This document shows, piece after piece, positions 1-64,000 of a stretch of 64,000 bases of DNA. The position numbers and the translations under genes are program-made. The notes under the pieces were generated by a model, which ran no database searches, was not told the DNA's origin, and was given only the letters and a program-made list of their open reading frames with translations. Source of the DNA: Chondrosia reniformis (lineage: Eukaryota; Porifera; Demospongiae; Chondrillida; Chondrillidae); NCBI GenBank assembly GCA_947172415.1, contig OX359202.1, positions 1,924,501 through 1,988,500 of the forward strand, written 5' to 3'. Each line of letters begins with the position of its first letter. The stretch's first letter is position 1.

Positions 1-2795
1 ATCTTCAAGTAGTTAAAAATGCAAAACAGCACCATACAGTGTTTCAGCATGCACGTATGACATATACGTATATGTGCGTACATATGTAAGGAAATAATAA
101 ACACCACTGGATATTACATATGTATGTATCTACGTATGTGAGTTTGTGTTGAGACATACACAGCTCATCTTCAGTGGACAAGGCATATCCTTTGCCCTTG
201 TAGCCATCAATTATATCAACCAGGTCCCTGGAAGACAATGGTTGTCCCTTGTCAGTGTGTGTAAGGCCCAGCTCTCTCAAAGATTTATCAATGTGCCCAT
301 AGAAATAGTTCTCATCATCACAGACAGTAACTCCATGAATTCTTTACGCAATAAAGGAAATAAAGATTACAATTGTCTGTCATTTACCTTTAATTTGATT
401 TTGATTCTACATTGTACACATCAGTTCTATCACGCACACATATACGTCATCATATTTATCATATGCAGGGGTGCTAAGGGTGTAAGATGACATTTGCCAC
501 TCATATCTATCACATCATCATCAGGGTGTTTGTTTAGATAGCAAACAACACCCTCTCAACATTTATATCTGCTATATTGTATTTGTCCCCCCCCCTTCCT
601 TTTGACGTGACATTTTCAAAAATCATCTTTTACATTTTATAAGGCACTGTTACAGTTATTTTAAGGTTACCTTAAGTTGGATTGTGTCAAATAATTAGCT
701 ATTCCCAGGCCTTCTAGAGTTCCTCCACTTCCTGTAGCTACAACAATATCATCAAACTCTTTGTGAACATCCTAAATGGAAAGCAAATGTGTAGTACATT
801 TTAATACACAAACAGGTGGCTTAAAGCAGCTGCCCTGCGTTGAGCTCCAAATAGTCCTTTTGATATGAGGTAATGTATTTAACAGTGTGGTTTTAGTGCA
901 ACTGGTTAAATGAGCTGCAAACACGAAGTAGTTTTAATTTGCCTATTACAGACTTATCAGATAAAATACTCTTTATAAATTATCTGTTGACATGTTTGCC
1001 GCTCAATTAACCAGCTAATTACCTTGTGAGTCATGTCAAAGAACTGTCATGTCAATAGTTGTGGTTGCCATATCACTTAGCCTATCCATATATATAATTA
1101 CATCATAATTTTAAAACTTGGTACTCTAGAGCCCATTGACATCTTACCTGTTCCATCATCTCTTTGAATGCCTCAATGTATCCCCACAAGCCAGTACTAT
1201 TGGATCCACCCACTGGCATGATGTAGGGCTTGTGTCCCTTGGTCCTATTAAAGTACATATATATACTGTATACGTATGTCCTATTAAATACATACATATA
1301 TATATATAGAATATTTGAGAGTATAAGTTAACATTACCATTGCACCCATATATAGTATAAGTATACCTACGTATATCCACAAGGCTCAAGTTAAGGTACA
1401 GCATGCACCTACATACGTACATATACCTATATCTATACCAGAAGACACTAGAGGAAAGCTACTCAATGAGTTAATAAGTGAGGTTACCTGAGGTGGTCAG
1501 CGAGTTGCATCATCTTGTCCTCCAATCCTTCAACATAGGTTGGTTCAGTGCCACCGGCAGTTACACCTTTATACTTTAGATATGGTACTGGAACTATGGT
1601 AGTACCATTTAACCTATCAAGCAAAAGATTCCCAGTATAGTCTATGTCAGCGGGATCCTGTAATAAGAAGTATTATAACTCAGTAATTCCAAAATCCTTA
1701 GCATTGAGAAGCTAACATGCATTCTATGCAAAAAGCTTTACTTTGAATCACATGATAGTTATAGCACAAAGCAATTTGCCAATGAAAGCTGTCGACACTA
1801 AGAGTCAGCAATTAGAGACTTCATTATCACTTGAGGAGCTTACAAACTCACTCCATTCTGTGTTCTCAGGAAGAGATATGACTTTAGTCCAACTTGAGAG
1901 GCAGCAACAGCTGATGCTCGACAGAAATTAGACTGTACTCCTCCACAAGTTATCACAGTATCACAACCATTGTGCAGAGCTTCTCCTAAAAGAAATTCAA
2001 GCTTCCTCACCTGCAGCAGAGTGTTTAAAAGGAGAAGGGGAAGAGGCAGTGAAAGATATTAACTTGTACTCTTATGGGAGATATTCCGTGTTACTTTGTT
2101 TCCACTGAGTGTTGATCCAGTCAAATCATCTCTCTTTATGTAAACTTCAAAACCTTCTGGCACAAGTGGTAAATTCCATTTCTGAATGGGAGTAGGTCTT
2201 TGGGCCAACTGCAGCCAAAATTAAGCATATTACATCTTTGATGTTCTTCTATACGTATAGCATAGAAACAGGCATAGAGGTAAACAGAAAATGTATCACT
2301 GCATTATAAAGATTATGTTGAACTTTTGCATACAATTCATCATGTACAATGAAATAATGTAAACTAGTTAATTAATAGACATCACTAGTTCCTTGCATGA
2401 ATAGTTACCATCTTTAAAGAGGATACAAAGGAAATCACCGGCATTATATACACAAACCCAAACTCATAATTTTGGCAAGCAGTGCAATTTATTATGCCAT
2501 TACCGAGCAATCACAAAAACTATTTAATTGTATCTAAATATTTTTTTATCTTTATTTTTTATCATTTGCATATACTGTATCCAACCCACTCCCTATTATA
2601 ATTTTATCTTTGTAACCTGGGCTCACTCACTGTAAATTAGCCCATGGTTAAGGGATTCTCCAATTTAAATAATACTATCCAACTCACTGGTATAATGTAT
2701 TTGCTGCCTTTACAGATACCAGCGCTCCAGTCGGGAGGATTGTACTTGCTTAGTTGTCGTATCATGATGTCATTGCGCAAGAACGTCCAGTTCAT
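1..2795 (-). CDS. PLP-dependent D-cysteine desulfhydrase / ACC deaminase family enzyme, 3' end outside window
   Basis: Seven exons read on the minus strand: 2688-2795 (start ATG at 2795), 2095-2208, 1852-2010, 1488-1657, 1148-1244, 671-771 and about 162-341; the rest lies left of the window. Phases join cleanly, giving about 310 residues so far; family members are usually 330-400. Family landmarks in order: [14 protein letters not shown] with the expected Schiff-base lysine at residue 74 (last codon of exon 2), [10 protein letters not shown] (family QSNHCRA or QSNQTR, so the variable position is Phe here), [16 protein letters not shown], and the glycine-rich loop [12 protein letters not shown] that should hold the PLP phosphate. 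Known enzymes of this fold-type II family release H2S and ammonia from D-cysteine or open ACC; which substrate is used cannot be told. No signal peptide is evident, so probably cytosolic or mitochondrial. Head-to-head with the glycosyltransferase gene. Confidence 0.88.
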
Positions 2796-2990
2796 AAATG
2801 GCTGATTTGAACGATTGAATACCTAACCTAGACATACGTAGTACGCTACGACAGTGGCAGTGGTTGGTCGCTGAATGTACTTATTCGTTTTCTAATAGAT
2901 TTGCTGTCAAGTTGCGTTTCGTCAGTGAACTTCTCAGACTGTCGTCTGGTGTCTCTTCATCTACTGAATCTACAGTGTTATCAAGTCAGC
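2796..2990. promoter_or_regulatory. Divergent (bidirectional) promoter region
   Basis: Only 195 bp separate the start codons of the minus-strand PLP enzyme (2795) and the plus-strand glycosyltransferase (2991), so both 5' UTRs and core promoters must lie here or in unseen upstream exons. No clear TATA box. Inferred from gene orientation only. Confidence 0.5.
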
Positions 2991-5900
2991 ATGGCTAATC
3001 TGAAGAAACGCTTCTTCGCAATGGTGTTTGTGGTTGTCGTCTTAATCTTTGTGGTCTCTCAGATTTTGATGAGTAAGTAAGAAAAGTGAACATTTCTGTA
3101 TAGTCTACTATCGTACGAGTGTCTGGCCTATATATGTACGTATTCAGACGAAGGCCCCGGGTCAGTAAGTACGTACCTGCCTCGGTGAACGGCCTGGAAG
3201 CCTTGGAAGTGGCGATGGCTTATAATTATATTTTTATTATTGTGACATATACAATGAATATTAAATGATTGTCCAACTAGTTTTTGTTTATAAGTCACAT
3301 ATAAAATGGATCCAGATCCTAAAACAAGGTCTGTGGCTTCTAGATGAGACTTAAGGGGCTGAGTTGATTGTGTATGTTTTTAAAGATCCATGTTGTGATT
3401 TAAGCAGTGACTTATGGTGTAGATACATTCAATAAATTAGGTCACAAATTGGTTTAGTGAGATATGATGAAGATGGATTTTAAAGAGAGTGCTGGAAATG
3501 AAGATTTATGTTTGTGCATTCCTTATATAACTTACATCTTAAAGGGTGGAAAACAGGACATGTCAAAAAGTGGGTGGTATTCTCAGTCTCACTGAGATGG
3601 TAAAGCTTACAAACCCTTCACCCCAACGCCACTCTCCAAGGTGGCAAGATGTAGCGCTGTTCCCCTCAGCCAAAACTGATTTGCATTATTTTTGTAAATT
3701 ACATATATCAAGGGTATAGGGTTATACAAAATCGTACATGATGAAAAGAGTTTTGTCAGATATATATACATGAACATAAATTAAATAATGGCAACATACA
3801 AGATCAAGATAAAGAAAAAGACAAAGACTCCCAGGATCACTGTTGAAGGGTGGAATTCCCAGAAACAGCTATCTGACCCAGTGGAGAAGAAGATAAAAGA
3901 AGATAAAAGAAAGGAAAAGAAGAAAGAAAAGACTCCTGTATCTTTATCCAAAGCTCTCTTTAGGTTTAGTTCCCCTATAGGCTCTTTTACAGAATAGGCA
4001 TATAGCATGTAGGAAAATGGTATATTGATTTTTCATGTGTACATGTATGTATATACAGTTATGAACAGTTAGAAACAGCATGCCATTTGTGCATGCATGG
4101 TCACTTTTTGAGAGATTTGCATGAAATTTTTGTGTCATGTAACTATTCCTTAATTGCATGATTTGTATCATGTATGTAGAACCAGATTACCAGTCAGTAC
4201 TAATACAAACTGTGAATGTAAAGATATCATTCGACCAAGCAGTGAAGAAACAGTTAACAGTTGATCAAATTTTAAACCTTACTATCAGTGCAGTACCTGT
4301 TGAAGACCAAATAGTAGACTTGCCTCTTCTCAAGGAAGAACAACTGGTAGAAAGAGAACGTGATGACCTACACTTTCTTGAAGAAGACGTTAACATTACC
4401 ATTCCAAAAATACTGCCTAGCGGTATCAAATTTAGAGATGGCAACATTCTTGTAAATGATACATTGTTGGTTAGAAAAGACGTAAGTCCCATCATATATG
4501 GTTTCATGGGTCATGTCTAAGCCCTATCTCAACTGCAAAGTATGTACTGAATGGCCTATGAACTGCAGTGTATACAGTATATACTGAATGGTGTATGTAC
4601 TGAATGGTGTATGTACTGAATGGTGTATGTACTGGATGGTCTACGTATGTACTGAATGGTATATGTACTGGATGGTCTACGTACTGGATGGTCTACGTAC
4701 TGGATGGTGTATGTACTGGATGGTCTACGTACTGGATGGTCTACGTACTGGATGGTGTATGTACTGGATGGTCTACGTACTGGATGGTCTACGTACTGGA
4801 TGGTCTACGTACTGGATGGTGTATGTACGGAATGGTGTATGTACGGAATGGTGTATGTACGGAATGGTGTATGTACGGAATGGTGTATGTACGGAATGGT
4901 GTATGTACGGAATGGTGTATGTACTGAATGGTGTATGTACTGGATGGTGTATGTACTGGATGGTGTATGTACTGAATGGTGTATGTACTGGATGGTGTAT
5001 GTACTGGATGGTGTATGTAATTAGAACAAGATCTAGTAAGATTTTGCTTACCACGTTTCTACAGTTGCATGCTGCTCTACTACTCCTCACAGATGATTGG
5101 TTATCTGAATCATGAAATATGGACAAATATTAGTGGACTCTTAGTCGATGACTTGCGATTAGATGCAAGGTTTCCTCACAATCCTTCAGTAAGTCTAAAC
5201 AGAATAATTACGATATCAGATAAATGAAATCTGGACATTTTAGCAATCTATTTTTAATTGTTTATAGAAATGTGGAAAACTGTCTTCAATTTACAACAGT
5301 TATGGGCTGGGAATTGACAATTATGGGGAAAAACTATTTGGATACATTATACCCTCCAAAACAGGTTAGATACGTACTGAACGTACTGTATATAGTCCTT
5401 ATAACGTGTCGATATTCAGTATTGGTTATATGTACTGCACATGTACGTATGTGTGTATACATACATACATCATAGGTATTATTACATTTAAATGACTAAA
5501 TTGGTTACCGTGGGAGGGTGCTACATTCATGTACCACTCTCAGGGCTGCATGCAGAACTAGGGGCCAGTTATTATGTATCATTTATGTATAGTTTTCTAT
5601 CCATCATTTCTATATACGTAGATTGTACAGTTAGTACAGTATATGTGTCTTCAAACAGGTTGTACTGTACTTTTAGTTGAAGTAATTGCTTATGTCCTTT
5701 TTAACCTTAAACAGCTTATACACACTTTTCATTAAGGACATTTAGCTACGGACATTATGACCTGATAATCAAGTAATGATCAACAGAAGATGTTCCCTAT
5801 TATACCTTAGGTTGGTACAGATTTGCTATAGCCTCAGATGACTCTTCAGAGCTCTGGCTCAGCAGTGACCATCAACCCAAAAACATGAAAAAGATTGCTT

Positions 5901-8900
5901 GTTTGGGCTGCATTAATCCTGTAAGCTGTATATACGTAGTATTTAGTAACTCTTGTAGTGAGGCTGTTATTCTGCATCCTGTATCTCTAACCTTCTTGAG
6001 TCACTCTTCAACTTTCTGTCTAATGTGTGTGCGTATCTGTTAAAATACTTATCACACAATGGCAAATTAATGCACTGTATGTTGTATTTGTTACGTTTTG
6101 ACTTCTTGTTTTGTATTTTAATACAATAATTAGCCTGCTTTAATTTGAGCTTACGATTTTATCCAATAAATAAATGTTGTTGGTTGGTTGTACATATGGA
6201 CTGCTGTTCAACATTATGACATACGTATTTTTTCAAAAGATAATGGAATGTAATTACTCTTGAGAATAACACTATAATTAATTGGTTAGATTTCTTTGTT
6301 GATTTGCAGCTTATTACTATATATTAAGCTTATTATATCAGTTGCTCTTGTGATTGAATTCTTATAGAAAGATATTCCTGCAAACATTCCTCCCCCTGCG
6401 CCTGAGACATTTTCAAGAAAATCAGATTTCTACGTTCACTCTATGCAGATATCAAATCTTACCAGGTATACGTAGCATGTATATATGCAAGTAGCATCAG
6501 CAATAGATTTTTGTTTAAATCCTTTCAGCAGTGTCTCATATGATGTGTCTCTCTAGTCATATTGATACCAAATACCTCTAGTGGTTGGACGCTCATTGCT
6601 GTATAGGCTAATATACGTAGTTTAGATTAGACTGTGTAGCTCTACAGTGACAGATCTAGTTGAGCTCCAGATTATACTGGCATGTTTAATGCCAATAAAC
6701 TAAAACTTTATCAGATATTGAATTTCACAGTTTTTGCTGTATTCTGTTTTAAGCCTAACTATTAGTACTGTTAGAATATCTGGAACTAGAGAACACAGCG
6801 AAACCCCTATACATACGTATATCAAACTCCCTTTCAATATCAGTGTCCTGTAGCAGGTTTAGATATACGTAACAATAATGGTTTCTTCCAATTACATAAC
6901 TTTTTAGATATCCATCTTTTGACTTTTTGAGCATCTTTAGAGTCATAATTAGTGCCTGCCATTCCCAATCCCAAATTACTCATATAACAGGTTTTCTCTG
7001 TGTGTATCAGAATTACACTATCAGCAGGCCATGATAGCATTCTCTAGCTCAGAATGTATTGCTGTTGAGCTGTATATCACCTTTGCTAGTCATCAGTGTA
7101 GCCTCTTGCGTAATGTATCATAATATATCATGTTTTTCAGTTTGGAGGCATACAGGCTCTATTATATTGAAGTGTACCACAAAGAAGGAGGAGGTGCTGA
7201 TTATGTCAATGTCAATGTACGTAAGTTGTAACTGATAGCATATCAGGACCCTCAACATAAAGCCACTGTTTGCAGTATGAATATAAGTGAGAGATACCAC
7301 ATATAGTATATACTGCACATTTTTATTTAGTGGCAAACACCTGGTGATAAGGAACTGCATCCTGTTTCAAGGGAGCACCTCGCTATGGCCAGTTATTGTA
7401 AGTAGATACATACAACTGCCATGCATTTAGAGGATAACCCTAGGACTAGTGTTCTGTCACTGGGCTACAATTGCCACAGCTTAACTTTATATACATTTAT
7501 CTGTGTTGGAAGTCCACTATATGCCAATACCTGTGTTACATTATAAGACTACTGGTTGAAGGAATCTAATCAATTTGAACACAGTTGGCCGCTTGTCAAA
7601 AGAAAAGAATGATTCATTTCCTCCAAAACTGAATGGACATTTTCCAAGTCACCAGATGCAGCGACCTATGAAAGTACAATATATTGGTGACAGTATTGTT
7701 CAAAGTAAGTAAAAACAACTCAAATTTAATGTACTATTGTTATTCTCTAACTCCCAGACCCTAGCCAAAGTGGCTGCACAATTGTAGTGATTGCTTTGAC
7801 CTGGATTGTCTTCATACGTATTGTATATTACTGTAATTTATAGTATCAGTGAAACATTTACCCAATTTTAGGTATCTTATAAACTAATAATAATAATAAC
7901 AATATTAATAATAATGATTTATTTAAGTGGCACATGCAAAATAAAAGCACTAGACCAGACTGGGCCCATGAGTCACTAAATTAAAGGTTCAAATGTTCTA
8001 CTTAGTTTATACGTACGACCAGAAACGAGACCTACAGTATAATTTTGTATAATATTTATATTACTCCTTGGTCCTTGATCATGCGTTGGGCTTGCATTTG
8101 CATATACATACGTATATTATTATTATATATGGATAATTTATGTGCAACCTCTCTACCTACATACATACGTACGTATATCTATATCTGTAGCGACTGTTCT
8201 TAAGGAGGTCCTCCCATCTTGTGTTTATCAGCCCATTTATGCCTTCCCTCGAGAGGTACTGAGATACACTGGCTGGAAGGAGTTACCTTACACTGCAAAC
8301 TATCCAGATGACCATACGTGGCAGAGAAATGGAAGATTCACATTTGAAGGAAATGCTCTCATTGAACAAGAAGTAGGTTTATATACGTATGTACCCAAGA
8401 AACATTTGTTTGGCCTGTGGAAAAAAAGAAAAAAAGTTGGCAATTAAACGGTATCCTCATCTAAAGCTCTTTAAGTTTCCCTAAATGATAAGTCTGTAAA
8501 ACTGATTTATATCCCCTACTCTCATAAGTCAACTTCTGTTATAATACTGATTTTGATGTAATCAATTTGATCACAACTTTCAATTACATAGATAATTAGT
8601 GAGGTATTGAACTAGTTCTCTTAATTTAAGTCACCCTTTTCTCTTAAAATGATGTAATTAATTAGGAACTAAGTATATCGGTATTCTTGATTAGGGCTTT
8701 GACTGATGAGTGGTTTAGTAAAGTAAAAAGTATAAAACTTGTGAAGAATTAATTGACTTTGGTATCTCTCTTTTATCTTTACATTCTGTAGAATGTTAAC
8801 TTCATTTTAAATGAATTTACTAAGGTCATGAGGATATACTCTAAAGAGTAAGTGCATGTTGAAAATTCAATGATATTGTACAATACACACTGTACATATG

Positions 8901-11900
8901 AAGAATTGATAATCACTAAAAGCATTACACACCTACCTAAGTGATTGAAGTCTTTTCTTGGCTGGGATGCTATTTAATGGCAACAGTGAAACAGTGATAC
9001 AAAAATATTAAAGATACATACTGTACGTATATCTTAGTATAACATGCTATTTACGTATATCCATATGAATACGTGTTCATATATTGAATTGCAGTATAAG
9101 ACTACAATTATGTCATGTTTCTGAATTTGTAGATTTAAGCATTTTCAATTACGGTTTTTAGAAGAGACCCCAAATGCCAAACAAGGACGTCTAAAAGGAT
9201 GGAGATACTTACTAGAAGGGGTATGCACATATAATACTGCCTAAGTGTATAGAGCAATCCTTCATGTTAGCTATTTAACTCAAGATTCCAAGGCCATGTA
9301 TACATATGTATATGTCATTTGTAAGTGTAGATTTTGCATCTACATATAGGTTATGGTGTCTGAAGGCAGTAGTTGTATACGTATGTAGGGATTCATTGAT
9401 GCCTATTTTAGGCTCCCTCAATGTCCCTGATGTACACATATGTATTTAGGCCTATGTATAATATTTGTGTATATACATATAGTGGACTCCTCTCAATCCT
9501 CGGTACTGAAGGAAATATGCAATTATCAAATTTTCTTCTGTATATGAAATGAATCAGCTCCTTGGAGTTTTATATAAATATGCAAGTTATTTATTTAGCA
9601 ATTATGCTATCAAGTGTGAAGGCCATTGAACATTATTATTACTGATTTTAGTTCAATTAATCTCTGCTCTTTTTAAAGGCTATATTTTGGAGAAATCAAT
9701 CAGAGCCAACTAACATTTCACAGTACATCTATCGCCGACAGCTGCAATCCTTATCACCTGACTACCATGACTTGTGTTCAATTTCTGGCTTTCAGTGGAA
9801 GAGACATGTCAAAGTAAATATTGTTGTCACAGTTAAAAATCTTGGTACTTGGATTAGACATCTTATTCAGAATATGGAGGATGTAAGTTTTATATATACT
9901 TTACTGAAGAATATCCAGTTAATAGCAGTATCCCTCATCATCTGTATAGTGTTCACTTTCAAAATCTTAAATTATAACATGTACTACTGACGTTAGAGTT
10001 TCAAATTTAACAAATTCCCTTGTCTAGCTCATAATCCTTTTTGCAGCTATCAGCAAATATATCCTAAATCTCTAAAGATACTGATTTACTTTAATTAAAA
10101 TTTGCATTGAAAATGGAACTTTCAAAGTAACTACAACAGTTCTATACATTATGTATAGCTGTAATTCAACATTGCTTCAAGTTATATACTATGCTAGTGT
10201 CTTTAGAATCTCCCTCTAACCTGTACACTTTGGGAGGGATAACTCCCTTTGCCAGTTTCTGTCTCTCTTAATAAATGTGCACAATAAACCTTTATTTTCA
10301 AGGTACCCTGACCACAATACAATGTAATTGATTGTGCAACTGAATACGCTCTATAGCTAAAACCTACTGTGCTTAGAATCTCCTTCTTAACTGTCACTTT
10401 GGGGGGATTATCTTTGCCAGTTTCTGTCTCAGTGCTAGAAATGGCTGAAAAAGACACTATCGTAGCTACATATGTCTACTTGTGTTTGGTTTATACGTGA
10501 ATATCTCATGACTTAGTGTATTCCTTATGATACCTACGTATGTAATTATGTTCATCTACCACTCTCAGATCTACAGGTCGACAAAGGATGAAAACTTTAC
10601 TTTGATTATATGTGATTTTAACAGCACAGATGCCAATATATCGGAAATGCTTGAAAACAGTCAGCTTAAACCGTATGTCTTATAGCAGATTAGGGTACCC
10701 TAACAAATATGCTGTGTTTAACCTTAAATTTGTATCCTCAGTTAGTATGGCATATGCTTGTGTAAATGTCACTGGAAGATTAGTTATAGATGTAATCTTG
10801 GATGTCTATGAAATTAGGTCTGTTTGTGTACCATTATATTCTCGGGTTTTGAAATTTTGAATTGAACTTGTAGTCTATGTCTCTATTTTGCATATTTTCT
10901 TTGCACAAGTGCATATTACTTCCATCTAAGACTAAACTTCAACTATTTAACAATTTTTTCCTAGGCATATGCGTCGGTACATTAAATTGTATGGTGCCTT
11001 TGTAAAAGTGAAAGCTTTACAAGCTGGGTTAAACTCAATATCTGTGAGTTGCTTCTTATGGCATGCACAATGTCATGTACAAAAATGCCAACAGTTGGAT
11101 ACACACAGAGAATTCTGATTAATGACACATGTATTGTGTACCCAGTGTATTGCATCAATAAGTCTTTATGTATGATATAAGTACGTACATATTTGTTGGT
11201 ATTTACTGCTATTTGGTGCATTTAAGATAATTTCAATTGACATCTACATATTTCTTCTCAAGGATCCTGATGAGATAGTAATGACACTAGATTTACATCT
11301 TACCATGCCAATTGGCTTTATACATTCAATACGTAAGGTAAAGTGACTGCATTGGTTATTATTTACTATAACTTGTACTACTCATTAATCACATACTTCA
11401 GCTTTTTAAAAATGCTTTGCTTCTCTGGTAAATATAATGACTGTCCCATAATCTTTATACTGTTATTACATCTGTACTTGGTTAAAATTTATTTGTATAA
11501 GATATAAATTAAAGCTTCTCTTTATTCATTTGTATTAGCATACCATACAAGGAAGGATGGCTTATGCTCCAATTGTATTCCGACTGAGTCCTGGATATAC
11601 GGAAAATGACATGAATGGTATGCTACGGTATATACATGATTGTTCTACACGAAATATTATAATCTGTTAATGTAACTGTAACAGGTGTTTGGGGAACACT
11701 AGGTCATGGACTGTTAGGAATGTTCCAGTCAGATTGGAAGACGATTGGTGGACAGAATGTTGCAGAATTTGGCACAAATTGGGGCGGAGAAGACTGGGAA
11801 ACTGTTGACAGGTATCATCACAATTATGAACTAATATGCAGGGATTTCTTTAGACTATGCCAAATTTATCTTTGAGATGGTTCATCTATAGTCTTTTGAA

Positions 11901-12349
11901 TGTCTCGAGAAGCAATAAGAGGAATCCCAAGTTGAAATGTCCAATTCCAAAAGAACAAACTCTAGACACTCAAAAGACTAAAGATGAATCATCTCAAAGA
12001 TATTATGATGGATAACCCAGTGGAGAAGATGATAAAAGAAAGGAAAAAAAGAAAAGACTCCTGTATCTTCATCCAAAGCTCTCTTCAGGTTTAGTTCCCC
12101 GATAGGCTTTTTTACAGAATAGGAATAGCATGTAGTATATTAGAATTTTCATGAATATTACCTGACTAATAAAATTAAGACAATAAACTTTCAGATATTG
12201 ATTAGTTAGCTATTATTATAGGTTACCTCTCGTTTGCATTTTGTCTCTCTTTTACAAGATCCTTGTCAGCCGGATTGGAAGTGTTTAGGCACCGATATCC
12301 AGGACTTGTTCATTACTACCATTCACATAATGGAATGTGGAAAGGATAA
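2991..12349 (+). CDS. B4GALNT3/4-like beta-1,4-N-acetylgalactosaminyltransferase (PA14 + CHGN fold)
   Basis: Eighteen exons: 2991-3072, 4180-4481, 5093-5188, 5268-5364, 5811-5920, 6368-6465, 7141-7216, 7331-7397, 7585-7704, 8191-8376, 9162-9220, 9679-9882, 10569-10672, 10965-11043, 11263-11337, 11539-11617, 11685-11811, 12259-12349. Total 2052 nt, 683 residues plus stop. Short basic N-terminus then a hydrophobic stretch (residues about 10-26) typical of a Golgi type II signal anchor. A PA14-like region follows (WYRFAIASDDSSELWLSS; YYIEVYHKEGGG). The C-terminal third is the chondroitin GalNAc-transferase fold: VNIVVTVKNLGTWIRHLIQN, LIICDFNSTDANISEML, LDLHLTMP (DxH metal-site equivalent) and the NWGGEDWE motif, ending HYYHSHNGMWKG. 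Vertebrate B4GALNT3/4 make LacdiNAc by adding GalNAc to terminal GlcNAc and are about 1000 residues, so this one is compact. Donor choice at 8376 was fixed by phase; the stronger-looking donor at 8373 breaks the frame. Confidence 0.88.
3799..4005 (+). repeat. Dispersed repeat family 1, intronic copy a
   Basis: Sequence from AGATCAAGATAAAG through a purine-rich AAAAGAAGATAAAAG tract to GGCTCTTTTACAGAATAG recurs at 12012-12135 (same strand), 15970-16178 and 54503-54640 (opposite strand). It lies in intron 1 of the glycosyltransferase gene. The family carries a hammerhead-like core (see findings); in this copy the core reads CTGTTGA rather than CTGATGA. The open frames across it have no protein-like features. 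Confidence 0.75.
4579..5018 (+). repeat. 16-bp minisatellite in glycosyltransferase intron 2
   Basis: About 27 head-to-tail copies of a 16-bp unit (GTACTGAATGGTGTAT and variants) with three subtypes grouped in blocks: GGATGGTCTAC copies on the left, GTACGGAATGG copies in the middle, GTACTGAATGG and GTACTGGATGG copies on the right. Since 16 is not a multiple of 3 and the unit lacks stops, all forward frames stay open and give a spurious 48-nt protein repeat. It is bounded by exons 2 and 3 and is removed by splicing. Confidence 0.93.
10199..10432 (+). repeat. Imperfect direct repeat pair, about 170-bp spacing
   Basis: About 70 bp at 10199-10268 (TTAGAATCTCCCTCTAACC ... TTTGCCAGTTTCTGTCTC) is repeated at 10370-10432 with several substitutions and small indels. 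It sits in the glycosyltransferase intron between the exons ending 9882 and starting 10569. No coding role seen. Confidence 0.75.
12012..12135 (+). repeat. Dispersed repeat family 1, copy b (5'-truncated)
   Basis: Starts at ACCCAGTGGAGAAGATGATA and follows copy a to ACAGAATAGG with scattered changes. It lacks the 5' part bearing the hammerhead-like core. It lies in the last intron of the glycosyltransferase gene. Confidence 0.75.
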
Positions 12350-12788
12350 GGGCAATTTCATGAAAATAGGGTCAACCTGTATTATGTATGTATATATTAT
12401 AAATACCTGTCAGTTTCAATAAAATCCTTTTTTTTAAACTTATCCAATAGTTACAACAGTTTGTCATCAACTTAACTGCATGCATTACCGCGCCATCGGG
12501 AAGCCATGTGTCGACTTTCTCGGAAGCCACGAACACTCTGATTACTGTTTGACGTTCGAATAGGTGTATAATAGTTATCAGGAATAGTTTTGGAGCAAAT
12601 CAATAGTCTTACTATATAGATAAGATTTAACCTCTGTATAGACTAATAAGGATTCGCTTGTCTTGTCCACATGTCGTTTTACTATTTGTCCTTTCATTGA
12701 GGAAGTCAGTCTATATATTAAGAGTACTGTATATAGTTTATAGATATTAGGAGTTCGTTACACGAGTGATCTAACAGAATCGGAAGAA
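12350..12788 (+). promoter_or_regulatory. Intergenic: 3' UTR with AATAAA, then promoter of the EGF receptor gene
   Basis: An AATAAA hexamer at about 12418-12423, some 70 bases after the glycosyltransferase stop, is the likely polyadenylation signal. The remaining roughly 360 bp up to ATG 12789 must contain the promoter and 5' UTR of the EGF-repeat receptor. No other coding or repeat structure seen. Confidence 0.55.
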
Positions 12789-15700
12789 ATGGAAAAGAAA
12801 GACATTTTCTTTGTAGTCCTGCTATCTTTTATATTATGCGATATACTACCAGTAAAAGGTAAGGTAAATTATGAAGCACACCTTTAGGATAATAATCCGC
12901 AAATTAGTTTACTAAATATAAAACCTGTCTTGCAATTGCATACCTAGCTAGCTATATGCAAAGGAATTAATGTATACGTATATATGCAGAGTGAACTGCT
13001 GTGACATTCATAACTGTTGGAGAAATGAAGTATATACAGTTTACTCAGAGACCTAACACTTGCATGCACTGTATATAGCTGGTGTATTAAGGTATAGATC
13101 TTTTTAGGAATATGTTAGCTGTACAGTTGTTAAAATCTTTGTATAATATATGTAATATATATAGCTATATACGTTATATGCTATGACACATACCGTTTAT
13201 ATATAAATGCTGGGTTGACAGAACCATGCATGTCAGGGAGTACAGCAGTACCCTAGGTAGGGATGTAGTCATGCAACATGCATGTTTCAAAACAATGTAT
13301 ATACACATATATATATTACACACATGTCTTTGATCTGCTCAATGATAATTATGAAGTGCCAGACCTCTAATGTGAAAGTGTTGATAAGCTCCTGAAAGGA
13401 TAGCACTAGTACTGGGAGCCACATGACTGACCTCTGTCAATGAATCTATCTCAATTGTGACTTAATATTGAGTTGTTTTAACATAATAATTACTTAACAG
13501 CAGTTCTTGTTCCATTCCATTATATATATATATAAGGTATATATGTGTATCAAATTAAAAGATCTAAATTTTAATATGTCTCTGATGTAGAGGAGAAAAT
13601 AAATCATTTATAAACTTAAAAGATTATATGTTACACATGCAATGAAATCCCAACTCATTGTTTTGCATGGCTTATGTATATTTTGTATGCATGGCTGATC
13701 CTCTTTCTATAACTACCTTTTGTTGATTGATACAAATCCACTGAGCATACTGATGCAGGCTGGATAGTATGCAAGGCCTGCAGCTGGATTACCAACACTA
13801 CTTAAAGGTACCACATTTGTTCATTATATATATCTATAGGAATTTGTGGAAACATGACTTGCTATTATGGTAGCTGTCAAGGTGAAGTGTGTAATTGTTA
13901 TTCTGGATACTCAGGGAGCACTTGTGACAAGCCAATTTGTAAGATTTGAAGTATAACCATCAGTATATATGTACAACAAATAGATATTTTTATTCTCAGG
14001 GAGATATTAATGGACTGGAGTATTGTTATTTTGCTATATGTATATATATTTTAGCCATCCCATACAGTTGCCAGTGGCAAAACACTAATGTGTAAAGCCA
14101 GCTTTTCTGGGAACAATTCCCTGCAACTTCTTTAATTTTTTACTTCTTAAGGTGAAAGGGGCTGTTTGAATAATGGAACATGTTCTAGTCCAGACTACTG
14201 TAGCTGTCCTTTTGGATTCTCTGGAAGAAGATGTGAAATAGGTAAAATACTCAGAAACTTATATACGGTATATGTTACATGATCACAAGCCTGTTCCTAT
14301 ATATGTACGTAGCTAAGGAATACTATATGATTAAAATTTATACGTATAAGCAACTAATTTAAATTGCATATTTTTGATCTGAAAAAGAAATGTACGTAGT
14401 TTGTTTTTACAATCCTTTCATCATCTATCTACTACAGAATTAAATGTATGTGATTCTGCAAGCCATATAATCTGCTACAATAATGGCACTTGTGAAAATG
14501 GTATCTGTTCTTGTACTGAATTATTTACTGGACCCCAATGTCTTACAAATCTTTGTAAGTTATTACAATGCAAACAGTATATGTACGTATACATATGCAT
14601 ATTTTTTATATAGTATCTTGGCATGACTAATCAATGCATACTACATATGTATATATAGTACTGTATTGTTTACAGAGTGTACAATATAACCAACTATATG
14701 AATATAATACTTTTAACATATTTTAGCTATAGAACTCTTATATATACCCACTGACAGGTGATCCTCCATGTCAGAATAATGGAAGTTGTAATGGAGGGAA
14801 TTACTGCAGTTGTTACTTTGGATTTAATGGCAGGCATTGTGAAAATGGTATAGTGTATATTATTCTAGATGGATAATTTGCATGAATGCACTTTCTCAGT
14901 TACTGATATTTATATTACATGCATTGATTATATTAGCCTTTATAGATATTTAATATATATTTACAGCACCAGGACCAGCCTGTGCTGGATCATATTGCTT
15001 CAATAATGGTACCTGTAAAGATACTGGTGATGGCTGTGACTGTCCTGTTGGCTACCTTCCACCATTCTGTAGATACAGAGACTGTGAGTATAATATCTGT
15101 ACTTTCTTACATTGTCAAGCTATCTGTATATACTTTAACAAAAAATTTGAACTAGTTACATGCATGGAGTTAATTGCATGCACACTTGGCTATGATGATA
15201 AGGATACTAAATAAACGTTTGGCATAATACATTCCAGTGATTATAATATTTTGCTTATCAACATATATATAATATGTATACAGAACAATTTAATTTCAGT
15301 ATATGCATGTATTATACGTACACATACATTGTATTATAATATGTTACTATCACTTCAGGTATTCCTCCTTGTCAGAATAATGCATCATGTTATGATGGCT
15401 ACTGTTCGTGTCCATTTGGTTATTCTGGAAGATCTTGTGAAATAGGTAATTGAACATACCACAAGTCTGCCGAGACACATGGATACATTTATGGTAGAAT
15501 GTTAAATATAAGGTCCGTTCTCCATGACATTGTATGCTCCTTTTAATTTATATTTCACTTTTGCTGCATATACAGCAAAATAGATAAAAACACACCAAAA
15601 ACTGCATACAAGGTCTTTTAAACGTCATTTCTTTATTTGTTATGCCATTATCAAATTTACAGTCAAAATGTTCATTAATTTAACGATTATGAAAATGTCA

Positions 15701-18700
15701 CAAAAATGACCTCAATGTATATACTAGCTCTACTCAACTATTATAAAGTTAATATATATAGCACAATTTTCAATTCATCAAAGTAAATGACATGCATATT
15801 TGCTGAGAGACCATTGTTATCCAGACTTCATTTATCTGTTACAGTTACTGAATGATTGTGAGGAAACCTTGCATCTAATCACAAGTTATCAACTAAAATC
15901 CACTAATATTTGTCCACATTTCATGATTTCTAACACACTGTTTTCTTAGATGCTACCTCTACATATGAGTAAATTTAAAGCCCAAAGGGAACTACGTATA
16001 TATATATATATATGCCTTATGAGAGCTTTGGATATACGAGTTTTCTCCTCCTATGCTTCTTTTCTTCTTCACTGGGACAGACAGCTGTTTTTGGGAATTC
16101 CACCCTTCATCAGTGACGATGGAAATCTTTGTCTTCCTGATCTTCTCTAGGTGTGATCTTTTGTGAGTCCTTGGCTCTCTTTGTGAAATCTATATATAGA
16201 AGTCTAATTATATACACAATTTTGGTGCCAAAAATTGAATAAGGTGCATGATATATACGTATGTCAGTTAATTATCTTCTAATGTATATTTTGTCTCTTA
16301 ATTGTCAAAATAATTAGACAGGTTGAAGATTGCAATTTGTATAACATCATACATTAATTTTGTTCTATAATCTTTAAAATCATACTTCACTAACACTTAA
16401 TATTGAATGCTAGTCTTATGTATGCAATCAATCAAACCTTTCATCATTATATATACAGAATTGAATGTGTGTGGTGCTGAGAAGTATATAATCTGCTACA
16501 ATAATGGCACTTGTGAAAATGGAACCTGTTCTTGTACTGAACAATTTACTGGACCCCAGTGTCTTACAGATCTTTGTGAGTTATACATTACTATATGTTT
16601 ATATTTCTTAAAAAGATGTTTTAATATACAATACTCAATGTCTTGGTTGCATTATTCTGAAAGTTTTACATATCTATCTTCAGGTGATCCTCCATGTCAG
16701 AATAATGGAAGTTGTTTGGGGGGGAATTATTGCAGTTGTACCTCTGGATTTAGTGGCAGATATTGTGAAAATGGTTAGTTGCATATACGTATACATATAT
16801 ATATAGATAAGAATTATTGATATTATTTGCATGCCTACACAGATTATATAAGAAAAATGTTTGTTATATATGTATATAGACTCACAACACTTTGCTATAT
16901 ATACAATTGCACGTGTAATATATGTATATAGCACCAGGACCAGCCTGTGCTGGATCGTATTGCTTCAATAATGGTACCTGTAATGCTGCTGCTGATGGCT
17001 GTGACTGTCCTGTTGGCTACCTTCCACCATTCTGTAGATACAGAGATTGTGAGTATATAATATCTGTATATATAATGTCTGAAACTTCAAACTTTAACAC
17101 ATTTACGTATGTTATATTATTACTTATTTTACTTCTGTCTGCATGATACATTTCAATTTTAATTTGGATCCAGTTTCCCCCTTCCATTCACCACTATTCC
17201 CTGTTAACCTCTTATATTTATACTAGCAGTTGTAACAATATTACCCTCATTAATGCTGATGAAGACCTATGGGTCGAAACATTCATTTAATTGTTCATAA
17301 TGTATGCAATTAACAAAGACTGCACCATATCACTTCAGGTAATCCTCCTTGTCAGAATAATGCCTCCTGTTATGATGGATACTGTTCGTGTCCATTTGGT
17401 TATTCTGGAAGATCTTGTGAGATAGGTAATTGTGTGTGCAAACAAGTCTCCAGAAACACATGCATGCTTCGTCCTTTAACATATCCATCTGCATGTCTAG
17501 TATTGTCTATTCCAAATTATTGGTTACAGAGAAGGAAGATTGCAAGTGGTACTGTAACATAATATTGCATATGTTATACTTCACTGATATATTATATCAT
17601 TTCAGCCTCCTAGATAATAATGCAATTATATAATTGATGCATGTACATATAGTCGTTAGGATTATGACTAAATGTAACCCAACAAAGCAGCTAAGTAATT
17701 TGAGTTTTGGGAGCAGTAATATTTATTATCACAAGCTTTAATAACCCTAACGACTTATTCTTGAAAATTTGAAAAGATATTTAGTTTGTTTGTATATACA
17801 TGATTGTTTATTAATATATAGCTTCAATGACACTCCTTTCATCATGTACATATACTACAGAATTAAACGTATGTGATTCTGAAAGCCATATAATCTGCTA
17901 CAATAATGGCACTTGTGAAAATGGCATCTGTTCTTGTACTAATCTATTTACTGGACCCCAGTGTCTTAAAAATCTTTGTAAGTTATATTACAATGCATGG
18001 TCTGTATAAGGCAATATATATGTATATAATGTGCATCATTCTTCAAAGTTCAAAGTATTTTTTTGCTTTGTCATGACTGAATCATTGATCTATATATTGT
18101 GTATATACAATGATCAACTATATACAGATTGTACCTTTTTATATGATCAGGTGATCCTCCATGTCAGAATAATGGAAGTTGTTATGGAGGAAATTACTGC
18201 AGTTGTAACTTTGGATTTAGTGGTAGACGTTGTGAAGATGGTTAGTTGTAATAGTTTACTGTACGTACATATATAGCTGAATCTTGTGCTTAATGACCAC
18301 CACACTAAAGCGACTATATATCTTAAAAAACAACCATAATATTGTAGCCCCAGGAAAGATCCTATATACTGTATATATATTTTAGAATTTTACTTAATTC
18401 ATTTTGAAAATACAACCACTTTGCTGTCCTGAATTACGATTGTAATCTTTGGCACAATCTTCCCTTAAAACTACCAAAGACTAAGATTTGTTCAATTTCT
18501 TATTTTTATTTTTAAACTATTTTTTCTTAATCCTAATCTTGGTATTGTGATAAGCTCTTTATAAATACTTTTTTTTTCGGTTAGTCCCATGCAATGGTGG
18601 TCTATGAGATGAACTCTATATATACATACTCCCTATTACTTCATATATACATACTCCCTATTATTTCATATATACTTACTCCCTATTACTTCATATATAA

Positions 18701-21700
18701 ATTTGTTACGTTTATTGTTGCAAGTAAATCTGAATTTTGAGCCTTTGTACACGTAACACAAACTTCAACAAAATTGACTGTTTGAAATAGAATATATATA
18801 TATATACTCATAGTCACATACAAAACAATGATTGACTATTGTATATACATATTTATTATAAATTAAAGTTTTCTACATTATAGCACCAGGACCAGCCTGT
18901 GCTGGATCATATTGCTTCAATAATGGTACCTGTAATGATGCCGGTGATGGCTGTGACTGTCCTGTTGGCTACCTTCCACCATTCTGTAGAAACAGAGATT
19001 GTGAGTATAATATCTGTACTTTCATACTGTACATTGTCATGTATTCAATAAAGCTTTAATTGTATGAATATATTTATTGCCAGGTAATCCTCCTTGTCAA
19101 AATAATGCCTCATGCTATGATGGCTACTGTTCATGTCCATTTGGTTATTCTGGAAGATCTTGTGAAATAGGTAATCGAGCTTACCTTAAGACACATGCAT
19201 GGATGCTGTTGTCCATCCATTCTGTTTCTATATTATATATATACAGAAGAGGAGGTTTGTGGCAGCTACATTTGCAGCAATAATGGTACCTGTGTTAACA
19301 ATCAGTGTGAATGTTCATATCCATACACAGGATATGCCTGTCAAGATACGATTTGTAAGTTTGCATATATACTTAAATATATAATATACCTCCAATTATA
19401 TGTAATACGTATAAAATGTCCACTTTATGACTATCACTATATATATAGGTAATACTTACTGTAACAGCAATGGCACCCTAACCTGCCTGGGAAATGAATG
19501 TAGGTGTTACTTTGGATATACTGGTAAATATTGTGAAACAAGTAAGGAGAAAGACATGCATGCATTATACATATACACGTACATGTATGTAAGGTATATT
19601 ATGCAGAATTAAGGGCTTGCATGTGTCAATTGCTTTATATAATGAGCTATATACTTGTTGATTTGTTTATCCTTATATAGAGACATATGGCTGTGTTGGC
19701 TATTGTCTCTTTGGAGGTAGCTGCATGAATGGAACTTGTCATTGTCTAGAGAATTTCACTGGTGAAACATGTGATGAAGAAATATGTAAGATCAGTATAA
19801 TTATTCATCAAATTAAAGCTATTATTTTAGATATTTTCTTAAATACATTAGGTGATCCAGCATGTGAAAATGGTTACTGTAATGACAATAGATGTATTTG
19901 TACTGAAGGTTTTAACGGGGCAACATGCAACATTCGTAAGACAAATATTTATAAATTAATTATAATGTACATATATATGTAACAGAAACAGTACATTTAT
20001 ATACGTATACTTTAATTAGGTATATATAGGCCACACCCTGCAAATTTTTATATACGTATATGCAAACAAACAGTCAATAAACTTAGGAAGCTTGAGAAAG
20101 ACAATGAGATCAACACTCTTTTTTTCTTGTGTTCATACACATGTGTGTGTATTTTAGGGGTTTATATTTCTCCATTATGTATACCTATGTTCAGCTCCTG
20201 GACCAGCTTGTAATGGGAGCTACTGCTGGAACAATGGGAATTGTGACACAAAAACTAATAGCTGTATATGCACAGAAAGGTTTACTGGAGCTGAATGTAG
20301 AAGAGAGATTTGTGAGCTAATAAACTTATACTACAGTATTATATTTTATTTTATTTCTTATATAGCATGAAAAATTGGTATATCTACTTGCAGGTGTTCC
20401 TGAATGTCTAAATAATGGATCTTGTTTTGAGGGGAAATGCATTTGCCCCTATGGGTTTACTGGTGGTAGATGTGAAACACGTGAGTTGCATGTAAATTGA
20501 CTTGAAATCCCAAATCTTTTATTCTTTTTTGTATTCATTTTAGCTCCTGGTCCTGCTTGTGGAGGTTACTACTGTTTTAATGGGACTTGTGATGTAGCTA
20601 GTCAAAGGTGTAACTGCAAACAAGGTTTTGAACCTCCTTATTGTCAGTACAGGTCTTGTGTACCAATCTGTCAGAATAATGGCTCCTGCTTTGATGGTTA
20701 CTGCTATTGTCCTTATGATTACTATGGAAAGAGCTGTGAATTAGGCATGTATATAGTATATACCAAATATATATGTATAAGATATATTCTGCATACATAC
20801 ATCAACTGATATCTGAGTGTAAATTAATCATTTTGACAGTGATTTACATTTCCCAGAAACAAAATACTGCAAATTTAATGGACAATCATGTTTATATGGA
20901 CAATGTGATAACGTCACTGAGTCTTGTGTTTGCCAAGAAAATTACATGGGATTTAATTGCAATGAACGAATGTGTAAGCTATATAATATATATTATATAC
21001 GTATGTGTATATAGAAATACATCCATAATATATTAATGTTATCAGTTTATGTATATAGGCTTGAATTTTATGCTACATGTACAAAATTAGTAGATTGATA
21101 TATATTTACTGTAGTACCCATTAATCTTATCAATGCAGGCATTCCCCCTTGTCAAAACAATGGATCTTGTTTTGATGGGTTCTGTTCCTGTCCCTATCCA
21201 TTCAGAGGGAGCAGTTGTGAAATTGGTGAGTTTAAAATAACACTAGTACTGGCTTGCATCATTACCAATAAAGTTATTGTGTATATCCTTTTGTATCCTT
21301 CCTACCATATAGAGCTCTAGATTCCTTTATTGTAAATACGTATATGATTATTGCTGACATGAGGTTAAAAAGGTTCAACCCTTGATTAAGAAAATAACCT
21401 TTGTCTTAGCTCAAACTTCGAATTAATTATGTTAATTACTCCCTATATAGACTTTGCCTAAATATTCACCCACACATGCAAATATGACAGACAAAATTAT
21501 ACGTATATGTACATATATGTATATACTTCTTATGAAGGTTGCAGTTTCTGGGCCATCTTGTGGTAGTTTTAAATGAGTAACCAGGAGTATAAATTGGACT
21601 CTGCAATTCTCTCTAGTTTTTGCAAGACAGTATTGTCCTTCATCACCTATATACACAAATGTATATAAAACAAAATCAACCCAAATTTACCACTTTAAAA

Positions 21701-24700
21701 TGAATGCATGCAGGGAGGGAGGTTAAGATTTGTACAATAAGTGTATAACATCTAGATATTTTATCAATATCAGTCTGCATCGTACGTATACATAAGATTC
21801 CTCTTTTATAGTACTAACTGTATTATTGTAACGATAATATATATATTATCCATTTTTTCTATATATTACATTAAATTTAGGTGTGAAACCCAGTCCTTCT
21901 CCAACAACTACACCTTGTAAGTAATGTGTTACTGTGAATATGCTCCTTTATACTGTAAAATATAGTGCAGCTGCAATGCATAAATAGAATTAATGAAGTA
22001 CAGATAGATTGCTTAAGTATGTATGTATATAGTAACCTGCAAAGGCAATTATAAAAAGTGCTTATATATGAGGTAGGAAGGGAAGTAATAAATTCTTATA
22101 CATGCCCGTAGGCAGGGGAAGGGGGTTCGGATGAACCACCCTTAGGTCTGCAAATTATAAGTTTATCAGGAAATAGAACGAGCCAACGTGCAGTTCTGCG
22201 AATGCACTCGTCTGCACAGTACACGTATGTGAGCTATTAATTTTGTAGTACATGTGTACGTATGTATGTACACGATGTAGTAGCAGCTGTGAGAGTGTTT
22301 GCACATGAGGTATTGTAATTCGCCTGTGTCTATCTGCGGTGAAAAGTATACTGATCATGGGTCATCGATCGATTTGCAAAAATAATGTGAGAGAAAGAGG
22401 GCAGCAAACACCTGCTAAAGCATTGAGATCAATATGCAAAGAAATCCACTATAATAATTATTATGATATTATATGTAAGTTATAGGTATTAAAATTATTC
22501 TAGCTCAACTAGGAACATGTTGTACCAACATAATTACTGTGCAGTGAATTAAAGTTGTAACTGAGTCCCCAAGCCTGCCAGAGCCAATATCAGACAGAAT
22601 ATACTATGTAATTCCCAGCCAGGGATGCAAAATAGTCCACCACTCGAAAAAGAACCCCCTGCCAATTTTCTGCCTATGGTCCTGTTATATATTCTCTTAC
22701 AGCTACTCCTTGCCTCACCATAAATGAGAGGATTGGAGAGTTGAATAAACTTTTTACCTGGCCAATGACACCATATGGAGATGAAGCAAGAATCCAATGC
22801 CCCTGTGACAATTCACCAGAGTTAACACGTGGACAATTTGCCTTTAAAAGATGTAGTGAGGATGGAAGATGGATGGAAACTGATTATGCTGCCTGTATTG
22901 GAGAAGCCTTGGAAGCATTTTGCATAGTAAGAACAAACAATATACGTACATATACGTATTCATTGAACATAATATTATGGATTATGCAAATGTTTAATGT
23001 TTAATATACTCATATTTTTAAGTATAAAAGACATACAATTGCATTATATTTGTTAATTAGGATGGTGACAGTTTAGAAGATGTATTTGCAAACATAGATA
23101 TTGGAAAACTCAAAACTGGTGATGTGGCAATTATTGCTAATGCCATTGCCAATTCAATGGATTCCAGTGTAGTCAACAATCCAATGGTGTGTACATATAG
23201 TATACAGAATATTTTCATATTTTGACATAAGTACGTATATATTAAGTTATAATTATGTTACTTGATCGATGTCTCCTTCCTTCTTCAATAGTTAAGAATA
23301 AATATACTGAAATTTGTTGACATGCTACTTTCTGCTGATGAAAACATTTTGAAGGAAACTAGTGAAACTTCGGAAATAGCCAATAGGTATATACATGAAA
23401 TTCAATGTACTTTTGTCCATATAAAGTTCACTATATATAGTATACATATAATTTAAGGCTATGGATATAAATTAAGGCTATTAATGTAGGATTGAGAATA
23501 TATTTGAAAATATCAACAGTAACATTAATCTGGCAAATGGTGAGAGTTTTGCAGCTCAACAGAAACATTTTGCATTATTTGCCAGTCAAATAGAAATTGG
23601 AAACATACCATCAACTGGTTTCTCTGTGAGCCATCCAGGAAGAAGTGATGCTGAGGCTACCATTCCTCGTTCTGTGTTTGGAAGCTTGAGTACAACTGCA
23701 GCTCGTGTCAGCAGTGCCATAATATCTGAAACAATCTTTTCTGGAAGAAATAGAAGCCTGATTGTGTCCAGTTCAGTGTTTTCTTTGACACTATATATAT
23801 TAGGAGAAACTGTATCTGATTTGATAGATCCAGTCAGCTTCAGATTAACAAAGAAAATGGTAAACTTAATAACTTTATAATGGTACCATAGTCATAACAT
23901 TTTCTACCGATCTATATACTTGCATTTATTTTACAGAATGCTGCAGAGAACATGAGGATGACATGCATGTTTTGGGATGATTCAGGTGCATTTCTTGATG
24001 GATAAAACTATTATGGACATACTAAGACATACCTGAAAATCTGTTTATGGAGCTATCAGCAACAAATTTGTACAGTAATTGCATTGGGTTGAACGTTTCG
24101 ACCCGAATAATTACAAATGGTGGTTTAAATTGTAAGGACATCATTTAACACTTTAAAATTTTTTTCACTTGGTGCAATTTGATTCATTTAATTTTCAACT
24201 CGTGTCATTTCTATTTAAACCACCGATTGTAATTATTTCTCATTGTTGCTGATGAAGACCTACGGTTCAAAACATTCAACCCAATACAATTTCATTGCTC
24301 AAATAAGCAGACTTTCCGATTCAATGAATGCAACCAGAACTATATATGTAATATATATATGTACATATGTAAGTATGAGTCCCATGCATGAATGTATAGA
24401 TCTGCAGTATGCACATAGATATATCACATACATACTATACATATATCCTGTAGATGGATTAGGTTTCTGGTCTGAAAATGGTTGCGAGGTGTTAAGGGAA
24501 ACTTCTGAATTCTTGTACTGTCAATGTGATCATCTTACCAGCTTTGCTGTTATTCAGGTTAGTTGTATATATATAGTATCCTATATAAAACATACTTCAT
24601 ATACACTTACATACGAAAATCATGGGTAATATGAAGTCTTGATGGGACGCCAGGCATCCAGAGGGCAGTATGTCCAAATCATTGAATTTGTTACTGATAG

Positions 24701-25666
24701 CTCAGTTAGTGAAGTAACCAGATCAATGAACATGCACAACTAAAACTACACCTTACGACTTTATTGAAAGCTCAAAGTACTTATCAATGTTAGAGAGACA
24801 GGCCTGTGTGACTTTTGCCAACTTTACATGCATCTCACATACCTCTAATTCTATTCAGGCACCCAACTCTTCAAGTGCCACTCCTTCACTAGGGACTGCT
24901 GCTATTAACATTGCTGCCATTGTAGTTCCATTAGTAGTCGGTACACTTCTGATAATCACTATTGTTATTGTGATTGGAGTAGTTATATTTGTTACGTAAG
25001 TTTACATAATATTTTACAATGTACACCTCCAGAGTATGTATACGTATATATATATAACCACATGGAATGTTATCCTTAGGATAATATTATATTTTAAATA
25101 TGGAATAAGTATATGAGTCTATATATGCAATAGTTTCTCGTCCACTGACAACTTTCTTCAATATATATTCATATCATAGTGCTCATTTGAATAGTTGTCG
25201 ATAGGGCATGTCAATTAGGAGTGGATGCACTTTTCAATCCAAGATGAATTATATGGCAGAAGTGAAGCCAAGATTGACCAATACGTATAATTTTGGTAAA
25301 AGTGTAGACTAATAGGCTGATACTGTTTTATTGTCCATTGCCATGGCATTCAGGTGCCCTTGCAGAATTGGCTAATAAAGAGAAAATTTACTTTTACATG
25401 CAAAAATAACTACATACTATATATTTCAGTGATCGGTTCACTTTCTGTATAAACGTTACTCGCTGTTTATCATCCTATATCAATATACTGTAGATAATGC
25501 CCCTCCATTACCATGCAGACCATTGCTATATACGTATGGTAATGTGGTGTAGCTGTATATATACACATATTTATGTATGTATAGAAGTAAGAAGAAAGGA
25601 AATTCAAGGGATAGTTTGGAATACTCTATGGCCCCAACGTCAGATCGTAGTGAAAGGTCAATGTAA
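12789..25666 (+). CDS. Single-pass receptor with 24 EGF modules, HormR-like and GAIN/GPS domains
   Basis: Thirty-three exons, 3714 nt, 1237 residues plus stop. Exon 1 (12789-12858) encodes a signal peptide. Twenty-three EGF exons follow, each a multiple of 3 and phase 1 at both ends: 13840, 14152, 14438, 14758, 14967, 15359, 16459, 16684, 16932, 17339, 17861, 18151, 18884, 19084, 19247, 19449, 19681, 19852, 20195, 20394, 20544 (two modules), 20857, 21139. Then a Pro/Thr linker (21881-21916), a HormR-like module (22703-22926), GAIN helices and strands (23061-23186, 23292-23386, 23490-23859) and the GPS split over 23937-23985 and 24454-24557, with CMFW, NGC, CQCDHLTSFAV and the predicted cut between Leu and Thr of HLT. 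Exon 24859-24995 has one transmembrane helix; the last (25585-25666) encodes a 27-residue Lys/Ser-rich tail. Adhesion GPCRs have seven helices after a GPS; only one is present here. An AATAAA lies near 25940. Confidence 0.9.
15841..15934 (-). pseudogene. Antisense copy of glycosyltransferase exon 3
   Basis: Read on the minus strand this matches most of the glycosyltransferase exon at 5093-5188 plus its splice-donor region: AAT(A/G)TGGACAAATATTAGTG and GATTAGATGCAAGGTTTCC are shared, with one single-base deletion and a few substitutions (roughly 90 percent identity by eye). It lies in an EGF-receptor intron, opposite to the host gene and next to a family 1 repeat whose relative lies in intron 1 of the same glycosyltransferase gene. 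A fragment of the upstream gene was copied in inverted; it is not expected to be functional. Confidence 0.8.
15970..16178 (-). repeat. Dispersed repeat family 1, copy c
   Basis: On the minus strand it runs from AAGGACTCACAAAAGATCA through CACTGATGAAGGGTGGAATT to the GTAGTTCCC end of the family. The hammerhead-like core has CTGATGA intact but AAAAC in place of GAAAC. It is directly followed (minus strand) by the glycosyltransferase exon 3 copy. Confidence 0.72.
17246..17314 (+). ncRNA. Hammerhead-ribozyme-like motif, type I layout (candidate)
   Basis: CTGATGA (17256-17262), then GACC-TATG-GGTC as stem II with one extra A before it, then GAAAC (17276-17280). ACATT after the core can pair with AATGT (17299-17303), placing the UA cleavage dinucleotide at 17303-17304. 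TTAAT (17250-17254) can pair with ATTAA (17309-17313) as stem I with an internal loop. All invariant core bases are present; the extra A at the base of stem II is not canonical. It lies in an intron of the EGF receptor. Activity is unproven. Confidence 0.45.
18617..18698 (+). repeat. 25-bp tandem repeat, about 3 copies
   Basis: CTCCCTATTA(C/T)TTCATATATAC units start 25 bp apart (CCCTATTA at 18631, 18656 and 18681). Intronic in the EGF receptor gene; no other function seen. Confidence 0.85.
24083..24290. repeat. Inverted pair of hammerhead-like repeat copies
   Basis: Plus-strand CTGATGAAGACCTACGG (from 24249) followed by TTCAAAACATTCAACCCAATA is mirrored at about 24083-24105 on the minus strand as CGGGTCGAAACGTTCAACCC. 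Between them, TGGTGGTTTAAAT and ATTTAAACCACCG also pair. The plus copy has lost the GAAA core (CAAAA) and the minus copy lacks CTGATGA, so neither should cleave. It lies in the intron that splits the GPS. Confidence 0.65.
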
Positions 25667-26310
25667 ATGTGGTTAATCTTGGCTGCTGCTATATATATGT
25701 AGAACATTGCTCTCTGTATCTCTAAACAAATTTATATATATAGTTGTCATTATACTATATACAAAATATATACATAATAGAAATACGTATATATATATAT
25801 ACCCTACACAAAGGTTAAAGATGAGAAAAAAAGATTACAGCATTATTGCCCTTCTATAAAATATAAAAATTCATTAGTTAATATAAGTATATATTGATAC
25901 ATTTACTTTAAATGTACCTACTGGCTAAATGGAGAAAGGAATAAAATTGGTATGAAAAGTGTATTGTCATCTAAAGCTTTACTTAAGCAATAAGTCAAGG
26001 AACATTTATAGTCTATATGTGTACCGCACATTGCTGGTATGCTCGATGCACATCAACTGTACATATAAATACATACATATATATATACAGGAAAATGGGG
26101 TAAGATTAATTTTCATATCAGTGAAAAGACTTAGTATAGCAGCTGGAGTAGAGTATGTATAGGAGTACAAAGGGAGGTGACTATACTAATTACAACCAGT
26201 GGTTAAATGTCCTAAATGTATAACCTCAAATGGTGCTTTCACTTGTCATTTCAGTTTAAGGTCATAGTTATGTACATGTATACTGTTTACCCCTTCAGCC
26301 TGCACTATCT
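25667..26310. other. Intergenic between EGF receptor and carrier pseudogene
   Basis: Contains the probable AATAAA of the EGF receptor gene near 25940 and AT-rich sequence with TACGTA words. The downstream exons expected for a mitochondrial carrier on the minus strand were not found here. Confidence 0.6.
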
Positions 26311-27256
26311 TTATAAGCAGTCAATGGGTCCTTTGTACTGAGCAGCCATCTGATGTGTTCCCTGTATCTGTAGTCTCACCTATACAAAGAAATACACATT
26401 ATGCACACAACACAATATGTATAGAGAACATTAAAAAATGATATTAAAAGTAGAATAGGCAGTGGTTGCAACAGTGACTAGTACATCTGGAAAAAAGAAC
26501 AACAGAAGACAATCATACAATAAGGCTAACCATACAGAAGCAGTATATATACTAAAATTAAGTTATAATCTTGGATGCATAATACTGAAGTGGCACAACC
26601 ATATTAGTTATAAATGAATGCCATTAAAACTATGAATACAATTATGGCTGTACCAACCTATGATGCAACCCCTCTTTCTGAGCCAATCTTGCTGTGAATA
26701 ATGAATGTTTATTTTAATTACTGTGTAGACACTGATTTCTATTTCTATTTGAACAGTTAATTATGTTAGCTAAGTGAAGCTCCCAGTATGTGCTGCATGT
26801 GGTGCTTGATATTTTAATACATTTAATACATATACACATGTAGGTACCAACTGCAAGTGCAACAAGTACAAATTCAGCTTGTTATTACATCACATGTATA
26901 CATCTCTGTAGTGTGTGTACATAGCTAGAAAGACCCCGTGTGTGTCAGTCAAAAAAGGTAGCCTACATTCATGATTAAAGCGCGAACTAGTAATATAGCT
27001 AAGATTTTGAAGCAAAACCCACCCAGACAGGACACATGTCGCACCATCACACGCACTTCAGACTAACCTTTACTGTATCAAAGGGATGGCCTACGACTAG
27101 CTATATATATAGATCGGCGAGACCTAGTAATAAGACGAAGACAAATGCTTCAAAATATGGGTAAGCAATATCAATATTACATTCATTTCACTCTAATTTT
27201 TCTCTGCTCTACGCACCTCCCGCAAAGCCAGAGATAAACTGGTTGATATCGAACAT
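26311..27256 (-). pseudogene. Mitochondrial carrier (SLC25 family) 5' fragment, frameshifted
   Basis: Three minus-strand exons: 27217-27256 (start MFDINQFISGFAGG), 27068-27096 (VVGHPFDTVK) and 26379 downward (VRLQIQGTHQMAAQYKGPID). Together they give the first carrier helix and the PxDxxxxR signature (PFDTVKVR), most like the carnitine/acylcarnitine or basic amino acid carriers (SLC25A20/29/45). In exon 3 the frame ends at TAA 26313-26311. One base later in frame the sequence reads IKIVQAEGV, as the family should, before a GT, so a single-base loss breaks it. Carriers are about 300 residues with three repeats; repeats two and three are absent. Likely a decaying or partial copy, unless the missing base is a sequence error. 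Confidence 0.75.
26423..26545 (+). repeat. Foldback element arm, diverged copy
   Basis: Resembles the left arm of the perfect inverted repeat at 43369-43742: ATTAAAAGTAG, AACAGTGACTAGTACATCT, AATAAGGCTAAC and ACAGAAG occur in the same order. A single arm with many substitutions, inside an intron of the carrier fragment. Confidence 0.65.
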
Positions 27257-27639
27257 CCTAGATATCTTTCCTATGTAAACCCGGATAACCGGCCATTTTC
27301 TTGGCCACGCCCTTCAACTTGAACAATTACACTTGTATTCCCAGGAGCTGCGTAACGGTCACTCTGTAAATCTTTCTTAAGGGGAATTAGATGATGAGGT
27401 GAGTTTTATGGACGCCTAAAATTTTAAGGTTACTCTCGTTTTATGAAAACTAATGCATTCTGTTTATCTTATAGCTTAAATTGTTCTTAAATTACGAATG
27501 TGTTAGAAGTCAATCGCTCTCATGATGATCTTATTCAGACATTTTGGCAAGCTTAGAGCACAGAAAAACATTTCTGGCCTAACAGAGTAAAGAGCAAAAA
27601 ATAATATTTTTCAGTATACTTTTACATCTTTGTCTGTGA
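27257..27639. promoter_or_regulatory. Region upstream of the tandem array, possible leader exon
   Basis: Upstream of the carrier start (27256, minus) and of the array. A purine-rich stretch ending ATGATGAG at 27400 is followed by a strong donor, GTGAGT, and could be a 5' leader exon for the downstream receptor cluster. The signal exons of units B and C begin right after a splice acceptor (TTTCAG), so a spliced leader must exist somewhere upstream; this position is a guess. Confidence 0.25.
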
Positions 27640-28164
27640 TTGATGTGGTCTTCCTTGTTGAGCAGACTGTTAATCAATGTTGTTTTTGGATGGATTAAGA
27701 TCATTGGAGAGGAGCAGAACCTGATACACAGGATATATGCTCAGATTAGCAATAGGATATTACTTGAGGAAAGAGGGTATGAAATTCTTGCAAACAGCAT
27801 TATTTTGTGGTATGCACTGTTAAGTTTCTCCCTCTCCTTTGTACAAATACATGTATATATAATTTATATAGTACTAGTTCCATCTACGTATGTTGACAAG
27901 TTGACGTGTATAATTACACAATTAAAAGGTTTTCCTCTGGAGTGGGAGTGAAGGTGTAGAGTTGTTATGTACATGACCATGAACACATTTACTGACTGGC
28001 TCTACATTTTAGTAATAATTTATAACGGTAATGCACTCTATTGACAAGTACTTTTATGAACTGCATTGTGTTTTAAGGGTTCAAAATGGCCTCAATTCTA
28101 AGGTTGTATGAACTAGCTGAATCAGATGTTTCTTATACAACCTATATACAGTACAAGTTACAAT

Positions 28165-28380
28165 ATACTAAGGTAAATAATATTAATAAATAAATAATAT
28201 GGCTCCAAGAAAGCACCTAGCAACAGAATGGGCATAGTATCATAAAGTTTAGGGTATAAAATGCATTTTAAATTAAAGGATTTTTTATTTAGGTCTCCGT
28301 TTGGTAGAAAAACTCCTTTCTTGGAGCCATATGAATTATTTATATTATATTATTTATATCATATTAGATTTCCTTAGTAT
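28165..28380. repeat. Palindromic MITE-like element (unit A; also 33117-33310, partly 38403-38580)
   Basis: ACTAAGGTAAATAATATTAA and AATATGGCTCCAAGAAAG on the left mirror CTTTCTTGGAGCCATAT and TTATATCATATTAGATTTCC on the right. It is present in units A and B and, with its left end missing, in unit C, so it was there before the units were duplicated. No coding capacity. Confidence 0.75.
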
Positions 28381-28520
28381 ATTGTATCTTGCACTGTATA
28401 TATGTAGATTACCTTAGTATATTGTATCTTGCACTGTATATATGTAGATTACCTTAGTATATTGTATCTTGCACTGTATATATGTAGATTACCTTAGTAT
28501 ATTGTAACTTTTTGCATATA
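28367..28520 (+). repeat. 40-bp tandem repeat, nearly 4 copies
   Basis: The unit ATTACCTTAGTATATTGTAT plus CTTGCACTGTATATATGTAG repeats with almost no change. Units B and C have only about 1.5 copies at the matching place (near 33300 and 38580), so the expansion happened in unit A after duplication. Confidence 0.9.
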
Positions 28521-29824
28521 TGTAGAGGTTTATCGTCTATATAGCTGAACATTGCACATGCTATATATTTCAATATGTAATAGCATCAATAAGTTAAGTT
28601 AAGTCTTGTGAAAGTTGAAATATAGTTTCTGAATCAGTGTATTAGCCTTCAGTGAATATCCTTTGAGATTGGTTCTTTACTTAGGATTTCAATTGAGTAA
28701 AAGTTTATGTATAAAATATAAAATTGAATATTTTACTTTCAAAACTCTACAGTGTATAATATATGCCTAATTATGCTACATGAATAGACCATGGACGTTT
28801 GCGTATATATGATTTGAAGTGTATTGATTGACTATACACAATATATATAGTACTTTTTATAAGACTTTAGTCTTTAATCTAATGTATATAATTGTGGGTA
28901 TTGTGAAGTCTTAGGATTATAGAACTATTGACTAACTAAGCTAAGACTTAATAGATTGTGTATGAACTTGTAGAGTATTTAGACAGTTCTATCAATTCTG
29001 TGTGTCTTAATTTATTGGTTCTCATCTTTGTGATTTACGCAGTTATATAATAATTATTTAGCTTAATCATTTTATCCAAAGTTTTGTAGATTATACACCT
29101 ACTTTTAGCTAGTCACATTTTTTGTTAAGGTCATTCCTACAACTACACTTTCTATAAATATGAATTTTGTAACTTGGCAGTGAGGATGAGAGAGGTTAAA
29201 AGAGCTATATACACTTTGAATTTGTAGCAACATTGAAGCACTCTACTATTGCAACTCGACAGTTGTTCATGTGCAACCAAGTAGAATTCACAATATATAA
29301 CAAACACACTAAGCACATATATAGTAATATGTATTATTATATACTCAGGAATTTCCTATTGACCAGCAATTATAATTAGTTCATTTATAAACTAATTGTA
29401 AACATAAGCTGGTCTGTGAGTATAGTCAAACGGTTGAATTTATGATAGAGAAAACCACTTGATTTCTCAAAAACTGAATAAAGAATTGACATTTCAACAA
29501 TGGGAGCTTGTAGTTGGAGGTTGCTATTGTTGCTTGTACTATTTTTCCTGTTTCCATCAGTTATCTCCTCTAAAGGAACTGAAAACAGTTAGTATTCAAT
29601 CCTATAACAAGATTAATACATTGAATTGTAACGTTGTGTTTGCATATACGGTACATGCCAAAAGAAACGCCTCGATCGAGATTTTCAAGCGAGGCACTCG
29701 TAGAGGCGAGTGCAAATTAGAGATATTTTAGTTGAGATTTTGTCGAGTGGTGGCTCGAGGCACCCCTCAATTGGCAAACGAGGTAATGACGACTGCTATT
29801 TAAAGGGCTTGTAATCCCCTCTTC

Positions 29825-29850
29825 CTGATGAAGATCTCCGGGTCGAAAGG
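29825..29850 (+). ncRNA. Hammerhead-like core remnant
   Basis: CTGATGA (29825-29831), A, GATC-TCCG-GGTC as a weak stem II, then GAAAGG. The 3' pairing found at 17246-17314 is not seen, so this is probably a degenerate member of that repeat family. It lies in the segment that replaced the SRCR exon of unit A. Confidence 0.35.
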
Positions 29851-30249
29851 TTCCATTTGTTTTTAAATACAATTATTGCTGAGTCTCAATAAATTAAGAT
29901 ACTCAAGGAATCTTTAATACGCATCTTGCCAAAACTCGTGCCTAATTAGGAGCAAATACCAACTCTATACAACGATTGCATTCTACACTCTTGACTTGGA
30001 CTTTATTGCTATCGATTCACCAATGGCCAAGTCTACTGTCCTGTCCTTGTAGTCTCCGTTTCTTCTTGAGTGACTCGTAGAACTCCTTTTTGTTGTATTT
30101 TCATGAATTTTTACTTGTAGTGAAATTGAAACTCTACATCATTTCCATTTATTGTTGATTATCTTACTCTTTTTCGAGTTGTGTAATAACGTGACACATT
30201 TTTCCTTTTTGGTATATTGTTTTCAGATATAATGTTAACATATGGCTTC

Positions 30250-30370
30250 CTGTTCGTAACCTTATATATATATATATCTGTCAAAAAATAGCGGATGCTC
30301 GGGTAGCTTTCGTTTTCTAGCCTAAAATTAGCTTTCTCTTCCTTAGCGTCAAACATTGAACGAACGAAAA
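30250..30370 (-). repeat. Fragment of the pogo-like MITE seen at 52189-52694
   Basis: On the minus strand TAGAAAACGAAAGCTACCCG and GAGCATCCGC match the interior of the full element (near 52545-52575). No terminal repeats here. It belongs to the sequence that replaced the SRCR exon in unit A. Confidence 0.7.
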
Positions 30371-32057
30371 GGATTAAAACCTCCTTTACTTATACTTATA
30401 TCATGTAAATCACCTCTAGGTATGGTATTAATAGAAGCTAAATACTTGTTATAGAATAAGTCTGAAGGGAACATCTGTTATATTCAGTTCTGCTATGCAT
30501 AATGGAATACATAAATCTATATATAGAAAAACTCATATCATAGATGATGTAACAGATGTCATGTACTTTTCTCTACAGTGTGGATCGATGTTGAAGTTAC
30601 AAATAGCACTTCTGCAATTATACGATGGACATTTCCTCAACATCAATCTTTCATTGGGTATAAGGTAGTAGTAAGTCAGGCTGAAGGTCTACATTCACAT
30701 TCAGATGGAGTAGTAATTGTTTCAAATATCACATTAAATAGTACCACAGGTGTTAATGAAATAAATGGATTAAGTGAGTTTGAGTCCTGATTTACAGGTT
30801 TATGTATAATATTTGGTGTCTGCTGCCTAATTCTTACACAATGCACAATGTACAATCATCTGTATCCTGTAGAACCTTTGTCAGAATATGTAGCAGAAAT
30901 AATTGGAATCCAAAATGAATCTAATGACACTAGTATCGTGGACAGGTTTGGTTTTGTAGCTATACAGGGAGGAGGTGAGGTTGCTATAGAACATGGAGTG
31001 CATGCATTAGCTGTATAGTGATTAAGTTGTAAGAGAAGCTGTTTTAAATTTACTTTTTAATGAGTAATGATTGACTGTCAAAATTTATCCCTGCATGCCA
31101 TCACTTAGTGTATAGGTATGATTATGACGTGGCAGCACTTGATATATTAGTCAAGTCTGTAGATATTGTCTCGTGTATCCTGTATAGAAGTGTTTTGCCT
31201 TGTTGAAATGTAGAATGACTGTTTATTGGTTTATAACTAATACAGTGGAACGTACCCTTTGAAAAATGGCCAATATTCATTCAACGGACAGTATGTTACT
31301 GTATGTGTAAATGATGAATTGATTTTCCTATAGATTTAGTATAATTGCACCCTCTCAATAGCAAACCCTCTCTACTCTCCAGCAGACAGCTAGAGTTAGT
31401 GTTCCCACATACTTCTTAACTTCAATTTAAGACTAGTAGGGACAATAATTCTTAAATGGTATAATTAGTACCATTCAGCCACATCATAGATTCTCCCAAA
31501 AGCTATATTTTAGGTATTATTTCCTTTATGGAATGCTTTAATTGTACACTGATCAGGAGAGAAGAGAACTGGTTAAATTGGGTAACGAAAAACCAACTGA
31601 ATGTGACTAAATTTCTGTTACTTGACAAATTAAAATCTTGTTTGAGATAGAAACTACTGGCATAAACTGACACTCAAAACTTTTAAGAGGCAACGCCGTA
31701 GCCAAGTTACCAAAATTTAAACTACTCTAAATATAAATACTGAGAATATATAAAGTTCTATTGTGTTTCCAGTTTCATTTCGTTTCCCAATTCTGGGTTT
31801 TATAACTTGCCCATCTGCATTGAATGATATTTAAAGATTATTTAAATGAGGAAATATTTCAACCTTGGCAAGTGTTAATTTGAAATATTATATACTACTT
31901 ACATGCACATGTAAAACACTGCAGTAATATATTTGAATAGACAAAATGTAGTACAGAACAGTTAGCAAAGGTTTAATTTGAAGAAATTGAATTAACCTGT
32001 CGTGCGGAACTCACATTGCTACCAGTTTGGTTGTTGTGATAACCTCTTTTTTGAATA

Positions 32058-32434
32058 CAGTGAACCCTCGCCAATCGGAATAGCATTGTACCAAAGGCTA
32101 CAGGAATGTGTTCAGATTAGTGAATCTGTTCGGGTTAGTAAAAGTTTCACAAAATGTGCTATAGATGACGTTAGTACAGTAGTCCTCATTATAAACGCTC
32201 AATTTTCGTCGCAGAGCACAGTATAGGATTTCTTTCCGATCAAGTCGAGCAGCTTCAGTTTAGGATCAACAGATAGGGTCTTATGCACTCACTTGGCCTT
32301 GGTTATAGACGCCATTACACATACTTAGCCTGAAATCGTGTGCGTAAGACCAAAATTTGTCATTCGGATTTGCGAGGGTTCGGATTAACGCGATTCACAT
32401 TAGCGAGGGTCGGGATTGGCGTGGCCGGGTCCTC
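32058..32434. mobile_element. Tc1/mariner-pogo-type MITE, unit A copy
   Basis: Left end CAGTGAACCCTCGCCAATCG preceded by TA. The right end corresponds to GAGGTCCACTG of the unit C copy but is eroded. No transposase reading frame. The same element is in the same place in units B and C, so it inserted before the array expanded. Confidence 0.75.
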
Positions 32435-34348
32435 TATTTGTGTCAAACAAGTCAAATATGGTGGAACAATTTGCCAAACCAATTTTACCCAATTGAAAGT
32501 CACAATGTATGCAGTTGTATGGAAACGAATGATTTGGGAAACATATACGTAGTGTGCCATAGCTCCCTCTGTGAATCTCATGATAAAACGTAAGATTGAT
32601 GTAGTCTTTGTTGAGCAGACTGTTAATCAATGTTGTTTTTGGATGAATTAAGATCATTGGAGAGGAGCAGAACCTGATACACAGGATATATGCTCAGATT
32701 AGCAATAGCATATTACTTGAGGAAAGAGGGTATGAAATTCTTGAGAACAGAATTATTTTGTGGTATGCACTGTTAAGTTTCTCCCTCTCCTTTGTACAAA
32801 TACATGTATATATAATTCATATAGTGCTAGTTCCATCTACGTATGTTGACAAGTTGACGTGTATAATTACACAATTTAAAGGTTTTCCTCTGAAGTGGGA
32901 GTGAAGGTGTAGAGTTGTTATGTACATGACCACACATTTACTGACTGGCTCTACATTTTAGTAATAATTTATAAGGGTAATGCACTCTATTGACAAGTGC
33001 TTTAATGAACTGCATTGTGTTTTAAGGGTTCAAAATGGCCTCACAATTCTAAGGTTGTATGAACTAGCTGAATCAGATGTTTCTTATATAACCTATATAC
33101 AGTCCAAGTTACAATATACTAAGGTAAATAATATTAATAAATAAATAATATGGCTCCAGGAAAGCACCTAGCAACAGAATGGGCATAGTATCATAAAATT
33201 TAGGGTATAAAACGCATTTTAAATTAAAGGATTTTTATTTAGGTCTCCGTTTGGTAGAAAAACTCCTTTCTTGGAGCCATATGATATTATTTATATCATA
33301 TTAAATTACCTTAATATATTGTATCTTGTACTGTATATATGTAGATTACCTTAGTATATTGTAACTTTTTGCATATATGTAGAGGTTTATCGTCTATATA
33401 GCTGAACATTACACATGCTAATATGTAATAGCATCAATAAGTTAAGTTAACTCTTGTGAAAGTTGAAATATAGTTTCTGAATAAGTGTATTATAGCCCTC
33501 AGTGAATATCCTTTGAGATTGGTTCTTTACTTAGGATTTAAATTGAGCACTTATGTGTAAAATTTAAATCTTTTACTCTGAAAACTCTACAGTGTATAAT
33601 ATATGCCTTCCTAATTATGCTACATATATAGACCATGGACCTTTGAGTATATATGATTTGAAGTGCATTGATTGACTATACACAATATATAAAGTACTTT
33701 TTATAAGACTTTAGTCTTTAATCTAATGTATATAATTGTGGGTATTGTGAAGTCTTAGGACTATAGAACTATTGACTAACTAAGCTAAGGCTTAATAGAT
33801 TATGTATGAACTTATAGAGTATTTAGACAGTTCTATCAATTCTGTGTGTCTTAATTTATTGGTTCTCATCTTTGTGATTTACGTAGTTGTATAATAATTA
33901 TTTAGCTTAATCATTTTATCCAAAGTTTTGTAGGTTATACACCTACTTTTAGCTAGTCACATTTTTTGTTAAGGTCATCCTACAACTACACTTTCTATAA
34001 ATATGAAGTTTGTAACTTGGCAGTGAGGATGAGAGAGGGTTAAAAGAGCTATATACACTTTGAAATTGCAGCAACATTGAAGCACTCTATACTATTGCAA
34101 CTCGACAGTTGTTCATGTGCAACCGAGTAGAATTCACAATATGTATGATTGTACATCACAAACACAATAAACACATAGTAATATGCATTATTACTCAGGA
34201 ATTTCCTATTGACCAGCAATTATAATTAATTCATTTATAAACTGATTGTAAACATAAGCTGGTCAGTCAGTATAGTCAAACGGTTAAATTTATGATAGAG
34301 ACAACCACTTGATTTCTCAAAATTGAAAAAAGATTTGACATTTCAGCA

Positions 34349-36449
34349 ATGGGAGCTTGTAGTTGGAGGTTGCAATTGTTGCTTGCACTATTTTTCCTGT
34401 TTCCATCAGTTATCTCCTCTAAAGGAACTGAAAACAGTTAGTATTCAGTCCTATAACAAGATTAATACATTGAATTGTAATGTTGTGTTTGCATATACGG
34501 TACACGCCAAAAGAAATGCCCCGATCGAAATTTTCAAGTGAGGCACTCGTAGAGGCAAGTGCAAATTAGAGGTATTTTAGTCGAGATTTTGTCGAATGGT
34601 GGCTCGAGACACCCCTCGATTGGCAAACTAGGTAATGACAAGTGCTAATGAGACATAGAGTTATCAAAATAGTTTAACACTATATATCGATTGATTCTTT
34701 GGCCAAATCAGCTTTGATTTCACCGTATTTGAGACTGTAGAGAAATGTTTCGTTTACTAGAGTAAGTGTATTTTGACAATATTGACATCCTTCTTCCTTA
34801 GTTCACGCACACTTTTACTAAATTCTGATAGGATTGCCACCCAACGATTTTAACATGTGATTCCATAGCACTCGGTTGGTGATTTCTTAGTCGATATTCT
34901 AGCGAGGCTTTAGTGAAGATTTGGTGAGATCTTGCCGAGTGAAAGCCTCACCAATCACTATCAAGGCGGCATTTCTTTTGAAGCATACCGTATGTGTATA
35001 TATATCACTTGTTTCTTTCAATATATAGCAATTGTTAATGCTGACATTGTTTGGTATATAAGTTTATTGGAAATTGAAGTAATTTTGTAAGAATATATAT
35101 AATCTGATTGTCTTTATACTAATATTTATCAATTATATGCATACATGAGCTCTACTAGTTATTCCATTAACACTTTATTGTTAAAAGTGAAATGAAACAT
35201 AGTTGCAAATAATGCCCCTAGCTCTAAGCATGCACTGTTGTGATTGTCTCACTTCAATTTTAGCAGTGTTCTATAGTTTGAATATGAATCATTATGTAAT
35301 AAATGTGATACTTTTTCATGTTCCAGTTACAGTGCGACTAGTTGATGGTACTAATGCCTGGGAAGGTAGAGTCGAAGTGTTGTACAACAGCAAATGGGGA
35401 ACCATTTGTGGTGGTTTCTGGCAATATTGGGATATTAAAGAAGCCAATGTTGCATGTAGAATGCTTGGTTATCCAGCAGCTAGATATACTTACAGTGATA
35501 CTAGTGAACATGATTATGGAAGAGGAAGTGGTCCTATATGGTTATCATCACTTGTGTGTACTGGAAATGAAGTGTCTCTCTCGGAGTGCTCACATAGCGG
35601 ATGGGAAAACATTCCATCTTATTGTGATCATAGTTGGGATGTTGGTGTGGTATGTAAAGGTAGGTAATACTTGAATGAACTGATATTGAACTTATTCAAT
35701 GTTTCATGTAATTTCCTAATTTCACCCATTCATGGTTACCATGACAACTATTATTGAAACCTAATCTGTGCTATAGAAATATAAGTACTTAACACTCTTA
35801 TGGCTATATTGGTGCCTAACCACCAGTTAGTTAAGATGCCTCCTCCCACAGACATTAACTGGATCTAAGAATATCAGCTTGTCTGATGAATCATGTAAAT
35901 CACCTCTAGGTATAGGATTAATAGAAACTAATTACTTGTTTTAGAAGAAGTTTGAAGGGAGCATCTGTTATATTCAGTTCTGCTATGCATAATGGAATAC
36001 ATAAATCTATAGAAGAATTCATATCACAGATGACATAACAGATGTCATGTACTTTTCTATACAGTGTGGGATGTTGAAGTTACAAATAGCACTTCTGCTA
36101 TCATAAGATGGACATTTCCTCAACATCGATCTTTCATTGGGTATCAGCTAGTAGTAAGTCAGGCTAAAGGTCTAAATTCACATTCAGATGTAGCAGTATT
36201 TGTTTCATTGAATAGTACCACAGGTGTTAATGTAATCAATGGATTAAGTGAGTTTGAGTCATGATTTACAGGTTAATGTATATTTGGTGTCTGCTGCCTA
36301 ATACTTTTTTACACAATTCACAATGTACAATCATCTGTATCCTGTAGAACCTTTGTCAGAATATGTAGTGGAAATGATTGGAATCCAAAATGAATCTAAT
36401 GACACTAATGTCGTGGACAGGTTTCGTTTTGTAGCTGTACAGGGAGGAG
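34349..36449 (+). CDS. Unit B ectodomain cassette: signal peptide, SRCR, FN3
   Basis: Signal exon 34349-34436 (MGACSWRLQLLLALFFLFP), SRCR exon 35327-35659, FN3 exons 36065-36247 and 36348-36449, all phase 1 at both junctions and open. The SRCR domain has six cysteines (group A spacing: TICGG, ANVACRMLG, SLVCTG, LSECSH, SYCDHS, VVCKG) and the usual EGRVEV and WGTIC motifs. No stop codon or membrane segment follows in unit B, so the cassette needs downstream exons: either unit C exons or the shared SRCR-FN3-TM-kinase part. It could be an alternative 5' end of the kinase gene, or a truncated duplicate that survives by chance. Open frames with preserved cysteines favour use. Confidence 0.65.
34495..34993. 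repeat. About 500-bp MITE with TACGGTA termini (units B; also C 39762-40260; left half in A)
   Basis: Left end ATACGGTACACGCCAAAAGA and right end TCTTTTGAAGCATACCGTAT are inverted repeats. A complete copy is present in B and C; A keeps only the left part (29645-29790). It has no open frame. In C it ends about 30 bp before the SRCR acceptor because roughly 330 bp present in B are deleted. Confidence 0.75.
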
Positions 36450-37604
36450 GTGAGGTTGCTATGGAACATGGAGTGCATGCATTAGCTGTATAGTGATTAA
36501 GTTATATAATGATATGGAAAGTCCACCTAAAAATAATAATAATAATGCAGCAACCTAGCCACACAGAAACTTTCCGAGTGATTAAGTTGTGAGAGAAGCT
36601 GTTTTTAAATTTTAATGAGTAATCATTGACTGTCAAAATTTATCCCTGCAAGCCATCACTTAGTATATAGCCATGGTTATGACATGGCAGCACTTGATAA
36701 AATGGTCAAGTCTGTAGATATTGTTTCTTTTATCCTGTATAGAAGTGTTTTGCCTTGTTGAAATGTAGTATGACTGTTTATTGGTTAATAACTAATAGAG
36801 TGGAATGGACTCTTTGAAAAATGGCCAATATTCATTCAACGGACAGTATGTTACTGTATGTGTAAATCATGGATTGATTTTCCTATAGATTTAGTATAAT
36901 TGCACCCTCTCAATAGCAAACCCTCTCTACTCTCCAGCAGACAGCTAGAGTTAGTGTTCCCACATACTTCTTAACTTGCATTTATGGACAATAATTCTTA
37001 AATGGTATAACTAGTACTATTCAGCCACATCATAGAATCTCCAAAAAGCTATATTTTAGGTATTATTTCCTTTATGGAATGCTTTAATTGTACACTGATC
37101 AGGAGAGAAGAGAACTGGTTAAATTGGGTAACGAAAAACCAACTGAATGTGACTAAATTTCTGTTACTTGACAAATTAAAATCTTGTTTGAGATAGAAAC
37201 TACTGGCATAAACTGACACTCAAAACTTTTAAGAGGCAACGCCGTAGCCAAGTTACCAAAATTTAAACTACTCTAAATATAAATACTGAGAATATATAAA
37301 GTTCTATTGTGTTTCCAGTTTCATTTCGTTTCCCAATTCTGGGTTTTATAACTTGCCCATCTGCATTGAATGATATTTAAAGATTATTTGAATGAGGAAA
37401 TATTTCAACCTTGGCAAGTGTTAATTCGAAATGTTATATACTACTTACATGCACATGTAAAACACTGCAGTAATATATTTGAATAGACAAAATGTAGTAC
37501 AGAACAGTTAGCAAAGGTTTAGTTTGAAGAAATTGAATTAACCTGTCGTGCTGAACTCACATTGCTACCAGTTCGGTTGATGTGATAACCTGTTTTTTTG
37601 AATA

Positions 37605-37945
37605 CAGTGAACCGGAATGTGTTCAGATTAGTGAATCTGTTCGGGTTAGTAAAAGTTTCACAAAATGTGCTATAGATGACGTTAGTACAGTAGTCTTCAT
37701 TATAAACGCTCAATTTTCGTCGCAGAGCACAGTATAGGATTTCTTTCCGATCAGGTCGAGCAGCTTCAGTTTAGGATCAACAGATAGGGTCTTATGCACT
37801 CACTTGGCCTTGGTTATAGACGCCATTACACATATTTAGCCTGAAATCGTGTGCTTAAGACCAAAATTTGTCATTCGGATTTGCGAAGGTTCGGATTAAC
37901 GCGATTCACATTAGCGAGGGTCGGGATTGGCGTGGCCGGGTCCTC
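37605..37945. mobile_element. Pogo-type MITE, unit B copy with internal deletion
   Basis: Same element as at 32058 and 42471; after CAGTGAAC it jumps to CGGAATGTGTTCAG, so about 30 bp near the left end are missing. Non-coding. Confidence 0.72.
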
Positions 37946-39615
37946 TATTTGTGTCAAACAAGTCAAATATGGTGGCACAATTTGCCAAACCAATTTTACC
38001 CAATTGAAAGTCACAATGTATGCAGTTGTATGGAAACGAATGATTTGGGAAACATATACGTAGTGTGCCATAGCTCCCTCTGTGAATCTCATGATAAAAT
38101 GTAAGGTTTTCCTCTGGAGTAGGAGTAAGGTTTGAGAGTTTGCACATGACCTCACATGTACTAACTACTTTAGTAGTAGAAGAAATGGAAATATACAGTC
38201 TATATTGACAAGTGTATTTTTGAACTACATTGTATTTTTAGATGTTTCAAAATGGCATATCTCAATTGGATCTAATATCAGTTGTTTTAAACAACCTTTA
38301 TAGAGGTCCATTGTCTAGCTTAACAGCCTATATATATAGTGCACGATTTTAATTAGAGTTGATTTGGGCATTTAGATATAAAATACTAAATGTTATATCA
38401 TAGTATCAAGCACCTAGCAACAGAATGGGCATAGTATCATAAAGTTTAGGGTATAAAACGCATTTTAAATTAAAGGATTTTTTATTTAGATCTCCGTTTG
38501 GTAGAAAAACTCCTTTCTTGGAGCCATATGAATTATTTATATTATATTATTTATATCATATTAGATTACCTTTAAGTTAGTATATTGTATCTTGTACTGT
38601 ATATATGTAGATTACCTTAGTATATTGTAACTTTTTGCATATATGTAGAGGTTTATCGTCTATATAGCTGAACATTACACATGCTAATATGTAATAGCAT
38701 CAATAAGTTAAGTTAACTCTTGTGAAAGTTGAAATATAGTTTCTGAAACAGTGTATTATAGCCCTCAGTGAATATCCTTTGAGATTGGGTCTTTACTTAG
38801 GATTTAAATTGAGCACTTATGTGTAAAATTTAAATCTTTTACTCTGAAAACTCTACAGTGTATAATATATGCCTTCCTAATTATGCTAAATATATAGACC
38901 ATGGACCTTTGAGTATATATGATTTGAAGTGCATTGATTGACAATACACAATATATAAAGTACTTTTTATAAGACTTTAGTCTCTAATCTAATGTATATA
39001 ATTGTGGGTATTGTGAAGTCTTAGGACTATAGAACTATTGACTAACTAAGCTAAGGCTTAATAGATTATGTATGAACTTATAGAGTATTTAGACAGTTCT
39101 ATCAATTCTGTGTGTCTTAATTTATTGGTTCTCATCTTTGTGATTTACGCAGTTGTATAATAATTATTTATCTTAATCATTTTATCCAAAGTTTTGTAGG
39201 TTATACACCTACTTTTAGCTAGTCACATTTTTTGTTAAGGTCATTCCTACAACTACACTTTCTATAAATATGAATTTTGTAACTTGGCAGTGAGGATGAG
39301 AGAGGGTTAAAAGAGCTATATACACTTTGAAATTGCAGCAACATTGAAGCACTCTATACTATTGCAACTCGACAGTTGTTCATGTGCAACCGAGTAGAAT
39401 TCACAATATGTATGATTGTACATCACAAACACAATAAACACATAGTAATATGCATTATTACTCAGGAATTTCCTATTGACCAGCAATTATAATTAATTCA
39501 TTTATAAACTGATTGTAAACATAAGCTGGTCAGTCAGTATAGTCAAACGGTTAAATTTATGATAGAGACAACCACTAGATTTCTCAAAATTGAATAACGA
39601 ATTGACATTTCAGCA

Positions 39616-42600
39616 ATGGGAGCTTGTAGTTGGAGTTTGCAATTGTTGCTTGCACTATTTTTCCTGTTTCCATCAGTTATCCCCTCTAAAGGAACTGAAA
39701 ACAGTTAGTATTCAGTCCTATAACAAGATTAATACATTGAATTGTAATGTTGTGTTTGCATATACGGTACACGCCAAAAGAAATGCCCCAATCGAAATTT
39801 TCAAGTGAGGCACTCGTAGAGGCAAGTGCAAATTAGAGGTATTTTAGTCGAGATTTTGTCGAGTGGTGGCTCGAGACACCCCTCGATTGGCAAACTAGGT
39901 AATGACAAGTGCTAATGAGACATAGAGTTATCGAAATAGTTTAACACTATATATCGATTGATTCTTTGGCCAAATCAGCTTTGATTTCACCGTATTTGAG
40001 ACTGTAGAGAAATGTTTCGTTTACTAGAATAAGTGTATTTTGACAATATTGACATCCTTCTTCCTTAGTTCACGCACACTTTTACTAAATTCTGATAGGA
40101 TTGCCACCCAACGATTTTAACATGTGATTACATAGCACTCGGTTGGTGATTTCTTAGTCGATATTCTAGCGAGGCTTTAGTGAAGATTTGGTGAGATCTT
40201 GCCGAGTGAAAGCCTCACCAATCACTATCAAGGCGGCATTTCTTTTGAAGCATACCGTATGTGTATATATATCACTTCTTTTTCATGTTCCAGTTACAGT
40301 GCGACTAGTTGATAGTACTAATGCCTGGGAAGGCAGAGTCGAAGTGTTATACAACAGTACATGGGGAACCATTTGTGGTGACTGGCTAATGGTTATTAGT
40401 GGAGCCAATGTTGCATGTAGAATGCTTGGTTATCCAGCAGCTAGACATGTTTACAGGCATACTAGTGAATATGATTATGGAAGAGGAAGTGGTCCTATAT
40501 GGTTATCATCACTTGTGTGTACTGGAAATGAAGTGTCTCTCTCGGAGTGCTCACATAGCGGATGGGAAAACAATCAATTTTATTGTGATCATAGTAAGGA
40601 TGTTGGTGTGGAATGTAAAGGTAGGTAATACTTGAATGAACTGATATTGAACTTATTCAATGTTTCATGTAATTTCCTAATTTCACCCATTCATGGTTAC
40701 CATGACAACTATTATTGAAACCTAATCTGTGCTATAGAAATATAAGTACTTAACACTCTTATGGCTATATTGGTGCCTAACCACCAGTTAGTTAAGATGC
40801 CTCCTCCCACAGACATTAACTGGATCTAAGAATATCAGCTTGTCTGATGAATCATGTAAATCACCTCTAGGTATAGGATTAATAGAAACTAATTACTTGT
40901 TTTAAAAGAAGTTTGAAGGGAGCATCTGTTATATTCAGTTCTGCTATGCATAATGGAATACATAAATCTATAGAAGAATTCATATCACAGATGACATAAC
41001 AGATGTCATGTACTTTTCTATACAGTATGGGATGTTGAAGTTACAAGAAACACTTCTGCAATCATAAGATGGACATTTCCTCAACATCGATCTTTCATTG
41101 GGTATCAGATAGTAGTAAGTCAGGCTGAAGGTCTACATTCACATTCAGATGGAGCAGTAATTGTTTCAAATATCACATTGAATAGTACCACAGGTGTTAA
41201 TGAAATCAATGGATTAAGTGAGTTAGAGTCATGATTTACAGGTTTATGTATAATATTTGGTGTCTGCTGCCTAATACTTACACAATGCACTATGTACAAT
41301 CATCTGTATCCTGTAGAACCTTTGTCAGAATATGCAGCAGAAATGATTGGAACCCAAAATGAATCTAATGACACTAGTATCGTGGACAGGTTTGGTTTTG
41401 TAGCTATACAGGGAGGAGGTGAGGTTGCTATGGAACATGGAGTGCATGCATTAGCTGTATAGTGATTAAGTTGTAAGAGAAGCTGTTTTAAATTTACTTT
41501 TTAATGAGTAATGATTGACTGTCAAAATTTATCCCTGCATGCCATCACTTAGTATATAGGTATGATTATGATGTGGCAACAGTTGATATATTAGTCAAGT
41601 CTGTAGATATTGTCTCGTGTATCCTGTATAGAAGTGTTTTGCCTTGTTGAAATGTAGAATGACTGTTTATTGGTTGATAACTAATACAGTGGAACGTACC
41701 CTTTGAAAAATGGCCAATATTCATTCAACGGACAGTATGTTACTGTATGTGTAAATTATGAATTAATTTTCCTATAGATTTAGTATAATTGCACCCTCTC
41801 AATAGCAAACCCTCTTTACTCTCCAGCAGACAGCTAGAGTTAGTGTTCCCACATACTTCTTAACTTCAATTTAAGACTAGTACCATTCAGCCACATCATA
41901 GATTCTCCCAAAAAATATATACTGGGTATTATTTCCTTTATGGAATGCTTAATTGTACATTAATCACGAGAGAAGAGAAGTGGTTAAATTGGGTAATGAA
42001 AAACCAAGTGAATATGACTAAATTTCTGTGACTTGACAAATTAAAATCTTGTTTAAGATAGAAACTACTGGCATAAACTGACACTCGAAACTTTTAAGAG
42101 GCAACGCCGTAGCCAAGTTACCAAAATTTAAACTACTCTAAATATAAATATTGAGAATATATAAAGTTCTGTTGTGTTTCCAGTTTCATTTCGTTTCCCA
42201 ATTCTGGGTTTTATAACTTGCCCATCTGCATTGAATGATATTTGAAGATATATTTGAATGAAGAAATATTTCAACCTTGGCAAGTGTTAATTCGAAATGT
42301 TATATACTACTTACATGCACATGTAAAACACTGCAGTAATATATTTGAATAGACAAAATGTATTACAGAACAGTTAGCAAAGGTTTAATTTGAAGTAATT
42401 GAATTAACCTGTTGTGCTGAACTCACATTGCTACCAGTTCGGTTGATGTGATAACCTGTTTTTTTGAATACAGTGAACCCTCGCCAATCGGAATAGCATT
42501 GTACCAAAGGCCACAGGAATGTGTTCAGATTAGTGAATCTGTTCGGGTTAGTAAAAGTTTCACAAAATGTGCTATAGATAACGTTAGTACAAATAATCTT

Positions 42601-45600
42601 CATTATAAACACTTAATTTTCGTCGCAGAGCACAGTATAGGGTTTCTTTCCAATCTGGTCGAGCAGCTTCAGTTTGTGATCAACGTACGGTTAAGGTCTT
42701 CGTTATATACTCCATTACACATACTTAACCTAAAATCGTCTGTAAGACCAATATTTGTCATTCGGATTTGCGAGGTTTCGGATTAACGCAATTCGCAATG
42801 ACGGAGGTCCACTGTATTTGTGTCAAAGAAGTCAAATATGGTGGCACAATTTGCCAAACCAATTTTACCCATTTGAAAGTCACTATGCATGCAGTTGTAT
42901 GCCGGAACTAATGATTTGGGATCTACAGGAAGTTAGTTAAAGTGTTAATAAGTTCAGTGTGGCCTACTGTAACTGTATATACACTGATAATGCAGTACTG
43001 TATACAGACAGTCACATTTTACTGCAGTACTAAGCAATAATGAGTTGCTCAAAGTTAACTTGAACAGTCTTAAGGATTTGTACAGAAACATATACAAAGT
43101 GTGCTGTAGCTCCCTCTGTGAATCTAATGATAAAATGTAAGGTTTTCCTCTGGAGTAGGAGTAAGGTTGAGAGTTTGTACATGACCACACATGTACTAAC
43201 TACTTGAGAAGTAGAAGAAATGGAATTATACAGTCTATATTGACAAGTGTGTTTTTGAACTACATTGTATTTTAAGAAGTTTCAAAATGGCATATCTCAA
43301 TTGGATCTAATATCATTTGTTTTAAACAACCTTTATAGAGGTGCATTGTCTAGCTGAACAGCCTATATAAGTTAAATAAAAACATTCAAAAATGAAGTTA
43401 AAAGTAGGGATGGCACTATAACAGTGATTGGCACATCTAGAAAAAGTAACGAAACAAGAAAGTGATCATATGGTAAGGCTAACATTGCAGAAGTGGCATA
43501 CTGAAACTTAACTATACACATCACTTCTATGTTTGGGCGCATCATGGATATACTAGAAGTGTGGATCGATGCGCCCAAACATAGAAGTGATGTGTATAGT
43601 TAAGTTTCAGTATGCCACTTCTGCAATGTTAGCCTTACCATATGATCACTTTCTTGTTTCGTTACTTTTTCTAGATGTGCCAATCACTGTTATAGTGCCA
43701 TCCCTACTTTTAACTTCATTTTTGAATGTTTTTATTTAACTTGTATTGCTCCTTTTTTCTTGTTAATATTTGTTTTGAAAGTTTTCTTGGCGAAATCTTG
43801 AAATAAAGTAGCAGAATAGACGATATAATAGAGAGCTCTAAATTAAAAAATGGCGTCCGAAAAGATCCCAAATTTGATAAGATGTTTTCTACCGTTCTTT
43901 AACATTCAGTTTAGGATATTAAAGGGTCCATAATCGTTAAGAATACGACTGTATATAGGCCCTGCAAAGCGACTAAGAAATTCGATCGCGGGTAACGGCA
44001 GTACCACAAATATTACTCATTCGGGTTACTTATTTTATATACAGAGAATTTAAAACTTAATTAACAAATGGCGTTCAAAGAGGCCCTAAATTTGGCACTT
44101 TCAAAAGTAACACGCTTCGGTTGGAGCGCGTTGAAATCTAGGGTAGCCTATTCCCTAGTTCGGAAACATTCATGACGATTTAGTATTTGTATGTACCTGC
44201 GTAAGTTCGCATGTTAGCTAGAAGAAGAAGAAGAAGAAAAAATGAGGAATTGCAGAATTTGGCCTATTTCGGTTTAACCACTTTGCGAAGGTTGTAGAGC
44301 ATCGTAACATGTTTTGGCGTTTAGAAAAGCATGCAAAAACGACTGCAAACACACGAATGCAACCGAAAATCTGAACGTTGTTGATTTATGAGGTGTTAAT
44401 TGATAATACATTGAATAGGGCGGCCATGTTTTTTTTTCGGCCATCCCTACTTATAGAGTACTACCGTACTCTATGATATAGTGCACGATTTTAATTAGAG
44501 TTGATTTGGGCATTTAGATATAAAATACTAAAGGTTATATCGGTGTACGGTAGTACTCTCTTGGTAGCGATGGTACTGGTTGTTTTGTTATCCCTATACA
44601 TTGGAATAGGAGCAAAATCCTGCAATGGGCTTAAAACTGCTGAAACAAGGCTGTGTAGAGTTAAATATAGAAAAGCGACACTATTAACTGTCCTTAAAGG
44701 CAAGCGACAGTTTTTCACTGGCAACTGAACGAACTTTGAAATCTCACATTTTCGTTTTCCTCTTCATCTTCTTCACCCACTGTACCTAAAAAGGAAATAA
44801 GCTTTCGGACTACAGTAATATCAGTGTGTAGTAGGAATATGTATTAGTTATACCACGAACGCGCCCTCGTGATTCGTACGCATAACACCCATATACACCT
44901 CAGCTCTGTGGTATGAGTGATATATACTCCATCGCTTCTTATGGTTATTTTGGCGGGATTTTCAGGATGGCTCATCTAGCGTCTGGTTGGTTTTACTTAA
45001 ACTGACGACTTCATAGAATGCTCTTGACCTGACTACTCCAACTGTCCTAAATGAAAGGAGAATTGTCCACCCCCCAAGTAGAAACGTCTTAGTTTACCAT
45101 ATTTGGACAGGGATATAACAGGATTTAAGAAGCCGCTTCTTAAATCCTGTTATGTCATGGTTACGAAATTTAATCACAGGCAGTTGCCCTGGCAACTGAG
45201 TATATACATTATTGTATTTTGTCAGGTATTTCCTGTATTAAAGGTAAAAAGCAGTTCATTTATAGACTGATTGTTAACATGGGTTGGTCAGTCAGTAGTC
45301 ACAGTAACTGTTGTACTTAGTAAGATAGAGACAACCTGTTGATTTCTCATAGTTGAATGAAGAGTAATGAACCTTTCATTTAGGCAACAATACCAGCCTC
45401 CAATTACCATTAGTTATTTACTTTTTAAACAAAAGCCTTAGCGGAGAACCTTGTTACTCCTTGCTTTCCCTCCTTCCGGTAGCAGCAGATGGGTGCGTTT
45501 TGGGTCAAAGTTGACCATCATAATAGGAGGTTGTACCTCCATACACCAATCCACCACTACTTTCCAGAGGTTGACAAGCAAGCACTGGGACAGGGCTACT

Positions 45601-48600
45601 TAATTTCGCCCAGGCCCCAATCCCTCAACAGACAGATGCCTCCTCAATATCCTTACAGCCGAACAGAGAACAGTTCTCTGCATGGCTCTCATCACCTCTA
45701 CTGCACCTTTTGACAGCTTTGGAATACTCCTCAGATCTTCTGGGAGCGTATCCACAGTCCCCGAAGCACCAATTATCATTGGGACTACCTTAATTCGGTA
45801 GCCCCTAAATTGTTACCTCATCTCAGCCGCCAGTTTCTGGTACTTTTGGAACTTCTCTTGCCATCGTCCATCAACATTGTTGTCAGTGGGAACTGACATC
45901 TCAATAATGAAGATGGACTTACATAGCCGATCCTCAACCACTAAGACTGGCCTTCTTTCTGTCATTTCTTCATCTGTAGGGAGACTAGGATCCCACAAGA
46001 TTTTGACAGACTTATTCTCAAAGATTGGTTTTGCTTTTAATCTATACCAAGGCTCTTCCTGCTTGAATCCGTATTCTTTCAACAGTCTCCACAACACTAT
46101 CAGTATTGCCCGGTCAAGTAGAGAGAAACTCCATTGAGCTCACACATATTTAGTATGTGTTTGACTGTTTCCATAGCCTTACCACTTTCTCTGCACATTT
46201 GGAGACCAATTCTTGAGAATCCTGTTTTGGTACCACCTAGTGTGCAGCACATCATCTTGGACTGCAATAATCAGAGCCTCGGCGTGAGGTCGGAGTCTCC
46301 CTACAGAAAGCCACTCCTAAGTCTCCCTCTTTGTGACTTGTCTGTAGAATGGCCAGGCAAAAGAGGAGTGGTGATAAGGAGTCTCCTTGGAAGAGTCCCC
46401 TGTTGTATTTCACAGAGGTGCTCTTAACCACCTTCCCAGGCACTCTCAACTCAAGCACAGTTACCCAGTGTTTGGAAAAGAGTTCTATTGACCTCTGGAA
46501 CCAACCTGGGCAGTTGATGGCTTTCAGCACTGTCATCAACCACTCATGAGGGACTCTGTCATATGCCTTCTCATAATTAATCCATGTCACACTAAGTGGC
46601 TTGCCAGTAATTCTGGCACCTAGACCGATTGATTAATCCAGCAATAGCAGGCCCGGAGCAAGCAAAATTAGAGTGGTACGGCCTGAATTCATGCATATAA
46701 TATATGCATGAATTCATTATATAATATATATTATATTATAATAATATAAATGCCAAAAAAATTTAACTGATACACTGAAGTTGGCAGTACTTGGTATACA
46801 ATAAAATATAATATATAGTTAAAATTGTCCAAACAATCTAACTCTGGTATCTTTAAGTGCAACAAATTCTTTCCCTATGCTGGTTAAATCTAAAGCATCA
46901 GTTTTATCTTTATGAACATGCAGAACCATCAAGTTGTTAAGACGCATCTGAGTCATAGTAGACCGAAGGTATGTTTTCACTCTGCGTAGAGCTGAAAAAG
47001 AACGTTCTGAAGTTGCATTTGTTGCTGGCATCACTAAGAGTAGCTTGAATAGAACCCACACTTCAGAGAATGCCACCTGCTGTGCTTTGGAAAGGCCTGC
47101 AAGTTGCTGAGTTATGGCACCAATAGTCAGCTCAGTCTTTCCCTCAGTAATCAGTTGCTTCAGCAGAGGAAGCTGTGCTTGAAGCTTCAACATGTTCACG
47201 TCATCCTTGTAAAAGGTGCAGACATACTCTAGTTCTGGGTCATACGGATGACCACTGCAGGCCTTTAGTATAAGGTCTTGCACATTCCTGTAGACTTGAT
47301 AGCCTGGCTGATCAAATCTAGCAGTAATACTTGAGATGACTAAATCAAGTGCCTCATAATAGATCTGCCGGTAGTGGTCTTCAGGTGATGTGTGGAAGTG
47401 GCCATCACTATCTGCAGACCCAGCTTCCAGATGCCTTGGTGCTCGTCGCTTACGGGATAGAGTAGGAGGTGAAATGTTAAGCTTTTCCTGATGTCTTATT
47501 ACCCGTTGGTAAAATAGCTGGAACTGCTCTGGATGGCGGAGAGATTTGAGAACTTCATGTGTCAGTTTCACTAGCTCTTGGCCCTCTGCAGCTGACATGT
47601 GCTCATGCTGTAGCGACTTGCTGAGGTTGTCACTGTGTCGCAGTATCAGTGAACCCAATGCTACCGCAAACAAGAAGTCGAATGTGTGCATTTGTGCTTC
47701 AACCCCAATCACCCTAACTCTAATCTCACTGTCCAGGTGTCCTTCCTGTGATTCTGTCCAAACGCCAAGAAGTACCTCATAATTGTCCAGCACACTCTGC
47801 AATGACGCTGCACGTACTGTCCATCTTGTTGGACAAATTACACGAAAGCCAGGTGTGTCTGGGGCAAGTTCCTGCTTAAGTTTCTGAAAGGAGGCATCCC
47901 TTTTTGGCGATTTCTTAATTAACTTTGAGATTTCATACACAGTGCCCAATGCAGATCGCATGACTCTGCATTGCTTGACTGTGTCACCCACAGAAAGATT
48001 CAATGCGTGCCCATAACAGTGGGTGTAAACTGCACGAGGCTCATCATCACTAATTAGCTTAGCCACACCACCTTTGGTACCACTCATACTACTTGCTCCA
48101 TCATAGCACTGCCCACGACAGTTTTCGATCTTAAGATTCATACGAAGTAAAGTGTCTCTGATGATCTCCACCAGAGATTTAGCATCAATAGAGTCGCTTT
48201 GATAAAGTCCAATGAACTCCTCGTGGACAGCCAAGTCATCATCGACCCATCGAAATACAAGTACGACTTGTTCGACGTTGCTTGCATCAGTGGTTTCGTC
48301 GATCATAATGCAAAAATATGATGATGACTGTAGATTTTTTGCAACATCACGCAGGACTTGCAAGGCCATGGTAGCTAGCATTTCATTCTGTATCTCGTGG
48401 GAGGTGTACTTCAGCTGCTTCTTATCTAGAAATGCTTTGAGTCCTGGTCCATCACTATCTTCCCCTCGAAGCATCAAGAGCTGGTAGAAATTTGAGTCGG
48501 TTTCATCCATATCACCTCTGAGGGGTAATCCTTGACGAGCTAGAAAGCGTACGGAAGATAGGATTTTCAGAAGATATTCACGATTCGCTCGCTTCTCAGT

Positions 48601-51600
48601 TGCATACTGCTTTGATAGCATTTCACCAATATCAACTCGATTGGTGAGGGCAGCAGCAGCTGATCGGTGGAAATCGCAGGTTTCATGCTTGGTGAAGTTT
48701 CTCGTAGCATCTTTCCAGTTCGTGAAGCCATTGACTAGAAAAGCTGGCTCAGCTGTACCGGAAAGTTTCACTTTACCCATCTTCACCGCCTTGCAGCAGG
48801 TGAAACAGAAAGCGCCATCGAGTCCGACATCGTAATGGATCCAAGTAAAACGATTAAACCACGATGCTTGAAAAAAAAACGACTTACTGGAGTAGTTTTT
48901 CCGAAGGAGCGGGAAGGGAACGATAGATGGCGTGGCTGGAAAGGCTTGTCAGGCACATCGCGCACTTCAGCAACGGAAACGGCCATTTTAATGTCCATAC
49001 GTGTCCATACCAAATGGCTGTCTTCAATCGCGACGTGTGTCGATTCGTGGATCAACTCGATTTCCTAAGGGAATAGGCACCTATATATTGGCTGCGTACG
49101 TAAGTACACTACTAATGACTTATGGTAGAATAGTTACTACACGTTTCAATTAAAATATAGTCTAGTAATTCTATTCTGCCTTGTGGCAACAGTAGCTAGC
49201 TATTTTAAAATTTTAAGTTGAAGTGTAAAAAGTGGTGCGGCCATGGCCGTAGCAGCCGCACCGGAGGCGCCGGCCCTGAATAGACAGTCCACACAACCCC
49301 ACCTCCCTTTTCTCGTTGAGCCATAGGTTAAGGATCATTAGTGTAGGTGTGAATGAGTAGTTGTGATACCAAGTATGCCGTGATGGCTTTGTACATCGTG
49401 TTGAGGCATGCAATAGGTTGATAGTTTGGTCTCATCAATGCTGTCAGGACCTTCAGAGGAGGTTCTACCCACCCTCTTTCTGGTTTCCTTTAGCCATTCT
49501 GTTACCCATGGGTCACCATGGTTAACCTTACCAACGGTACCAACAACCTTTCTCCAAAAATCTCTTACTACCTCAATAGAGAGAGCTTTATTGGAGAATG
49601 GAGCCTTACCATTCACCCGGAACTTCCTTTTGGTATTCCAAAGCTGGCTTTGTTCCTGCCATTTCCTGCGTTCAGCTGATCTTCGCTCCTGTAGGATCCA
49701 GACCATAAGTTTCCCCATTGTCTTTTCCCGAGCTCTGATCAGCATATTCGGGTTTAATCTAAACTTTCTTCGGAGTACTTTCTGGCATTTGGTCATTGGA
49801 TTATTACTCTGTTGGCACACTATTTCCACATCCAACCAGGCAAACAGTCTTGTAAATCTTAGGCCCTTGGCCTTCCTGTCACTTATGTGACCTTCCTGCC
49901 TCTTACTACCCATCTGATTGTCCTATTTCCTTCCCTGGTTGCATAGCTGTGATTCGTTGGTTGTTTTTCCCCTCACAGCCATAGCGACGGAGTAGACCAG
50001 GCAGTTCAGGTGCCAGGCTGACCTAAGGCCTTCCTGCCACTCTTTCTCCACCCAATCATGGGCCTCCTCGAGCAGTGCCGTATCAACATGATTGAACCGC
50101 ACCACCCCACAAAGTTTTCTATCAGAAAAATCTCCAGGTTTCTTTCGGAGACAGGCATCCTTTGCTTTGCCCATGAAGAGATCATTGCCACTTGTCCTGG
50201 GGCTGGGGTTGATATCATGTGTGTAAGATTCAGCAGGATCAGTATACTTGGTTCAGCCCTTTCAGACTGAACTCGGTGCAGCTCCTCCCGTTCCTGTGCT
50301 TCCCACACATTCTTCCTCAGTCCCAGTTAGGGTGGCTATGCCACAAGAGTCAGGTTCCACAAGGTTTAATCTTGAGAGACCCTTAAATCTTCGGATTCCA
50401 CCAACCTCACAGTTAGCGCTACCTTTGTGGTCACATGGTCTGGCTTTGCAGCGTTCCAAGCCTGGTACAGCCGCTCCACGTATCCCTTTTTCATTGGCTT
50501 ACTTTGTCGGTAAAGCTCCATGAGGATATTATCCCTCTGAAGGTTCCAGATTACCCCTTGTATATACCTTTCTCCTTCTTGAGGTGCCTTGTGGTGCATC
50601 ATTAACCAAATCTAAATGTCTTTGGCTATCTGTTACTTGCAGTACACCATCTCCTGCCAAGTTCCTTTTGGCTTGGCAGGCAAGGGTTCGACCGGTCAGA
50701 GGCAAATTGGGAAATTTGATCAGCCATTCCTGCTCTAAATGCTTCAGATAGCCTCTTCTTTTGGGTTCAGATCGCTCAAAGCAATCAATTAGTGCCCTAG
50801 CCATTTCCTCGGTCCAGAAGTCTGGTTGTCCTGACATGAGGACCGAAGAAGAACTGTTACATTCAGGTACATCTACCTGTGAGGCACCAGTGGAATTGCC
50901 TATTCTGGTTAACTCAGAGTTTTCTTCACCACTGGTGCACCTAGGCCACAGCCTGTCTTGAAAATTAAAAAAGTTGTAACTGTAACTGTAAACTGTAAAC
51001 AACTTTAAAAGTAAAATAATAAAATATAGGTGTTCAGGGTGGATTTTGCATCTGAAAATTCATGAACAATAACCTTAAATTTGGTAAATTATTATCTAAT
51101 AATTTACCAAATTTAACAACAAACCAGTATGTCTAATAATTTCCACTATATTGCATAAATAACCTCCCCTTTTTCCACTTTGTTCAGTTTAAAATTGATA
51201 CACAAAGCCTTCTTTGGCCCTACACATACCTACATGATTATAAGTTTACAAATGTTTGTTGTAATAGAAGTTTGTCTGGTATACACCGAAGGAATTGAAT
51301 GTACAGAAAGTTATTTTTTGACAATTGTTCATTATAACCCAAAATTCGTTATGAGGAAGTTTATTATTAGTGGAGTTGACTGTATATCACTTGTTTCTTT
51401 CAAAAGCAATCAGTAATACCGACACTCTTTAGTATATATGTAAGTTGAAGTGATTTTGTAAGAATATAATCTAATACCAATATTTGTCAATTATGCATGC
51501 ATGAGCTCTTTTACTTATTTTATTATTATTTTATTGTTAAAAGTGAAGTGAATCATTGCCAATTAAAGTGTGATTTAGATGCAAAATTGTAATGTATTGC

Positions 51601-54600
51601 CCCTAGCTCTAAGCATGCATTGTTGTGATTGTCTCACTTCAATTTTAGCAGTGTTCTATAATTTGAATATAAATCATTATGTAATAAATGTGATTCCTTT
51701 TCATGTTCCAGTTACAGTGCGACTAGTTGATGGTACTAATTCCTGGGAAGGCTTAGTGGAAGTTTATTACAACAGCACATGGGGAACCATTTGTGGTTAC
51801 TGGGAATGGGATATTAGTGAAGCCAATGTTGCATGTAGAATGCTTGGTTATCCAGCAGCTAGACATGCTTACCAGCATACTAGTGAACATGGTTATGGAA
51901 GAGGAAGTGGTCCTATATGGTTATCATCACCTGTGTGTAATGGAAATGAAGTGTCTCTCTCAGAGTGCTCACATAGAGGATGGGGAAACATTCCACGTTG
52001 TAATCATAGTAGGGATGTTGGTGTGGAATGTAAAGGTAGGTATTACTTGTATGAAGTGATATTCAACTTATTCAAAGTTATGTTTATATTTAATTTCCTA
52101 ATTTTACCCATTCATGGTTACCATTATAACTAAGACTTTGCATAATACATTATTAAAGCAGTTCATTCTAATTTGCTAAATATACATACAGTGGAACCTC
52201 GCTTAACAACCACCTCAGTATTAAGACCACCTCAAAATTGCAACACATTTTTTTGGTCCCGAGTAATTCTTGTATCTCGCGCTGTACTTTAGGTGTTCAG
52301 AAAAGCGACCACCTCGGAATTCACTTTTACGACCACTATTTTTTCGGACCAATATATAAAAATAACCAGCAAATAACCTCGGTATAACGACCAGGTGCGA
52401 AAACAAAGTTCGAGTTCCGGTCGTTGCCAATGCCATATCTCATAGAAACCGTTTGTGCAAGCTTTACCTTAGTAAAAGTGCTTTCTAAATCCCTTTTGCT
52501 GGTTCAATGCTCGACGTTAAGGAAGAAAAAGCTTATTTTTAAGGTAGAAAACGAAAGCCAGCCGAGCATCCGCCATTTTATTGACAGATATTTCTACGTG
52601 TACATGTACGTAAAAATTTCAGAATTAGGACCACCTCAAAATTAACACCAAAAAATGTGGTCCCAAAGGTGGTCGCATTTGTGAGGTTCCACTGTACTTA
52701 TACTCAGCATGGTTATATTGGTGCCTAAAAGTTAAGATGGCTCCTCCACAGGACATTAACTGGATCTAGGACTATCAGCTTGTCTGATGAATCTAAATCA
52801 CCTCTAGGTATAGGATTAATAGAAACTAATTTCTTGTTACAGAAGAAGTCTGAAGGGAATATTGTGGTGTGGCAGTTGTAGCTCAGTGACAGAACACTGG
52901 TGATCTAAGCCAACTGTCCCGAGTTCAATTCCCATGCCAGGCATATATTTTCTGTTTTGCCTCTTAAATAATGTTTGCAATTACGTACTTTGGTTTGATT
53001 CTAACTCTCATTTCTGATGGAGTATTTATTTTTTACTAAGTTCCTTTTAATTTTATTGAAATTTATAAATACCTTTTTTTGTAACTTCACATTAATATGA
53101 AAAACATGTTTATGTATGTGTCTATTATCCTTTGTTGTGGCAATGCAGATCCGTGGCAGAACAGTGGTGGTACAAACCAGCTGTTCTGTGTTCATTTACC
53201 AGGAACTGCTCTTTTGTATATGTTTTTACATTATGATACTTGAGAAAAATGGTACTTGTGGTTTTATTTTAACTATTATTAATGCAGTTGATTTAATCCT
53301 TTATGCCCTTATTAACGGAGGTGGTAGAACGTTAAAGCTTAAAAATGGTACCACTGCTCATGAAGGTCGAGTTGAGGTGTTATACCATCAGATTTGGGGT
53401 ACTGTGTGCGAGGACCTTTGGGATCTACAGGATGCTGATGTTGTATGTAAGATGTTGGGATATCCAGGAGCACTCAATGCTACAACTGGTGCTTACTTTG
53501 GGGAAGGAAAAGGTCCTGTTGTAATGTCTGATGTAAGATGTGCTGGACATGAAGGTGATATAGATGAGTGTGAGTATAGTATCTGGAAAGGTGACACAAC
53601 TTGTAAGAATGGATCAGCTGGTGTGATATGCAGAGGTACATGCATGCATTGTTAAGAGAGTGAAATGATGATGTACAACTAAAGTGCACTTTGCTTAATC
53701 CACATGCACTGTTTTTACCTCTATATACCACCTATTCCGCCATAATGTCCCGGCTGAATCTGCCATAATTTAGGACATGCATGACTTGAACATATTCACA
53801 TATCATCATTGAATGCATCACTTAGTTTAAGACTAAAATCTGTTATTACATACATATATATATATATAAGAATTTGATTGATTTATTCAGTTGTTCCGAA
53901 AAGTTTCTATATAGTGTAACAAATTTAACTACCATAATGTGTTATTCTGTTCTATATACTACTAAAGTTTAGGTATTATGGTATAGCATGTTTTTTTAAT
54001 TGTGTATATGGCCCTGGTGACGTGATGTGTATGCAGTATATTATAATTCACCTGACTTTTCCGTTTTATGAAATTCACTGTTGCCAGTCAATTTTTTCAA
54101 TCTTTTTTAGTGTTTTTCTTTTCATACTGTAACTTGCACTGTTTATATTACGTATATTCAAACCCCATGTACTCTTCTTAATATTCATGTAGTTCCAGTG
54201 CTACCCCAAGATCTAACTGTAACAGCTGATGACAGATCCATATCACTGTCATGGATATCCACTGATCATGAGTCAGATATATTTTGTGACCGCTATGAAT
54301 TCCTTTTAGAAAATATGGAATCATCATATAATGTTACTCATGAAGTGCCAAGCAATAAGTCTCCCTTTGTGTTCAATAATTTAAGTAAGTGAGCATGTCA
54401 TTTAACAAAGGTTAAACTAGTACACCATTTCCCTGCCTGTTATGCCTAGTCTATAATAAATTAAAAACCGGCCTACATAACTACTGGAACTAAAACTGGA
54501 GAGAGCTTTGGATGAGGATACAGGAGTCTTCTCTTTCTTCTTTTGCTCCACCAGACCAGACAGCTGTTTCTGATAATTCCACACTTCATCAGTGACCCTG

Positions 54601-57600
54601 GGAATCTTTATCTTTATCTTGATCTTTTGTGAATCCTTGGCTCATGCATTCCAAATATGTAACATGACATGAATATATTATAGTAATATAATGATATACG
54701 TATAGGACTTTAGTTCTACGTATATAGAGTTATATGACTAGCTATTCTCTCATGGAAATAGCACATATAGCACATTATAATGTCTTTAATACATACATCT
54801 AAATATCACTGTGTGACAGTACATATATATAATTTATACAGACAACAACCTTATACACAAGCTTAAACTTAAGGTCAACCAACGAGATGACTGTCTCTTG
54901 CTGCTATGTGTACGTATATGAGTTTGAGTGGTAAATGTCACACCTAACAGTGCAATCAGCCACCAATTGTTAAATTTGTTGGCTGATTGGACTTTTTTTA
55001 TTTGAAAGTTTTAGTATTACGTATATACACCATACAGTAGGCTATATATAGTTGAAGGGTAATTGTCATACAATACCTCCTAAGGGTGTCACGCGTATTA
55101 GAAGTGGTACACTTAAAACTATGTGATTTAAAAAACAAGGGCGAGTACATTTTTAGAAAAGTTAAAGTGTCTGCTATTTTATGGCAGGTTTGCACATGTA
55201 ACAAACTGTTAATTAAACAATATTAGCCTAGTCTAATCCAAAATCCAAATCCAAAGTCATGTATAGAACTTTTGTAAACAGCACCTGTTGGATATGGTAA
55301 CACCACTCTCCTGTTCCCAAGGAGAACATTTCCCTCTTATAAATTCGCCTTATTTCACAGTTATATAGTAAAACCTGTGCAGTGATGAGCTACAGTTTTA
55401 AAGGCTGTCAAGTCAGTCAGTAAGTGGTAACTCAGTGGTCAATGACTGCATGACTATAGCTACGCAAATCAAACTGATCACATAGCAACTAAAGACAAAA
55501 TGCATTATACTCAACAAGCACTCTTATTTAATCTGGACAAATCATCTTTGTTTTGGTCATCTAATTGTGTCATTGGTCATCACTGTCACTATCAGTATAA
55601 TATGGTTGATGGTACAGTTCTATTCCAAGGTCCTCCTAAGTTTTACTTCTTTGAGACTTAGCATCCTTTTTGTTTGGTTAAAGTCAATAATGTTGTCTAA
55701 ATTTTTGCCTGTTGTTCATTGTACAAGGAAGACAAACAATCCAAGTCTACTTCTTTGTCCTCTTCAATATATACCCAACATTTCATAAACTGGTTCCTTA
55801 TATTATGTTACAACATTTTGACAGAAGCCGAGTTACAGCCCATGTAAAATTGCCACAACTGTATTAGGAATTTACCCCTCTATAGTGCCATCATAATATA
55901 TAAATTATACCTTAATTATGTTCACAAGTACCACTTTGCTAAATTGTGAGGTATTTTCTAGTAACTGTTAAAGTTTCATTTTTTGTGACAGTGGCCCTTT
56001 AATGTAGTGCATAAATTTCATATCACTGTGACAATTTCACTGACTGTTGCAGTTGTGTTACACATCTTATGGTGTAATACAATTGTTTGTTTTGTGTGCC
56101 TCGTTACTTATTCAATTTATTGTTCTCTTTTAAGTACCATCAACACAGTATAAAGTGACTGTAAAAACAACCTATAACACTCGTTTTGACAAGAATGAAA
56201 GCTTTTACAAAAGCACAGGTATTTTATACATGTAACAAACCACATACGTATGTACAAAGTTGTATATCTACACGTACGTATGTACATGTACACCTATACT
56301 TAATGTATTAAATTATGTGCAGTTATGAGTTATATTAATATGTATAGTAATACCCTTCTGTGTTTGATATGTATATATGTATGTATAAGTTTCACAAGTA
56401 TACTTCAATAAATAAGTAGATTGTTATATATAGTGTCTATGATATGTCTACATAAGTGGCTTTATTAGCACTCTCATATACAGTCTAACCTTTACTGCAA
56501 TGGTGTATTAATGTTAGAGAACTAGAATAATGAAACTTAAGACTTAACCACACACATCACGTTTATGTTTAGGTTCATCATCATATACTTTAGTTGATTT
56601 GCTTAAAGTGATGCATACAGTTAATTAGCTTATATTTCAGTATGCCACTTCTGTATGGTTAGCCTTATCACATGATCACTGTCTTAAGCTTGTTACACTA
56701 TACCTTTCCAAATGTACTAGTCACTGTTATTATATCTGCTATCCTTACTTCTAACTTCATTTTAAAAGTTTTTATTTAACTTAAATATGTAGAGCCATCT
56801 TTACCAAGTGATGTTGATATTAAGAGTAATCTTACATTTGCATTTGTAACATGGAATTGGAAAGAACCTTCTAACAATAGAAATATCACATATTGGTTCA
56901 TTGTAAAGGAAGGGAATGTTATTAAATGGAATGACACTGTGGAAAGTGATCAATCTTCAGTTGTTATCCCAAATTTAAGTGAGTGAATTAATTTCCAGCT
57001 TCTTATATTTTAATTCTGTCACATTGATTAAATGTTTATTGGACATAATAAACCCCTGCTGATTGTGTTTAAAGTAGAACAATGCTTATTTGTTCTAAAA
57101 AGATAACACATCAGAAAGTGGAACCAAAAGTACATCAAGGCATTTTGATGTATTAATTTTGAAAGGTCTATTACATAGCAGTCTAGACAGCACTTTTAAT
57201 TATCTTTTGTGTATCTAATGCAGCTCCATCTACAATGTATAGTTTAACTATACAGACATGTGCTGGTAACGCGACAAAGCATTTTATATCTAAGAATTTC
57301 ACCACAGAAAGAATTTTAGAAGGTATTTCATTCTCCTTTTCTGTCATATTGCATGAAAGCAAACTCATGTCTGAACATTTATATTTACGTCACCACCGAG
57401 TATAGAAGTAGGGATTATTTAAAAAACATGGCCTCCCTATTTAATGTGGCTTCGGTTGCATTTGACTATTTGCAGTCATTATATTTACAGGAACATACTT
57501 GTCAAAAGGTCAAAACACATTTCAATGTGCTCTACAACGTCCACAAAGTGGTTAAATGGCAATAAGCCTAATTCCTAAAATTCTTTTTTAATTGAGCTAG

Positions 57601-60600
57601 TGCAAGCATGTGAAGTTATGTAAGGTATACAAGTTCTAAAAAATCGGTATTAATTTGTCTGAAATAGGGAATATGCTACCTTATCACTTCTACACATTGT
57701 TAGCCTTACCACGTGAACACTAGCTGTCTTAAGCTATTTTATTACAATATCAGATGTAGTAATAACTGTTACGGGAAAAATCATCACTACTTCAAACTTT
57801 ATTTTTTAAGGTTTTTATTTAACTTTATACACTATGTAGAATAACTGATGTTTGCATAACCTTTGTGTTTTTCCATTGCAGCTAGTGTAGAAACCATTGA
57901 AAATTATCAGATTGGAGTATATGTTGTTATTGGAATACTGGTAGTAATGATATCCTGCATAGTTACTTGTGTAATAGTGTTTATAACAGTGAACCTGAAG
58001 AAAACAAAGAGGTATTACTGTATATATTTTATTATATCTACGTATACATCATGTATGTGTATATACCTAAGAACCTCATTTTGAGGATAAATTTAACATG
58101 TTTTAGCTATACTTGAAACACTTGCTAGTTTAAATTCATTTTTCGCAGGGCTACTACTGATTCTGACATGTGGCAATTTGGAAATAGAAAAGTAAGTATA
58201 TATGCATACACTCCCATATAAACTGATGCCATTGTATAAATAAACAAAGGTCTGTAAAATTACATGAGTTCATAGGCTTCTTAATGTACTTTTATCCACT
58301 ACCTCCTTTTCCAAGTATCTACATTGTGTCCAGGGAAGCATACACTCATTGATTTAGGGAATACTGTTTAGGTATCTATAGAGACACTGATATTAATGCC
58401 TTTAGACTCTATATGGAGGTTTTAGATAGTCAATTCCAACTAAAAAGACCAGTTAGCCTACTTTGAAATATACAGGTAAGTCACTGACTCTATAGGAGTG
58501 ACCCTAATTTGTTCCCTACTACGTAAGTGTTGCATGTAAATGTGAGTTATGAGGAGACTGCATGCTCAAGAGTAGGAAAGCCTAACCTTCAAATGTTTCA
58601 CAATATTCTGATGACTACCTCTTAATATACTCAGTGAAACATTTGAGTCATCCAGTAGTAACCCTATAAGGAATTTAACGCAGCAAGGCAAGACTATAGC
58701 TATGCATATTTGTGAATAAATAGTTCATTAATTAAGTATTGTAAAGGAATACAGCATTTCATATAGAACCAAATCATTAACAGTTACTTTTGAAGGTGGT
58801 AATGGTCATTAAAGAAGGTGATATCTTTAATCTTCTATATATTTCCAATAAAACAATTTAGCTGAACACAACTCCTCTGATTGAGCAAGATGGAGACTGG
58901 GAACTTGCTAAAGATGATGTGACCTTTTTGAGGTCTATTGGCAGAGGTAACTTTGGTGCAGTAGAACTAGCTCTTATCCCACGGGGCATTTCAAATGCTA
59001 GAGCACAGAACTTCTTTAGGAGGGTTAAGAAGAACAATCCAACTTTGAATCCCAGCTTAGTAGTTGTGAAGAAGCTTAAAGGTACATATACAGATGTATA
59101 CGTATGTGTATTAAACTTAAATTTGTTAAATAGAGCCTTCTAACAAATTGAATCCATACACTTGAATTCATTTTGGTACTATGTAAATATGAAAAGACAG
59201 TTCCTAAATGCAGTTAGTGAATAATTTCCCATCAATCTTTTTTCTAGAGTTTTTTGCTATCAATTAAATGACTCCTTTTAACTCATTTTTTCTCTATACA
59301 ATGTCATATAATACAGGCTTTTCATCATTTGAACAACAAATGGCTTTTGTGGAAGAGTTTAATATTATGAAGAAGGCTTGCAGTGGGGAGTGTCCCAACA
59401 TTGTGTACATTTTGGGATATATCAAAGAAGTCACAAGTACAGACCTTGCTATAGTATTGGAGTATGTTCCACTGGGAGACTTACGGAACATGTTGAGGAA
59501 ATGGAAGGAATTGGTAAGACTTGCTTTCACCTATTTTGTATGTACACATTAGTTCGTTATACTTTGTTTTGTAGAGCTTGCCAATAGGCTATGTTGAAAT
59601 AGATTCCCTTAAGAATGAGCAACCATCCCCTGAATATATACAATCTGAGGAGACTGCAAGTATCAGTGAACAATTAGACAGTTCAGATGGACCTGAAGCT
59701 AGTCCTGTGTACTGTGACAAGGACAAGAAAGCATTACATTATCCACCAGCATACATTAAGAATAAGGATTTGGTGTCCTTTTCCTACCAGATAGCATCTG
59801 GAATGGTCAGTCAGGATAGAGGCATTTTAATAGTTGGAATCATATCTTATATGTGTTTGATTTCTCATTATAGATGTACCTTGCAAGTCTTGGCATCATT
59901 CATCGTGACCTGGCATGTAGGAATATTCTTGTGGGCTTTCAAAAGCTTCTTAAAATATCTGATTTTGGTTTGTCAAGGGTAACTGAAGGGGAATACCTAT
60001 CCACCTCTAAAGTTGGAATGCCTGTCAGATGGTTAGCACCAGAGTGTCTTAAAGAGAAGAAGTATTCTGAGAAATCTGATGTGTGAGTATGTCGTATGAT
60101 ACAGGCTCATTGCCATATTCATATGTTGTTGGTGATCTTCTTGTACGGAACACTTCATTTGTTTAAGGATATAGTGCTCTACAGACATTTTGAACTAAAA
60201 TTGCGCTGATTATTTATATGCCACCTTGCATGGGTCTTATAGAGAATACATGTACCGAGTTTGAGCAAGTATCTATTTATTGCAAAGGAGATTTGATCTA
60301 TTGAGAATTACATTATACTCTATCAAAAATGTATGATGGACACATTCTCAATAAGGATTTGTTGCTATTTTCTGTGATATCTACTGATCACATTTAAATA
60401 TAATTAGAAGAATTTCAGTGAGGTGTACTATCGTATACATTAATTTGAACAACCACAAGGCATTAGCTGTAATATGTAAATAATTGAAGACACACTGTCT
60501 ATTCTCTTCTCAATTGTCCTTTAGTATAGATTTCACTGCATGTGTTCATGAATTATATACACTTTATTGTCTATATCTTCCAATAGATGGTCCTATGGCA

Positions 60601-61128
60601 TATGCTTGTGGGAGATATGCACTTTAGGTAAACTTAATTGCTCTATATATACACAATGCACTTATTTGATTTCTACACATGTATATAAATTAATTAATGG
60701 TCCATATATATTTGCATGTATCATACATATTATAGAGTGGGATTCTTTTAATTACCTTTAGGAAAGAGGCCGTATCCTGATATGAGTAACAGAGATGCAA
60801 TGGTTAAGGTCTTAGAAGGATACAGGATGGAAAAACCTAAAGGATGCAGTGATATTGCGTAAGTGTTCTCATTAGGTTATAAATCTGATGGCCTGACTGA
60901 TGCTGTAATTAGAACTTAAGAATGATCTTTTTATCTAGGTACAACACCATGTGTCAGTGCTGGGAACTAGATCCAGCAGTGAGGCAGACCTTTACAGAAA
61001 TCAAACAGTCCTTTGCAATGATACTAACAGAGCTGCATGGAAAAGACTACATGGATATGAATGCAGCTATTTTTAGTGACATCCAAAAAGTGACTAATCA
61101 AGTCAGCCACAGAAGAACAGCCAGCTAA
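39616..61128 (+). CDS. Receptor tyrosine kinase with SRCR and FN3 ectodomain (model using unit C signal exon)
   Basis: Exons: 39616-39703 (signal peptide), SRCR 40294-40620, FN3 41026-41217 and 41317-41418, SRCR 51712-52035, SRCR 53288-53635, FN3 54193-54384 and 56135-56218, FN3 56793-56978 and 57224-57322, TM 57882-58011, 58149-58191, then kinase 58862-59081, 59317-59513, 59575-59805, 59874-60082, 60587-60627, 60762-60858, 60939-61128. Sum 3300 nt, 1099 residues plus stop. The kinase has the glycine loop GRGNFGAVE, VVVKKLK lysine, EEFNIMKK glutamate, HRDLACRN, DFGLSR and WLAPECL, so it should be active and is of receptor type. Exon 59575-59805 is a 77-residue kinase insert with several tyrosines (YVEI, YIQS). 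The tail has YMDM, a PI3-kinase SH2-type site. Which signal exon is used is uncertain, since unit B would also fit. Confidence 0.82.
42471..42814. mobile_element. Pogo-type MITE, unit C copy with both ends
   Basis: 344 bp from CAGTGAACCCTCGCCAATCG to GACGGAGGTCCACTG, flanked by TA on both sides (42469-42470 and 42815-42816), as expected of Tc1/mariner superfamily elements. Internally it has GTTCGGATTAACGC-like repeats. Non-autonomous. Confidence 0.8.
43369..44476. mobile_element. Foldback element: perfect 175-bp inverted repeat plus about 730-bp body
   Basis: 43369-43543 and 43568-43742 are exact reverse complements around a 24-bp spacer. The body continues to CGGCCATCCCTACTT (ending 44454), which mirrors AAGTAGGGATGGC in the left arm (from 43398), so that sequence probably marks the terminal repeat. 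Comparison with unit C (GCCTATATATATAGTGCACG near 38325) shows the whole block was inserted in a TATA run of unit D. Relatives occur at 26423-26545, 56531-56783 and 57405-57831. No protein-like frame, so non-autonomous. Confidence 0.8.
44477..45429. other. Diverged unit D sequence, no gene recognised
   Basis: 44477-44540 is ordinary unit sequence (compare 38340-38400), then about 700 bp unlike the other units. Around 45240-45400 the unit sequence resumes (CTGATTGTTAACATGGGTTG; GATAGAGACAACC), as it does just before the signal exon in A-C, but the signal exon itself is not found where the LINE begins. A perfect 19-bp-arm hairpin lies at 45115-45153. Confidence 0.6.
45115..45153. repeat. Perfect hairpin, 19-bp arms, 1-base centre
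   Basis: ATAACAGGATTTAAGAAGC, then C, then GCTTCTTAAATCCTGTTAT. Exact complementarity; the loop is a single base, so it would extrude as a near-perfect cruciform. Function unknown. Confidence 0.9.
46648..49278 (-). mobile_element. hAT-superfamily DNA transposon, 2.6 kb, nested in the LINE
   Basis: Imperfect terminal inverted repeats: left CAGGCCCGGAGCAAGC, right (read inward) CAGGGCCGGCGCCTCCGG. Both sides are flanked by AATAG (46643-46647 and 49279-49283). Five bases are visible as target duplication; hAT elements normally make eight, so the rest may have diverged. Removing the element and one AATAG restores a continuous LINE frame across the site. A 31-bp palindrome, GAATTCATGCATAT / centre AAT / ATATGCATGAATTC, lies near the left end (46685-46715). 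Confidence 0.85.
46819..49055 (-). CDS. hAT transposase (ZMYM6/TTF-finger-like, DUF4371 + dimerisation domain)
   Basis: The main frame (48786-46819, 655 residues from its first Met) is uninterrupted. It also extends upstream of that Met through a TTF-type zinc finger region, QASWFNRFTWIHYDVG and GAFCFTCCKAV. The proper start is probably ATG 49055 in another frame (PFQPRHLSFPSRSFGK), so the two parts are separated by one frame change. This falls at a run of nine A (about 48871-48879, plus strand), where a one-base sequencing slip is likely. Catalytic landmarks: CIMIDETTDAS (first Asp), GQCYDGASSMSG (second Asp), NATSERSFSALRRVKTYLRS (Glu and C-terminal dimerisation motif). Transposes by cut-and-paste; the largely clean frame inside a decayed LINE shows a later arrival. 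Confidence 0.85.
52189..52694. mobile_element. Pogo-like MITE, 506 bp, complete ends
   Basis: CAGTGGAACCTCGCTTAACA at the left and TCGCATTTGTGAGGTTCCACTG at the right form terminal inverted repeats. TA dinucleotides flank both ends (52187-52188, 52695-52696). Inside are repeated GACCACCTC-type motifs on both strands. No transposase. It lies between two SRCR exons of the kinase gene, and a fragment of a relative is at 30250-30370. Confidence 0.88.
52868..52943 (+). repeat. tRNA-derived SINE-like copy (second copy 53136-53203)
   Basis: TAGCTCAGTGACAGAAC resembles a tRNA box A and GAGTTCAATTCCC a box B, correctly spaced. The stems do not pair well enough for a functional tRNA. A second, more diverged copy (GATCCGTGGCAGAACAGTGG ... 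TGTGTTCATTTACC) lies 265 bp downstream in the same orientation. Both are in a kinase-gene intron. Confidence 0.6.
54503..54640 (-). repeat. Dispersed repeat family 1, copy d
   Basis: On the minus strand GCCAAGGATTCACAAAAGAT leads into GGGTCACTGATGAAGTGTGG, TCAGAAACAGCTGTCTGG and the purine-rich tract. This copy has both CTGATGA (54592-54586) and GAAAC (54570-54566) of the hammerhead-like core. Intronic in the kinase gene. Confidence 0.75.
54641..56130. other. Long kinase-gene intron, unassigned
   Basis: AT-rich intron between the two halves of the first membrane-proximal FN3 domain. It contains an imperfect hairpin near 54951-54992 (CAATCAGCCA ... TGGCTGATTG). Short open frames, such as one near 55567-55788, show no domain features. 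Nothing else recognised. Confidence 0.55.
56531..56783 (-). repeat. Foldback element relative, left arm truncated
   Basis: GAAACTTAAGACTTAACC ... ATGCCACTTCTGTATGGTTA ... TTTTTATTTAACTT matches the central part and right arm of the 43369-43742 palindrome with many substitutions. It ends just before an FN3 exon acceptor (56791). Confidence 0.7.
57405..57831 (-). repeat. Foldback element relative with part of the body
   Basis: Read on the minus strand it has the arm (57831 to about 57665) followed by body sequence sharing GCCATTTAACCACTTTGTGG-like and CTACTTC-type stretches with 44260-44454 of the reference copy. It is shorter and diverged, showing that arm and body travel as one element. Confidence 0.65.
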
Positions 61129-61404
61129 GATAGAAGTCAACCCAGCCTCTGATATGGTTGTGTCCACAGACACAGCTATAGATATGTAAGCACTTTTTAT
61201 CTAGTGTATATACTAGCTTTTAGCTTATCATGACATCATCAAATATATGTCAAGAATGTTTTAAGGAATTCAAAACTTACTAGTTCAGAAAAGCTTAGAA
61301 AGAAGTTAAGGTTTTAACCTGCTTTTAAACTGACTCATTCAGACAGTGCTTGTTTGAAGTCACATTTCCTGTTTTGATTTGTAAGCTGCTGTGAGAATCA
61401 ATTA
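61129..61404 (+). other. 3' region of the kinase gene
   Basis: Directly after the stop at 61126-61128, another frame stays open (EEQPAKIEVNPASDMVVSTD) to a GTAAGC donor at 61187. It could be an alternative tail, or evidence of a one-base error in the terminal exon. No clear polyadenylation signal close by. Confidence 0.4.
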
Positions 61405-61759
61405 CCGTATGGACCTAAATTTTCGTGGAACTAAACTTTCGCGGTTTTCGGATTTTCTCTTCTTTTGCGTTTTTATTTTTGCAGATGCTTCCTCAAAATA
61501 TTCCAGCTTTCTCTAACTGGTCGACACAATTAGTCCCTTTAGTGGTGATTCCTAGTCCCAAAAATGTTGCCCCAACTCACAGTAGCCATATTCCGAACTA
61601 TGACGTCATTGCGTTCTAAAATGGATGTACCTGGTAATTTCGCTTGCACTTTTTAAGCTCTATATAGTCTAACTTTTCGTGGGACTAAACTTTTGCGGAT
61701 GGCTGCTAATCTGCGAAAACCGCAAAAGTTTAGTCCCACGAAAATTTAGGTCCATACGG
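61405..61759. mobile_element. MITE with long inverted repeats, TA flanks
   Basis: 355 bp bounded by CCGTATGGACCTAAATTTTC and its reverse complement, with TA on both sides (61403-61404, 61760-61761). A third copy of the inner TTTTCGTGGGACTAAACTTT motif (about 61673) makes a further hairpin with the right end. No coding capacity. Tc1/mariner-type by its TA target. Confidence 0.88.
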
Positions 61760-62178
61760 TATGTTACCATTGTTACAGAAACCACAAGGGATCTATATAT
61801 TCTCACCATATACGTATTAAGATAGGATTAATATAAACTGGTTGCATCTGTATGAGATATATAAACGATTAAAACACTTTGAACCACCCCCGAATCAGTT
61901 TAGAATCCTCTTTAGAACTTTTGTCAAAAGCCCATTGCTAACATCTACTTCCTAAAGGTATTCCCTATGTATGTATATATATATATAGGGAATATACATA
62001 TATACGCTCTCTTGCTATCAGACTTCCTCCACAAGTGTTCCCTGTTGACACGTCATTCTCTAAATGTTATGTATTAAAGTTTATACTCGTGTGAAAGAGG
62101 TAAACATTGTGGACCACTTGTCAATTGTGATCGAGGTACAAGATATTATTTCAAGAATTTCCTACCTTGTACATACTG

Positions 62179-62362
62179 TATAGCCGGAAATATTGGTGGG
62201 AAGAATATTTGGTGATTTTGGACTGATTTAAATATTGGCAGTTTAATTTTGGTAGTTATCACGTCACTATGATGCGATAATATTAGTGGATCATAATTTG
62301 GTGATACGTGTGAAAATTGCCAATTTGCAAAAATAAATTCCCAGCCAATATTTCCGGCTATA
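62179..62362. mobile_element. Small MITE, 184 bp
   Basis: TATAGCCGGAAATATTGG at the left and CCAATATTTCCGGCTATA at the right are inverted repeats. GGGAA and TTCCC extend them with small mismatches. TA or TATA target. Non-coding. Confidence 0.85.
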
Positions 62363-62460
62363 CATTATTAAGGATGCTATAGAATATGGAAAACTGACTC
62401 TATACTTTATTTAAAACCACTAACTTGTTTCATTCAATTAACTGATTATATACTTACAGG

Positions 62461-63357
62461 ACCAAATCTAAGGATACTTACCAAAATGCTCCACCAACCC
62501 TTACCTGTGCCTCAGATCCAGATGCTCCAGCCACTCTAACCTGTGCCTCAGATCCAGATGCTCCAGCCACTCTTACCTGTGCCTCAGATCCAGATGTTCC
62601 ACCCACTCTTACCTGTGCCCCAGATCCAGATGCTTCAGCCACTCTTACCTGTGCCCCAGATCCAGATGCTTCAGCCACTCTTACCTGTGCCTCAGATCCA
62701 GATGCTCCAGCCACTCTTACCTGTGCCTCAGATCCAGATGCTCCAGCCACTCTTACCTGTGCCTCAGATCCAGATGCTCCAGCCACTCTTACCTGTGCCT
62801 CAGATCCAGATGCTCCACCCACTCTTACCTGTGCCTCAGATCCAGATGCTCCACCCACTCTAACCTGTGCCTCAGATCCAGATGCTCCAGCCACTCTTAC
62901 CTGTGCCTCAGATCCAGATGTTCCACCCACTCTTACCTGTGCCCCAGATCCAGATGCTTCAGCCACTCTTACCTGTGCCCCAGATCCAGATGCTTCAGCC
63001 ACTCTTACCTGTGCCTCAGATCCAGATGCTCCAGCCACTCTTACCTGTGCCTCAGATCCAGATGCTCCAGCCACTCTTACCTGTGCCTCAGATCCAGATG
63101 CTCCAGCCACTCTTACCTGTGCCTTAGATCCAGATGCTCCAGCCACTCTTACCTGTGCCTCAGATCCAGATACTCCAGCCACTCTTACCTGTGCCTCAGA
63201 TCCAGATGCTCCACCCACTCTTTGCTGTGCCTCAGATCCAAATGCTCCACCCACTCTTTGCTGTGCCTCAGATCCAAATGCTCCACCCACCCTTACCTGT
63301 GCCTCAGATCCAGATGCTCCAGCCACTCTTACCTGTGCCCCAGATGACACTTGCAGG
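62461..63357 (+). repeat. 36-bp minisatellite, about 24 copies, possible coding exon
   Basis: Units of CCTCAGATCCAGATGCTCCA plus GCCACTCTTACCTGTG, 36 bp each. All frames are open on both strands because the unit is a multiple of 3 and has no stop. On the plus strand the array is bracketed by an acceptor (TTACAG before 62461) and a donor (TTGCAG/GTAACC at 63357), and reads CASDPDAPATLT repeatedly. On the minus strand it lies within a 308-codon frame (62478-63404) starting with Met and reading RVAGASGSEAQV. Either, both or neither may be translated. Variant units recur in the same order 324 bp apart, a higher-order repeat of nine units. Confidence 0.8.
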
Positions 63358-64000
63358 TAACCAGCTGCAATATATTTCTTTTCTAACAATTTGTGACTAA
63401 CCATTAAATCTTTTCAATTTCCCAGTGATTGCCATGGTGTATATTCATTTATGCATGTACATGTATTTACATATATATGTTCTGCATACATATATTCTTA
63501 TATGTAGAAATACAGATTTAAATTATTCTTTGTGTAAGTTAAATAGTAATATAGTAATAAAAATTTTTCGTCATAAACTGTAACAACTAATCATTGATCA
63601 AGTCACTTGACCAGCCTACGTATTTAATTGAAAGACTCTTATGTAAACTAATTCTTAAAAAACCACAAAACGCCCCTTTTTGCGTACGATTTGTACATGT
63701 TCTACCTGCGCAGCCAAATGTCCGAAATCCTTTCTTGGTTATGGAACTAGTCCAATCCCATTTCTCCATTTATATAGCCTTTAAACAGTTATAGTGCAAT
63801 TATTAACTCCCTTATTTCATTGTGAGTGCGCTCCATCTTGCCTAGACTACAACCTCTATTTTTGTTCCTAATGAAACCACAAGTGTTTACTTGTCATCAA
63901 TTAATAAGTTGACGGTAGTCATCCAAATTCACAAGCACCACACGAACTTATGCCTCACTGATGAGCACAAAATTGCATATGTGGCCTTTGGTAATTATTC
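63358..64000. other. No gene recognised
   Basis: AT-rich sequence with short open frames on both strands at 63587-63794. They have no recognisable domain and overlap each other. If the 36-bp repeat is an exon, this is the start of its following intron. Confidence 0.5.

Follow-up and report, generated by a model that had tools for sequence, protein, structure and literature searches.

Introduction

Clustered protocadherins and UGT1 carry variable 5' exons upstream of a common 3' end, and cassette arrays with such a shared end are known mainly from bilaterian neural adhesion molecules and detoxifying enzymes. The closest precedent for the sponge locus described here, however, appears to be chelicerate sDscam rather than protocadherins or UGT1. 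In the alpha and beta forms of sDscam, cassettes of two or four exons are arrayed in tandem before shared FN3, transmembrane (TM) and cytoplasmic exons, and these cassettes, with their frame-neutral exons, have been proposed to arise by 5' segmental duplication including promoters (PMC4835542). The cassettes have internal acceptors and are mostly used one per transcript, with some mixed isoforms, and they have been contrasted with protocadherins, in which the variable part is a single large first exon (PMC4835542). Expanded SRCR families and tandem SRCR duplication have been described in the sponge Amphimedon, and the terms 'tyrosine kinase' and 'alternative splicing' are absent from the main text of that paper (PMC10855680). 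Among the open-licence PMC papers listed in our searches, we found no title or abstract opening that describes tandem 5' cassettes on a receptor tyrosine kinase (RTK).

The assembly of the sponge Chondrosia reniformis amounts to 117.37 Mb in 14 chromosomes plus the mitochondrial genome, and public RNA-seq of the sequenced specimen is available as run ERR10177766 (PMC12181767). We analysed a window of 64,000 nucleotides from this assembly (contig C14, positions 1924501-1988500; hereafter locus W) and searched the whole genome (117,379,552 bases in 15 contigs) for related copies. The window contains tandem copies of the 5' end of an RTK gene ahead of a single kinase end, and the codon models point to diversification of the SRCR exons within these copies.

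Architecture of the receptor locus

Self-BLAST of the window identified three tandem copies of the 5' end of the RTK gene at 27.6-43.4 kb, namely unit A (27638..32597), unit B (32594..38108) and unit C (38103..43369), which are 83.6-94.2% identical to one another in aligned pieces. These units and all other features given below lie on the + strand. Each unit consists of 1.5-1.9 kb of 5' flank, a signal-peptide exon and a two-exon FN3 module, with an SRCR exon in B and C only. The exon models place the signal-peptide exon of unit A at 29500..29587, ending in phase 1 (MGACSWRLLLLLVLFFLFPSVISSKGTEN), and its FN3 exons a and b at 30579..30773 and 30873..30974. This unit has no SRCR because its alignment with unit B is broken, stopping at 29798 and restarting at 30400 with unrelated sequence in between. 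Unit B comprises a signal-peptide exon (34349..34436), an SRCR exon (35327..35659) and FN3 exons a (36065..36247) and b (36348..36449), and unit C has the same composition, with its signal-peptide exon at 39616..39703, SRCR exon at 40294..40620 and FN3 exons at 41026..41217 and 41317..41418. Both of these SRCR exons are hypervariable in the divergence comparison given below. A fourth region, D (51383-52858), is partially similar to units B and C and was found by self-BLAST and exon modelling to hold a lone SRCR exon (51712..52035), and neither a signal exon nor an FN3 module accompanying it was found at locus W. Transposon ORFs are located between unit C and D.

Downstream of units A-D is a single SRCR-FN3-FN3-TM-kinase end, which we refer to as the constant part. 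It is made up of an SRCR exon (53288..53635), the two exons of FN3-1 (a, 54193..54384; b, 56135..56218) and of FN3-2 (a, 56793..56978; b, 57224..57322), a TM exon (57882..58011), a juxtamembrane (JM) exon (58149..58191) and the tyrosine kinase exons K1-K7 (58862..61128), that is, K1 58862-59081, K2 59317-59513, K3 59575-59805, K4 59874-60082, K5 60587-60627, K6 60762-60858 and K7 from 60939 to a stop at 61128. Our models reproduced the exon positions of the original prediction (34349-34436, 36449, 39616-39703, 41418, 52035 and 53288) and, together with self-BLAST, the content that it gave for the units (signal and FN3 exons in A-C, SRCR also in B and C, and an SRCR without signal in D). The phase-1 junctions that it proposed were likewise borne out, with GT/AG splice sites, from the signal exon through FN3-2. 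The individual units had also been said to contain no membrane or kinase exons, and TM, JM and kinase peptides indeed had no match inside the unit array, matching the window at 57884-61129 only, apart from a weak match at 2786-2866 (E 0.35). Every modelled exon at the locus is open, translation continues open through the TM and kinase exons, and the lengths of homologous exons differ by multiples of three.

A model joining unit C, D and the constant part was searched against Pfam. It contains three SRCR stretches over the cut-off (PF00530, E 4.7e-80), which places it in the SRCR superfamily, a near-complete PK_Tyr_Ser-Thr domain (2-257 of 258, E 9.4e-75), and two fn3 stretches above threshold, though three FN3 modules are present in the model. 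The FN3 of the units is weak in Pfam, that of the unit A model reaching 25.2 bits where the cut-off is 25. The kinase domain includes both HRDLACRN and DFG, which we take to be tyrosine kinase motifs, and an extracellular part, a TM helix and a complete kinase domain occur in one open model, as in an RTK. A 2-base deletion 3' of the kinase domain in locus W shifts the frame to an early stop, with loss of the C-terminal tail, and thus kinase signalling at this locus may be altered. The tail is in frame in two related loci, X and Y, and its exon in Y consists of 12-residue repeats. If locus W is decaying, locus Y, with two cassettes, would be the better test case.

Related loci in the genome

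Both of these further loci of the same receptor family are on contig C14, and the stretches compared were 1,995,001-2,027,671 for Y and 1,628,501-1,654,940 for X. Locus Y carries two full units with 5' flank and signal exon (Y1 and Y2), a D-like SRCR and the same constant part, as its own single RTK end; its D region also holds a 41-base signal-exon fragment, which was left out of the counts of open copies. At locus X a single signal exon leads into SRCR-FN3-SRCR-FN3-SRCR, with modules X1 and X2, and then into the same constant part. Across the three loci all copies are open, including 6/6 signal exons, 9/9 unit or D SRCR exons and 7/7 FN3 modules. Since the units recur at locus Y and in the diverged locus X, the unit pattern is, on this comparison, more than chance.

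A signal exon together with its 5' flank was found near full length at only five sites in the genome, corresponding to units A, B and C of the window (WA, WB and WC) and to Y1 and Y2 (92-100%), whereas the match at locus X was partial (77%). The remaining 28 of the 34 matches listed are fragments on C14 or short fragments elsewhere in the genome, and most belong to a dispersed repeat that takes up part of the flank. Hence W and Y arose by tandem duplication of a flank-signal-module piece, whereas X expanded by duplication of exons within the gene. The two loci W and Y seem in turn to be tandem duplicates of each other, as window positions 22652-26943 are 94.6% identical to C14 from position 1994608 and the downstream sides of the two loci also match. 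We considered whether W and Y could be two haplotypes wrongly joined in the assembly. Against this, N bases are absent from the window, from 1988501-1995000 and from the Y stretch, the two loci differ in unit number, and the homologous flanks on both sides, offset by about 47.5 kb, fit tandem duplication.

No close relative was present among the best 120 of 466 matches in the protein database (a mixture of SRCR proteins and kinases), where the top identity was 52% over 13% of the query, and a second search likewise gave none among the best 120 of 303 matches, all of them SRCR proteins. The best 120 of 466 matches include proteins with SRCR and/or FN3 plus a tyrosine kinase from Asterias (P0003), Oscarella (P0074) and Corticium (P0080). 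Identity to these proteins is 32-33%, over roughly half of the query, and 32% for both P0003 and P0074, which are SRCR-bearing kinases.

Divergence and selection in the SRCR exons

In the three units with the closest introns (WB, WC and Y2), the SRCR exons differ by 9-10% and the adjoining introns by only 0.3-1.1%. The numbers of differing sites in the exon and in the flanking introns were 30/327 versus 3/592 for WB-WC, 31/327 versus 10/890 for WB-Y2 and 33/327 versus 2/592 for WC-Y2 (Fisher p < 1e-10 in each case). A weaker contrast was seen in the three pairs with Y1 (exon 6.7-8.0%, intron 2.7-3.9%, p 0.002-0.013), and X1 and X2 have the opposite pattern, with nearly identical SRCR exons and an intron divergence of 1.8%. 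The WB-WC exon comparison includes 23 nonsynonymous and 3 synonymous changes. Because exon dS in WB-WC, WB-Y2 and WC-Y2 (0.045-0.123) is above intron divergence, the unit SRCR exons look older than their flanks, and we infer that introns may have been homogenised, or exons exchanged, around retained SRCR variants. Locus X differs from the W and Y units by 12.6-12.9% upstream and 9.0-13.5% in introns; the unit flank evolves like intron, and therefore no promoter conservation is seen. Fast change is not limited to the units, since W and Y also differ by 5 nonsynonymous and 0 synonymous changes in the constant SRCR and by 9 and 2, respectively, in the constant FN3s.

Codon models were fitted with purpose-written code on trees from IQ-TREE. 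Averaged over sites, SRCR omega was not significantly above 1 in any of three sets, being 1.76 (p 0.066) for the six W and Y copies, 1.27 (p 0.31) for all nine and 1.16 (p 0.7) for four. M2a was strongly favoured over M1a, with likelihood ratio (LRT) values of 27.6 for the six copies and 36.8 for the nine and a positively selected class of omega about 7.7 that takes in 15% of sites. The LRT was 39.6 on a star tree and 24.8-37.5 on star trees with any one copy left out, and the simulated maxima were 4.4 in 20 null runs and 7.4 in 20 runs with recombination. Restricting the set to the four cassette copies, D excluded, gave 18.7 (p 9e-5; sites 30, 32 and 105), and restricting it to the three W copies gave 11.1 (p 0.004). 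Omega was 0.92 for FN3, 0.64 for the constant SRCR and 0.63 for the constant FN3s, none different from 1, and 0.30 (p 4e-5) for the TM-kinase end. These selection results speak for unit SRCR exons that are, or were until recently, expressed and diversifying. Given that their exons are open, that divergence of the SRCR far exceeds that of the introns and that positive selection is site-specific, the units are probably not junk.

Sites were placed by alignment to mink DMBT1 SRCR and numbered as in SALSA SRCR8 via its motif. In SALSA, D1020, S1021 (through its backbone), N1081 and E1086 are described as cation-coordinating residues (PMC7043408). Five sites had a posterior > 0.9 in the six-copy set, of which four align with these four residues and the fifth, site 56, falls inside a loop insertion. 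The assignment of site 30 to D1020 was made by hand, the residues of the other copies aligning there and that of unit B lying in an insertion. Eight sites exceeded 0.9 in the nine-copy set, where the additional site 75 aligns with V1060 and sites 76 and 90 match no named residue. In six columns the six W and Y copies show at least four residues, and these columns include 4 of the 10 named positions (p 5e-4), or 3 of 10 when site 30 is omitted (p 0.01). At the SALSA cation-site residues D1019, D1020, D1058, D1059, N1081 and E1086, the nine unit and D copies do not reproduce the site but have G/D, G/D/Y/V/F, S, S/F/T, Y/R/S/D and W/K/R/Y/N, and the three constant SRCRs have E, D, S, D, T and G. 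The variable SRCR of the units probably does not bind through the canonical cation mechanism, since the units are mostly without acidic residues at these positions.

How the units may be used

The array had been predicted to consist of alternative 5' cassettes with a shared 3' end, in the manner of protocadherins or UGT1. The structure needed for shared-end cassettes is present, as the units have their own signal exon, a duplicated flank and phase-1 junctions and give no TM or kinase match. The likeness to protocadherins and UGT1 extends to variable 5' exons and a shared 3' end; however, those systems have one variable first exon with no internal acceptor, whereas the units here have three or four exons with internal AG acceptors, and sDscam is probably the better precedent. 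Units A-C have the sDscam type of architecture, with leader-bearing, multi-exon, frame-neutral cassettes before shared TM exons, and D is incomplete in this respect. Membership of the Dscam family is not indicated, as no Ig family matched the model of unit C, D and constant part or the unit A model in Pfam. The cassettes of sDscam are Ig cassettes on a non-kinase protein and are backed by promoter and splice evidence, whereas those of the sponge are putative SRCR-FN3 cassettes, two or three per locus, on an RTK and are described here from the DNA sequence.

Our preferred reading, to which we would give about an even chance of being correct, is that alternative 5' starts lead into a single RTK end. 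An SRCR-FN3 RTK gene would have had its 5' end (flank, signal exon, SRCR and FN3) duplicated in tandem, giving several potential starts ahead of one TM-kinase end, and each intact unit could then start a transcript that reaches the shared SRCR-FN3-FN3-TM-kinase exons. Through phase-1 exons, the receptor would stay in frame whether a single unit was used or a unit plus downstream modules, a situation also seen in chelicerate sDscam. Variable recognition would fall to the SRCR in the unit, in which the canonical cation-dependent face has mostly lost its acidic residues and coincides with the fast-changing patch, while the kinase end is conserved. Each unit would presumably have promoter activity, its exons would be joined in this way, and the receptor would have a role in microbial or self/non-self recognition. 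In favour of alternative starts, the single RTK end of locus Y is preceded by two complete units that both carry a flank and a signal exon. Against them, part of the unit flank is a dispersed repeat, unit A is without SRCR and D without a signal or FN3 exon, and linear modules are possible in the same family at locus X. The signal-exon donor and the unit SRCR acceptor score low with a splice matrix that is itself weak, being derived from 36 sites in three genes that are closely related.

Phase-1 symmetry permits cassette choice, nested or linear inclusion and secreted mini-genes alike, and these three main readings fit the DNA. A linear receptor, which we judge rather unlikely, would use one start (that of A or another), skip the downstream signal exons as first exons and join the modules into one ectodomain, which from the A start would give a protein some 1,400 residues long. 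Locus X, with its one signal exon and alternating modules ahead of the same constant part, speaks for it, as do the open joined models of W and Y and the acceptors of the downstream SRCR and FN3 exons, by which transcripts that begin further upstream could take in later modules. However, flank and signal exon were duplicated along with the modules in W and Y, and 5/5 signal exons there are open with an ATG, although the latter is weak evidence because the W and Y copies are just 1-4% diverged upstream. The linear modules of X imply that, if its second module is expressed, the join from the donor of FN3 exon b to an SRCR acceptor must be usable. Necessary use of this donor in X counts against the idea that each unit ends after FN3 exon b as a secreted mini-gene for a soluble protein of signal, SRCR and FN3 that might be a decoy. 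Reading through the donor does give a short extension followed by a stop, GEVAMEHGVHALAV, which is identical in WB, WC, Y1 and Y2 and differs by one residue in WA, but in X1 this extension has one extra residue and in X2 it is different. AATAAA is absent within 1.3 kb downstream of FN3 exon b in 7/7 copies, which weakens the mini-gene reading further; the variant ATTAAA occurs 95-791 bases downstream in 6/7. We regard secretion as improbable.

A similarly low probability attaches to the view that unequal crossing-over left the tandem 5' copies as non-functional remnants and that only one copy is used. The loss of SRCR from unit A, the missing signal and FN3 exons of D, the truncated tail of W, the transposon ORFs between C and D and the many pairwise dN/dS values near 1 would all suit such leftovers. 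We nevertheless put a pseudogene explanation low because frames are open in all modelled exons, exon lengths differ by multiples of three and positive selection is focused on few sites, most of which lie on the binding face. Very improbable, in our judgement, is a single upstream promoter with a non-coding first exon spliced to alternative, internal signal exons. An AG two bases ahead of the ATG could serve as acceptor, and TTTCAGCA, immediately 5' of the ATG, is kept in 5/6 copies including X, but it is lost in unit A, the WB and WC acceptors score modestly (top 10.4% of AGs with the 36-site matrix) and an upstream exon was not identified.

Conclusions

In conclusion, alternative 5' starts remain our preferred explanation of the tandem units. 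A fuller proposal, possible if doubtful, is that the sponge has a small, locus-encoded RTK repertoire, which would combine choice among tandem 5' cassettes with their own starts, selected SRCR faces and homogenised introns. Such a cassette-choice kinase receptor might possibly act in self/non-self or symbiont discrimination. If true, repertoire generation would be tied directly to signalling in an animal that lacks adaptive immunity, and the locus would be a named candidate for sponge allorecognition or symbiont sensing.

Part of the duplicated 5' flank of the signal-exon units at the window locus (W) matches a dispersed repeat found on several other chromosomes at 71-87%; this part lies at 33746-34141 in unit B and at the equivalent place in the other units. 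We also found TTTCAG, a possible splice acceptor, two bases 5' of the signal ATG in five of the six signal-exon copies, which comprise units A, B and C of W, two units of the paralogous receptor tyrosine kinase (RTK) locus Y, and the single signal exon of paralogue X. The stretch concerned is 34340-34349 in unit B and 39607-39616 in unit C, and as a candidate acceptor the motif would be in frame with phase-1 exons upstream.

Upstream of the array, plus-strand ORFs at 16407-24629 include EGF-like, HRM and GPS domains, which point to an adhesion-GPCR-like gene, and the W-Y duplication takes in its HRM-GPS part. Between unit C and the lone SRCR exon D, the minus strand at 46252-48948 carries a reverse transcriptase fragment and the ORF of a hAT transposase with DUF4371 and hAT dimerisation domains.

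At W, the final kinase exon has lost 2 bases relative to its counterparts in X and Y; the deletion lies 3' of the kinase domain (61090-61128) and leads to an early stop. The downstream tail exon (62460-63400) consists of about 24 copies of a 36-base repeat encoding 12 residues, DAPATLTCASDP; its reading frame is still open, yet out of frame with the W kinase.

SRCR exons are very numerous genome-wide: a whole-genome PF00530 search gave 893 first-look candidates, at least 150 of which (the 150 listed) scored above threshold, and large arrays of them occur on contigs C3, C5, C7, C8 and C10. Elsewhere on the same contig, C14:4414001-4426793 holds a more distantly related RTK that has one or more SRCR exons and kinase stretches 43-71% identical. 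SRCR-bearing RTKs thus form a wider family in the C. reniformis genome.
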